Shown: piece by piece, positions 1-64,000 of the stretch
How positions within the stretch are numbered: position 1 is the first letter of the stretch
Layout of the letters: the number at the start of each line of letters is the position of its first letter
Source: Leuctra nigra
Lineage: Eukaryota > Arthropoda > Insecta > Plecoptera > Leuctridae
Reading direction: 5' to 3'
DNA length: 64,000 bases
Assembly (NCBI GenBank): GCA_934045905.1
Contig: OW203766.1
Location: forward strand, 28,390,309-28,454,308
The notes under the pieces: model-generated
What the model was told of the DNA's origin: nothing
The model's input: only the letters and a program-made list of their open reading frames with translations
The model's database searches: none
Position numbers and translations under genes: made by a program

Positions 1-743
1 TCCGTCGTGAGACTTAATTAAATACACATTTATGTCTTACTTGTACTTCATTTCCTTCTAATATTTATATGTTATGTGTTAAGCTTGTGGATATCTAGGT
101 AAGTGTAACTAGGTACTATCAGGTACTATTTTAGAGAAATTTAATACCCAATATCGATTCATCTAATAGCAAGTGTTTTCTTCAGCTGGATGTCGACAAG
201 ATAATTTAGAAAGATTCACTGATCAAAGGTAGGGATCGTTGAAAGGCAACCGAGATCTGCAATATTATACTTCCAATGGTTATCTCAAGCATCGAGGCAT
301 TTTTACAATTTAACTTCATAATTATTGTAGGGCTCCATTTCTTTACTATGCCACTGTTTGCACAGAAACTTCGTCAATGCACCTGCCAATTCTTCTCTCA
401 TACCTGTTGAACTTGAATATCATGCAAGATCAGCAGCATCTAGATCCATGAGTGGCAGCAGCCACGGAGATGAGATATGTAACTGTTGACAGGTTAAACT
501 TGTAACATTTATCAAACGCAGCTCGGTGAGCGATCGACCTCGAGGTAGCATCCATTTAGACACTCTATTGTTTAGAGGAATCCAGGGGAGTAAGGGATGG
601 GATCAAATAGGAGTTTGCATTTTTCATTTGATGAAACGCCAAATCAAAACGAAGTTGAACGGTTGGACGGTGTCTCTTTTGAATTTGTAAGCGCATTCAC
701 TTTTATGTCATTTCACATACACGACTATGTGAATGAGTATAAA
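1..743 (+). other. Intronic flank upstream of the FLVCR-like repeat array
   Basis: AT-rich sequence with no recognisable exon. It most likely belongs to the intron preceding the penultimate exon of the SLC49-like gene whose upstream exons lie off the left edge. The small open frame at 597-839 only becomes transporter-like once it runs into the repeat array, so I do not call it a gene. Confidence 0.5.
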
Positions 744-3700
744 GACTCCGAGATACTTGTCTACCTCACCGCTGCCGTCATGGACTTCCGCCCTTATCCC
801 TCTGAGGTTCGTACATCTCTACCACTCGTTTGCTTGTAGAGAGACCACCCTCGCCCTCTATATGTTCTCCCTGGTGGGGATGCTGGCGTTCACCTGGGTG
901 CTGGCCTGCGACTCCGAGATCCTCGTCTACCTCACCGCTGCCGTCATGGGCTTCTGCCCTTCTCCCTCTCAGTTCCACTCGTTTGCTTGTAGAGAGACCA
1001 CCCTCGCCCTCTACATGTTCTCCCTGGTGGGGATGCTGGCGTTCACCTGGGTGCTGGCCTGCGACTCCGAGATCCTCGTCTACCTCACCGCTGCCGTCAT
1101 GGGCTTCCGCCCTTCTCCCTCTCAGTTCCACTCGTTTGCTTGTAGAGAGACGACCCTCGCCCTCTACATGTTCTCCCTGGTGGGGATGCTGGCGTTCACC
1201 TGGGTGCTGGCCTGCGACTCCGAGATCCTCGTCTACCTCACCGCTGCCGTCATGGGCTTCTGCCCTTCTCCCTCTCAGTTCCACTCGTTTGCTTGTAGAG
1301 AGACGACCCTCGCCCTCTACATGTTCTCCCTGGTGGGGATGCTGGCGTTCACCTGGGTGCTGGCCTGCGACTCCGAGATCCTCGTCTACCTCACCGCTGC
1401 CGTCATGGGCTTCTGCCCTTCTCCCTCTCAGTTCCACTCGTTTGCTTGTAGAGAGACCACCCTCGCCCTCTACATGTTCTCCCTGGTGGGGATGCTGGCG
1501 TTCACCTGGGTGCTGGCCTGCGACTCCGAGGTCCTCGTCTACCTCACCGCTGCCGTTATGGGCTTCCGCCCTTCTCCCTCTCAGTTCCACTCGTTTGCTT
1601 GTAGAGAGACCACCCTCGCCCTCTACATGTTCTCCCTGGTGGGGATGCTGGCGTTCACCTGGGTGCTGGCCTGCGACTCCGAGGTCCTCGTCTACCTCAC
1701 CGCTGCCGTTATGGGCTTCCGCCCTTCTCCCTCTCAGTTCCACTCGTTTGCTTGTAGAGAGACGACCCTCGCCCTCTACATGTTCTCCCTGGTGGGGATG
1801 CTGGCGTTCACCTGGGTGCTGGCCTGCGACTCCGAGATCCTCGTCTACCTCACCGCTGCCGTCATGGGCTTCTGCCCTTCTCCCTCTCAGTTCCACTCGT
1901 TTGCTTGTAGAGAGACCACCCTCGCCCTCTACATGTTCTCCCTGGTGGGGATGCTGGCGTTCACCTGGGTGCTGGCCTGCGACTCCGAGGTCCTCGTCTA
2001 CCTCACCGCTGCCGTTATGGGCTTCCGCCCTTCTCCCTCTCAGTTCCACTCGTTTGCTTGTAGAGAGACCACCCTCGCCCTCTACATGTTCTCCCTGGTG
2101 GGGATGCTGGCGTTCACCTGGGTGCTGGCCTGCGACTCCGAGGTCCTCGTCTACCTCACCGCTGCCGTTATGGGCTTCCGCCCTTCTCCCTCTCAGTTCC
2201 ACTCGTTTGCTTGTAGAGAGACGACCCTCGCCCTCTACATGTTCTCCCTGGTGGGGATGCTGGCGTTCACCTGGGTGCTGGCCTGCGACTCCGAGATCCT
2301 CGTCTACCTCACCGCTGCCGTCATGGGCTTCTGCCCTTCTCCCTCTCAGTTCCACTCGTTTGCTTGTAGAGAGACCACCCTCGCCCTCTACATGTTCTCC
2401 CTGGTGGGGATGCTGGCGTTCACCTGGGTGCTGGCCTGCGACTCCGAGATCCTCGTCTACCTCACCGCTGCCGTCATGGGCTTCTGCCCTTCTCCCTCTC
2501 AGTTCCACTCGTTTGCTTGTAGAGAGACCACCCTCGCCCTCTACATGTTCTCCCTGGTGGGGATGCTGGCGTTCACCTGGGTGCTGGCCTGCGACTCCGA
2601 GATCCTCGTCTACCTCACCGCTGCCGTCATGGGCTTCTGCCCTTCTCCCTCTCAGTTCCACTCGTTTGCTTGTAGAGAGACGACCCTCGCCCTCTACATG
2701 TTCTCCCTGGTGGGGATGCTGGCGTTCACCTGGGTGCTGGCCTGCGACTCCGAGATCCTCGTCTACCTCACCGCTGCCGTCATGGGCTTCTGCCCTTCTC
2801 CCTCTCAGTTCCACTCGTTTGCTTGTAGAGAGACCACCCTCGCCCTCTACATGTTCTCCCTGGTGGGGATGCTGGCGTTCACCTGGGTGCTGGCCTGCGA
2901 CTCCGAGATCCTCGTCTACCTCACCGCTGCCGTCATGGGCTTCTGCCCTTCTCCCTCTCAGTTCCACTCGTTTGCTTGTAGAGAGACCACCCTCGCCCTC
3001 TACATGTTCTCCCTGGTGGGGATGCTGGCGTTCACCTGGGTGCTGGCCTGCGACTCCGAGATCCTCGTCTACCTCACCGCTGCCGTCATGGGCTTCCGCC
3101 CTTCTCCCTCTCAGTTCCACTCGTTTGCTTGTAGAGAGACGACCCTCGCCCTCTACATGTTCTCCCTGGTGGGGATGCTGGCGTTCACCTGGGTGCTGGC
3201 CTGCGACTCCGAGATCCTCGTCTACCTCACCGCTGCCGTCATGGGCTTCTGCCCTTCTCCCTCTCAGTTCCACTCGTTTGCTTGTAGAGAGACCACCCTC
3301 GCCCTCTACATGTTCTCCCTGGTGGGGATGCTGGCGTTCACCTGGGTGCTGGCCTGCGACTCCGAGATCCTCGTCTACCTCACCGCTGCCGTCATGGGCT
3401 TCTGCCCTTCTCCCTCTCAGTTCCACTCGTTTGCTTGTAGAGAGACCACCCTCGCCCTCTACATGTTCTCCCTGGTGGGGATGCTGGCGTTCACCTGGGT
3501 GCTGGCCTGCGACTCCGAGATCCTCGTCTACCTCACCGCTGCCGTCATGGGCTTCTGCCCTTCTCCCTCTCAGTTCCACTCGTTTGCTTGTAGAGAGACG
3601 ACCCTCGCCCTCTACATGTTCTCCCTGGTGGGGATGCTGGCGTTCACCTGGGTGCTGGCCTGCGACTCCGAGATCCTCGTCTACCTCACCGCTGCCGTCA

Positions 3701-4014
3701 TGGGCTTCTGCCCTTCTCCCTCTCAGTTCCACTCGTTTGCTTGTAGAGAGACCACCCTCGCCCTCTACATGTTCTCCCTGGTGGGGATGCTGGCGTTCAC
3801 CTGGGTGCTGGCCTGCGACTCCGAGATCCTCGTCTACCTCACCGCTGCCGTCATGGGCTTCTGCCCTTCTCCCTCTCAGTTCCACTCGTTTGCTTGTAGA
3901 GAGACGACCCTCGCCCTCTACATGTTCTCCCTGGTGGGGATGCTGGCGTTCACCTGGGTGCTGGCCTGCGACTCCGAGATCCTCGTCTACCTCACCGCTG
4001 CCGTCATGGGCTTC
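744..4014 (+). repeat. 153-bp tandem array of a 3' splice site plus exon start, 21 acceptor copies
   Basis: The acceptor tetramer of TTGCTTGTAG recurs from 837 to 3897 at exactly 153-bp spacing: 20 intervals with no indels, 21 copies. Each unit joins about 38 bp of intron end (a pyrimidine tract, a CTCTCAG and then TTGCTTGTAG) to about 115 bp of exon start. It breaks at exon codons GFC and restarts in intron sequence CCTTCTCCC. The last unit runs into the complete exon at 3900-4116. 153 is a multiple of three, so the array is open in the transporter frame and also in one other + frame and one - frame. Only about four base positions vary between units (ACC/ACG, ATC/GTC, GTC/GTT, TGC/CGC). The first unit is partial and more diverged. 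An assembly collapse or expansion cannot be excluded from sequence alone. Confidence 0.95.
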
Positions 4015-4116
4015 TGCATGGGAGGATACGTCCCCGTCGGCTTCGAGCTCGCGATGGAGCTCACATATCCAGAACCAGAAGGAACGTCGACGGGCATCGT
4101 CATGTTCTTCTGTCAG
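3900..4116 (+). CDS. FLVCR-like MFS transporter (SLC49 family), penultimate exon
   Basis: This exon encodes the last third of a major-facilitator transporter. It begins ETTLALYMFSLVGMLAF (TM helix), then a second hydrophobic stretch ending GFCMGGYVPVGFELAMELTYP and the segment PEGTSTG. G-Y-x-P-V-G-F-E-x-x-x-E-L-T-Y-P-E followed by EGTS is the recognisable signature before the last helices of FLVCR1/FLVCR2. Family members export heme or import choline and ethanolamine across the plasma or organelle membrane; the insect substrate cannot be told from sequence. The exon starts after TTGCTTGTAG in phase 2 and ends CAG before gtaggc, so it joins the last exon in phase 0. Its first 115 bp form the repeating part of the upstream array. 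Upstream exons lie outside the window. Confidence 0.85.
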
Positions 4117-4185
4117 GTAGGCGGTTGAGATCTCCGAGTCGAATGGAATGAATTGCCAATAGCTGATTGTTGTATTCGCTTGCAG

Positions 4186-4350
4186 ATCATCTCGTTCTCC
4201 TTCCTGCTGTTGTACAGCCGACTGTTTGGAGAGATCGGCGATGTGTGGTCCAATATGGCGCTGTGTGGCACTCTCCTGGTCGGCGCGGTGATGACGGCGT
4301 TGATTCCTTCACACATGAGGCGTCAAGCAGCCACGAAGACCAAGACATAA
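4186..4350 (+). CDS. FLVCR-like MFS transporter (SLC49 family), last exon
   Basis: After a 69-bp intron (gtaggc...ttgcag) the frame continues with IISFSFLLLYSRLFGEIGD, a TM helix and loop. A final helix follows, MALCGTLLVGAVMTALI, then a short basic tail (HMRRQ...TKTKT) before TAA at 4348-4350. Placement, length and the RRQ-containing cytoplasmic tail match the C-terminus of FLVCR proteins. A possible ATTAAA poly(A) signal lies near 4429, but no strong AATAAA is close. Confidence 0.85.
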   Translation: MISFSFLLLYSRLFGEIGDVWSNMALCGTLLVGAVMTALIPSHMRRQAATKTKT

Positions 4351-5602
4351 GACACTCGAGCAGATACTTCACGGTCATTATTCAAACAGACGTACGGGGT
4401 CTAATTCAACTAATATAGCTAAAACAATATTAAATCAGAGTGATCACATTTTTTTATTGATTTAAACATGAATTGTTATCGATTGTTGTCATATTCCATC
4501 TGCCAATAATATCCATCTTGTCGTATCATCTCTCAGCTGCTTCCTTGGCGGCTACCCTAATACAGAGCTGTACATTTTTGTCATTCTTAATTTTCTTTCA
4601 GTGGATGCCAATTCATGTTCTTTACAAATTTGTTACACTCGTATATTTACACTGCGTTACGTCATCCTGCATCAAATACTTTTGAATGTCCCTCAAGTCG
4701 TGCAATATTGGAGGAATTTATTAGGCGCATGGGCAATAGGAACTTTTTCAATATAACGCCCGTATAAATAGTCATTATTTTTATCGCTGATATTTCTTTT
4801 AGAGGTAAATAATTTTTACAGTTCACCCTGTAGAAATTAATTTAATTTAATTTTACTTAATTAGATCGTTTTAGATGAAGACGCCTGGAGTCGTCAGATG
4901 TCAGACTGACAACCACCAGAAGGACGTCTCAGACTTTTAGACTTTTAGACGAAAATTAAGATATTTTGTGGCGAAATATTTTGTGTTGCTCAGTAATTTA
5001 ACAACTCGAAAGAAGCGGATGGTAGGAAGTCAATATAGTAGACTCTGTTCAAAGCATTCACCAAATATACACCAAATAAAGCACATGCTATGTATTCGAA
5101 CTTTATATTTATAGTTTACTCTGTTTGTTATTTCATATCATTACTCTCAGAAACGCAATTGCAATGCCAAATAGAAACTTACGTATGAGTTATTTGAAGT
5201 TTTTCCAAAAAGCTTGTCTGAGTTTGTTTGATCATGGTTTGCGTTAACAAAACTAATGATGTTACGTGAATTTCACAATTTTATCACAAATATTGTCCAG
5301 AAGTGAGTTCTGAAATTAAAACGTCAGTGCTGGGAAGTTCTTTTAAATCTGGCTTTTAAAAGTTCAGTGCATAAATAGAATAAGGCACTTTTTACACAAA
5401 GTCACGTTCTGGTTTTCAGAAATTGGTACGTAAAATCAAGTTTCATTAAATGCATCCTAGGTCCATTTACATTTTCGGGGAACAAAAAATTTGGTCCAAA
5501 TAGATACATGCTTTTAAAAATGAAGATACGTTGTGTATAGGGGAGAAAGAAGTATAAGAGTCGACTATAGGCTTTAAAATTTCAATTCTTCAATTCAATT
5601 CT

Positions 5603-5995
5603 TCAATTCAATTCTTCAATTGACAATGAATTTGAAGTTGACATTGACGTTGACATCATCTCATCAACACACGCACGAACTTTCAGGTAAAAATTCTTCG
5701 CTGTCAATAAATGTTTAAACGTTGAAGTTCCAAACACCAAATAGTGAAAGCTTTCACTCAAAAACTTCTTCAAAAGTGAGGGAACACTTTCTTTAAAAGT
5801 TCTTTCCCAATTCTGGCAAACGGCAATATCATACAGGTACATCTCTTTGAAAGATAGGTTCCATCCAGGATAGATCCCCATGTCTTCTTCTAACATATGG
5901 AATATTTGAGTCTTCCGGACCACTTTCCTCGCACTCTGTGATATTGCATCTTCATTCAATTTCCTCGCAACACGACGAGTCAATGCAAGAATCAT
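5603..5995 (-). CDS. Unrecognised 130-aa ORF, possibly a real or decayed gene
   Basis: The longest open frame in this intergenic stretch that does not come from a repeat array. The product is soluble, with a basic N-terminus (RRVARKLNED), a middle with protein-like composition (several Trp, Tyr and Phe) and a Ser/Thr-rich end. I recognise no family, signal peptide or membrane segment. The 3' end runs into an imperfect repeat of TTCAATTC at about 5580-5622 on the + strand. It may be a terminal exon of an unknown gene, a transposon remnant or chance. Confidence 0.2.
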   Translation of the reverse strand: MILALTRRVARKLNEDAISQSARKVVRKTQIFHMLEEDMGIYPGWNLSFKEMYLYDIAVCQNWERTFKESVPSLLKKFLSESFHYLVFGTSTFKHLLTAKNFYLKVRACVDEMMSTSMSTSNSLSIEELN

Positions 5996-8149
5996 GAAGT
6001 TCGATTACATGTCCGTGTAATTTGATTGATTCCTAATCGAATCGTCCAATAACACTCTATTCTACAGTCAATGGCACTCAGCGAAGGGCTCACAAACAAC
6101 CTGTTCAGTATTTATTCAGGTGGCTCGATCTGATAGGACTTGACTGGATGGACCAATCAAGAGGCGTAGAGGACACTAAAACATCTACGCGGGAGTGCAA
6201 TTATCATACATAGAACCGAGCGATCTTTTCAAACTCAAATTATATTCTGTTTATTAATACATTTGAAAAAATTATTATGTAAGTTACTTATGTTGAAAGA
6301 TTCAATATTTCTATAGAAGAACATGATTATATAATATCCAAGTACATTTGTACCTACATCTTTTTGACATGTGTGCGGAATATACTCCGATTATGCAAAA
6401 GGAAATTTTAATCAAACGAAAAGAAACACTATAACTTAGCTTTATATTGGATATTCGTTCGAGAGTAAAGTAGAAACGTAGAAACACACTTTCGCTCCCA
6501 GATGCCGCCTTGCATAAGGAAAATGCTGTTCAGCACAGTCAGAATACAACAGATTAATCGATTTTGAATAGAATATGATCGCTTTTTGTATTTGATATCT
6601 GCAACTATGTTTTCTTCATGTTCAAAATACGTACCTGATTGCACAGTTTTATGAATTTCGTATTAAATCGAAGCGAAAGTCTCACTTCGACTATTTTCAT
6701 CAGTCACAGATGGAGCTAAGAATTAATCAGAGTAATTATTTACTGCCTTTTGTAAAATGTGTAAATTAGTCGTTAGTTATTCATTGTGCATACATAATTT
6801 TTCCGTATTTTCAACAGCCAATTTTTGTCAAAAGAGAAAAAGCTTTGAGTTTTCATTTTAACAAATCTATTCCAAATCTAATTACCTATTTTTTACCTCT
6901 GAACCGAATCTATTTTATTTTTTTATACTAACTATTCGCGATATTTGCAGTCTTTTTAGAATGTAATTTATATCTGACATCGTAATACTTGCCCTCTTGC
7001 AATTTATGGAAGAGGTGGAGAGATTTACTGAATCACAGTGGTTTTATTTTATGAATTTGAATTTGGGATAAGGCGTTGAAGAGTATGAAGTAAAGTTTAA
7101 GAGGCAGGTGGGTTCTGTCAAAAATGGTCACATGAAATATTCAATCTGGACTAATATAATAACCTAACACACATATTCATTTTGAATAGTTATATTATGG
7201 TTAGTTAGATTAAATGTTAGTTAAATTATTTTGGGCTGACACTGACAACAAGTAATCAAGGTGCATGCATATTTTATTAAATTATAAACCATTTAAAAAT
7301 AAGTTTTTAAAATGTCATAACTTTTAGGTTTTTAACCGAATTTGCTAACAATTGGGCATTATAATAATGTATTTATTTAAATGACCATGCAAAATTTCAT
7401 CTTGACCGGATAAATAAATAATTTTTACTTGTCAACCAATCAGTTAACTTTTTTTCATCAAAACTATTCAGGTCTATGTTAGAATAAAACTTGAGTTGGT
7501 TGGTCGGGACCTAGGTGGTGGCGGCAAAAATAATAATACAAATCTTTTACAGAAAGTTGCATAATAAATAGTACAATAGTAACTCTCACTTCCACTGATA
7601 ACTCGTAACATATTCGTGCATGTTGTACATGCTCGCTTAACTCTGTCATGAATTTGGATGATGTAGGAACTTTTTAGGAAGTCGGACTGAGTTTGTTTTG
7701 AGACATTATTCCGCCACTCCAAATCTGATAACACTAGCAGCGTTAAAGGGCGTAGCAAACTTCATTAATTAGTCTAAAAAGTCTAACTTTATCCGGAATT
7801 ATTTACTGTCCATCTTCTTTGACTTGTAAATGAGATTTTCTTTGTGTTTCTATTATTTTTTACTCTTTTCCTTCTTGTTAGAAACTTCGTTACTCGAAAA
7901 TAACTATTGAATGATTAATTTTTCGTAAACTTTTTATTCGGAGAGTGGAAAAAATTGTTAATCAGCCAGTTTTATGCAGTTTATTCTTCTTACGAATTTA
8001 AATAAAAGTATAAACTTTGTAATTAGTGTTGAAAGTTGTTGACCTGAATAGATTAATAGATTAATTTCACAAATGTAATTACCTGAATTATCAGTTCTCA
8101 ATACCTATTTATCTTGAAATTATTTCATGAATTTCATGAAGTAATATGA

Positions 8150-8480
8150 GGAAAACGCTCTGTGTAAAGCTTCGAAAAGCGAGGCATCGTATTACACGTG
8201 AATGCATGGCGCAATATTCTGCTCTATAGACCTTGAACTAATGCGTCTAAGGAGCAGCGATAAAATATTTGACATTTATTTCAATAAAATTGAAAAATAT
8301 TTCAAAACAAGCATAAAAAGAGGGTAAAATATTATTAACTTTTAAATTTATTTTCAGATTTCTATGAAATAGCCAAAAAATCGTTAAATATTTGTCTTGG
8401 TGACCATGCAAGACTTTAACAGGTCAAATGGTTCCATTTTTAATTTTCAATCAATCCCAGGATCTAGTCAAAAACTGCCA
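8150..8480 (+). repeat. Dispersed repeat family copy (GGAAAACGCTCTGTGTAA type)
   Basis: Begins GAGGAAAACGCTCTGTG and continues through GCATGGCGCAATATTC to a stretch containing ACCATGCAAGAC and AGGTCAAATGGTTCCATTTT. The same order of segments recurs at 30862-31470, and the head alone at 13203-13290 (reverse), 30046, 54212, 55908 and 56950. It is probably an old transposable element of unknown class. Confidence 0.55.
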
Positions 8481-8803
8481 TAAGAAGGAAACATAAGAGT
8501 ACAGTGGTGACGTTATCGCTACGCCAACGTGAAAATAAATTTCCGACAATTTGCTTGATATTATATCGCAAATATTGAACTGTCTTAATATGTTTTATAG
8601 ATGATATGAGTACCTACCTACCTATTGTTAGTTTTGAAAGGTTCAATAAGAATTTTTCGTAAAACCTTACTTATGAGTCAGTCTTTGTATTCAATAAAGT
8701 TGTTATATATATATCGAAAGCAGTGAAGTATCTTTGTCAACTGTACGTCTCTCGGTGGACTCGCAACTATTGGAACGAAATAACAAAAGTACAAGTAGGT
8801 ACA

Positions 8804-10085
8804 ATCCCAGAAAAAAACACTCCGTGTAAAAAAGGCAGCCAAGTCTCTTTACTTTAAAAAAATTCAACACCGAAAAGGAGTGATATCAAAAAAGGAGCCA
8901 AGTCAATGACATTTCCAAATATTTAATCGTATCTTTGAAATAAAAGTATAAACACCGAGAAATACTTTACAAAAGGACTTGGCGCATCGTTTTTTTAAAG
9001 ACATCATTCTATCCTAAAAGTGGAAAGAAATTTACAAGTAGGTACATTTTCCTCTTTCTATTAGAGCCAGAATCTATGAATCAAGCTACTTTTAGTAATG
9101 ACTATTTTATAGTTTTGTCAATGGCGATAGAAGCATGATTTTATGCTGTAATATATAAGTAATATAAGGGTGAAAGAATTACATAACAATTGGAAGTGGT
9201 GAGAATGTAGGTTTCTTTGGAAAACTTCCATGGAGTCAGGAGTCAGGATCCTCATCAGTGTGTTGTGTCTAATGTCCGCCCGTCCGATCGGGTAGCTCAG
9301 TTGGTAGAGCTCTCGCCCGGCAAGTGAGAGGTCCCAAGTTCGTGCCCCGGTTCGGTCGGATATTTTTCACAACACACATCCCTTCATATCAATTGGAAGT
9401 GGGCTCATACATATTCTTGCAGTACTGTTAATATGGCGATATTAGACTGGTATCTTTTCATAATTTGATCTTGACTGAAGGAAATCATGAAACGTTGTCA
9501 AATAATTACTAACTAATGGAACACAATTATATATTTTTGAAGTGTCAAGTGTATAAAGTTAAATTTTTTAATAGAAATTCAATATGACTGTCTTCTTTGT
9601 GAAATGTATTTTTATAAAATGTGTATTAATAGAAATTGTTACATGATGAGAAGGTATAACGCATGAGACTTAATTATATTCACCACGAAACAATATTACG
9701 AAGATTACTATTGTGTATATTTATAGAAAGCATAGACAACAAGTTTCATAGCGTATATATTCATATAGAAAATATTTTACAGAAGGTATGTATAATATGT
9801 ACCTAATTGAAAGATGTTTCCCTATTATTCTAAACATTCAAAATGACGGTTGTATATAAATGGCACATGCTTATGAATAGAAAAATGTCTTTAAAAAAAC
9901 GATGCGCCAAGTCCTTTTGTAAAGTATTTCTCGGTGTTTATACTTTTATTTCAAAGATACGATTAAATATTTGGAAATGTCATTGACTTGGCTCCTTTTT
10001 TGATATCACTCCTTTTCGGTGTTGAATTTTTTTAAAGTAAAGAGACTTGGCTGCCTTTTTTACACGGAGTGTTTTTTTCTGGGAT
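8804..10085. mobile_element. 1.28-kb non-autonomous element with identical 201-bp terminal inverted repeats
   Basis: The arm at 8804-9004 (starting ATCCCAGAAAAAAACACTCC) is reproduced as an exact reverse complement at 9885-10085; by eye I see no mismatch over 201 bp. The arms carry GCCAAGTC-type motifs three times. The interior has no transposase ORF and contains a tRNA-like SINE fragment at about 9285-9361. No long target-site duplication is evident; an AT dinucleotide at both ends may be either part of the inverted repeat or a 2-bp duplication. Arm identity implies recent insertion or gene conversion. The superfamily is not assigned. Confidence 0.85.
9285..9361 (+). repeat. tRNA-Ala-like SINE head inside the long-TIR element
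   Basis: GGGTAGCTCAGTTGGTAGAG is a good polymerase III A box and GGTTCGGTCGGA lies at the acceptor end. The anticodon stem-loop would present GGC (Ala), but base 33 is C instead of U and the T arm pairs poorly. This is a SINE or pseudo-tRNA rather than a working tRNA gene. Related sequence occurs, in opposite orientations, at 44378-44695. Confidence 0.6.
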
Positions 10086-10744
10086 ATCACTTCTTTTGTT
10101 AGTTTATTCATACAGCTTGTAGCACAGCTTGTGTCCGTGCAAGAACTTATTTCTTTAAAAAAATACGCCTATGCCGATTTGGATACTTAGAAAAGTTGCG
10201 TTTGGTATATAAGATTAAAATAATTATCCAAGAAGAATAGCTTTAAGTTTCGTTACAATAGGGCACTAGCCAAACTATCTCCCGCTAGGGTGCTGCCATC
10301 GGTTTTGTGACAAGTGTGAAGTAAGCTGTTCGTGCCACTCAGAATTAAAACTCGCGAAACTTTATTTTGACATGCGTAAGAAGATGTACTCACTGTTTAG
10401 ATACATAAATTTTTTACTCTAGTATAATTAAATGTGTAAAAATAAGAAGATAGTGCAATATCTAAAGCAAATTCTATTTCAATCTGAAGCGACACCCTCT
10501 CAATTGTTTTAATTGGAAGTTACAAAATTCCATTAAGCAGTGAGTCATTTCAAGAGAGCACTGGAAACAAAAATAATTCTGTGATCTGTCATTATATGAT
10601 CAAAATATCATTATTACACTATCATTTCTAATAATTATCCACTATTTCTTTAAATAACAAAATATCAACATTAATTCTTATAATATAACATAAAAATACG
10701 GACTGTGGGGTAAGAAATGCGTTGATTTGAAAAGCACAGCCTCG
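10086..10744. other. AT-rich intergenic DNA
   Basis: No ORF, tRNA or clear repeat was recognised here. It separates the long-TIR element from the 118-bp tandem repeat. Confidence 0.4.
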
Positions 10745-11940
10745 ACGCTAGCGCCAAAGTGGCCGATCCCGTCGTCCTAGCTTGGCATCGCCCCATTGGT
10801 CCAGCCGTTTTCGATATATGACGTCACTTCCGGTTTTAGCAATGGCGGCCGAAAATAATGTCGTCTTGAATTCATAATTATTACTCCTACACATTTCCAA
10901 AATTTGGTTGCAATCGGTACAGCCGTTTTTGATATATGACGTCACTTCCGGTTTTAACAATGGCGGCCGAAAATAATGTCGTCTTGAATTCATAATTATT
11001 AGTACAACACATTTCCAAAATTTGGTTGCAATCGGTACAGCCATTTTCGATATATGACGTCACTTCCGGTTTTAACAATGGCGGCCGAAAATAATGTCGT
11101 CTTGAATTCATAATTATTAGTACAACACATTTCCAAAATTTGATTGCAATCGGTACAGCCATTTTCGATATTTGACGTCACTTCCGGTTTTAACAATGGC
11201 GGCCGAAAATAATGTCGTCTTGAATTCATAATTATTAGTCCAACACATTTCCAAACTTAGGTTGCAATCGGTACAACCGTTTACGATATATGACGTCACT
11301 TCCGGTTTTAAAAATGGCCGCCGAGAACACTGCAACCTTGAATTTATAATTATTTACAAAGTACGTTTACTTATATCTATTTTAAAGTATAAAGTGGTGA
11401 ATTTAGCGTCATTTAGCATATTTATGACGTCATTTCCGGTATAGGTCATAAAATGTGTGACGTCATTTCCGGTTTCGATATTTGAATCATCAAATATTAC
11501 TGATTACATAAAGTTGACCGTCTAAATCGTTTAGCGCTGGTTTTGTTCTAATCTGTTTAGCCGTTTTTGAGACATGATGTCACTTCCGGTTTCAAAATGG
11601 CGGCTTCCGGTTGGTTTTATAACAAGTCAAATGAAATATCAAAAGTACAAACGTTACATAAATATCAAGACAATCGGATCAACAGTTGTTGCTGAAATGC
11701 AAATCGATGTATATTAAATTTCATGACGTCATTTCCGGTTTATTTAAAATAATGTTCAGTCTTTTGATATTGATAATCCATATAGATGACCGTCTGAAAC
11801 GATTGGCGCAAATTTCGTTCCGATCGGTCCAACCGTTGACGAGATATGACGTCACTTCCGGTTTCAAAATGGCGGCACAAAAAATTCATGGGGACAAGGT
11901 TAAATCAGACGCCAAAAGTGCACACGTGGTAAAAATGTGA
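10745..11940 (-). repeat. 118-bp tandem repeat plus degenerate copies with a TGACGTCACTTCCGG core
   Basis: The core TGACGTCACTTCCGGTTTT recurs at exactly 118-bp spacing (ACGTC at 10821, 10939, 11057, 11175 and 11293). Each unit also has AATGGCGGCCGAAAATAATG and a GAATTCATAATTATTA segment. Degenerate copies of the core (TGACGTCATTTCCGG and variants) continue near 11425, 11458, 11574, 11724 and 11846, giving about ten cores in 1.2 kb. The overlapping - strand frames of 60-98 aa across it are by-products of the repeat, not genes. Confidence 0.9.
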
Positions 11941-14900
11941 GATCAATCGGTTCAGCCGCTTAGGCTGTGGCCTGTTTACCGGATTTGAGCTCCAGCCTAC
12001 TACTACTAAGATTATTATTATGAAAACCGCCCTAAAACACAGTTTTCACGGCCCTCTAGCGCGCAAAGGGCGTAACCTATTGTTCCCAAATTTAGTATAT
12101 GTTGTAGGGTGGGCCATAGCTCGAAATTAAGATATTTCGCAACAATGTGAGATTTCTCAATTTTAAGATCCAGTAGGCCGAAAATGCCACTTTGATGCTT
12201 ACAGTAAAAGTGGGTTTGCTCCAGCCTTTATATGAGAGTGTGCGCGCGCCGTACGACTTGGCTGGCGTGGAGCGACCGCTCCACTAGATTCGAAGTACAG
12301 TTTATAGTCAGTTAAACTAAGGCTAAATGCTAAATGTAAGGCTAAAAGCAATTGGCTGAGCTTTTTGAATTTAAGTGTAGTACTGACAATTTAAAACTGT
12401 TGACAATTTAAAAGTAGTATAACCAACTGGAACCATTTTATTGGATTATCTCTCTCGTATCGTAGGACTATATATAAGACATTTAGAAAGCTTTGAAGCT
12501 TTAATCGTTTTACTAATCCTAAAATCCGATTTACTGAAGTAGAAATGTTTTCTTTCTGAAGAGTGTGATTTTTGTAATGCCACATTTTTTATAATCAGCC
12601 AGTCTGAAATCCTTTAGAATCTTCTCTCATTATCCCCACATTCATTTTACAATTTTTTTTCATTCCCTTCTCTGTTATTTTTTTTCCTGACGTCTAATTT
12701 AGTTGATCGTAATGGGCGTTGGCCGGAGCTCTGTGCGTGTATGTGTCCATTAAACTTTGCTTGATGAGCAATGCACGGTCTTCCAGAATGTGTGTGGGTG
12801 GATATCCTATTGGCTATGTAACAACAACGACACTTGCCCACCGTTCAATCTCAGAACGGAAAAGCAATTTTTTGCCTTACAAAATTTGAATTACAAAGTG
12901 AGCGTATAGAGATGAGCGTCACCACGGTACCTTCCTTTGCTCTGTGGCACTTTCTCTGTGTGTTTCTTTGTGTTACGTAGGCAATGACCATATCGCATCG
13001 TTCAAAAAATCTACATGAACTTTTGCACACACGCTAATGTCATATGAGCGGCCAAGAGTAATGATTTTGAGAGAGATCCTGTGATTGGCTTAGCTTGTTG
13101 CTTGTTTTGAAATATTTATTAAATTATATTGTTCTCCTTGACACTTTTGATCAGATTGTCTTCCTCTATTTCCAATGTGTATTATAGACATCTGTCACAC
13201 GAATATTAATTCGTATGCAATACGAACGCTCGCTTATCAACGCCTTTTTACAGAGCGTTTTCCAGTATTTTTTTTCAGGAGTTACGCATTTTCATCTCTA
13301 TGCACCATATTTGATTATGAGAAAATCATCTGAATGTTGAAAATTAATTCTTTTATCATCAAAACTTTATCATCGATAAAGTTCCGAATACGAATCGATC
13401 ACATGAATAAGAAATCTTGAAATATTCTTGAAACTCTATTCTATCCTTGACCTCTATTCGTAAGTCCACTTAGAAGCAAAAAGACTTCTTTATCAGACTT
13501 CAAGTATGTTTACCTACTTCAAGTTATTAATTCACAAATTCTAACCCAAGAAATGGATCTCTTAAAGTCAGCTCTGTTCTCCATATGTCGTGGTATCACA
13601 GGTTCGATATTGTTTCCAATAAACAAGTATTTTTTATATGATTCAAAAATATAGTACTATTGGTTAAGCTTTGCATCCGAGCTTATTTTCGCTGCGTATG
13701 ATAGAAAATTCTGCCCTTCTAAAAGCTCACTTCTTGTGTTCAAACCTTCTCAAAGCCACTTTCAAAAGCTTCTTATAAAGTCTTTTGGACACAAAGTTTC
13801 AGCTTCGATGAAATCCGCTACATGGGGTCTAAATCCTATACACAAGATAAGAAACTACGTAAACTTCCTTATTCTGATACTGAAATAGGCAATTTATCAC
13901 CCGCGGTTTACTTTACAACGTAGATCAAAATAATACGAACTCGAAGTAACTGGTAAACGGTTCGGTTCGAGATGTTCACCATTTTTTCTGTGGTCAACAT
14001 CGAAATGGATGTCTATATAAATTATTCACTGAGTCAGCTTTTCAAGGCAATGATTTTTCCTATATGAATAGCGACATTTTGTTTTCCTGCCGAAAGCAAA
14101 TCGGGATTCTTGTTTTGGTCGACGGTTTTAGCTGGATTTCAGCCAACTGGCACGATTGTGCATAGGCGATTAACTTTCATTTGGTGCTTGAATAGGTCTT
14201 TGAAAAATGTTCAATTTTATTGTAATGCTTTCTTCAGTTCAGGTTTATTATCGTGTTTGTTCTACTCCAGAACAAGGTGGAATTGATCTGATTTCAAATT
14301 TTATCGCTAAAAACTATTAAGAGATAAGTTTTCGCTGTTACAACTTTATGACACCCATATTAATTTTATTGTTTCATTGGGTCCCGTTAACCAAAATTTT
14401 CATAAGAAGGTTTCAATAGTGATGTTCGGTTCTTTGAATGTGTTCAAATTAAAAAAGAGTTAATAAAGAGTATTAAGGTGCTGCAAGCGCGAGCGATTTT
14501 GCCGCGTTTTGCAGGCACTTTTTTTTTGGATACAATTGGAGACAAAATGGGTTGACGAAATGATTTGAAATTTTAATCATGATTTTAGAAAAAATACAAA
14601 CTTAGGGTTATCACTTGGTACACTATTAATTTTTTGCTTCGTTAATTAGTAATAATTAGTTGATTTTTTGTGAATTTTTTAATATTTTCTTGTCTCAATG
14701 GGTGCCGTATGAAATTAATTTTAAAAATGTGCCAAGTGAATACCCTACGTTTTTCTTTTATCTAATCATGATTAAAATTTGAGATTGGTTAACGGGTTTG
14801 GTCACCAATCGTATCGGAAATTTCATAGTTTTTAGCGGTTTTGTTGAATAACCGACACCTAATAAACAATGCAAGAAGCAAAAATGAAATAGTGCTACTA

Positions 14901-15016
14901 CAATCAGACTGATCATGTGAACATCATAGCAAAGCTGCACCCACTTATGATTATGAAACAATTTTTCTCTCTCAATTTTCTAAAAGGGCCGAGCGCTTGC
15001 TTTCACAACATGGATT
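11941..15016. other. AT-rich intergenic DNA with a dispersed repeat copy
   Basis: No conserved exon seen. A reverse copy of the GGAAAACGCTCTG family lies at 13203-13290. The rest is AT-rich with short chance frames. Confidence 0.4.
13203..13290 (-). repeat. Dispersed repeat family copy, head segment, reverse orientation
   Basis: On the - strand it reads CTGGAAAACGCTCTGTAAAA, then GGCGTTGATAAGCGAGCG and a segment containing GTATTGCATACGAAT. This is the same head as the copies at 8150 and 30862. Confidence 0.6.
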
Positions 15017-15136
15017 AAAACTTCCGGATAAGGTTGTGGACAATTTATATTTATTTGCCAACGTTTCAACGAGACTATACTTGTTGAAACGTTGGCAAAT
15101 AAATAGAAATTGTCCACAACTTTATCCAGAAGTTTT
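15017..15136. repeat. Long hairpin: 54-bp arms, 12-bp loop
   Basis: 15017-15070 (AAAACTTCC...GTTTCAAC) is the reverse complement of 15083-15136, with about three mismatches and no indel. The arms include TTTGCCAACGTTTCAAC. It is a compact foldback or MITE core with no coding capacity. Confidence 0.85.
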
Positions 15137-16424
15137 TTTTATTATGTAAAGAGTTATTAATTAATTTATAAACGATATTTTTCTGTTTGTAAACTAGTTT
15201 AGAAAGTTTTGAAGAAAATTGTAATTTTGATTGTCACTGCTATAAAACGTCGTGCCAAGCTCTGCTGAGAGTGATTGTTTCAAACATAGTATGCAAATCG
15301 TTTCAAGACGATTAGAACGAAAATCTTGACGTTAACTTCGTCGGCTCTTCGTCATGTGTTGGATAAACAGCTTCGTCAAACACTTTTTACCAGATCTGTT
15401 CGTCTTTGCTAGCTCATTAATCATTGGTTGGCGTCGTTTGTGACGTCATAATCAGAACGACGTCGACGACGCCTATCCATTTAACGTCGTAAAGTAATCA
15501 AACACAAATCGGATTTATGAAGTTATTACACATCAGGTGTGCATTGCGAATATACTAATAAAGATGTCAAAATAATTCACCCATGTTGTCGTGAATAAAT
15601 ATCTAGTTAAAAATGACCAATGAGCAATTTGTAATCGATACAGTACTAGAATTTATGGACCATAAATTTCGACTCTCCCATCAGTTTCGTTTAAAAACGT
15701 AGTTTTACTTCGTTGCCATTTTTAGATATCGTTTTATTTTTAGTGTGCAAAAGTATGTTACATTCGTTGCATTTCGAAGAAGTAATATTGCTTCTAAAGA
15801 AGACTGATTAAACTTCACTCGAAGTTCGTCGCAAATGAGATTTATTTATTAGTTTGAAAAGATAAGATATGTCTTGAAATGGAACGTTGAGACTCTGAGA
15901 GCATCCGTTGCTTTTCGAATGAAGGGCAGAACGTTCACTGCGAGGTTGTAAAGATATGGGCTAATCTGGCATCGGGTTTATTTCGATATCTTGGAATTGA
16001 TATTGATTTTGAACAAATCAATATTGATTTCCGATTTAAAATGGAGTGCAATCTTTTGTCCGATGCTCATTTGTTCCGAGGTTTAAGGTGCAGTAAACAG
16101 CCACTGACTTCGCCTTAAACAAGGATTTGGCTTTGATTAGTTTTGTGAGGGAAGGTTTTTAGACTTTCGATTCGATTTTTGTCACGGTTTGAACATAAAA
16201 CTGGACTTAGTTGTTGATGTTGTAATGTTTGTTCGTTCGAAATAAACTCCTAGTCGGGTATAGTTCCAATTAGTGTGTTTACTGTTCTATATCAACTCTG
16301 TAACGTAAATACAATATTGAAGTAAAAAATATCGGAAATATTGGAAACATGAACTTTGTTGCGAAATTTAAAATTTAAACGTCATGGTGAATGATTGAAA
16401 GAGAGCAAGAACTCCTAATTATTT

Positions 16425-16580
16425 TACCGTATTAAAATGTCAATACGTTTTCCTTTATATTCTGATAGAGATACTGCAATAGCATGAAAATAATAACACT
16501 TGTACACAAACAGCACATCATAATCGGATTTATTTGATATATCACCTTATTTCGCCTTAGTTGTTTGATTTGGGACACGT
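16425..16580 (+). repeat. Dispersed repeat, copy 1 (pair with 20865-21015)
   Basis: Shares ACCGTATTAAAATGTC, then TTTATATTCTGATAGAGATAC, an AATCGGATTTA segment and a TTTCGCCTTA segment, in the same order as 20865-21015. Only moderate identity, so an old dispersed element of unknown class. Confidence 0.6.
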
Positions 16581-19500
16581 TCTTGACAGAATGTCGATCT
16601 GTTATCATTGGATCACAACGCGAAGTTTTCAAGTAAAATCAAAGAGAACAACTTCACAAACCGTGGTGAAGATTGCAACACTTAGAAGGAAACTGACAGC
16701 CGCGATAGAGAATTATCTTGTGAATCTTTCCTTCAGGATGTGTCAATAAATATACAAGGCTGGAAATTAGCAATGCGAAAACGAAAACAATAGGAAATGC
16801 TTGTTCTGAAAAAACAATAATCACTGGTTTTAAGAGGATTTGGTGTTGAAATTAATGTTGATTTCAGCTCGAAAGTTTGATTGATTCGTGAAAAGGTTGG
16901 AAGATAAAAGCATTTGTGTTCTTTCCATAGTTTATCAAGGCGCAGTTCGAGCGAAACCAAGTCGTCTATAGTCTAGCCGAGATCAAGAAGGCAGACATTA
17001 ATATTATACCCAGTCGCAATGGCAAAGCAATATTTCCATTGATTTAAAAGCAATGTAAAAGACTTACTTTACTTTGGTTTGTAAATGTGACTGAAATAAA
17101 TGTGAATCGGATCCTTATTATAATATCATGAAAACTCTGGAGTGTTAACTTTATTTCAGACAGAACTTTACATCTCGAATCATTTATCAATGTGAAAAAG
17201 CATATTTTCTTCAGACCAACAGAAAATAAACTCTCAATTCATTTACTTCCTTCCACATCTTATCCACACTCGAGACGCCAACTTTTCTTGACTTACACCA
17301 AAAGGTCAAAGACGCAACTCTTCTACTTTCACCTCTAAGAAGCTTGTTCAACGTACGACATCATGCTTAAGGAAATCTAATTATAATAATAACATCATAA
17401 AATAAATTGCCACTTAAGAATAAATTGATAATTCTTTCACTCTTAAAGAAGCACAATACGCCAATGTAAAAGTTAATTTTCATCAAGAAGAGTCTTAATC
17501 AAGAGCTCTCTTTTCTCCCCCCCCCCTCCCCCCACCCCCTTCCCATCGGCCCAAAATATCCCTTAGACCTGTTCCATTCGGCTTAAGACGCGACAATTTA
17601 TGAAACCTGCAAGAGTGCCAGAGAAAATTTTATTCAATTCCATAAGTTTTATTTTAATTCAATGATCTGACACATCCGCTGTTGCTGTCGGTGAGAAGTG
17701 ATCTTTACAAATACTACGTTGTGGTGGAAAAGTTGCCAAAACATCCCGAGCGTTGACTCGCATCAATTTATTTCAAATTAAATTATACATGGGTGGAGAG
17801 ATGGTATTTGTTTCGACGAAAATCATTCTAGTTCCTTTATAATTATTTCAAATATTACAGAGTTTTTAGACCATACAATTTGTTTGCATAAAATGTGTTA
17901 TGCACGTGTTTATTTCTATGCATGAGAGGGAATTAGGATCTTGAGTCTGGTTCATTAAAGTTCTTCTGATGTTGCAATCAAGATAAACTTATCAGGCCAC
18001 GAGGATGTTGTTTGAGTAATAAATTAGTTTGGAAGCCAAATTATTAATTTCGTGCTAATTAAGGGCTTATTTTTAATTGGATGTTTATCAAAGAGGCCCT
18101 TAAATTTAATCAGGCCGTGGAAATGATCTTAAACCAGAACCAATTTGTCATTGTTATTAAGAAAAATATAAGGGAAAATGGCGGTTAAACTCAACTTAAT
18201 CTCATTAGGTCTTTTGTTCGTGAATATTATTTCATTTTTTCCGATACACCATTCGCCGTGGAGATCTAAATTTTAAGAAAAAATAATTAAAAATAACATC
18301 ATAGTCGTGTAGTGAGTCGAATAAAATATTTTTTTTTATAAAAAAAATGTATTGAGGCGTAAAAATACTTTTCAACGCTCATCAGATTCCCCGTGTAAAA
18401 TCAATGTCAACATTAAAAACTGTTTTCTTTATTAAACTGAGTTGTGTAAAATCGAACTATTTCTCTATATAAACAAGACAAGAGTAATAGCACAATCCGC
18501 TCTGACTTTGGAATATACCATGATATTGATTGGGAGTAAAAATCTAAACTCTTTCATCATCGCAGAAACTCAGAACATTATGAGAAAATGGCACCCAACA
18601 CAAAGGCAATTCGGACATTTTGAATGGGCAGTCGATTACAGAAGGCTATTCAAGACCGAGTTCCTGCATAATACCCTAGATAATACCCTAACTCGATGCC
18701 TTCATTCAAATTTATTTATATTTAATAGGGTTCAGACATGCAAAATCTAGAGACATTTTACCGAACCAAAATCTCATTTATCTCATCTCATTTTCGCGTC
18801 CAAAATAAAGTTGAACTTTTAGTATAACTTGGCATTTATTATATTAATTTTATAATCAAAAGAGCAACACATCATCAAGTGTCAAAAAAGTCTTACGCTG
18901 AAGCTCATGCCACCCTAGACACATCGATCAAGTATAGATTGTTCTTTTGTTCTTGTTTTGAAAACGTATCCCCACACATTTACAACCACCTTATCAAGCT
19001 TGCACAATGGTTTCACAGCAGAAGCCTTTTAATCTAAATAAGGCCACCACAAACTGAATATAGCACGAGCTGAGCCATGACACCGGTTTTAATAAGTAAA
19101 CTCCAGGTTAGTTAATTCTGTCTAGTGGGGTGGCAGCAGCCGCAAGTCTACTGCCACTCCTATACAACTTCTCAAACAAACCACCTAGAGCTGAAAACGA
19201 ACTTCTTATGTAATTTTAACGATTTTACTTCATAATTATATTAGAATTATGTAATTGGCTGAATCTGATGAAAGCTTCTAGGATAATTAGTGCGAGCTGT
19301 CGATGGAAGTTCATTGGATGTGATCCATCTTATAGTAATCTAATACAACATTTTTGCTACGACAGATGGGGTGATGACATTTCTATAATATCCTAGAGGC
19401 ACTCCAAAATGTCTTCTCCGGTGTAAGAAAATGGGTGGGACAGGTGAGGCATCTCACCACTTCAAGGCGGGGGGGGGGCGTCTTGCTAGCTTCGTGAAGA

Positions 19501-20864
19501 TTATGAAGACCAGTAAGCATTTTAGTACACTTCTTTAGATTTCGTATAGTAATATTAGCCGATTTAATCCACAGTTTCAATATTTTGAGAGCATAGAAAT
19601 AAAACCCTATCAACTCTATTTGAATAATGGAACAATTGATGGAACTTTCGTTCGTTTTGGCGTCAAGTACATAATTTATTCTAACTGTAGTAAATTAATA
19701 TGCATTTTTTCCAGGTTATTTTTATATCCTAAAAGATATTAGCTGTTATGCATCAGAGTCAATATATTGACTAAAAATATTAAATTTCCAAATCAGCGAC
19801 TACCAAATTTGAACCCGACGCATGAACTTTTAGGAGAAGAAACTTTTACAAAATGGGGTCAATAGTGACTCAGTGAGACGAGTCGGCCATAATGTTAAAA
19901 CTTCAGTTCCATAGTCCTTCCTCTTAAGTGTTCATTCCACACTACATTTTTCACCATTTACAACGTAAATATAAATGAAATTCTCGTGTTGTTAAAATAA
20001 TTTCAATCGATTTCATTTATCAACGTCGGTGCAATCTCGCGACGGTCTGACGGACATGCCAATTAACGATTATTATCGATCTTCTTCGTTTCACCGCGAA
20101 GATTGACGATCGAATTGATCTCCCCCCCCCTCTCTCTCTCGCCGCTGAGTAAAAGCAAAACAAGACTCTCTTTCAATCGGCTTGAACGCAGAAGATGGAT
20201 GAGAGTTTGGAGCAACGTGTTACTTTATATAGACTCAAGCTGCTGGATGTGGCATATTACATACAGAAGGTTGGAGATCATTTTGAATATTCAATAGATC
20301 GTTAAGGATAATATGAGTATGTGTAATGTAGCTTGAATTGTTTCCTTTTTCAAATTAGCAGCGCAGCATAAATTCCAGTTACCTAACACCAAACAATTAA
20401 TATTTTCGAGGGGTAATTTACCTACAGCTGACAGGTTTTATAGACGGAATTTATCTCTGTTACGTTGCACTCGGCAACAAATATGATATACGAAGCTTTA
20501 ACAGTGGAGAGATATGAAACCAATTCAATAAAACACTTTTAAAACCAATACAATTTTCAAATAAATTGAATAATTTCAAGTCCGTAGGTTTTTCCATAGA
20601 TTTTAGTTTGACTGATAATCTTTTTAATTTTTAACTATGTGGTTAAAGATGGTAGTAACAGCTTTCGCACAAAAAAATCATTTTGGAGCTCGTTGATGTG
20701 TCTTTTGAAGTAATTAGTTTCTAGCAAGAAATCTTCGTCCCATTGATTGAAAAACTCTTAGGCACAACTAGTTTTTCCTGATGTCCGAGTATGTGAAATG
20801 GAAAAAGCGACATTTTGATGAAAGACTGAGAGATTGAAAAAGAGGGCAATAGGACCTACTCGTT

Positions 20865-21015
20865 ATAACCGTATTAAAATGTCTAGAAATTTTGCTTCAT
20901 TTATATTCTGATAGAGATACTTCAATATCAGTACGAGCTAACTCATAAAAATCGGATTTAGTAAATATTTCGCCTTATTTTGCTTTAGCGTTTTACTAGC
21001 TAATATGTTCTTCGG
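20865..21015 (+). repeat. Dispersed repeat, copy 2 (pair with 16425-16580)
   Basis: Contains ACCGTATTAAAATGTC, TATTCTGATAGAGATAC, AATCGGATTTAG and ATTTCGCCTTATTT in the same order and spacing as the copy at 16425-16580. Confidence 0.6.
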
Positions 21016-21128
21016 TACTTACGTCTTAATTTTGCATACATTCTAATCATCCCTAATGAGGTTTTTTAGTTTATTGACGGGAAGCTATTGTATTTCTCTC
21101 ATCAATACTTTTCCCTCTTTACATGCTA

Positions 21129-24988
<3,860 letters not shown>

Positions 24989-25237
24989 CTTATTAATAAT
25001 GTCCACCGTCTGGAACGTCGCCTCGATCCTCTGAATCCCGTACATCTCCCGGACATCTCCGCAGGACAAGATGTTCCCCTCCGTCTGCTTCTGCTTCGGC
25101 TGGTGGTGCACGGAGAAGAGGGCGCCGACGATGAAGTCGCCCTTCATCAGCGCGGAGATGCGCTGTTGCTCCACGGCGGGCTTCGAACCCGCGACCACGA
25201 GCACGACGCAGGCCAGACACAAGAGGGCTGAGTTCAT
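24989..25237 (-). CDS. Metabotropic glutamate receptor, coding exon 1 with signal peptide
   Basis: Starts at ATG 25237 and ends AATAAG before gtaagtgg: 83 codons, phase 0. The N-terminus MNSALLCLACVVLVVAGS is a clear signal peptide (short, then hydrophobic, cleavage probably after AGS). It is followed by GDFIVGALFSVHHQP, a conserved Cys59, and YGIQRIEATFQTVDIINK. Arg70 corresponds to the glutamate-binding Arg78 of human mGluR1. The product is a class C G-protein-coupled receptor expected at synapses. Two TCAGT initiator-like sites (as ACTGA on the + strand at about 25247 and 25258) lie just upstream, which would give a very short leader; this is weak evidence. Deduced residues in the window: 1-238 of a protein usually 850-1000 aa. 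Confidence 0.9.
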
Positions 25238-26709
25238 CGCTCAGGACTGATGCGGGACTGATCGGATTGGTTGGCGGCTTCGAGTGGTCGTAGCATGGTG
25301 AACGGTTTCACGATGGCGGATTGTTTCGTTCACGGCGAGTTTAAGTTTTGAACCAGATTCAAACACATTTTGATGATTTCATTTTCACGATTTCTCTGAA
25401 TAGTCTATTTGGAAAAGTGATTTAACACACTGGAAGAGAATAAAAACAAAACCAATGAACGTGTCGTGGCCTTCAGGTATAAGAATGCTAATTATTTTGA
25501 TTGCTGCCAAAGATTTTTATGCCTAACGTTTCTTCTCATATTTTAGTGATGTTTGATGATGAAGAATATAGGTAAGGATAGAAGATACGAAGGAAGACAA
25601 CGAACATAACTCAGTAATGGACGAGAATCGAACCCGGGACATCCAGAGTGCAAGTCCGAAGAGATATGTTGCTTTGTTTCCGATTCGACATTTAAATTAT
25701 TGGCGTTGATTTTTGGCACAGCGATAAAATATTGTCGAAACGTTTCTAGTTGGCATAACCAAAATAAATTAGTATTTATACAAAATAAAGTCCAAGAATT
25801 ATTAATCGACCCTCATCCGGCACTACACGTAACACAATTTTTCGCATGAGTGTTCCTAAAATTTTAGATCCCCCCTCATCAGTAAGCCATTTTTTAAGTC
25901 TGAATGATTTGAGTCAAAATTTCTAAATTATCGTGATCTTGAGTTTTGTTTAAAGATTCCAAGTCAAAATAAAAGCTATGATGCAGAAAATACAAAGGAT
26001 CGTCGACACAACTGATTTCTGCCGCAGTTTCAAACCTCCAGATTATTCGCATGTTGAACTATTATTAAGACCTCCATTTCGCATGAGATTTGCATTACTT
26101 ACATTTTCTGCATATTGTCGTTGTTATTAAAAAGTTCTTTTGAATGATTCACGACTTCTTCTATGAGCTGAGCTTTTCCGGAGTAGAACGTGAATGTCAG
26201 ACAAAGTCTATCGATCTTCGCGGCATTCATTTTTTCATGACCTGTGGGGATTATTATGTAGTAGTGTGTGGTTTTTTCTTCCCCACCACCGCAGAAGAGA
26301 ACTGGAGTAGAAAAGCGTATGGCATTTTGCCCGAATTTCAACTTTATCACATTGATGGCGGTTTCGTAACTGGACTCTAGAGTGTAGTTACATTTTGTCT
26401 CGCGAAATGCAGTTGTGTTTTCCTACACTTTCATGAGATAATTTATTAGTCTTTACTGGAAGTTCAAGAGAAGAGATGAACATTTGAGAGCGCTAATTTC
26501 AATTTTTACGTCGTTAATTTTTAACATTGGTTAATTAAGCTAGCGTAGCGAGCGTTTCCATTCAAAACATATGGCTATAGAGTCTTGTTTTTGTGTTTTT
26601 CGCAATAAGGTCAAACGAAGTGACGGATGTATCAGGCCAATTTTTGAACCAACTAATCATTAGTACCCAGTTTGGCTCCCTATCGATTAATAGCAAGATT
26701 TGTCTATTG
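25238..26709. other. 5' flank of the mGluR coding region
   Basis: The first 80 bp on the - strand may be 5' leader. The rest is AT-rich with a tRNA-like B-box fragment near 25625 (GAATCGAACCCGGG). No exon recognised. Confidence 0.4.
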
Positions 26710-27764
26710 CACTGAGAGAAATAAATGTGAAATTATTTACGCTGAAAATATTTCGCTGGTTTTGGCGAAGTTTACACTTGTTTTAGCAACCACGTTTCGC
26801 TGGATTAGCGAAATCAGTTTCACAAACCGAACTAATTGGGTCTTGCGATTTAATTTCACTAGTGTTGCGAAATGTTTCATGTGACAAATAATCGTTCTTT
26901 TAGTGAAATATTTACGCAAATTTTGTGTAACTATTTTCTTAAAAGCTGTGAAATTATTTACGCTATAAACATTATGCTGCGTTTAACGAAAATTTTCATT
27001 GTTTTAGCAACAAATTTCGCAGGAATAACGAAGGACTTTTCACTATTCGGGTCTTGCGATTTAATTTTACTAGATTTGCGAAATGTTTTCGCAGCGGCAA
27101 ACGCGATCGATCGTTTAGTAGAATACTTACACTAAACCAGTGTAACATTTTAACATTTTGAATCTAGCGTCAGTAAATATTTCGCTAACTCCTCGCATCG
27201 TTCTTGTACAATTGTGATCGCTTCTAACATCACCCGTCCGCACAGCCAGTTGGTCTACACGCTGTCTTCGAAATCTGCCGACCCGGGTTCGAATCACGCC
27301 CGAATCTCAACTAATCAAAGTGCGTTTTAATTTCAGATTCTAGTCACAAATGTAATCATCTCTGTGAATATGTACTCAGATTGTAGTTGTAAGTAAATCC
27401 TGTGAAGTAATCGTCAAATAACTTTTAAATTTTTTAATAATAAAATTTAACATTGGTATAGCTTTGCGAAAAATAATCGCTAATCCAGCGCAATGTTTGC
27501 TATGTTTTTTTCTTACGTGTTACATTGGGGCCTGCGAAAATTTTCGCTATAATCCAGCGAAACTGTTTCACTAAAGTTGCATATTTAGACAGGGAAACAA
27601 TTACACTAAATCTGTGAAACAAATTTCACTGGCCTAGTACAAATATTGCGGTAGAAGTCTGCGAAACCCTTTTCGCTATTTTTGTGAAATTTAATCCCTG
27701 TGTCTAGTTCAATGAGACTCTTACGCTGTTCCAGCGTAAGTTTCGCATGAAATTTCTCTCAGTG
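26710..27764. mobile_element. 1.05-kb TIR element rich in GCGAAA/TTTCGC motifs
   Basis: Ends are CACTGAGAGAAAT at 26710 and ATTTCTCTCAGTG at 27764, an exact short inverted repeat. Inside, a segment starting TGTGAAATTATTTACGCT is repeated diverged at about 26725 and 26947. More than a dozen GCGAAA or TTTCGC motifs occur on both strands. A tRNA-like stretch at 27235-27310 appears inserted. No target-site duplication is clear and no transposase is encoded. The CAC termini recall CACTA, Chapaev or Transib elements, but I cannot assign it. Confidence 0.65.
27235..27310 (+). repeat. tRNA-like SINE remnant
   Basis: CAGCCAGTTGGTCTACACG resembles an A box and CCGGGTTCGAATCACGCC a B box about 45 bp later. 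Cloverleaf pairing is poor, so this is a SINE or pseudo-tRNA inside the preceding TIR element. Confidence 0.5.
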
Positions 27765-30539
27765 TGGTTTCCCCCCAAAAAATATTTATAGTTTACACTT
27801 CGCTTTGCTGATGGATAATCTGAATGAAATGTGGTAAATGTCTTCATTCATTTGCATTTATCAGAGCGTTTCTCCAGTTAAGTTAACTTTTTCAACTGCA
27901 TTACCCATCATTTTTATATAATGAGTTGACTCTTATGACTCGTGTTGCTGAGCCAGCAGAGTCAAATAGGAACATAATTGAGCTAAAACCTCTTAGAACC
28001 GAGTTTTTGTGTATGGTGTATAAACATCTTCTACTATACTTTATTCAGATTTCTTCCCGATGACCTAAGATAGAGCAAATGTGCATTTAAAATATCGATA
28101 GCCAATAGGATTCGAACGACTTTATTGTTGGTTAGGTGCTATAACCAACTGCTTTAATTGTCGCCAATGCGTATCATTATTGTTAAATTTATGTTTTTCT
28201 AAGCACATTTCATATTGGACGTCTTTGGCTCGAACCTCAGTTGTGTGTTGCTTTTTATCTCAGATTTCCATGTCAATGGTAAAAACATCGATAAGACATT
28301 TTGCACACGCACTGATATCAATCTTACTTAGATGTGTGTCGTTTACGAAAACGATCGCTTCATAAATAACAATTTTGATGTTTTTACACTCTGGGAAGGA
28401 TTTGTCACATTTGAATTTCGTATCTATTACTATTTATGTGTTTTGGAGTTCATAAGCTTGTCGTTAAAAGATCCATTTGATTCGGTAGTTCCTTTTTAAC
28501 TTACACGATCATAAAAATGTCAAATTGAGCTATTAATATTGCCTGCAATGATGCAGATTACAATTAATTGATTTACATCATATCATCATTTTTGAGTTGA
28601 ATAATCCAAATTAAATAAGTTTTTTGATGACTTTTTTTACTTTCGACTTTTTTTTTGGAGGCTTTTAAAGTTTTCTTCTTCATTCTTATTTTCATATCCT
28701 CTCCATTTAATTTATCACAAACTTCTAGAGTACCTATTTATTTAAAGGACCTGATTGCATTTTTTTCAAAATTATCAAAATTAATTTGATTATTTGAAAA
28801 CTATTTTCTAATTTCTTCCGTGCTCGATTAGCAACACAGTAAACGACTACGCAGGTTTTTTTCCAAATAACAAATATCACTAGCGAGGGTTGATAGTTGG
28901 TGTAAACTTCATTTCAGATTTCAACCGGCGCCTGAAGAAATGTTCGTGACTGTTAGATATTAGCAGCTGAATGGCATACATTATAATTAAAACACATATA
29001 AATGAGAATGTTTTTCAGTGTAGAAGTAGAATTTATAGTACACATATATCCCCCATGGAAACGCCAAAACCACGGGTCGAAACGTGTCAGTGATTTTAAT
29101 TTTTCACAACAAAATTATCCAATGTATGCGTTTTAGTTGGGATGCTGGTAACATTTGAATAAGTTTTATATGCGTTTGCCTCCCAAATGATACATGACCT
29201 TATCAAATTTAACATTGTAACTCAATTAATTAGTACATATATTTGATGTTAATCATTAATCAAGTGACCTGCTATGTTATCTCGGAGCAAATAAAAAAGT
29301 CTATAATCATACCGAGCAGTGGTCCCAAAATAAACACATTCAAAAAATCCCGAGAGAGCGTCTGTGATTGATTCATAATCGAAATCGTGATGTCATAAAC
29401 TAATAAATCTCCCCTTATTCTGTAACTCTTGTCGCTTGACTATTCACGTGAAGTCTTTTCATCACCATTAGAATAACACAGAATGAAGCGATCTTCCAGA
29501 AGAAGAAATTATACAGAATCAGTACCGTGGTACCCTCATCTAAATAATTAAATTGATCACAAAATGATGAGATATTATACATTTACATTGGCTCTTCTTG
29601 AAGATGATATTGAAAGCCGGACAAATTAATTTTCCCTTCAATAGACTAACGGGGGTTTCTCATAGAATTTAGATAGCATGTTAATAAAGAGAATGATCTA
29701 AGATATAGTGGTTCTGACGTCATGTTTTGTCATATTTTACCTATATATACCCTGCTTACAAAGCGCTATTCGTCCCTGGCTAATCAAGATCGGGTCTAAG
29801 AGCCAGGGTTGGGGTTCACTTGTTGATCCCCCCCCCCTCCCCCTCTAGACTGATACCACCCTTAATGAGCTCGGGTCCATGAAGTCACGTGACGTAATAT
29901 CTCGACAGCGGTGTTTGGTTAAAGAGATAAGCGAGGTGGTTAACACGTAAGAGACGTGGGAAAATTATGGTTAATGAGAAAATGGTTGTAAATATGATTG
30001 ATTTTTTTTTAAAAACTGTTTACTTTGTTAGAGGTTGAATGTATTATTTGCGTACTAGGAAAGCGTTCTGCGTACGCGTTGATAAGTGAGGATGTGTGAC
30101 ACGTATGTTAAAAAAGGTATTGTGAATGGGAATATAATATTTATAGACTGTGTATAATTTCATCGTCAACATATCTTTTTCTTGTGACTTGTAAGAAAAT
30201 TATAACTTTTATCAATCATTTTTTTTTAAATCCAAACGTAATCAGAAAAGCATTCAAGATATGAATTTGGTTTCTGAGGCGGGAACTTCGAATAGATAAG
30301 CTTCCACAACAATGTATTACTAAATATAGCTTCATGCGTAGACTAAGCACAAATAAAATCATCTGTTTTGGGAATACATGCTCTATCGATACGTTCGTAA
30401 CACTTCCTACTCGGAAGTTAAAAATTGAAATTGCCATGCAATTTTAGCAGCTTACTAGTACTCAGAACAAGTGTTTTATGATTATGTCAGACTATACTAT
30501 GTTCCTCTACCTACTTATGGAATTGGCAATTTTTAAGCC
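27765..30539. other. AT-rich intergenic DNA
   Basis: No conserved exon recognised. Minor items are a tRNA-like fragment near 28100-28160, a C10 run at 29828-29837 and a head copy of the GGAAAGCGTTCTGCG dispersed family at about 30046-30105. Confidence 0.4.
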
Positions 30540-30795
30540 GGGTTTTTGCTAGATCGTTTTAGTCCGTAATAGACCGTTTTTGCGTTTTCCGTTTTCCGTT
30601 TCAGGTTTTTTCTTATGACCAATAACATATCCATAAACTGCTTACTGCAGACTTGTGATTGGTTAATAGAAAAAAAACGGAAAACGCAAAAAGCAAAAAC
30701 GGTTTATTACGGTTTTTTATTCATGTTTTTTCTTATGACCAATGTGATTGGTTAATAGAAAAAACGGAAAATGCAAAAAGCAAAAACGGTCTTTG
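30540..30795. mobile_element. Foldback element with CCAAT-containing arms
   Basis: CCGTTTTTGCGTTTTCCG and TTTTTTCTTATGACCAAT are followed by their reverse complements ATTGGTTAATAGAAAAAA and CGGAAAACGCAAAAAG. A second shorter pair follows immediately (another TTATGACCAATGTGATTGGTTAATAG palindrome, split here at its centre). It is a non-coding palindromic MITE. Confidence 0.65.
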
Positions 30796-30861
30796 TGGAC
30801 CCAAATTATTTTGTTCGAACGACAATTTTTAAACGATCGAGTTTGATTTCATGCATGCCTG

Positions 30862-31470
30862 TACTTGGAAAACTCTCTGTGAAACGCGTTGATAAGCGAT
30901 CCTTCGTATTGCATGCGATTGCGTTTGCAAGATGGCCTTACTGACCTTGGAAATATCCGGAACGAAATGCATCGTAGAAGCAGTGATAAAATTTCTGACG
31001 TTTCCTTTAAGAAATTTGACGCATATTTCCAAACAAAAATTAAATTAAATTTCCATTAAATATCAATAACATTTGAAGTTATAACGACGGATTATAGCCT
31101 TAAAATTGATAACCATTCCAAATTTTTATTTACGGAACAGGTTGGGTGAGTGGTTAACGCTCTGAACTTGTATTCCGGAGGCCCGGGTTCGATTCCCGCG
31201 GCCACGTCCTTCCTGACTGTTTTTTTTTCGTGGTTTTCCCTCAGTCGACAGGCAAATGCAGGGAAGGTACCCTACTAATAGGCCACGACCGCATCCTTCC
31301 CGCCTTCCATCCTTACCTACTCTTCACCATCATCTCCCAATCATCATCATAATCATTCATCCGTCGCCATTAGCCTCGCTGCAGAACAGTGCGACATTAA
31401 GCCCCAGACAAAAAAAAACAATTTGATAGGTCAAACGGTTCCAGTTTTAATTTTCAAAAAAGCACAGGAT
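30862..31470 (+). repeat. Dispersed repeat family copy interrupted by a SINE
   Basis: Head GGAAAACTCTCTGTGAAACG, then GCGTTGATAAGCGATC, and beyond the SINE at 31137-31419 the tail TAGGTCAAACGGTTCCAGTTTT. This matches head and tail of the copy at 8150-8480, so the SINE inserted into an older element. Confidence 0.6.
31137..31419 (+). mobile_element. tRNA-derived SINE, copy A
   Basis: A box GGGTGAGTGGTTAACGC, B box GGGTTCGATTCCCGCGG, then a body with CGTCCTTCCTGACTG, CCCTCAGTC, CTACTAATAGGCCACGACCG, a CATCCTTCCCGCC segment and a terminal A-run. Two more copies in the same orientation lie at 33967 and 40148. This is the longest and cleanest copy. Confidence 0.85.
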
Positions 31471-33088
31471 CCTGTAAAAAAAAACTATTCACGAAACCGT
31501 TTAGATTACATTAGTATGTCTGCCAAATTTCAGACCGATGGATTAATGGTTTGACCTGGGCAGTGCAGGCAACAGAAATCACATTAGAAGTGTCATAAAA
31601 GTACTAACCGAGGTGACGCTCTCGCTCAATCACAAATTCCATTTTTTTATTAGTTGAGCTTTATTCCTAAGTTTTTCATAAGTTTTACTTAATTCCAATT
31701 TATATTTTACAGATTTAGATTTATAAACTATGTGCATATTTTGCTACTGAAATCGTCTAAAATTTCAACAACACTATTTGTGTCAAGAACTCTGTTTCTG
31801 TCATAATGTCCCTATTCAAGCCACAGCAATTACTCGGGTAATTATATTTTTCAAACAGATCTCTGATAAAAACGTATCGCGCAGCATCTGTTTCGTACTT
31901 TATCTATAACAATCAGACGAATCTTCAGTCAAACATAAGCTCCCATTGTTCGGCATTCTTTTACATCAAAGACAATTTATGAAATTTTCATGCCCAACCA
32001 TTTACTTTTAAGATAGACCGCTTATGGTAATGATTCTGTCAGAGAAATAATACAAGTAACAAAGTGATAAGCATTTTACATCCCACATCTTAAAAATTCG
32101 TTTTAGCTTTTTTACGAAGCCAACAAAAAATAATATTCTTATTTTAACCGTGCAAAAAATTGTATAAAATCAATCACTGAAGTTAGCTTACATTTTGCCT
32201 CCGTCTTCTTGTCGTGGTACAGAGTGACTAAATCATCCGAACTAATCTACTGTGTACTCCCACTCATTTTGCTATCTTCTATGTGCCTCAATTATATTTA
32301 TGAGCTCATCTTTCAAGAGCAACAAAAACTAAGGGGGACTACACTACAGTTTAGCTAGTGACATTTACAGAATTAATTACATTTGTACGTACCATTAATT
32401 GGTAAATCTAAAGATATTTCTAACAACCGAATTTGCAATATAATCTCAGTGACGTTAAATTGTAAAGACTTATTGGTGTGTGACTTAGTAAAATTAATAG
32501 CGGCAATTAATATTGTGACTAAGAGTGTAATTAAAACATCGCGAGGCGACGTCGCGGCGTCGGGCGTCGTTCCAGCGCATCCTTGCCTCGCGGGCGTCGC
32601 GGTGCTACTGACGACGTCGACGGCGGCGGAATAGACGTCGCGGTGCGAGCGTCGGGTGAGAGAGAGTCGAGTGTGCGCGTTGGAGGCCGTGATGTTGCTT
32701 TTTTCGTGATGTAGTCTGTAGGTAACTCTTAATAAATTTATACATTTTAATAACAATTTTATTGACTAAATCCATCGTACAGTGTTCAAGTATTAACGCC
32801 TCTATAATCGTGGCCAAATTTGACAATTTGACAGTCTGTTTCATTTTCAGTGAAGTATCTGAAATTCTATGGAACCAAGATCTGAGTTCCATTTGCTTAC
32901 AAACGGGGTGTCTCTAAAACTTAAATTCACTTGCCCAATATCTGCCCAAAATGAACTGAAAACGAGTGCCTATGTGCGTAGTGATTGGTGGAGCGAGGGG
33001 GAGCAAGATTCGGAGATTTGTAAACACCATACAAACGTGATTGCTCTAATTGTATCAAATGTACAACTGCAATTACAACTGTTATATT
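31420..33088. other. Intergenic DNA containing a CpG-rich island
   Basis: AT-rich on both sides of the island at 32527-32700, listed separately. No recognised exon. Confidence 0.4.
32527..32700. other. CpG-rich island of unknown function
   Basis: About 170 bp in which CG dinucleotides are extremely dense (for example CGCGAGGCGACGTCGCGGCG), with AT-rich DNA on both sides. Both strands carry short open frames through it (for example 32383-32634 +, 32373-32756 -), with no recognised family. It could be a promoter, a 5' untranslated exon (for instance of the - strand mGluR gene starting at 25.2 kb) or a lone exon of an unknown gene. In this window only true exons otherwise show such composition. 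Confidence 0.4.
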
Positions 33089-33484
33089 GTTAAATGTATA
33101 CTAATCTAGGATAAGTACGCCGACGCGTTCGATCGGTTTCCTCAGGCGAGACTGACAAAACAACACCAAAACAAAAATGACCCCTACCGACCAATCGGTG
33201 AACTTGTCATCCCGCGTATAAGCAAATCTCGTACCACCGGCCGCACAATACTGCGCCATGAGTCATCGAAGAAATACCTCGGTTGGCTGATAATGTTCGC
33301 ATTACACAAAATAAAGGCAGCTTCAACAAATTTTCTTTTGCTCACATTTTTTGTTTTGGTTTTGGTTTTGTCTTGTCAGTGTCGCCTGAGAATCGGACCG
33401 AACGCGTCGCCGAAATATCGCGTCCATTTTATATGGCTTTTAATTAATACCAGTGTTTTTATCCTAGATTAGTGTAAATCTTAA
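33089..33484. mobile_element. Foldback element with about 90-bp imperfect arms
   Basis: Left arm GTTAAATGTATACTAATCTA...GACGCGTTCGATCGG...CAGGCGAGACTGACAAAAC pairs with right arm GTCTTGTCAGTGTCGCCTG...CGAACGCGTCGCCGAAATATCG...CCTAGATTAGTGTAAATC (ellipses mark omitted bases). The interior of about 180 bp is non-coding. It resembles arthropod MITE/foldback repeats. Confidence 0.7.
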
Positions 33485-33966
33485 CATATTCCTAGTATCG
33501 ATCTTCTCGTTTTATTAACTGACTGTTGTATTGTTCTTCGGTTTACTGTTGACATTTTGTTTCAAATTATTTCTCAACTTTCTACCTGGTGTTTTCGGTG
33601 TTTAGTGCTTGACGGGACACTGCAAAGGAGATGACAGAAGCTGGTAATGAAGACCGAGGAGCTGTAAGAAGGGACTTGACCCAGACTCCTGGCAGAGGTT
33701 AGAATTACAAGTGTGCAGTAATTGGATGGAAGATGGAACTATGAAGCAGCTGCACTTCTCTCACATCGCAGATTCGGATAACTACGAAACTTTTTATTTG
33801 ATTCATTAATGTTCATAAACCACTCTAATAATAAAATAAATAGCGATTTTTTACATTTGAGATTGTGGAATTGAACAAAAACTCTGAAACTTAAATACGC
33901 GGCTATTGAGTAATTTTCAGCAAAATATAAATTGGAATATTTACTCATCGGAAAAATAACAGAACA
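33485..33966. other. Intergenic DNA, nothing recognised
   Basis: AT-rich; only short chance frames. Confidence 0.4.
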
Positions 33967-34150
33967 CGTTGGCTCAAGCAGTAAAGCTCTGGAATGCACT
34001 TCGGAGGTCCCGGGTTCGATCCCCTTGACCGTCCTTCCTAACTGAGGATTTGCGACTTTCCCTCAGTCTAGAAGGATTCCCTATAATAGGCCACGACCGC
34101 CTCCTTCCCACCGTCCATCCTTACATATTCTTCATCTTCCTATAATATCT
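33967..34150 (+). mobile_element. tRNA-derived SINE, copy B
   Basis: Shares CGGGTTCGATCCCC, CGTCCTTCCTAACTGAGG, TTTCCCTCAGTC, ATAATAGGCCACGACCGCC and TCCATCCTTAC in the same order as copy A. It is shortened and more diverged. Confidence 0.8.
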
Positions 34151-34774
34151 TTTTCTTTGAATAACATAAATATTACAGATTGTTATCATCTCAACATCTA
34201 AATTTGAAGAGAAGAACATTGTAAGTGGCTTCCACAAACAATTTATAACTTGTAGAAAACAAACTGAAGTTGAAGACATCTACTCGCAGTGATATTAAAT
34301 AGTATCTTGAAGGTTAAACTGAGTTAGAAATCAAAGATGCGTGATCAAAACAAGAAAGTTCTTGACACTTCATGTCGATCTTCATTGTCCGGCCTCGCCT
34401 CCGGAAACCGACCGATAGAGTGCATTGTTTGCTCTTCTGTTTACAACTGTCCATCCCCGTCCGTGCATTGACATCCGAGTCAGGGGCGTTCACGGGGTGG
34501 GGGGGGGGGGGGGGGCAATTGACCTTTGATGGACAGCCAGAAGATGATACATAAGTAATAATAAATACAGGGCATTCCGATTTCCGATAATAAAAATTAA
34601 TTTCATCATGGGTGATCATCTAACATTTTTAGACATTAACTGACTCAAACTCAAAGACGAAATTCGCAAAAACACAAAATAAGTAATAATACATTTTATA
34701 GGTTTGAAATACTTTTTTTTCAGATGTCCTCAGATGGCACGATGATACCACCTGCCAATCGAAAAGATTTGCCA
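34151..34774. other. Intergenic DNA with a 17-base G run
   Basis: No exon recognised. A G17 run at 34499-34515 is the longest homopolymer G tract of this stretch. The small frames overlapping it are not supported. Confidence 0.4.
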
Positions 34775-35031
34775 ACTGTGGGATTTGAACCCACGTCCCT
34801 GAATTGCCGGTTAGAGCACTGAACCGTCATTTCAGGGACGTGGGTTCGAATCCCACAGTACCCTTCGTCCTAGAACCCGTCATTTTTCACACAATTCATA
34901 ATTATCACATCAAAGTATACACTATAAAATTTATTATACCAACAGCAAATTGTAAAAGATTCGAACCCACGTCCCTGAATTTCCGGTTAGAGCACTGGAC
35001 TGATAATACAGGGTCGTGGGTTTGAATCCCA
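34775..35031. repeat. Three head-to-head tRNA-half repeats (SINE-derived palindromes)
   Basis: 34775-34859 is a palindrome with 29-bp arms built from a tRNA 3' half: GTGGGATTTGAACCCACGTC on the left and GACGTGGGTTCGAATCCCAC on the right. A second inverted pair lies at 34958-35031; its right half (GGTTAGAGCACTGGACTGAT and then GTGGGTTTGAATCCCA) resembles tRNA-Ile with anticodon GAT. After it comes AATCTTTCCAGTTTGTAGTTG plus a GGTATTTT tail, which is shared with the SINE at 43120. Not functional tRNA genes. Confidence 0.65.
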
Positions 35032-37592
35032 GATTTAACAAATCTTTCCAGTTTGTAGTTGGTATTTTAAATTATATTGTGTATTACTATAATGTGATGA
35101 ATATGAATTGTGTGGTTAAATATTACCAGCAGTTATTAATTAATAATATGGGTTTCAGTACGGAGCGAATCCAAAATAATGGAACGCGAGAAAGGGCCTA
35201 GCCCCCCCCCCCAATCCAGCGCGCGGGCGTAATGCTCCAAGTGTCTTATACTGGGTCAGGGTTTGAAATCGTCTTCGTGCTTCACGGTGGAAAACACAAG
35301 AGGAAGTTGCATGAAACTCTGGGCTGGTCGAAGTGTGACGACTAACTTCATTACCATCAGCATTAGCATGCCAGAATAGACTGCGTTTTCAAGATCATCT
35401 TCCGAAATACAGACGAAATTACTCCAGTCGTTTTGATGAAGGTTCTGAGGGGGAAAGTGGATTATTGTTGCTAATGTGTGCGGAGGTAATGGCTCTTGAC
35501 ATTATCTGAAGAACGGAGTAAGCAAATTGTGATGCTTTTCTAACGTTGATTGATGATTGATCGACTTTTGATTTTTAAAAGGTGCTAAGTTAGCTGCAAA
35601 TTACACACTCGTTTTTAGATTACATTGATTTTTGAGAACTTGTTTTATTGGTATAAAAAGTATAATATTAATATAATAATGATAAAATTATTAAAATAGT
35701 GAGGTTCATAGATAATTTCTGTTTATATGTTTGATAAAAAAAAGTTGCGTACAGTTTTTCAGAGTGTTTTGTTTTTGTATTATTATTCCACATGGTATGA
35801 CCGTAAAACAAGTTTGTTTACAATAAAATTGACAAGCGTTTGCGATCCCTGTGTACTTTTTGTCGAGACTTTTTCTTTTTTGTTGTTGACAGAATGAATT
35901 TAAATTTCAATGTTGTTTGTGATCCTTGGTGATATGAAACATTATCCTGCTATACTCCCCAATTAGTTAAATAAAATGTAGTTGGCTTAAACCTTAAACT
36001 CTTCGCATTGCCGTTTTCCAAGTGCGACATACATCTATATTTTCCGAAACCGATGATTTTAATTTAGATATATATCGGGAGACATTTTATCTTAAAAATG
36101 TCAAGTTTGTAGCATAATTCTACAAAATTGCGGTTTGAAATTTTCGAAATTTTGTATATTTATATAATATTTATAAAATCAACATTATGTGTTATGTTCC
36201 CAAATCCTGTTCCCTGTCTATGAAAAGTAATTAATTTTGTATTCGTATTTTAATCAATAAATATTTGAAATATTTGAATAAATTAATCATTGCCTTCTTG
36301 CCACTGCTGCATAGGATTAGACTGTAAAATTATCAAGTATTTGACATTATTTGAAGTAATTTTCGTTCTCGTTTCATTTTAATTAATAGTCCAGATCTGT
36401 ATCAATTAGAACAAACAAACACAGCGAGTGTTGATAATGATGATGACTCATTACCTAATAGGTGATTGTTATAAAGAGGTAATTAATATCACTATTCTTC
36501 TCAACACAATTGAGCTGCAGTTCTTTTCAATCCATTTCCCCGCATTAACACATCGTAGCGACTCCTTGATATTTTCACGCTGGCTGCATCTTGATTCGCG
36601 TGGTAAGCGAGAGTTGATGCCAGAACATTATCCGGGGACGTGTTATTGTTCTGATTTGTACAGCGGCGGACAAGAAAATTACGCGTGTGTTTAAGAGATT
36701 TAGATACACTAGAATGGTTGGGAACAATTTGAATTTAATTTTAATCAATTGCTGATGAAAATATTTTAACTGAATGTTAACCTAATAAATAACGTTGAGG
36801 TAAAAGGTTTATCTCATGAAATGAGATAAAAGTTACAAAATAGTGTATTTAAGTGTGTGGAACGTAAAAATCAGGGTCTGGATTACAAATAAGTACGAAT
36901 ATTATATGCCGAGGGCCATGTTTTCAATGCTCTGCTAAATTTTAAACAGCCTATTATGACTTTATGAACATAGGAAACCAATGGCATTCTTTGAATGAAC
37001 TTAACAATGGGTTCTACTGGCTAACTTGCCCTAAGACCAAAAAGTGTATCACCTACTCAATCGCTCCCGGGCCGGCGGAGGGGGGGGAGGGGTGATCTAG
37101 TAGGTGATGCTTATAGAGTTACCAAAATGTACCAGTACATCTTAGATATTATAATGTCATAAATTCGAATGAGAATAATAATTTTAGTTGCATCATGGAG
37201 CTCCGTATATTGGTAATTATAATGACAAGCATAAAACCTTTTATCATCTTTTATGCATGGCTCCAGTGGTCATAAAATACAACATTTTACGTATTTATTT
37301 AGATGGTAGATGGCCAATAATTGTACGTGTCGATTTTTTTTTTATCTAAATAAAATATTTTAGGTTGAATTAATAGTAATACTGTTTGTGAATGCACCCG
37401 CGTATCTAAGCGTCTTAATCCGATCCTGTGTATTTTCGACACAGAGGATGAGAGTTCGCCTCAACAAGTAGGGGAATCCTTCACCTGGTTATCCGCAGGG
37501 GTAAGAGACGTAGAGTCGGTGAAGAGTGAGCGATGGAAGTTTCAGTGCAGTGGCGAGCTTCAAGCAGAGTGTTTGGATAGAAGCGAGGCGCC
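35032..37592. other. Intergenic DNA and 5' region of the CPAP1 gene
   Basis: AT-rich DNA with a C11 run at 35202-35212 and a G run near 37080. The last 200 bp before the ATG at 37593 are GC-richer and probably hold promoter and 5' leader. A TTTCAGTGC initiator-like site lies at about 37541 (arthropod Inr core TCAGT), 50 bp upstream of the start codon; this is weak evidence without transcript data. Confidence 0.35.
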
Positions 37593-37623
37593 ATGGAGAT
37601 TTGGAGTTTTGTCATTGTTGCGT
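37593..37623 (+). CDS. CPAP1-type cuticular protein, exon 1 (signal peptide start)
   Basis: A 31-bp coding exon, ATG plus nine codons plus one base, encoding MEIWSFVIVA and ending T before gtaagt. Spliced to the acceptor at 40424 it gives MEIWSFVIVACFISASLTMD, a typical insect secretory signal peptide. This explains why the frame in exon 2 opens upstream of its internal Met. The exon is too short to be seen as an ORF; I place it because the donor is good, the phase is right and the joined peptide is a plausible signal sequence. Confidence 0.75.
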
Positions 37624-38592
37624 GTAAGTATTTCATTGTTATAGAGTGACAGTATTAGATTAGACAGTATAGATTAGATTAGTATTAGAGTGTTGGATTA
37701 GGCAAGGAAACGTTTAAAACGAGACGATTTAAATATTTCTCCTACTTTTTTTTATTTTAATTAGCTGCATTTCCCAATATTATTCTATAACTTTAAAAAT
37801 GTCGATTCTGCTGGAAACCGTTTCCATACAATGTTAATCCATATGGCCGTGAATCGGATTCCAGCGGAATAGGGAATTATTGAGTTATTGAATAAGGCCC
37901 CTGTTAACGATTTGAGAGAAATTAACGTTTTCTTTTTTTTGTTAATTTTTGATATTTTTGATAAGAAATTTCATATAATATCTGAGAAAACTTTGATTAG
38001 AAATAATGTTGTATTATTAATTCGCTTCCTTTGAGCACTTAGACGTGGAGAATCATAATGCTTAATAGTGTTCCAATTATTATTGGTTTTGCTCCTTCAT
38101 TCTTACTTATTGATGTAGAACTTTCAAAAACTTTGTGCTTTTTCCTACCGGGTCTTATTTTCTTGTTTTATTCGCTCCATAAATAAAAATTATACGAGAA
38201 AGAGCATCAAATTGAAGTGACATTATTACGTTCAAAAATAATTACATACTAATATAGTATAGTATTACTGCCTGTGCATATTGAGATTTTTCTCTTACTA
38301 AAACACAGCAAATTGGAGAGAGAATCAAATATGACTTAGTTAATGTTTCGATTGGGTTTATTTTGTTTCTTGCTCAATTTGCTTCTAATGAATGATTATG
38401 AGAATGTTCAGGATGTACTTGGCAGATAATGAATATGTGAATAGAAGGGAACGTAGGAATATAATCATATCAGCTTATGTCTCTCGACTGAGGGACCCCC
38501 CCCCCCCCACAAAAAATCTCAGTCAGGATGAGTGATAATTTGGTGATCCAACCCTAGGCACCTGAATAAAGATCAACGGAAAGCACTACCCT

Positions 38593-39164
38593 CAGGGATG
38601 GGCAAGATACTTTAAAAAAGTATCTTAGATACAAGATACAAGATACTTGATTATTTGCTCTCAAGATACAAGATACAAGATACTTTCATTTAAGAGTATC
38701 TTAAGATACAAGATACTATAGTATCTCGAAGATACCTAAGATACAAGATACTTCAAAATAAAAGGAGAATTAAGATTAGGGAAAAAATATGAGTCAATTC
38801 AGAATTTTTTAAACTCTTTTAGAAACAAAATACAAATTAAAGAATTTCTTCAGAAAGTCCATAGGAAGTTAGATTGAGATCTCATGCTTGCCCAGACACC
38901 TAATGTGCCATTCTCAGAAAATCGTCTATAATGGAGTTTCAGGTATTTGTTTGCAAAAATATTGGGAATATTTTGACCATTTTTAGTTTAAAAGTATCTT
39001 AAGTATCTTGGAAAAATAAGATACTCAAGATACTTTAAAAATTTATCTTAGATACATTCATAAGATACTTTACTAAAAAGTATCTAAGATACAGATACGA
39101 AGATACTATTGTATCTCAAGATACGTATCTAAGATACTTGTATCTTAGATACTGCCCATCCCTG
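38593..39164. mobile_element. hAT-type MITE with 8-bp target-site duplication
   Basis: Ends CAGGGATGGGCA and TGCCCATCCCTG; flanked on both sides by ACTACCCT (38585-38592 and 39165-39172), an exact 8-bp duplication as produced by hAT transposases. The 572-bp interior is made largely of more than twenty GATAC/GTATC motifs (AAGATACAAGATAC, GTATCTTAAGTATCTT) and has no ORF. The AT-rich palindromic interior should fold extensively. Confidence 0.9.
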
Positions 39165-40147
39165 ACTACCCTACACGTATTTTGATACTGAAACAGCTAT
39201 ATGCATATTCATTTTTGTTTAATGCATTTTTGTCTTACAAAATTCCCATTAAGGGAGATCTGCCTTATATAAGCTATGAAATAAATACATAATAATGATG
39301 TTTTGGCCCGATGAGTTTTTAATAAATTCGTAATGTTTTCATATAAATAATTCAAGCAGATTTCAGCAAGTTGACAGGTGGGGCGTGTACTTCCTGATTC
39401 TGATTCTCAGGTTGATAAGCGACACGCGGCGGTTTAGAAATATGACTAGAAACTGAGAACCAGTGTATTTATACTCACAGCAATCAAAATATATATCTTA
39501 CCTCACTTTAATAATTCTGAACATAATTGCTGTATTGTTCCAAATACACTGAAAGTTGATACACGGTGTTATATGCATCAGTCGATATGCAATTCGTGAA
39601 CAATTGCCAACGCAAATGATTAAAATGTATGGCGCAAAAAGATACAGCTCAATATATTATATAAACTAAACTATATAACTATTTCATAGTGACTGACAAT
39701 ATTGTGTGCACAGCCATGTGGTAACACTGCAATGTGGATCATGTATAGAATTACCATTCATGATAGCTAATTAAAAGCTGTATTAACAATGAAATTCTAG
39801 CCATTCTCATCAGTTAAACGATCGCAGTCATAACCGCCTTCTTCAGAAGAAGTGTGGTGATACAAACAGAGATGGTAAAGGCAAGAAGAATGGAAGATTG
39901 GAATGAAGATGACTTACTACGATTTGATTTTGTAATTCTCGGTAACATTTTATCGGCGTATAAACGTTCACATCCGATACATTGTAAAAAGCTATAATTT
40001 ACTAACTAATTTGGGAAACTCCTTTGACTACACATTATTTTAGTAAAAATTCACTAATATGCTTGCTCACTAATGTGTGGTTTGCATGTGTCCTGAAAAG
40101 GGCAGTAGACAGCGAAATGTGTGTGTATTTAAATTGTGTATTATACA

Positions 40148-40370
40148 TAGACTCAGTTAGTAACGCTCTGGACTTGCACTAGGGAGGAAATGGGTTCGAT
40201 TCCCGCGGGCGTACTTCCTGATATGTTTTCGTCGTTTCCACATGCGATGTGGAAATAGAAGATTCTCTACTAATAGGTCACGCAGGCTTCCTTCCCACCT
40301 TGTCTCGTTACCTATTCCTCATCATCTTCTTCCTTAATTCTCCGTATCTTTGCAGAATAGACTCATATAA
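40148..40370 (+). mobile_element. tRNA-derived SINE, copy C, next to a splice acceptor
   Basis: Shares AGTAACGCTCTGGACTTG, GGGTTCGATTCCCGCGGGCG, TACTTCCTGA, CTACTAATAGGTCACGCAG and CTTCCTTCCCACC with copies A and B. It lies in CPAP1 intron 1 and ends at GCAGAATAGACT, about 54 bp from exon 2. Confidence 0.8.
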
Positions 40371-40423
40371 ATTATGCTAGATGCAGTTTGTGCTCACAGA
40401 ATATCTTTCCTGTTGCTCCGCAG

Positions 40424-41341
40424 GTTTCATATCGGCGTCGCTGACGATGGATCGCAACTCTCCGACAGACGACGAGTCGGCTCTGATCCAACGCGTTCAA
40501 CAGCAGTCGAAACTCATCAACCGCAAGACGGAGGACCCGGGCCGCAAGCGTCGCAAGTTCCGTCGCCTCCATCGCGAACGCAACCCCGCCAACGCCTCCC
40601 AGAGCTTCAACAACGACGAGTACGAGGACGAGTACAACAAGAGGATCAGATCCTTCGCGTCCGCCATCAAGGACACAGACACTTTCCTCAAGTTCTTGAA
40701 ACAGGAGGAGACGAAGCATTTGGGGAATTACGTAAGACGGAGAGATTTTAATTTTAATAATCGGACTCTGACGACGAGGTTTCTGCAAACGCCGCCTCCG
40801 GAGCGTAACGATTTAGACGCTCCGAAAGAGTTTGAAGCTGTGACGAAAGAGCCTGAACTCATCACGGCAGCTCCTACAGCGTTATCACATACAATCATCA
40901 ATCACACAGGTGAAGCGTTGTTCTTCCTTCTCCCAAAACCATCTCCTCTCCTCTCACCTCCATATTATTCAGAAAAACCTCAAAAAAGCTCCCGAACTGA
41001 GAAAAAGCTCGACTTCCCGGTCCATTTCCTAACACCCGGCGACGAACCCAACCTCCGTGTACCGAACCGTGGCCTAGTACCTCCATTTCCTTCCTCTCAC
41101 GACAACTTGATCGCGACGCCGACGCCCACCGTCGCGCGCGTCAACGTGACGGAGTCGATAGAGCGTCGGGCGCCGCTGCCCGTCAAGAAGAAGGCGTCGA
41201 AACCGAAGAACAAGATGCCGGACAGGTACCTGAGGAAGCCGGATGACGACTATGATGAGTTGCAACTGTCGGTAGCGGAAACGGCGTATTACAGAAAGAG
41301 GCCACTGACAACGTCGAGGTTGAGGATGGCGAAACAGTACG
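40424..41341 (+). CDS. CPAP1-type cuticular protein, exon 2 (basic linker region)
   Basis: 918-bp exon from ttgctccgcag to TACG before gtaaga; enters and leaves in phase 1. It completes the signal peptide (CFISASLTMD) and encodes a long hydrophilic region: acidic/polar start, basic GRKRRKFRRLHRERN, acidic NNDEYEDEYNKR, then proline- and threonine-rich linker with several N-glycosylation sequons, and a basic end (KKKASKPKNK). Such low-complexity linkers are usual in CPAP1 proteins in front of the chitin-binding domain. The plain open frame continues to a stop at 41370, but the good donor and phase match to exon 3 argue that splicing is used. A 63-bp in-frame intron-like segment lies at 40910-40972. 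Confidence 0.85.
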
Positions 41342-42159
41342 GTAAGAGATCGACGGATTATGATTGTTAAACGCTGTTATTTCGTTGATGTTCAGTTTGT
41401 TAATTACAAATGAGATGATTTAATGGCTTATTACAAATTCCTCGCTCGAAACCATTCACATGAGCGTCATTGAAAATTATTATGATAATTTGGCAGCAAG
41501 TAAAATATTTGATTACTTTCTCGCCTGTGACATTGTGAACGTGTTGAAACATAAAATATAGTTAATTGACACAAAATTACGAGTCTGTAACAACAATTCG
41601 AAAACGATGGTATTTATTTAGATCATTATTTGCTAGCAGTCTGCAGCATTCCTCACTGGATTTATTGTCCAATTTTGCTTATAAATATGTTAGTATGATG
41701 CATCGTAGTGCAATAAACAACCCAGTAAAATCATTTCACATCAAATCATTTGAATAATTTAAACCTCTGTGGAAGGCGAAAATAATTAAAAATTACATAG
41801 TACACATTTCGAAACAAGAATGTTTGTGAGGGCGAAGAAAATCCGCAAAGATGGCTACTGACACTGGAAAAATTATGCTGCTTTACGTCTTTGAAGTTGT
41901 AAAAAGTCTATAAAGTCATATTCTCAACCAACGGGTTTACCTTATTTTTAAGTTCACTTTCGACACCTTCAAAGCTGTAAAAAATGCATAATTGTCCTAT
42001 TAAATGGAGGCTTTTGTGTGGATTAAAAATTCTTTTAAAGGGATGTTCACATAGAGCTGTTTACGTTTTGCGTTTAGCGTACCACTACTCAAGACATTTC
42101 CAAAGTTTTAATATCCCATCTCTGAATGTGTCCGTGTATTGTTTTGATCTCGCTCCCAG
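41342..42159 (+). other. CPAP1 intron 2
   Basis: 818-bp phase-1 intron with gtaaga donor and cgctcccag acceptor. AT-rich; no other feature seen. Confidence 0.75.
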
Positions 42160-42287
42160 ATGCCCAGCAAGTGATCCCAGGCATCGCTGGTCAGGACTAC
42201 AGTGTGTACAGCCAGCCTCCTGTCAGTGGCTTCACATGTAAACATGGCAGTCATGGGTACTTCGCTGACGTCAATACGGGTTGTCAG
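42160..42287 (+). CDS. CPAP1-type cuticular protein, exon 3 (start of ChtBD2)
   Basis: 128-bp exon, phase 1 in and phase 0 out, encoding DAQQVIPGIAGQDYSVYSQ and then SGFTCKHGSHGYFADVNTGCQ (split here from the linker). F-x-C...G-Y-F-A-D...G-C-Q is the first half of a peritrophin-A (CBM14/ChtBD2) domain with cysteines 1 and 2. Donor is CAG before gtcagt. Confidence 0.9.
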
Positions 42288-43532
42288 GTCAGTTCTATAC
42301 ATTCCCCTGCCTTTCTCATGTTATTGTGCCGACAACGAGACAACAACTTGCAGCTTTGACCAGCGGCACCAAACTTGGTTGGTGCTGTTTAATAATTTGG
42401 GGACTTGGCAGATCAGTGGTGCTTTTATAACGTCGATGGCCCTTGAATCGTGGAACTTTTATGTTGACATGAAAAGAGCTTTGCTTTATGACCTTTGAAT
42501 TGAGATATAAGCTCATTTAAGATGTTATTTGAGAGTTTATACATTCATAAAAAAGTATTTTTGGGTTCCAGAAATATTTGGAATAAACTCTAGGATTGCT
42601 ATAAATACAAATTATCCATTAAATATTAATTGTGAAGATAAAACTATGCAATACTATAAAATGCTTATTAAATTTCTGAAACATCTGTTTTGGTTGAATT
42701 TCATACGCTGGATGTGTTTTAAAAAGATTCAGAACAATTACTTTTAAGTTTTTCAAAAAATACGATTGAAGATTTTATTTTCTAGTTCTCGAAAATTGAT
42801 TGTTCATAATCAGAATTATTACTTCATCCGATAAAAGCTATTGACCCTCGGAATGATGAGATGGCTGCAATTCATTCTCGCTTTTGGAGGTGATGAGAAG
42901 ATACATTAAGTGGCACGTGATAATAAACGAGCATAATATTTTGCATGCAAGTTATTATGAGGTGTACTTTTCATGATTAGGTGTGGGGGGTAAATATTGT
43001 ATAGCAGCTGGAAAGACAAAGATTTTAAATAGATCAGGATGAGATTCCTCGATACAATGACAAATATTTCAAGGTACCTATAAGCTTGATATCCCAATTA
43101 ACTACATCTAAGTTCATGATCAATTTTGATGAAACAAATAATGGACTTAATAAATACCAACTGCAATGTGAAAAGATTTTCCTCGAGTGGGACTCGAACC
43201 CACGACCTTCCGATATCCAGTCAGATGCTCTACCAGCTGAGCTATCGAGGTAGTTCACAGTGCAGCGGCTTTGTTCCAATATAACTGTTCCAACATCACT
43301 GTTGTCAATTAAGATAGCTTTTCAAAATTTGAACTTGATGGGACACACGATTCGTTCACACTCTTCAACCAATATGTTCAAAATTATTAGATCCACGATT
43401 GTCAAATTTGAGCTCCAGCAGAAAAGTCCTGCACAGCACGAACTACCGATAAAGAAATAGAGAACAGAGCCATTGTGGCAGAATGAGAGCTATTATATTG
43501 TTGTTTTCAAGTACTATTTGTCCATCATCCAG
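42288..43532 (+). other. CPAP1 intron 3
   Basis: 1.25-kb phase-0 intron, gtcagt to catcatccag. Contains an antisense tRNA-like SINE at about 43120-43251. Confidence 0.75.
43120..43251 (-). mobile_element. tRNA-like SINE with a well-formed cloverleaf, anticodon GGA
   Basis: 43251-43180 (minus) folds as a 72-nt class I tRNA: D stem GCTC/GAGC, anticodon stem TCTGA/TCGGA with loop CTGGATA, T stem GTGGG/CCCAC, acceptor stem 6 of 7 pairs. The body resembles eukaryotic tRNA-Tyr (CGATAGCTCAGCTGGTAGAG), but the anticodon would be GGA (Ser) without the long variable arm that tRNA-Ser needs, and base 37 is U. A tail AATCTTTTCACATTGCAGTT plus GGTATTTATTAAG follows, as in the copy near 35040 and a tail-like piece near 47925. 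So this is a SINE, although a tRNA finder might call it. Confidence 0.7.
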
Positions 43533-43649
43533 GTATTCTACATCTGTACTGGCGATGGAAGAGGAGAGCCTCTACTCTGTCCGAATGGTACTCTGTTCAA
43601 CCAGGAGGTGCTGGTCTGTGATTGGTGGTACAACGTAGTCTGCAGTTGA
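43533..43649 (+). CDS. CPAP1-type cuticular protein, exon 4 (end of ChtBD2 and stop)
   Basis: 117-bp terminal coding exon, VFYICTGDGRGEP, LLCPNGTLFNQ, VLVCDWWYNVVCS, stop TGA at 43647-43649. With exon 3 this completes one peritrophin-A chitin-binding domain: six cysteines (FTC, GCQ, YIC, LLC, LVC, VVC) and the aromatic CDWW of the chitin-binding face. One such domain at the C-terminus of a secreted protein defines the CPAP1 family, structural proteins of cuticle that are not peritrophic. Full deduced product: 397 aa (376 if the 63-bp segment of exon 2 is removed). Ending three residues past the domain is short for the family. AATAAA signals follow at about 43701 and 43852. Confidence 0.9.
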   Translation, partial: VFYICTGDGRGEPLLCPNGTLFNQEVLVCDWWYNVVCS

Positions 43650-44162
43650 GCCAGCAAACACGAAAACAGAGCCGACAAACGCGGCCTGGTCGGGGGGTAA
43701 ATAAATAGTCTAAAAAACTCAAACGCTGTGGGGTAAAGTCGACATATTGGATTATGCGCAATAGAGATATTCCTGAATATTATGTGTTAGTTTTTCATTT
43801 ACACAATTCACAGTATTTATAGAAATGTATAATGTATTATTTTTGTACTAAATAAATTACTATTATCCGTACCATGAAATAAGTAGAATGCACATAAAGG
43901 GTCATCTTCTTTGAGTATTCGATTCTGCCGCTTTTAAGCTTCACAGGTTCACTTAGAAGCTAAAAAGCTCAATCAATCAGGTGTACCTATTAGGCTTCAA
44001 GCTAACCTTTTATAAAAAAATAGTTGTTGACACGTAATATCCCAAGGGGAGCCAATTTATGTAGATTCTATTCCACTTATCTCGTGGTACCGATTCCAGG
44101 GGCTGCAAAAATTAAGATTATATATGATTATATATTAGTTTAGCAGTTGTATGAATATCTTA
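43650..44162. other. 3' flank of CPAP1
   Basis: Contains the probable poly(A) signals; otherwise AT-rich with nothing recognised. Confidence 0.5.
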
Positions 44163-44318
44163 GGCCCGGTATTACCAAAGTTAAGTTATACCGGATTAAC
44201 TAACATTTGGATTAAATTGGCAGCACAGCCAATCGGATACTTTAATATGATTGAAACAATTGAATTTAATCCAATAGTTAGTTAATCCGGCACAACTTAA
44301 CTTTGGTGATACAGGGCC
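44163..44318. mobile_element. 156-bp MITE with TA duplication
   Basis: Ends GGCCCGGTATTACCAAAGTT and AACTTTGGTGATACAGGGCC are imperfect inverted repeats. Further in, CCGGATTAACTAAC pairs with GTTAGTTAATCCGG. TA flanks both ends (44161-44162, 44319-44320), as for Tc1/mariner-type MITEs. Non-coding. Confidence 0.8.
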
Positions 44319-44377
44319 TACAGAGTGCAGCATCTTTTGATCCAACACTCAGTTGATATTGATGTTGAAATTACGCT

Positions 44378-44695
44378 AAGCCGGGGCTCAAACCCGGTAG
44401 CTCTCACTTGCCAGGAGAGAATTCGACCAACTTAGCTAACCGGCCGGTCGTTCACTGATGAGAGTCGGAGATCTCCGAGGAGAATGGAATGAAGAATAAT
44501 CGAGCTCCGCAACTCGTTAAGTCGAGTAAAGAGGGTCGCACATGTACAGTGAGACATGGTGACAGTATGTCACCGGTGGTCTGACAGTTTGTGGTGACTA
44601 TCCATTACCTTCATTCTATTCTCCTCGGAGATCTCGTATAACCTTCAGTGGTAGAGTGCTCGCCCGGCAAGTGAGAGGATTCAAGTCTGCTATTT
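44378..44695. mobile_element. Inverted pair of tRNA-like SINE fragments forming a foldback
   Basis: The left arm reads, on the - strand, GGTTAGCTAAGTTGGTCGAA, then CTTGGCAAGTGAGAG-like and GGGTTTGAGCCCCGGC sequence. The right arm has GTGGTAGAGTGCTCGCCCGG and CAAGTGAGAGG on the + strand. Next to them GAGATCTCCGAGGAGAATGG at 44469 pairs with its near-complement TCTATTCTCCTCGGAGATCT at 44617. Two copies of the SINE seen at 9285 thus lie head-to-head. Confidence 0.6.
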
Positions 44696-47600
44696 GTCAC
44701 TTATGACTTCACTGTAACTACTCCATAAAATCTAGCTTTTTATTTTATAAATTAGTCTTAGCAAGTAGTGCTTTGTCATTGAACATCACATTTTTGGGAG
44801 CATGTTTTTTTAAGAGCCTGCAAAATTGAATGAGTATATAACATTACAAAACGTTGTGTGGCTTGAAATTGATGATTTTGATATGTCAGATGCATCAACT
44901 CCTTCATTTATCTATCTTTATTTAACGTAGCACATTAATTTCTTTTGTTTCACTCTCAAATGTTAATTTTACTCCAAAAGGAGCGACAATAAGGACTAGT
45001 ATTGTTTGTCTATTTTTTACTTTTATCTATGAAGACTGCTTATTTAGGGACTGCACCAATTTTTTTAAACCATTTACTTCTTTATTGTTGCAAATTTTAA
45101 AACTGTGGTCTTGATCTTTCAAAATTTTCATCAATAAAAACGTAAATGGTTGCGAAAATGAATGCTCAAAATTGGGCTTCAGTCGTGAAATGTCTTGACG
45201 CTAGAATTTAACTCACGTCTTACAGAAAGTGTTGGCGTCAAAATATACAGCACTATATTCACTCTACTCCTTGTCTTTAATTCTCATCTTAATTTCATTC
45301 TCTTTGACTAATTCTCGTCCTATGTATCCTTTATGTAATAGAATGAAAGGAAGTGAGAGATAGGGTTAGATGTATATTTATTTAATTGTGTCTAGAAGTG
45401 TATTTATTAAAATAAGTTTATTCTATATTTGATCTAATTAAAGTATAATACTGGTATTATCACTACGTCTTGCTATTACTCAGTCTGTACGGTATACCTG
45501 CATTCCTAATTTAAAACCTTGTGAGGGAATTGGATGGCATGAAAATAAATTATGTATATCCTTGTAAAATATTTGTATTTTGAGATTCAAATCAAATGAA
45601 ATTTATTTTTTGATGATGAAAGAGAGTTTGTAAAATGAAATTATGATTATCATTTTACATTAAAAAATACTTCAAATAATTCCTTTTAAATGATAGAAGG
45701 GATAAATTATCATTCACTTAAATGTCTCTGGAAATGTTCTTAAAGTTGTTACAACTCATTCTATATTTATGAAACAAATGTGAGTTGTTTTGAATGTTAT
45801 ACTTAAAATTTAATCGAGTGATTTGTAACGTCCAGTACCATCCAATTCTCTTCAAATGAAAAATACAACACCAGATAATATATTCTTCGCATAAACATCA
45901 CTGAAATAAATTACAATCATCTTAATAGAATTGTATACAATTTATACTAAAATTGCGTATATAATTTAGGAACTGTAATACAACAAGCAGGTATCAACTA
46001 AGAGTTACATGTGATTATGGCTCAATAAAAGCAACAATGATAATTTCTTGCCTCTGTGTAATACTATACTCAATAGTCAATACCTTCTGAATCCTTTCAT
46101 CCTTCTAAATATAGTCATAGGGGATGTGCAATTTATAGTTTATAGTTTCGGTTGTAGCGAAATTTCAGAACATCTAAAGTGCTTTAATTGCCTGTATCAA
46201 AACGTGACGTCCTACTGATTCTAGCCCCCCCCCCCCCACTACCCCCCTGAAGAGTGCCGTCCTTTATGCACAGCCCCATAGCAAAATATAAATAATCAAT
46301 ATTTTTTAAATTGGTGGTCATTTTCTAGTATACAAAATTTTGTATACAATATTTGTGCACAATCCTTTACTATTAATGCACAGTTTTGACCTTGAGTTCG
46401 GAATTTGCGTTACGATAGACCTCTATAGAAATCGTCATTTTAGCCCAATTTTAATCAAACCCGGACTTTTCCTGTAGATAATTTCGAGCCAAATAAAGTG
46501 CACACAATTTCAATCGAATCCGTTGAGTATTTCGAGAGATATTGCATGGAATGCACAATATCGTGGAAAAACATACTTTTTTCGAAACTTTGAAACTTCA
46601 GGAAGCCGTGAATCCATTGGCAGTGAAGAAAATACAATTTAAATCTGTGGACCTTGACTAAATAGAACCACTTGAAAAGCAACATTTAAATGTAATTAGA
46701 TGTTATTTTGGGGGTTGAGAATGTTGGGTGGGGTGGGGGGAGGGGGGCGCAAGAGAACTTTTCTGACATTGGACATTTTGCCCGTGTGTACCACCTTACG
46801 TCACATCGCATTTTGAAAATGATTTGAGTATATTGACAACTGAAAGTACCATTTAGGAATCAAAATGGTATTGTTGTTAATTGTTGTGATTTCTGCAGAG
46901 ATGCGTATTTATTTAATCAGGTTGAATCTTATTATGTGGAGACCTGAATAAAATCGCATTAAATTCTACTACTCAGTCTTGACCATGGGATTCAAGTATA
47001 CTTTTTGCTTTTTCGATCATGACCAAATAGCTGTGAGGAAAGTAAAGTCCCGTGAGAGTAGTCAGACAACGACAGAAATGCTCTTCACTCTGCTTTCATA
47101 AACTTGATAGTGTGTCCCGTGTTTTCTTAGCACATATTTTTTAATGTTGGAAATCTTTTATTATTTTTTATGTTGCGTATTTGTTTCGTATAATTAACTC
47201 ATTTAGGTATGCTTTCGGATTCAGAATTTGGATTCGTTTAGATTCGTTCATCAATTTTTCAGTTGTTGTTTTCAATATTCTAAGTAAATTCATTTGGAAA
47301 CTGCCACTTTGGGTTAATTCTTCACTGAACAGATTCCATTCATATTTAATTATTGTTTAGGTTTGTTTTGAAAAAAAAAAGATTTAGAATTGAGTTGCTA
47401 TTGAGATCGGTAGTTCTGTGAGGGTCAAGCAATTGTCACGATCAGTCAATTCGTCAGCAAGAGTGGTTCGAGGATTGCGCCATCTATTATACCTTGATCA
47501 GAAAAGATTGTGATTAGGTCATGTATTACATGGCGGGGCTCTCTAGTATAGTGTAATGTTGTGTAAAAATACAAAATATTACAAAATGGAATCATAATTG

Positions 47601-48032
47601 ATATATTATTTTTAATTTCGATGTTATCTATAATACCGCTGGTGCAATGTGTTAATTAAGCCACTTTTCACAAGAAAATATGTGAAAATAGTAACTCATA
47701 CTATGACATCAGTACAAATGAGTATAAAAAGTAATACATTTTGATATTTCTGCTAACTCCTGGACCATGGAGGCAAAGAACAGTTTAGACTTTCTTTGAG
47801 CCACTTTGAATTATCGAAATATGTGTATTATATATATAAAATACTGAATATAATTCAGTATTATTTTAAAGATGTTCCTAATTTAGTGAAGTGGTCGCTC
47901 CTCACAGCCAAGTCGCACTGTACGTGTTAAATACCAACTGCAAATTGAAAACACGGACACAGAGTAGATGGGGATATTTCCAAATATTTTTTACAATGAT
48001 AGCCGGTAAATTAAGATAATCTTCTCATCCCC
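44696..48032. other. Intergenic DNA between CPAP1 and ORCT-A
   Basis: AT-rich. A C13 run is at 46225-46237, a G-rich tract at about 46728-46748 and a SINE-tail-like piece (GTTAAATACCAACTGCAA) at about 47925. No exon recognised. Confidence 0.45.
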
Positions 48033-48257
48033 CTAAATAAGTCCTTCTGTGCTGACTGTCTTGAACACTCTTTTGCTCCTCCTCCTCCTGCAGCACGCGA
48101 ACTCCCACACTCCCTCTCCCTCCCCGAACAACTCCCCGTCCTCCAGAGTCACTGGCAGCGCTCTGTCCAGAGTCTCAGGCAGCAGGAGGCAGAGCAGGGC
48201 GCCCAGGATAGCCATGGACCCGAGCAGCAAGTCGGGAGTGGCGATCCAGAGCCGCTC
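48033..48257 (-). CDS. ORCT-A, SLC22-type organic cation transporter, exon 7 (C-terminus)
   Basis: Starts after gtgttcctccag with GAGCGG in phase 0 and ends TAG at 48035-48033. Encodes ERLWIATPD, the twelfth helix LLLGSMAILGALLCLLLPET, the conserved PETLDRALPVTLEDGE block that closes SLC22 transporters, and a cytoplasmic tail with a basic RRRRSKR cluster. LPET...LP.T.EDG is diagnostic of insect Orct-like proteins. Confidence 0.9.
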   Translation of the reverse strand, partial: ERLWIATPDLLLGSMAILGALLCLLLPETLDRALPVTLEDGELFGEGEGVWEFACCRRRRSKRVFKTVSTEGLI

Positions 48258-48550
48258 CTGGAGGAACACACACGTTGAATAGTGGGTTGTTCTAAAATGT
48301 AACTATGTATGAACGCTCTTTTGATACTTGAAAACATTATCTGTCTTGTTGGCATGTTGGCTCTCTTGAAATGAATGCAGTTTTTTTTTTAATTGTTTAG
48401 AACATTCGAAACGGAAAAACCTCCGTGTTTGTGTGAGAATAACCGTACAAAGTACTTACAAACTTCGAAAATTATACAAAGTTTAGGACATTTAAAAACT
48501 TCTCGTTGTGTGGAATAACCGAAGAATCAGAAAATGTAAGTTACACTCAC

Positions 48551-48729
48551 TGTCATGAGAATGTAGGGGCTGGTGAAGAGCACGAGATACCCCGTCATGT
48601 GTATCATGGACACTCCTTGGCCTCTGACCTCCGTGGGTATCAGCTCAGCGGCGTACTGGACACCGGAGTTGTAGGCCACGTTGATGCCGAGGCGGCCGAG
48701 GAACGAGAGGGTGATCACAGCCACAGGCG
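48551..48729 (-). CDS. ORCT-A, exon 6 (TM10-TM11)
   Basis: Between tgtcttag and ATGACA before gtgagt. Encodes APVAVITLSFLGRLGINVAY, GVQYAAELIPTEVRGQGVS and a helix ending TSPYILMT. The Y-x-x-E-L-x-P-T-x-x-R segment after TM10 is a core SLC22/MFS signature. It enters in phase 1, accepting the single G left by either copy of exon 5, and leaves in phase 0. Confidence 0.9.
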
Positions 48730-48929
48730 CTAAGACATTGGGGAACAACATCATTGGCTTCCACATGTCTTACAGTTTATTAAACGACTTTAAATATTTA
48801 CATCACAATTTTTTAAAGGTTGCTATCAGCTAATACACTGGAGTATTTCCATGAGAGAATTTCCATCGGAATTGCCACTCTGCCACCCTCTTTAACTCCG
48901 CACCTTTGCCACACTCTGCCGCTACCAAC

Positions 48930-49052
48930 CTGTGCCACCCTCTGTCGCCAGCACCACGGCAGCAACTATCATGCAGACTCCTGTGAACGCCAGAGAGGAG
49001 CTCGCCATCGCCTTCCTCCCGATGCGGTCCTGGAGGAGCAGAATGATGCCAC
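48930..49052 (-). CDS. ORCT-A, second copy of the exon 5 3' end (KAMA-containing)
   Basis: Repeats exon 5 from its ATCATTCTGCTCC segment through the donor ACAG before gttggt, 140 bp downstream of the first donor. This copy encodes GIILLLQDRIGRKAMASSSL; the upstream copy lacks the 12 bases for KAMA. RIGRKAMA is the family-like form, so this copy may be closer to the ancestor. Reading straight through from copy one hits TAG (GDTGW then stop), so this copy needs its own acceptor (a cggcag lies just upstream) to be used, and would then lack the preceding helix. It may be an alternative half exon or just a duplication relic. Confidence 0.6.
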
Positions 49053-49069
49053 ACTCTGCCGCTACCAAC

Positions 49070-49287
49070 CTGTGTCACCCTCTGTCGCCAGCACCACGGC
49101 AGCAACTATCATGCAGACTCCTGTGAACGCCAGAGAGGAGCTCCTCCCGATGCGGTCCTGGAGGAGCAGAATGATACCACACCCTGGCAGAGTGACCACA
49201 GATGTGATGCTGAACACGATGAAGCTGTTGTAACCCAGACCACTCACGTTGCGCGAGATGGCGTCGTAGCAAAGCGTCAACACGATT
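49070..49287 (-). CDS. ORCT-A, exon 5 (TM7-TM9)
   Basis: 218-bp exon from tctctctag to ACAG before gttggt. Encodes IVLTLCYDAISRNVSGLGYN, SFIVFSITSVVTLPGC, GIILLLQDRIGRSSS and a helix FTGVCMIVAAVVLATEG. It enters in phase 2 and leaves in phase 1, fitting exons 4 and 6. The tandem copy of its 3' part is listed separately. Relative to that copy it lacks four residues (KAMA) at the cytoplasmic loop R-I-G-R, where a basic residue is normal for the MFS family. Confidence 0.85.
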
Positions 49288-49405
49288 CTAGAGAGAGAAC
49301 ATTTAAATTAGAAACTAATAAGTTCTGAAGTATCTGTATCTTTTATCTTGCAACATCATAAATTCTATTCGTCATTTTATTGGGAAGAATGTGAGATGTA
49401 CTCAC

Positions 49406-49506
49406 GATTTGAAGATGAGAATGCAGGTCTTTCGTCGCAGTCTCGGTGTCCTGAAGAGGCCCAGAAGATTCGGAGATCTGGTCTTAACTACAGCCTCCGC
49501 CGATCT
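49406..49506 (-). CDS. ORCT-A, exon 4 (central cytoplasmic loop)
   Basis: 101-bp exon from gttttcatcag to AAATC before gtgagt: phase 0 in, phase 2 out. Encodes RSAEAVVKTRSPNLLGLFRT and PRLRRKTCILIFK, the end of the large intracellular loop between TM6 and TM7, where LL-x-L-F-R-T-P-x-L-R-x-x-T is typical of SLC22. Not visible as an ATG-initiated frame, but its phases chain exactly. Confidence 0.85.
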
Positions 49507-49778
49507 CTGATGAAAACAAAACAATCATAAAAAATATTGTACAGATGATACGTAAAAAACTGCAATGTATACAAGTCACTCCAAAGAGTGAACAAATACA
49601 AAATACAGAAAAATTAAGAAAACAAGAATCACATAAAATAAAATGAATCACATACATCAGAAATAAAAATACTCTTACAAAAATATAATCAAATTATTTA
49701 AAAAATCGCACACTTACTGCCAAAGTATAACTGCAACCAAATTTTCAACAACCAGCAAAACTTCCTCGCACAACCCAC

Positions 49779-50077
49779 CTTGAACTGATCTACTAGATCA
49801 GGATCCAGCTTCCTTCCATTGAACGCCGCCACCCTCTGAAAGCAGCGTATCGCCTCAGCAGTCCTGCCCTTGCTGAGCAGCCAGCGCGCGCTCTCTGGCA
49901 CCAGCACGTAGAACAGCGGCACAGCGAGCAAGGGTAGGGTGGTGATGAACAGCAGACGCCGCCAGGTCCCCAGAGCCAGCGAGATCCACGGCAGAGCGGT
50001 GGACCCCACCGTGTAGAACACCCCGATAGTCAGGTTCAGCCCGAGAGTGCGCTTGCTGGGACGCAGGTATTCCAACA
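49779..50077 (-). CDS. ORCT-A, exon 3 (TM5-TM6), real acceptor of the 77-bp array
   Basis: 299-bp exon from tgtcctgcag to TTCAAG before gtgggt: phase 1 in, phase 0 out. Encodes VLEYLRPSKRTLGLNLTIGV, helix FYTVGSTALPWISLAL, WRRLLFITTLPLLAVPLFYV, and the SLC22 signature LVPESARWLLSKGR followed by the loop. Its acceptor and first 52 bases are the unit of the tandem array immediately upstream (50024-52310). Only this proximal copy leads into the complete exon. Confidence 0.9.
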
Positions 50078-52310
50078 CTGCAGGACACAACAGACACATA
50101 GGATAGTCAGGTTAAGCCCGAGAGTGCGCTTGCTGGGACGCAGGTATTCCAACACTGCAGTACACAACAGACACATAGGATAGTCAGGTTCAGCCCGAGG
50201 GTGCGCTTGCTGGGACGCAGGTATTCCAACACTGCAGGACACAACAGACACATAGGATAGTCAGGTTCAGGCCGAGAGTGCGCTTGCTGGGACGCAGGTA
50301 TTCCAACACTGCAGGACACAACAGACACATAGGATAGTCAGGTTCAGGCCGAGAGTGCGCTTGCTGGGACGCAGGTATTCCAACACTGCAGGACACAACA
50401 GACACATAGGATAGTCAGGTTCAGCCCGAGAGTGCGCTTGCTGGGACGCAGGTATTCCAACACTGCAGGACACAACAGACACATAGGATAGTCAGTTTCA
50501 GCCCGAGAGTGCGCTTGCTGGGACGCAGGTATTCCAACACTGCAGTACACAACAGACACATATGATAGTCAGGTTCAGCCCGAGAGTGCGCTTGCTGGGA
50601 CGCAGGTATTCCAACACTGCAGGACACAACAGACACATAGGATAGTCAGGTTCAGGCCGTTCCAACACTGCATGACACAAAAGACACATAGGATAGTCAG
50701 GTTCAGCCCGAGAGTGCGCTTGCTGGGACGCAGGTATTCCAACACTGCAGGACACAACAGACACATAGGATAGTCAGGTTCAGCCCGAGAGTGCGCTTGT
50801 TGGGACGCAGGTATTCCAACACTGCAGTACACAACAGACACATAGGATAGTCAGGTTCAGCCCGAGAGTGCGCTTGCTGGGACGCAGGTATTCCAACACT
50901 GCAGGACACAACAGACACATAGGATAGTCAGGTTCAGCCCGAGAGTGCGCTTGCTGGGACGCAGGTATTCCAACACTGCAGTACACAACAGACACAAAGG
51001 ATAGTCAGGTTCAGCCCGAGAGTGCGCTTGCTGGGACGCAGGTATTCCAACACTGCAGGACACAACAGACACATAGGATAGTCAGGTTCAGCCCGAGAGT
51101 GCGCTTGCTGGGACGCAGGTATTCCAACACTGCAGGACACAACAGACACATAGGATAGTCAGGTTCAGGCCGAGAGTGCGCTTGCTGGGACGCAGGTATT
51201 CCAACACTGCAGGACACAACAGACACATAGGATAGTCAGGTTCAGCCCGAGAGTGCGCTTGCTGGGACGCAGGTATTCCAACACTGCAGGACACAACAGA
51301 CACATAGGATAGTCAGGTTAAGCCCGAGAGTGCGCTTGCTGGGACGCAGGTATTCCAACACTGCAGTACACAACAGACACATAGGATAGTCAGGTTCAGC
51401 CCGAGAGTGCGCTTGCTGGGACGCAGGTATTCCAACACTGCAGGACACAACAGACACATAGGATAGTCAGGTTCAGCCCGAGAGTACGCTTGCTGGGACG
51501 CAGGTATTCCAACACTGCAGGACACAACAGACACATAGGATAGTCAGGTTCAGCCCGAGAGTGCGCTTGCTGGGACGCAGGTATTCCAACACTGCAGGAC
51601 ACAACAGACACATAGGATAGTCAGGTTCAGCCCGAGAGTGCGCTTGCTGGGACGCAGGTATTCCAACACTGTATGACACAACAGACACATAGGATAGTCA
51701 GGTTCAGCCCGAGAGTGCGCTTGCTGGGACGCAGGTATTCCAACACTGCAGGACACAACAGACACATAGGATAGTCAGGTTCAGCCCGAGAGTGCGCTTG
51801 CTGGGACGCAGGTATTCCAACACTGCAGGACACAACAGACACATAGGATAGTCAGGTTCAGCCCGAGAGTGCGCTTGCTGGGACGCAGGTATTCCAACAC
51901 TGCAGAACACAACAGACACATAGGATAGTCAGGTTCAGCCCGAGAGTGCGCTTGCTGGGACGCAGATATTCCAACACTGCAGTACACAACAGACACATAG
52001 GATAGTCAGGTTCAGCCCGAGAGTGCGCTTGCTGGGACGCAGGTATTCCAACACTGCAGGACACAACAGACACATAGGATAGTCAGGTTCAGCCCGAGAG
52101 TGCGCTTGCTGGGACGCAGGTATTCCAACACTGCAGGACACAACAGACACATAGGATAGTCAGGTGCAGCCCGAGAGTGCGCTTGCTGGGATGCAGGTAT
52201 TCCAACACTGCAGGACCCAACAGACACATAGGATACTCAGGTTCAGCCCGAGAGTGCGCTTGCTGGGACGCAGGTATTCCAACACTGCAGGACACAACAG
52301 ACATATAGGA
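50024..52310 (-). repeat. 77-bp tandem array of a 3' splice site plus exon start, about 30 copies
   Basis: The acceptor TGTCCTGCAG and following TGTTGGAATACCTGCGTCCC recur from 50080 to 52287: 28 steps of 77 bp and one of 51 bp (the shortened unit near 50641-50690), hence 30 acceptor copies. Each unit is about 25 bp of intron (CTATGTGTCTGTTGTGTCCTGCAG type) and 52 bp of exon 3 start. Variation is a handful of substitutions (GGACAC/GTACAC, CAGCCC/CAGGCC). Because 77 is not a multiple of three, entering at any upstream copy shifts the frame and meets a stop in the second unit; the row of 71-aa frames is just that artefact. Confidence 0.95.
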
Positions 52311-53043
52311 TGTGATTCGATGTGTGGCTAATACAGACTGCAACCTGATTTTTCAATTACTAAATTGTTTATATATAAATTCATATTACAAAAACGACAC
52401 AAGAAAATGATTAGGTAGGTATCTAATCATGATGTATAATAGACATCGGCTTCCGAATAACTTCACAGTAAATTAACAATGGGTTTAGTAAAAGGACGCT
52501 TAATTATAATGTACATAATATGATTCCGACTCATTTAAATATTAAATTTTAAATTTTAATATTAAATATAATAGCAGAAATTGGTTGGATAACCTATTAT
52601 ATTTGTCGTGCCTTTGTTCAGTAATATTTTTCTTCATGGTTACCGTTTGAAATTATCTCGTAGTTTTTTTACAAAATGTCACATGAAGTTCAACGATCCT
52701 GATATCTAGGTATTTATGTTATTCAAAAACCTTAGGTAATAACTGAATCAGTTATTCAAGTAAGGGCATCAGTCCACAAAGTTACGAAATCAACTTTGGT
52801 GTGGAAATCGCATTATTGAATATAGACGCACATATTCAGAAGAAAGGGCATCAGTCCGTAACCTATACGGAATGGAAACAAATAAGCTAACTTTATGTCT
52901 TTAAAAAAGTCTTTGAAACCTTCGCTATTCTACATGTAATCATTTAATGCATCTATCAAAACCAACATTTTCTTAGTGCCTACACAAATCGAAACGGTTT
53001 ATTTTCAGAGCTTTCAGAGCTTTCAGAGCTTTTCAGAACTTAC
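52311..53043 (-). other. ORCT-A intron 2, upstream unique part
   Basis: AT-rich intron sequence between the exon 2 donor and the 77-bp array. Directly beside the donor is a short repeat of GAGCTTTCA (about 53006-53036, + strand sense). Confidence 0.7.
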
Positions 53044-53302
53044 CAATAATGTAGAGCATGTAGAAGTTGTTGTCTGTGGCCATGCCGGCGACAAAGCGGC
53101 AAACCACAAACTCCTAGACCCCAGTGGCGTAGCTCGAGGTGACGTTGCCGACGAAAGCCAAGAGGTTGGCGATTACGAGGACGTGGAGGCGGCCGATGTG
53201 GTCGGCGAGGATGCCGAGGAGGAGGGTCCCGATGACGCATCCCACGAAGAAGAGAGACAGACCCAGAGGTGCTTGCCATTGGTCGTCGCAAACCCAGTTC
53301 AT
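53044..53302 (-). CDS. ORCT-A, exon 2 (TM2-TM4), with an in-frame TAG
   Basis: 259-bp exon from acactatag to ATTATTG before gtaagt; phase 0 in, phase 1 out. Encodes MNWVCDDQWQAPLG, helix 2 and the SLC22 loop GILADHIGR, helix 3 (HVLVIANLLAFVG), then SSYATGV, stop, EFVVCRFVAGMATDNNFYML. The stop at 53116-53114 (deduced codon 192) is a single TAG; both sides are in the same frame and family-like. Relatives often have an aromatic residue just before this F-x-x-C-R-F helix, so TGG (Trp) to TAG is the simplest event. Possibilities: a null allele, a sequencing error, stop read-through, or A-to-I editing restoring Trp. Confidence 0.85.
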
Positions 53303-53391
53303 CTATAGTGTGTGTACAGAGGGTGGTGATTGACGGGCACATGGAGGTGGAGGGTCAAAATCAATTATGAGAGTTGAGAATAGTTTCTTAC

Positions 53392-53778
53392 CTCCGAGAC
53401 GATGCTGTCATACCCCCACACCCGGTCATACTCCCACCCTTCGTCACACCTCCTCAACCCCCACGTCTCTCGTCCCAACGGCGTCGTCATGCCCGTCATG
53501 TTTACGTCGTACCGATAACAGAGTCGCTGTTTGGCGTCCCTCGGCGTCCACTGCTCTCTGACGACGTCGTCAGCGAGAGAGAGGTTCAGGTCTGGGAGGC
53601 GACACCAGTGATCGGGGACGTCTCCGATGAAGATGGTGTTGAAGTAATGGATCGACGAGAGGATGTTGAGGGCGGAGAAGAGGACCAAGAGGAGGATCTG
53701 GTAGCGGCTGAAGTCGCCGGCGTGGGCGAGCATGGAGTCCACGGTCAATTTCTGACTGGAGTCTGGCAGAGGAGTCAC
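53392..53778 (-). CDS. ORCT-A, SLC22-type organic cation transporter, exon 1 (N-terminus)
   Basis: First recognisable coding exon, ending TCGGAG before gtaaga, phase 0. Encodes KLTVDSMLAHAGDFSRYQ, helix 1 (ILLLVLFSALNILSSIHYF), and the large extracellular loop with Cys59, Cys87, Cys111 and sequons NLS (65) and NMT (93), ending WEYDRVWGYDSIVSE. This is the standard SLC22 start. The family moves organic cations, carnitine or zwitterions across the plasma membrane. The start is uncertain: ATG 53778 gives 15 extra codons in front of KLTVD, but ctctgccag just inside could be an acceptor (exon from 53762) with an earlier start exon. The seven exons chain in phase to 555 aa, the usual SLC22 length with 12 helices. 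Confidence 0.85.
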
Positions 53779-54965
53779 GAAGATTAGTGCAAGTCCCCAG
53801 TAAATTACATTTTGTGGCTCGTTGACGGGTCAGATTTCTCGACTTATTTTTGAAAGTGAGTGATTGAAAGATATCTCCGGATATCTATTATCTCTCTAGC
53901 AAGTTATAAAAACGTCTCACTTGAAACTAGCTATGGCTCAAAGTCTGTCCCATCGAGACTTTATAAAACGAACATTTTGAGGAACACAATCATCTTCTCG
54001 ACAATTTTGTGTACTTGAAATCAAATAATGTAACATGTTTCTTTTTGTTGTATAACCCTCTTGGTATGTAGGTATACTCTTTAAAGCAGTTCTACTGAAT
54101 TTAGTTATAGAATTACATTTATTACAGTACGTAGAATTTGCAACGTTGTAATTGTAACAACAAATGTTTTGTCTTTATACTTAATAACTACCAATTAATA
54201 TTTACTAATACTAGGAAAACGCTCAGTGTAACGCGTTGATGAGCGAGCACGGGTACGTGCAAATTCTGGAACCGGAAATGCGTACACAACGCACAGAAAA
54301 CATATACAACCATATTGAATTGATTATGATCAGTGCTCGAAGTAGGAATTAAATAGTGGCGGTATGGTAACATAAGAATACCACGTGAGGGGGGGGTACG
54401 ATATTAGATGAGGGTCCAGATTCCAGAATTACACTGACAACCATTGTCATGTCATTAGTTAGATTAGTCTTTTACCTTGATGAAACAACTAAATTAAATA
54501 ATGCATTTTACTTTATCTTGTAGTGGATGTTCATAGTTCATAGTTATGCTTGAAATATGCAGTCAAAAGATAACCATGAAATACGAGTAAATTAGAATAT
54601 AAAATTACGTTAATGTCCAAGAATATCTGATTTTAAGTATTCCGTTTTTCTGAGAAGTAACAATATGAAATCAAATGTGTAAAGAAGAACCGGTATACCA
54701 TACCGTCCCATACCGGCCCACTTCGAGCACTGATTATGATATCAACTTAAAAGTAGGTATATGCTTTTCATCGAAACTTTAAAATAGCATCTAAGCACCT
54801 GGTTCATAAAGCAAATCAGAATCAATTCAATTGGCACTGGAAAACATTCATTTCGATACTTCATTACTGACAGATATTAAAAATGTCAATAAGTTCAAAC
54901 GTTCTTAACTGATTGAGATGAAATTTTGTAAAATAAGAGACAATATTGGTCTTAATGATCATGCA
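53779..54965. other. 5' flank of ORCT-A
   Basis: AT-rich. It may hold the promoter or a short upstream exon, but I see no clear core promoter. A dispersed repeat head (GGAAAACGCTCAGTGTAACG, GCGTTGATGAGCGAGCA) is at about 54212-54310 and a G8 run at about 54389. Confidence 0.4.
54212..54310 (+). repeat. Dispersed repeat family copy, head segment
   Basis: CTAGGAAAACGCTCAGTGTA, ACGCGTTGATGAGCGAGCAC and CGCACAGAAAACATATAC recur almost unchanged at 55908-56060 and, more diverged, at 56950-57110. Same family as 8150 and 30862. Confidence 0.65.
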
Positions 54966-55535
54966 AAATATGAGTTTGATCAGAATTATCGAAGACCGTT
55001 TTCATTTTTCAGCCTATCAGGAGATATTTATTTAATTTTTAACCAATGAATGGATTTCAAAAAAAAATATGGTGTGCAAACAGAGAAGGTTGGTTTTACA
55101 TGTGTGCAAAATTTCAGCTCGATCAAAGAAAAACTCTGAGCTGTATAGCCAAAATATGATTTTGATCAGATTTATCGAAGACCAGTTTCATTTTTCAACC
55201 TACCATCAGGAGATGTTTATTTAAATTTTAGCCAATTGATAAATTTCAAAAAAATTTGGGGTCTGCAAACAGAAAAGTTTGTCTCTACATGTGTGCAAAA
55301 TTTCAGCTCGATCGAGGAAAAACTCTAGACATGTACAGCCAAAATATGAGTTTGATCAGATTTGTCGAAGACCATTTTCACTTTTCAACCTATCAGGAGA
55401 TGTTTATTTAAATTTTAACCAATCAGTAGATTTCAAAAAAATTAGGGTCTGCAACGCCCAGAGAATGTCCAAACACGTGTGCAAAATTTCAGCTCGATCG
55501 AAGAAAAACTCTGACCTGTATATCGTCAGTAACAG

Positions 55536-55572
<37 letters not shown>
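54966..55572 (+). repeat. Three diverged 186-190-bp tandem units ending in a 37-base A run
   Basis: TTTGATCAGAATTATCGAAGACC-like starts occur at about 54971, 55157 and 55347 (the 23-base phrase varies slightly per copy). Each is followed by ATCAGGAGATGTTTATTTAA, ATTTCAAAAAAAT and GTGTGCAAAATTTCAGCTCG. The third unit ends at a poly(A) run 55536-55572, suggesting a retroposed tail or simple slippage. The 127-aa frame over it is not a gene. Confidence 0.7.
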
Positions 55573-55573
<1 letters not shown>

Positions 55574-57477
55574 AGAGGTCCGTGCCAAATAAGCCAAAAG
55601 AAGACGCTCGCTTCGCTCGCTCAATTATGACAGTATTATATTTCATAAGGAATGTCTGCTAATATGATAAATGTAATTAAAACAGTTATTTATGTAAAAT
55701 ATGCCCTGACACATAAAATCGAACCTCCGATCGAGAGTTACGAAAAATAAAAAAGTTATACCCGAGCGAGAATCGAATCCGGCCCTATGTCATACCACGC
55801 GAGCATTACCCCCCCTCCCCCTCCCCCTCCCCCACCCAAACTGTGCCTGTTCACCGTTGTTAGCAACACATTTCAGTCCATTCAACTTCAATTGCCTCGA
55901 TTATACTAGAAAAACGTTCGTTGTAACGCGTTGATGAGCGAGCACCGATATGTGTAAAATCTCGCACTGGAATTTTTTTTACGCACAGAAAACATATACA
56001 TTCTTATTGAATTGAAATATGACCCACTCAATCTACATAAAAGTTCATATGTTTCATTGAAACTGAAAATTATACACTCCCACGGTCAGAATAATTGACG
56101 GTAAACTGCTAAGTTGGAGCTCAAATTACCTTCAATATTTGTTAAATGATAAATAATTATTATGTATGAGGTGGTTGGTTGGTTCTTATAATCAAACCCC
56201 CCAATCCCACAAGCTCAAAATCTACGTATGCCTCTGTATTTACGTATGGATAATCAAGTTTAAAAATGACTTAGAATTTTGCAAGATATTTGTGACCGCT
56301 GCCGTACACAAAGAATATCAGATCTGTTTGCAGAGAATTTCCATATCAATACCATCAATTCTGGCAGCTATTTCAACAACCGAATTGGGATTAAAATTTG
56401 TAAAAAAGGAGAAAATGGTAGATGAAAAGTGTGAACTTGATATGACAATTTTTAACTTTTCAGCCAATCAGTTTTTTAAACGGATTTTCATGAAATGTTT
56501 AAATTTAATATTCTACGATGGTCTCAAAAATTGTGAAACATTTTGATTTGATATGTGAAACGGTGTGACCTACACGTAATTTAATTCAGAGAGCATAAGT
56601 AAAAAATTTCAGACCGAGCGTAATAAAAAGACAAAAGTTCCAAATGGAGACGCTCACTACTACGCTCACTTAATTTTACGCTTACGCGCATTTTTACTCG
56701 CACAAGCCATTAAAGATTAGTGTAGGCACAGAATGTGATAGTAAGGCTATTAACAGGCTATTAACAAGTCTCTGTGAAGGAATAGTTCTTACCGGCCATG
56801 TCAACTGTGTGGCTCCTACTACTGACAGTTGACCTGTAAGCGGTGTCGTCCAGCAGTAGTCCTTGGGGGGGGGGGGGGGGGGAGGGGGGGGATTACGTTA
56901 CATCTCACTCAGAAACATACCCAAACTATTGTTACGTCATAACATGTGTGAGGTTCCATGACGCGTTGTTGAACGAGCACCGATGCGTGCAAAATCTCGA
57001 ACCGAAATTTTGCAACAATCAGAAAACATAAACATCCATTGAATTGAAAAGATCCACTCAATCAACACAAAAGTATTCTGTCTTTCATTGAAATTGAGAA
57101 CATTTCATTGAAACTGATCACATTCTCGTAGTGAATGAACAGCTTTATAACACTGCTCGACCAAAGAAGTAATTCTGACAATAAATTTGTAACTAATATT
57201 ATTTTGTGATAATAGAAATTTTTTGGAAAAATATTAAAATACAAAAATGTTAAACCTAAATGATTCGCTATCTCTTCAGCTTGAAATTACTGCTCTCAGA
57301 TCAGTAACAAAGCATAAAACTTGCTCAGTTATAAAATGTAATAAACTCGTGAATTCTGATAAAATGTTGGTGCCAAGAAACCGAGCTAATTTCACCATCG
57401 TGCAAACGGATCATTTATCATTTTCATCATATCAGAGAATACCTAATTATTGTCAAAAATTATAAAAAATTTGAATT
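55573..57477. other. Dispersed-repeat-rich intergenic DNA
   Basis: Contains GACGCTCGCTTCGCTCGCTC next to the poly(A) run, a tRNA-like fragment at about 55765-55810, C-rich and G-rich runs (55808-55840, 56865-56891), and repeat heads at 55908 and 56950. The 126-aa frame at 56166-56546 is unrecognised and probably not real. Confidence 0.45.
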
Positions 57478-58122
57478 TTAGATTATTTGGTATCATTGGT
57501 TTATTGGTTATTGGGTACACAAACAGAGAAAGTATTAGATAAAATTGTAGAAAAATACAACCAAACATATTATTTGAAGGATTTAGATAGCATGAGGAAT
57601 TCAACATCGTGTCCCTATTATAAGGAAATCAAATGTCTGGATGGAACGGAAGAATACCTTAAGTTTCGAGTTGCTATTGACAAAATAAGAGTTATATGCC
57701 AGACGAGAGTATGTGGAAGATCCAATGTATGGTACAGTCATGGCAACAGGTATATGCTTGACTCTGAAAATAACTGAACAGTATGTAATACAAGGGAGGC
57801 GGAAGATTTATTTCATTTCTTGATCAAATGCCCACTGTATAAGGCGTACAGAGAATATTATATATATTATTATATATAATATTTTAACATTATTGAGAGT
57901 CAACAACAAAGATGTTATGATTCGAATATATTGTTTTATAACAAAATCACTCCGGCTAAGAGCCTTTGCCATGGGTGAATCATATTTCAGTGTCTCTTTT
58001 CTAGGTCTTATAGTTTTTAATGTTAATTTAAGGTAAATGTTCACTGTGTTTATTATGTATGACATTGTTATGGGTTGTGGCCCAAAAAACAATAAATAAT
58101 TCTTATTCTTATTCTTATTCAA
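57478..58122 (+). mobile_element. 3' end of a non-LTR retrotransposon (LINE)
   Basis: The + frame from about 57487 ends ICQTRVCGRSNVWYSHGNRY. After one stop at 57775 it continues in the same frame as VCNTREAEDLFHFLIKCPLY. That Cys...ED-x-x-H-F...C-P-L-Y arrangement is the typical C-terminal end of LINE reverse-transcriptase ORFs. The sequence ends in a short TTATTC repeat (58091-58122), a usual LINE tail. It is a 5'-truncated, decayed insertion. Confidence 0.75.
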
Positions 58123-58879
58123 ACAGAGAAAGTGCCACAATTTCCAGTACACACTGTGGTTCTTTTGGAAGGTGTTATCGATAACGACTGGTTCCTGACT
58201 GTGACAAGGTAGTATGATGCAACATCGTCCCATAAGTCACTCATTTGCACATTCATTAGACTTCACGTAAATCAACCTTACTGTTAGATAACTTTTAAAT
58301 ACAAGGTAAAGGCCGTAGCGAAAGTATTACACATTTCATAATGCAAATGTTCGGCGCAATCATGTTGACAAATCGTCGCCTTACTGTTTATTTGTTCTAT
58401 GCGCTTTCCTTGAACTTAGATATTAGTCATCACGGTTTAAATATTAGATTATACTACTGCATATTTATACCATTTTAGGGAAAATAAGTGCGAAATTGTT
58501 TTATATTGCAAATTAAAAAAAATGCCTTCGTGAAAGCGCTTGGCAGTCTTTTTACGCGTGTTCTTTTTTATGCAGTATATTATAACTTTTAGGCAGTTAT
58601 ACTGTAGCGTCAATTTATTGTCGTGTACATACCAAGAGTAGAACAGAAGTGTATTGACCAGAACTAAAATATCACTTGATTCATTAAATGCACTCACGTC
58701 AAAAAACAATAATATCTTTAAGCGTAATCGTCAATTGACAAGTAGTGTCCCCAAATTGCACCAATATCATTTACCTACAGATCGTCAGAACATAATGAGG
58801 TCTTATGTCTTCCAGCATCGTGTTATGGCATTCGCTCAAAACTCACTCTTCACATAGTCAATACCAAGCACTATTGTAA
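58123..58879. other. 3' flank of ORCT-B
   Basis: AT-rich, nothing recognised beyond chance frames. Confidence 0.4.
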
Positions 58880-59017
58880 CTATTTCAGCAGCTTGACGTC
58901 TTCTATGGTCTCTGGTAGTTTGAGGCCTCTTGTTTCTGGATAGAGCAACGTCAGCAAGCTGGCGACTAAAGCGACGGCTCCGAACAGGAATAACGGTAAC
59001 GACGTGTTGTAATATCC
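58880..59017 (-). CDS. ORCT-B, SLC22-type transporter, last exon
   Basis: 138-bp phase-0 exon after gcatgttacag, encoding GYYNTSLPLFLFGAVALVAS, LLTLLYPETRG, LKLPETIEDVKLLK and TAG at 58882-58880. It supplies helix 12 and the P-E-T-x-G...L-P-E-T-I-E-D signature ending insect Orct proteins. The correct frame has no ATG, so it does not stand out as an ORF. Ends much shorter than ORCT-A. Confidence 0.9.
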   Translation of the reverse strand, partial: GYYNTSLPLFLFGAVALVASLLTLLYPETRGLKLPETIEDVKLLK

Positions 59018-60776
59018 CTGTAACATGCATGTTGTGTCAGATTACAAGGGATAATAACAGGATGTAGGATACGGGATTAGAAGGAAGATGGGAATATGCT
59101 GGAAGCGCGAAATCGAAACGTAGTTATGGGGGAAAATCTCAGGTAATGTATTAGTTATTACGCTTTAGCTTTTAGCCCGTGCATCGTCTTGACTTACAAA
59201 ATAGAAACGTAATTACTTTACTCAATTTCTAGAAACAATAATGAACCTCTTCACTCGAGCATCAAAGATACTCTGAACTCTTTTTTTGTGATAGTTTTTA
59301 AATAGCATAGGGAACAATTCCTTCGACATGCTTTGAAGATAAATTACCAAATATGTACACAATTTCAAATTGTGTACCTAGTTAAGTTGGAAATATATTG
59401 ATATCTCACACAACTATGTCATCAACTTACAATTAGTTTAACTCTAGCCCAGTCCACACTAACAACTTTGGTTGAGCACAGTGGCGGCTCGTCCATAGGA
59501 GCACACGGTGCACTGCACCGCCTGTATTTCTCCCCAAAAAACTTATTTTTGAACAAATCAAAATAGTTTTGATCTCTTCCTCTAATTCAATTTAATTTGT
59601 TTGAATTATTGTGTTTTCGCGCGCTTCGTTCGTAGACTTTCATTCTCCCCCGCCCGAGCCCCAGCCTCATACAGCGCGCTAAACGATGTCCTATCAAATA
59701 GCATTACATTCAAAAGTGACTCGATTGCCGAGCATGTTATAGTATATGGGAGACTAGCTACTCTGGATTTCCCATTCAAAACTCTACTACCCGTCCTACG
59801 CTTTAGGCGCCTTCCCATAAGCTCGACTGAGTGCACTTTCTTGACTTGAACCCACGCATTGAATGCGCTTTGCCTCGCTTGATCAGAATGGTCGATGTTT
59901 TCGGCAAACGACGGTCTGTACACTTCACGCGCAGTCGCTGTCGTATTAGATTCGTCAGCAGCAAGCTTACCTACTATGATGTCATTGTCAAGTGGATTGC
60001 GTGTGAATGAATCGAATCGAGTGATTTTTGTACGAAAAGGTTCTGTTTGTATATTTTTGTAGTACATTATATTTATAATAATTAAGTAGTAATCATGAAC
60101 GATATTGATTCGTTAATTGTTTTGTCCAATAAAACAATTCAAGAACAAAACACCGTGAGACAATACTGCAGGCGTGTGGGTCCACATCAACCGATACTTC
60201 AATTTAGTCAAACAACAGTGGTAAAAAATAACCGTACAGTTGTGAGAAAATTTAATTCGGACTCAAATAGACAGAAGCGATAAAGGTAAGAAGTGAATAA
60301 AACAATAATAACAAGAGCACTATAAGTAAAATACCCAAAATACCAGAATAAGAGATACTTCTGACAATTTTTTTATTTTTAAAATTCGTGATGAATAAAA
60401 AATAAAAATAGATGTACCTATTAGAGGTGTTCAGAATGCATAAAATGCGTCAAATCCAATCCAAAATCCAATTTTTTCCCCGGGACTCTACGCCCCGGAC
60501 CCGCATGCGCTTGGGGCCCCTCCCCCCAAATCTCCCATTGTACTCAGCAAAATTTGAAAATTGTGCACCTCCTCACTTTTGGGTCACGAGCCGCCACTGG
60601 TTGAGCAACTTGTTTCTGCACATGCGCAGAGTCATATCATCGCTCTAAGAGTAACTCTGTCACAAGCGGAACCAGGTTGCTCAACCAAAAATGGCTAGTC
60701 TGAATTGTGAAATAATCCACAAATTAATGCAATCTGTCCATGCGTCCTACTTAGTGATTGTAATGAATGTTCGTAC
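59018..60776 (-). other. ORCT-B intron with nested transposons
   Basis: 1.76-kb GT-AG intron between the last two exons. It holds a 1.12-kb hAT element at 59479-60599, probably inserted into an older MITE-like sequence (about 59451-60710, CCCAGTCCACACTAACAAC against TAGTCTGAATTGTG at the other end). Confidence 0.7.
59479..60599. mobile_element. hAT element with 8-bp target duplication and transposase remnants
   Basis: Ends CAGTGGCGGCTCGT and ACGAGCCGCCACTG, flanked on both sides by GTTGAGCA (59471-59478 and 60600-60607), an exact 8-bp duplication. The + frame at 60095-60283 (IVLSNKTIQEQN, then VGPHQPILQF and VVRKFNSDSNRQKR) resembles the N-terminal start of ZMYM/TTF-type hAT transposases and stops early. 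A 153-aa - frame at 59606-60067 has no recognised function. It is a deleted, non-autonomous copy. Confidence 0.85.
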
Positions 60777-60958
60777 CAACAAGGGCGCAAATGGCGCCAG
60801 AATCGCTCCAATGCGAGCAATTGTTGAACTGGCGCCAACTGCGGCGCTTCGCATCACTGTGGGATACATCTCGGCGGTGTACACGTACAGGGTCCCGAAG
60901 GAAGAAGTGATTCCCAGTTTACCGATCAGGAAGAGCAGCGTCTCAGCCCACAACATCC
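60777..60958 (-). CDS. ORCT-B, exon with TM9-TM11
   Basis: 182-bp exon from tttcccacag to TTGTTG before gtacga; phase 1 in, phase 0 out. Encodes GMLWAETLLFLIGKLGITSS, FGTLYVYTAEMYPTVMRSAA and VGASSTIARIGAILAPF. Y-x-x-E-x-Y-P-T-x-x-R-S is the defining MFS/SLC22 signature after helix 10. Confidence 0.9.
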
Positions 60959-61286
60959 CTGTGGGAAATGAAAGATTAATGAGAAGCGCTGTTTATACAT
61001 TCTTATTCTTAAAATAGAATAATAAATACTTAGAAATGAAAAAAATATTCATCACAAATATCACAAAGAATTGTAATTTGACATATAAAAATAATTTTAA
61101 TATATACCCACATCTGCCACCATTTGTAAAATGGCTTGTAAAATATACCTACGCGCAGGGAGGGTTTCTATTAAAGCCACCACCTTTCTTATCATGAAAT
61201 ATGATATTATTGTCACAATAGGTTAATGTTGATTTCTATGTGAAAATATGTTGTAGCTTTCCTCAACCATCTATTTTGGAACACTA

Positions 61287-61530
61287 ATAGGCCATTTAAG
61301 AAAGTCAAAGCGCATGCGATAAAGCCTGACAGGTCCACAGCCGTCTAGTGTGTAGTGACTAGTTCTGTTTAGTGTCTGTCATATAAATACGTGTTGTTTT
61401 CGAGAAGGCTGTGGGTGGGATGACGTCACGCCAGTCCTTTGAAGTGCGCACTGCGCATGCGTTTAAGCCTGATAACATTAGTACCACACCTCACCAACAT
61501 CACTCATCTTTACTTTCTTAAATGGCCTAT
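61287..61530. mobile_element. MITE with TA duplication
   Basis: ATAGGCCATTTAAGAAAGT at the left end pairs with ACTTTCTTAAATGGCCTAT at the right; TA flanks both ends. The interior has GCGCATGCG on both sides and a TGACGTCA. Non-coding. Confidence 0.8.
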
Positions 61531-61563
61531 TAGTCAACCATAAATATATCCAACAGCTGCCAC

Positions 61564-61994
61564 CAATAGGGAATTCTCCTCTAATTTTATTAAGGTAAAT
61601 TCGTATAAAACAACACAAATAATAATCACAAACATTCTTATCACTTGAGAAATAGAACATTTTCATTCATAAAAATCAATTTCAAATGTCATGGAACATT
61701 TTGGCGGGAAAAACGGCATGTAATGAGAATCTGGGTTGTGATGTCATTTCTAAGTCCACAACAATGTGTTACCATGGTGATATGCTTTGTTGCCATGGCA
61801 ACATCTGAGTTATGACATCAATATCAATTTTCCTGTTTTAAAGTTAGAAGAAAAATATCAAACTTTGTAAATCAATTCCGAGAGAACTATTGAACCCACA
61901 ACAAAATTAATAACATATCTGTATTCAGCAACGTCTCCCCTACCATAATAATACAATTATTTGGAAATTTAATTTAGAGGAGAATTCCCTATTG
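61564..61994. mobile_element. MITE with 21-24 bp inverted ends
   Basis: CAATAGGGAATTCTCCTCTA at 61564 is matched by TAGAGGAGAATTCCCTATTG ending at 61994. The interior has GTTACCATGGTGAT and GTTGCCATGGCAAC, themselves palindromic. No clear target duplication, non-coding. Confidence 0.8.
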
Positions 61995-62122
61995 TACAAT
62001 TTCTGTTCAAATGTAACTGTGCTCAGGAAGGTTTTGTATGAGTCAATTATTCGACTTCAATAATTGTAGAATATAATGTTGAATATAAAAGGTAGCAGAT
62101 GTTATATTGACGGTAACTCTAC

Positions 62123-62337
62123 CTTTAGGCACCATGGCAGCACCGACACAAGTGACAGCACAGAGAAGAAGAGATCCGAACAGCGACTTCTTCCTACCGA
62201 ACCTCTTCAACGTGAACCACGAGAGGGTGTAGCCGGGGATCTCGATGAGACAGACGAGGGCGAAGTTCAAGTACTTGTCGCCGCCGAGGTTGGTGGAGTT
62301 CACCGACAACCCGTAGTAGACGAACGCGTTGGCGGCC
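62123..62337 (-). CDS. ORCT-B, exon with TM7-TM8
   Basis: 215-bp exon from cgacctctag to AAAG before gtagag; phase 2 in, phase 1 out. Encodes AANAFVYYGLSVNSTNLGGD, KYLNFALVCLIEIPGYTLSW, FTLKRFGRKKSLFG and helix LLLCAVTCVGAAMVPKG. YYGLS-x-N-S-x-N-L-x-G-[DN]-x-Y-L-N-F and E-I-P-G-Y are classic insect Orct/carnitine transporter sequence. Its acceptor sits beside a GGA-rich minisatellite. Confidence 0.92.
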
Positions 62338-62340
62338 CTA

Positions 62341-62705
62341 GAGGTCGAGGAGGTGTTAGTTGACGAACACTACAAGAGTGTGACAGGGTTCTGTTCAGGA
62401 GGAGTAGGAGGGGGAGGGGGGGGGAGGAGGTCGAGAAGGTGTTAGTTGACGAGCACTACAAGAGTGTGACAGTGTTCTGTTCAGGAGGAGGAGGACGGAG
62501 AGGGGGAGGAGGTGTTAGATGACGAGCACTACAAGAGTGTGACAGGGTTCTGTTCAAGAGGAGGAGGACGGGGAGGTGTTGGTTGACGAGCACTACAAGA
62601 GTGTCACCATGGTTCTGTTCAGGAGGAGGAGGAGGAGGGGGAGGGGGAGGAGGAGGAGGAGGAGGAGGAGGAGGAGGAGGAGGAGGAGGAGTTGTTAGTT
62701 GACGA
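62341..62705 (-). repeat. Pyrimidine-rich minisatellite at an ORCT-B 3' splice site, five copies
   Basis: Five copies of GGTGTTAGTTGACGAGCACT plus ACAAGAGTGTGACAGGGTTC (+ strand), at spacings of about 86, 73, 64 and 116 bp, separated by GGA/GGG runs that expand to a long (GGA)n at 62621-62690. In the gene's sense the runs are (TCC)n, and the array begins only about four bases upstream of the acceptor of the 62123-62337 exon. It has multiplied the polypyrimidine-tract region of this intron. Confidence 0.9.
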
Positions 62706-62961
62706 GTACTACAAGAGAGTATGACAGGGTTCTCGATGTAAAACAAGGGAATGTGAGGTTGAGGAAGTACACTAAAGATTTCAGCGACAGTAATGATCAT
62801 AGATCATTTGTAAAAAATAAAGTTTGTGTACATACTATTGTTTTTTTTTATCGCCATTTTGAATATATTCTGTATCAAATATGATGTCTTAAATAATTGA
62901 AAAAGTTGATTTTACTTCAACTTTAGCATTCGCTTTACACATTCTGATTTGATTTATCTAC
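62706..62961 (-). other. ORCT-B intron remainder
   Basis: AT-rich intron between the minisatellite and the donor of the 62962-63234 exon. Confidence 0.7.
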
Positions 62962-63234
62962 CAATTAAAGAACAAGTTGAGCGAACGCAGACAGAGTTTC
63001 CTCGACTTGATGATCATCATGATGCTCTCCCCCATGCCTCGCATGTGTTTCTCATCAGACTCGTCGACGTTCTGCTTCCCATGCTTCGTCTTCTCGACGT
63101 CGCCGTCGTCGAACATCGACAGCAACCTCTCAGAGAGGACGACATGGTTCCTCTTGGCAGCTTTTCGGACGACCTGATGAGCTTTGTGGGTCTTCTGCTT
63201 AGCGAGCAGCCATCGTACTGACTCCGGAATCAAC
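62962..63234 (-). CDS. ORCT-B, exon with the TM6-TM7 cytoplasmic loop
   Basis: 273-bp exon from attttcctacctag to AATTG before gtagat; phase 2 in, phase 2 out. Encodes LIPESVRWLLAKQKTHKAHQ, KAAKRNHVVLSERLLS, a charged loop (DDGDVEKTKHGKQNVDESDE) and RKLCLRSLNLFFNW. PES-x-RWLL is the SLC22 signature after helix 6. Its acceptor and first part are the unit of the 132-bp array just upstream. Confidence 0.9.
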
Positions 63235-63503
63235 CTAGGTAGGAAAATAGAGAGTTACAATCATCACCCTCTTGACGTGGTCCTCTTGGCAGCTTGTTGG
63301 AAGACTAGACAAGCTTCGTGGGTCTGGCGATTGGCGAGCAGCCATCGTACTGACTCCGGAATCAACCTAGGGAGGAAGATAGAGAGTTACAATCATCACC
63401 CTCTTGACGTGGTCCTCATAGCAGCTTTTTGGACGATTTGACGAACTTTGTGGGTCTTCTGCTTAGCGAGCAGCCATCGTACTGACTCCGGAATCAACCT
63501 AGC
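63158..63503 (-). repeat. Three 132-bp copies of a 3' splice site plus exon start
   Basis: The acceptor CTAG plus GTTGATTCCGGAGTCAGTAC recurs with exon starts at 63498, 63366 and 63234, exactly 132 bp apart. Each copy encodes LIPESVRWLLA, then a variable basic stretch, then a TGA in the intron-derived part. Although 132 is in frame, reading through an upstream copy terminates (GGG TGA TGA), so only the 63234 acceptor is productive. Upstream copies have drifted (KTHKVRQIVQKAA against KTHKAHQVVRKAA). Confidence 0.9.
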
Positions 63504-63704
63504 GGGGAGGATAAAAAGGTACAGATGGTTACATCATCACCCTCTCGACGTGGTCCATAGGCGCTCGTGGTTCACCTTAAATGTTTGTAGTCACCGTCAC
63601 CGATGAAAGGTTATGAATGACAGAAAATGGAGTGATGAACAGAGTTCAACCGTTGCAGTTAGCAATGTGCGACGACTGCTGAGTTTGGTTCAGTGTTCTC
63701 TCAC
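63504..63704 (-). other. ORCT-B intron, upstream unique part
   Basis: Short unique stretch between the donor at 63704 and the 132-bp array. Confidence 0.6.
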
Positions 63705-63873
63705 CAGAAGTAGACGAAGAAGATGGCGCACGGTGCTGAGATGAGAAGCTGGGTCCAGACCCAGTCCTTGGTGATCCACGACACTAGCGCCACTGCGGCT
63801 TCTCCGAGGGCAAAGAAGTAGTTGATCGCAATGCCGCTTATCTCTCTCTTCTTACGTCCGACCAGCTCCACAC
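63705..63873 (-). CDS. ORCT-B, SLC22-type transporter, first exon visible (TM5-TM6)
   Basis: 169-bp exon from tatctgcacag to TTCTG before gtgaga; phase 1 in, phase 2 out. Encodes GVELVGRKKREISGIAINYF, FALGEAAVALVSWITKDWVW, TQLLISAPCAIFFVYF. It corresponds to the first two thirds of ORCT-A exon 3, and its acceptor is at the same codon and phase; ORCT-B has an extra intron before LIPES. The five exons chain in phase into about 325 C-terminal residues; the N-terminal half lies beyond 64000. Same strand as ORCT-A, so probably a tandem gene duplication. Confidence 0.9.
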
Positions 63874-64000
63874 CTGTGCAGATAGAAAAAGCGCCGTTGC
63901 TGACTTTATAAACTATTCGCCAAGTCATCATATTTTATTACCCTACTCCTATATACATGCCTGAGACCCTATTCTATAATATCTTCTTGCATAATATATC
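63874..64000 (-). other. ORCT-B intron, running off the window
   Basis: AT-rich intron sequence upstream of the phase-1 acceptor; upstream exons are outside the window. Confidence 0.6.

Follow-up and report, generated by a model that had tools for sequence, protein, structure and literature searches.

Tandem multiplication of intron–exon junctions in three transporter genes of the insect Leuctra nigra resembles the mirages of lancelets

Introduction

The closest described counterparts of the sequences reported here are the ‘mirages’ of lancelets, minisatellite-like copies of an intron–exon boundary at an acceptor or a donor, which have been found in Adh3, the globin genes BflGb6 and BflGb9, PGBD5 and also troponin C (PMC3087553, PMC3902484). 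The repeat units measure 10–72, 60, 108 or 150–160 bp, one authentic unit stays with the exon, AG or GT is present in many of the copies, and the arrays are reported to leave splicing undisturbed (PMC3087553, PMC3902484); normal splicing of a mirage was backed by RT-PCR (PMC3087553). Tandem duplication that brings along splice signals has also been described as a source of new introns, in a potato gene and at some novel intron positions in Drosophila (PMC4974935, PMC2891723).

Here, we analyzed a stretch of 64,000 nt of the Leuctra nigra genome (contig OW203766.1, in the following ‘the window’). Three insect transporter genes in it contain short segments, each made up of an exon edge plus the adjoining splice site, that are repeated head-to-tail in as many as 30 copies. 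The arrays, named A1 to A4, match mirages in their anatomy: as in lancelets, each unit holds an exon–intron boundary and one unit is joined to the exon. New are the insect host and the higher copy numbers, with 21 and 30 copies in A1 and A2 compared to 3 and 6 in two BflGb6 haplotypes and at most 7 in PGBD5 drafts; unlike the lancelet cases, the present arrays are known from one assembled sequence. Among the literature matches listed, which cover subscription journals thinly, we recognised no mirage outside lancelets. The original prediction, made from the DNA letters, had spoken of a novel type of variable splicing element, a structure that already carries a name (PMC3087553, PMC3902484).

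Two other systems are similar in part, and one of them consists of tandem NAGNAG acceptors, which lie 3 nt apart. Like these, the arrays place several acceptors before one exon (PMC2891723), but here the acceptors come as whole junction units. The potato gene shares with our arrays the tandem duplication of a whole intron–exon stretch, while in Drosophila it is coding sequence containing a proto-splice site that was duplicated (PMC4974935, PMC2891723).

Results

Four arrays cross exon–intron junctions

The arrays are located in one FLVCR-like gene (A) and two SLC22-like genes (B and C), whose exon limits we derived from homologous FLVCR and SLC22 proteins. All four predicted arrays were present with unrelated units of 153 (A1), 77 (A2), 132 (A3) and 140 bp (A4), comprising 21, 30, 3 and 2 junctions, and A1 to A3 lie at acceptors and A4 at a donor, as had been stated. 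In each case the intron end and the exon edge are contained in the tandem unit, and one real exon–intron junction is crossed. One authentic unit per array is still attached to the remaining exon; the claim that its exon is complete holds for A1 to A3, but not wholly for A4, in which the exon-attached copy is short of 12 nt. As the units show no relationship in sequence and sit at junctions that are not equivalent, the four arrays arose separately, in agreement with the original prediction.

Comparing local copies, we observed such junction-crossing repeats at 4 of the 32 ends of the 16 modelled exons, where the 32 ends include two stop codons (no junction) and several approximate limits. Two further arrays touch none of the 16 exons:

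10798–11354, array with a 118 bp unit
54964–55522, array with a 186 bp unit

For the best match per gene, the alignment between the gene model and a solved FLVCR or SLC22 protein is free of repeat blocks throughout, and the homology-based models of genes A to C need no extra intron or exon. Judged by their sequence, the arrays give no sign that copies are spliced as an exon or intron of their own; in this and in their many copies they appear to differ from the potato and Drosophila intron gains.

Array A1 in the FLVCR-like gene

744..4017, forward strand, array A1: 36 nt of intron end plus 117 nt of exon start, 21 acceptors and a partial copy from 744
3900..4116, forward strand, complete exon of gene A, continuous with the final A1 copy; its alignment with FLVCR1/2 runs from ETT, and the donor is CAG/GTAGGC
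4186..4350, forward strand, last exon of gene A with stop codon (FLVCR homology)

The exon starts of A1 run from 840 to 3900 at a constant spacing of 153 bp, TAG ends the intron part in 21 of 21 copies, and 20 of the 21 acceptors have the identical 36 intron bases. The inner copies are near-identical and the first one is diverged upstream of position −18, which is consistent with concerted evolution within the cluster that leaves out its boundary. A G at position +6 occurs in copies 7, 10, 13, 16 and 19, i.e. in every third unit, and this pattern fits an exchange of several units at once. Three of the five variant exon sites (+6, +21 and +105, read by eye) are third codon positions, too few to judge.

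The frame 733–4125 across A1 is open, and from all 21 acceptors the reading frame continues to the normal stop; each copy, if included, would add a block of 51 residues with a membrane segment. A coding repeat was considered and rejected, the complete and last exons matching FLVCR with the last copy alone. FLVCR relatives also match other copies (P0134 at 811–954), since each of them repeats the same exon edge. In a Pfam search of the 733–4125 frame KDM6_C-hel reached 81 bits for the whole protein (cut-off 26.8), and DUF6404, at 24.8 bits, fell short of the 27.6 it required; no single stretch passes alone, and we read the scores as sums over repeats and discarded both domains. A search with five long FLVCR relatives found no further upstream exon of gene A in positions 1–743, so the earlier exons either lie outside the window or are too diverged. 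The best rows among the FLVCR matches were bees, followed by Bacillus rossius.

Arrays A2 and A4 in one SLC22-like gene

53392..53790, reverse strand, gene B exon a (SLC22 homology; 5′ limit approximate)
53044..53302, reverse strand, gene B exon b, with one in-frame stop at 53114–53116
50025..52311, reverse strand, array A2: 27 nt of intron end plus 50 nt of exon start (77-bp unit), 30 acceptors
49779..50077, reverse strand, gene B exon c, joined to the last A2 copy (SLC22 homology)
49406..49506, reverse strand, gene B exon d
49079..49287, reverse strand, gene B exon e, lacking 12 nt that the downstream A4 copy retains
48907..49186, reverse strand, array A4: two copies, spacing 140/128 bp, across the donor of exon e
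48551..48729, reverse strand, gene B exon f (SLC22 homology)

The exon starts of A2 run from 52284 down to 50077. The array is composed of 29 full copies and one (50667) truncated to 51 bp, and 19 of the 30 acceptors share the same 27 intron bases. Divergence is about 1%, with −7A and +37C as recurring variants, and the copies at the edges are not clearly older. The reading frame is kept from only 1 of the 30 acceptors, the exon-attached one, in a test that began downstream of the in-frame stop of gene B.

A4 is absent from the Tandem Repeats Finder output. Here too, the frame is kept only from the exon-attached donor (1 of 2). When exon e was scored in the longer version that keeps the 12 nt, 109 of 120 SLC22 relatives (those listed of 237 found) scored higher, 7 lower and 4 equal; exon e is therefore not wholly intact. 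The nearest named SLC22 proteins among the best 120 of 237 are from Gryllus, Anabrus and Cryptotermes.

Arrays A3 and A5 in the second SLC22-like gene

63705..63873, reverse strand, gene C exon a (SLC22 homology)
63141..63513, reverse strand, array A3: three copies of a 132-bp unit across the exon b acceptor
62962..63234, reverse strand, gene C exon b, joined to the last A3 copy (SLC22 homology)
62341 to about 62733, reverse strand, array A5: intronic units, spacings 64–86 bp
62123..62337, reverse strand, gene C exon c (SLC22 homology)
60777..60958, reverse strand, gene C exon d (SLC22 homology)
58883..59017, reverse strand, gene C exon e, ending with the stop codon (SLC22 homology)

Gene C is open over its five modelled exons. 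The exon starts of A3 are at 63498, 63366 and 63234, the copies are 85–87% alike, and only the exon-attached one of the three acceptors keeps the frame. The fifth array A5, which had gone unmentioned before, begins 3 nt from the acceptor of exon c and does not cross it; CTAAC is found in 4 of its 5 units, with a pyrimidine tract and AGs downstream of the motif.

Probable origin and tolerance of the arrays

We consider it probable that local duplications straddling the edges of short, GC-rich exons were expanded into minisatellites and tolerated. Each array would have started with a duplication between two short similar stretches, one exonic and the other in the adjoining intron, and would have grown by unequal exchange or slippage in single- and multi-unit steps. 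Read by eye and without a null model, the duplication ends share ATC in A2, GTGTGG inside a 10/12 match in A4 and an ACCAYGTCG block next to a one-base gap in A3; the intron-side end of A1 is lost. One junction remains attached to the rest of the exon and the extra ones lie in the intron, and we propose that the arrays are tolerated because the junction beside the remaining exon is the one used. Under exon definition, the acceptor and donor of an exon are recognised together, as the two ends of one unit. The extra junctions would most likely be skipped in this way, the acceptor closest to the downstream donor, or the donor closest to the upstream acceptor, being chosen.

A duplication process that favours exon edges had been offered as one of two options, the other being survival of those duplications that keep one usable junction. 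Such a process might act, for example, through breakage tied to the exon–intron GC step, nucleosomes or transcription. Four of the 7 arrays cross an exon edge (about 0.5 expected); random placement yields four or more such crossings with P = 0.0006, which is too favourable a value, since it was these arrays that led to the choice of the window. A5 abuts a fifth edge. GC content is 0.577 in exons, 0.376 elsewhere and 0.50–0.61 in the units of A1 to A5; with matched GC, 4 of 5 GC-rich arrays cross an edge (P of about 0.015), by which the excess is lowered but not removed. However, once contact with an exon is given, a crossing of exactly one edge by all four units has P = 0.21, the exons being short, and for this reason no edge-favouring process is needed. 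Duplications in exon interiors or of whole exons would moreover be removed by selection. Taken together with the GC-richness of the exons, this falls short of establishing an edge preference; we regard such a process as unlikely, and survival with one usable junction fits better.

It is rather improbable that the arrays generally mark genes freed from selection. The in-frame stop and the 12-nt loss in exon e fit such a decay, and because of them relaxed constraint may instead explain the two arrays of gene B; but gene C and the end of gene A that lies within the window are open and still bear arrays.

Very unlikely, in our view, is a functional splicing element in which several junctions are used to give isoforms or a dial of expression by copy number. 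None of the 54 acceptor copies has lost its AG (A1, 21 of 21; A2, 30 of 30; A3, 3 of 3), and A1 is open from every acceptor. At about 1% divergence in A2, though, every AG is expected to be kept regardless, few changes being expected at 2 of 77 positions, and we rejected AG conservation as a mark of selection; the open frame of A1 is one event copied 21 times and not 21 events. In A2, A3 and A4 every copy other than the exon-attached one leads to a premature stop, which speaks against the predicted variable splicing element in three of four arrays. As all 21 acceptors of A1 are in frame, its silence is not forced, but that they form a ladder of variable copy number inserting 51-residue blocks, with many such junctions genome-wide, seems highly improbable. 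Inflation of arrays or copy numbers by assembly is hardly credible: one lancelet mirage did seem aberrantly assembled in a genome draft (PMC3087553), but here four unrelated units, variants shared in three-unit order, a diverged first copy of A1, a 51-nt truncated unit within A2 and A3 copies that are 85–87% alike argue against it.

A1 and A2 are natural ladders of near-identical splice sites before one exon. Their copies are hardly separable by local sequence, and position must therefore decide between them; the ladders pose, in native genes, the question of the first-transcribed acceptor versus the one closest to the downstream donor. Our findings suggest that mirages are not restricted to lancelets and thus bear on how new introns arise. 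Should such arrays prove common in the genome, they would make exon-edge minisatellites a general kind of gene variation that has escaped notice.

Non-transporter genes in the window

Two non-transporter genes had been described as free of arrays. One of them probably encodes an mGluR1-like receptor, judged by sequence similarity, with three exons in the window, and none of its 6 exon ends is crossed by an array; for the second, no identification was obtained, and 40381–41370 holds an open reading frame without assignment. The array-free state was thus confirmed for the receptor gene; a link to transporters gains no support from these 0 of 6 ends (P = 0.42). mGluR1-like receptors are themselves a multi-pass membrane family. 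Among the receptor matches, the Periplaneta protein was the most identical (90%), and a fish protein (74%) came first by score.

Tandem copies at exon edges

We compared the array positions with the exons of four genes modelled by homology:

Gene A, + strand: 3' end of an FLVCR-like transporter
Genes B and C, − strand: SLC22-like organic cation transporters
Receptor gene, − strand: mGluR1-like, three exons

Limits are approximate for the receptor exons, and for gene B exon a on its 5' side. We observed that local tandem copies cross 4 of 32 exon ends (two of the 32 being stop codons) and adjoin one more. In array A1, at an acceptor of gene A, a 153-bp unit that joins 36 nt of intron end to 117 nt of exon start occurs in 21 exactly spaced copies, and a further partial copy begins at 744. 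Array A2, at a gene B acceptor, contains its acceptor 30 times, in 29 full units of 77 bp and a single 51-bp unit. A3, at a gene C acceptor, has three 132-bp copies; A4, with two copies, spans a donor, that of gene B exon e. All copy numbers rest on one assembly. The original prediction had listed these four junction-crossing arrays, all of which are present, and had missed A5, an intronic array of gene C at 62341-62733 that begins 3 nt from the acceptor of exon c. CTAAC occurs in 4 of the 5 A5 units, together with a CT-rich tract and AGs, from which we can infer that intronic acceptor-like signals have themselves been multiplied.

The named precedent is the lancelet 'mirage', described in two reports for Adh3, globins and PGBD5, at both exon boundaries, with units of 10 to 160 bp and length differences between haplotypes (PMC3087553, PMC3902484). 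Normal splicing of the globin mirages is reported by RT-PCR, and the authors of PMC3087553 propose mirages as an origin of new introns; in a potato gene, an intron was gained through duplication of an intron-exon segment (PMC4974935). Among the literature matches listed, we recognised no insect mirage. The architecture is already known; the lineage is, as far as could be seen, new, and the copy numbers are higher than the 3, 6 and 7 that we saw given for lancelets.

Chance placement and base composition

For evaluation of these positions we collapsed each array to a single copy and placed the seven unit lengths at random. Under this null at least four arrays cross an exon edge with P = 0.0006 and at least four touch an exon with P = 0.002. 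Compared with the units the exons are short, and given exon contact all four units cross exactly one edge with a probability of 0.21. Exons have a GC content of 0.577 versus 0.376 elsewhere; the five exon-located arrays range from 0.50 to 0.61, and the two other arrays have 0.40 and 0.32. When a GC content of at least 0.50 is required, P is 0.20 for at least 4 of 5 arrays touching an exon and ∼0.015 for crossing an edge, so that base composition accounts for exon contact and not quite fully for edge crossing. What excess is left is modest, in a window that was picked because it contains these arrays. Arrays were found at none of the 6 exon ends of the mGluR1-like receptor, which has P = 0.42, and the proposed link to transporters is therefore unsupported.

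Origin and history of the arrays

The array units are unrelated in sequence. By our reading of the SLC22 gene models, the array junctions of genes B and C are non-equivalent: the gene C counterparts of the A2 acceptor (exon a) and the A4 donor (exon c) have no array, and A3 sits at an intron position absent from gene B. Both observations support the earlier claim of separate origins.

A1 copies vary at few positions, and the first diverges upstream of its acceptor. The variant +6G recurs in copies 7, 10, 13, 16 and 19 (also in 3, 4 and 21), a spacing that indicates that three-unit blocks were probably multiplied. A2 variants recur at −7 and +37. The two upstream copies of A3 match the exon-attached junction (the copy joined to the complete exon) at 85-87%, and this array looks older. 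AG is kept in every acceptor copy (A1 21/21, A2 30/30, A3 3/3), which at divergence this low is expected without selection. Judged by eye from the sequence contexts, duplications most likely started between short similar exon and intron stretches, and the arrays then probably expanded by unequal exchange.

Consequences for the message

As the copies are near-identical, junction strength can hardly pick the right one and position must. In exon definition an exon is recognised between its own two sites; this would predict use of the exon-attached copy at acceptor and donor arrays alike. By frame analysis, 29 of 30 A2 acceptors lead to a premature stop, the exception being the exon-attached copy, and the copies not attached to the exon do so in A3 (2 of 3) and A4 (1 of 2). 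At A1 all 21 acceptors leave the reading frame open as far as the normal stop and would lengthen the product by multiples of 51 residues. This open frame is no strong evidence of function, since the 153-bp length and the stop-free intron part represent one event, copied. Of the arrays, it makes A1 the one at which splicing to further copies would show up in stable mRNA.

Genes and other features

Among the matches listed, the nearest named proteins are from Gryllus, Anabrus and Cryptotermes for an SLC22-like gene, Periplaneta is nearest by identity for the receptor, and bees, then a stick insect, lead for the FLVCR-like gene. These matches mark the DNA as animal, with a polyneopteran-like insect as its most likely source. 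The gene C frame is open across five modelled exons. Gene B exon b has an in-frame stop at 53114-53116 with usable predicted splice sites on either side, and the exon-attached A4 copy lacks 12 nt present in its other copy; the longer version scores better for 109, worse for 7 and equally for 4 of the 120 SLC22 relatives listed of 237. Gene B may be decaying, or a single base may be wrong.

The ORF at 40381-41370 (+ strand, 329 codons) had no match in Pfam, NCBIfam or PDB. Two tRNA genes were predicted:

9285-9359: tRNA-Ala (GGC)
43178-43252: tRNA-Ser (GGA)

An AT-rich array of three 186-bp units (54964-55522) lies upstream of the modelled gene B exons, with no exon contact. At 10798-11876, 118-bp units and related copies carry TGACGTCA(C/T)TTCCGGT motifs; this array may be a satellite of mobile-element origin. 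Two copies (86%) of a 74-nt stretch, whose ends (GATTTGAACCCACG, GGTTCGAATCCCA) are tRNA-like, lie at 34782-35031 and possibly represent a SINE.
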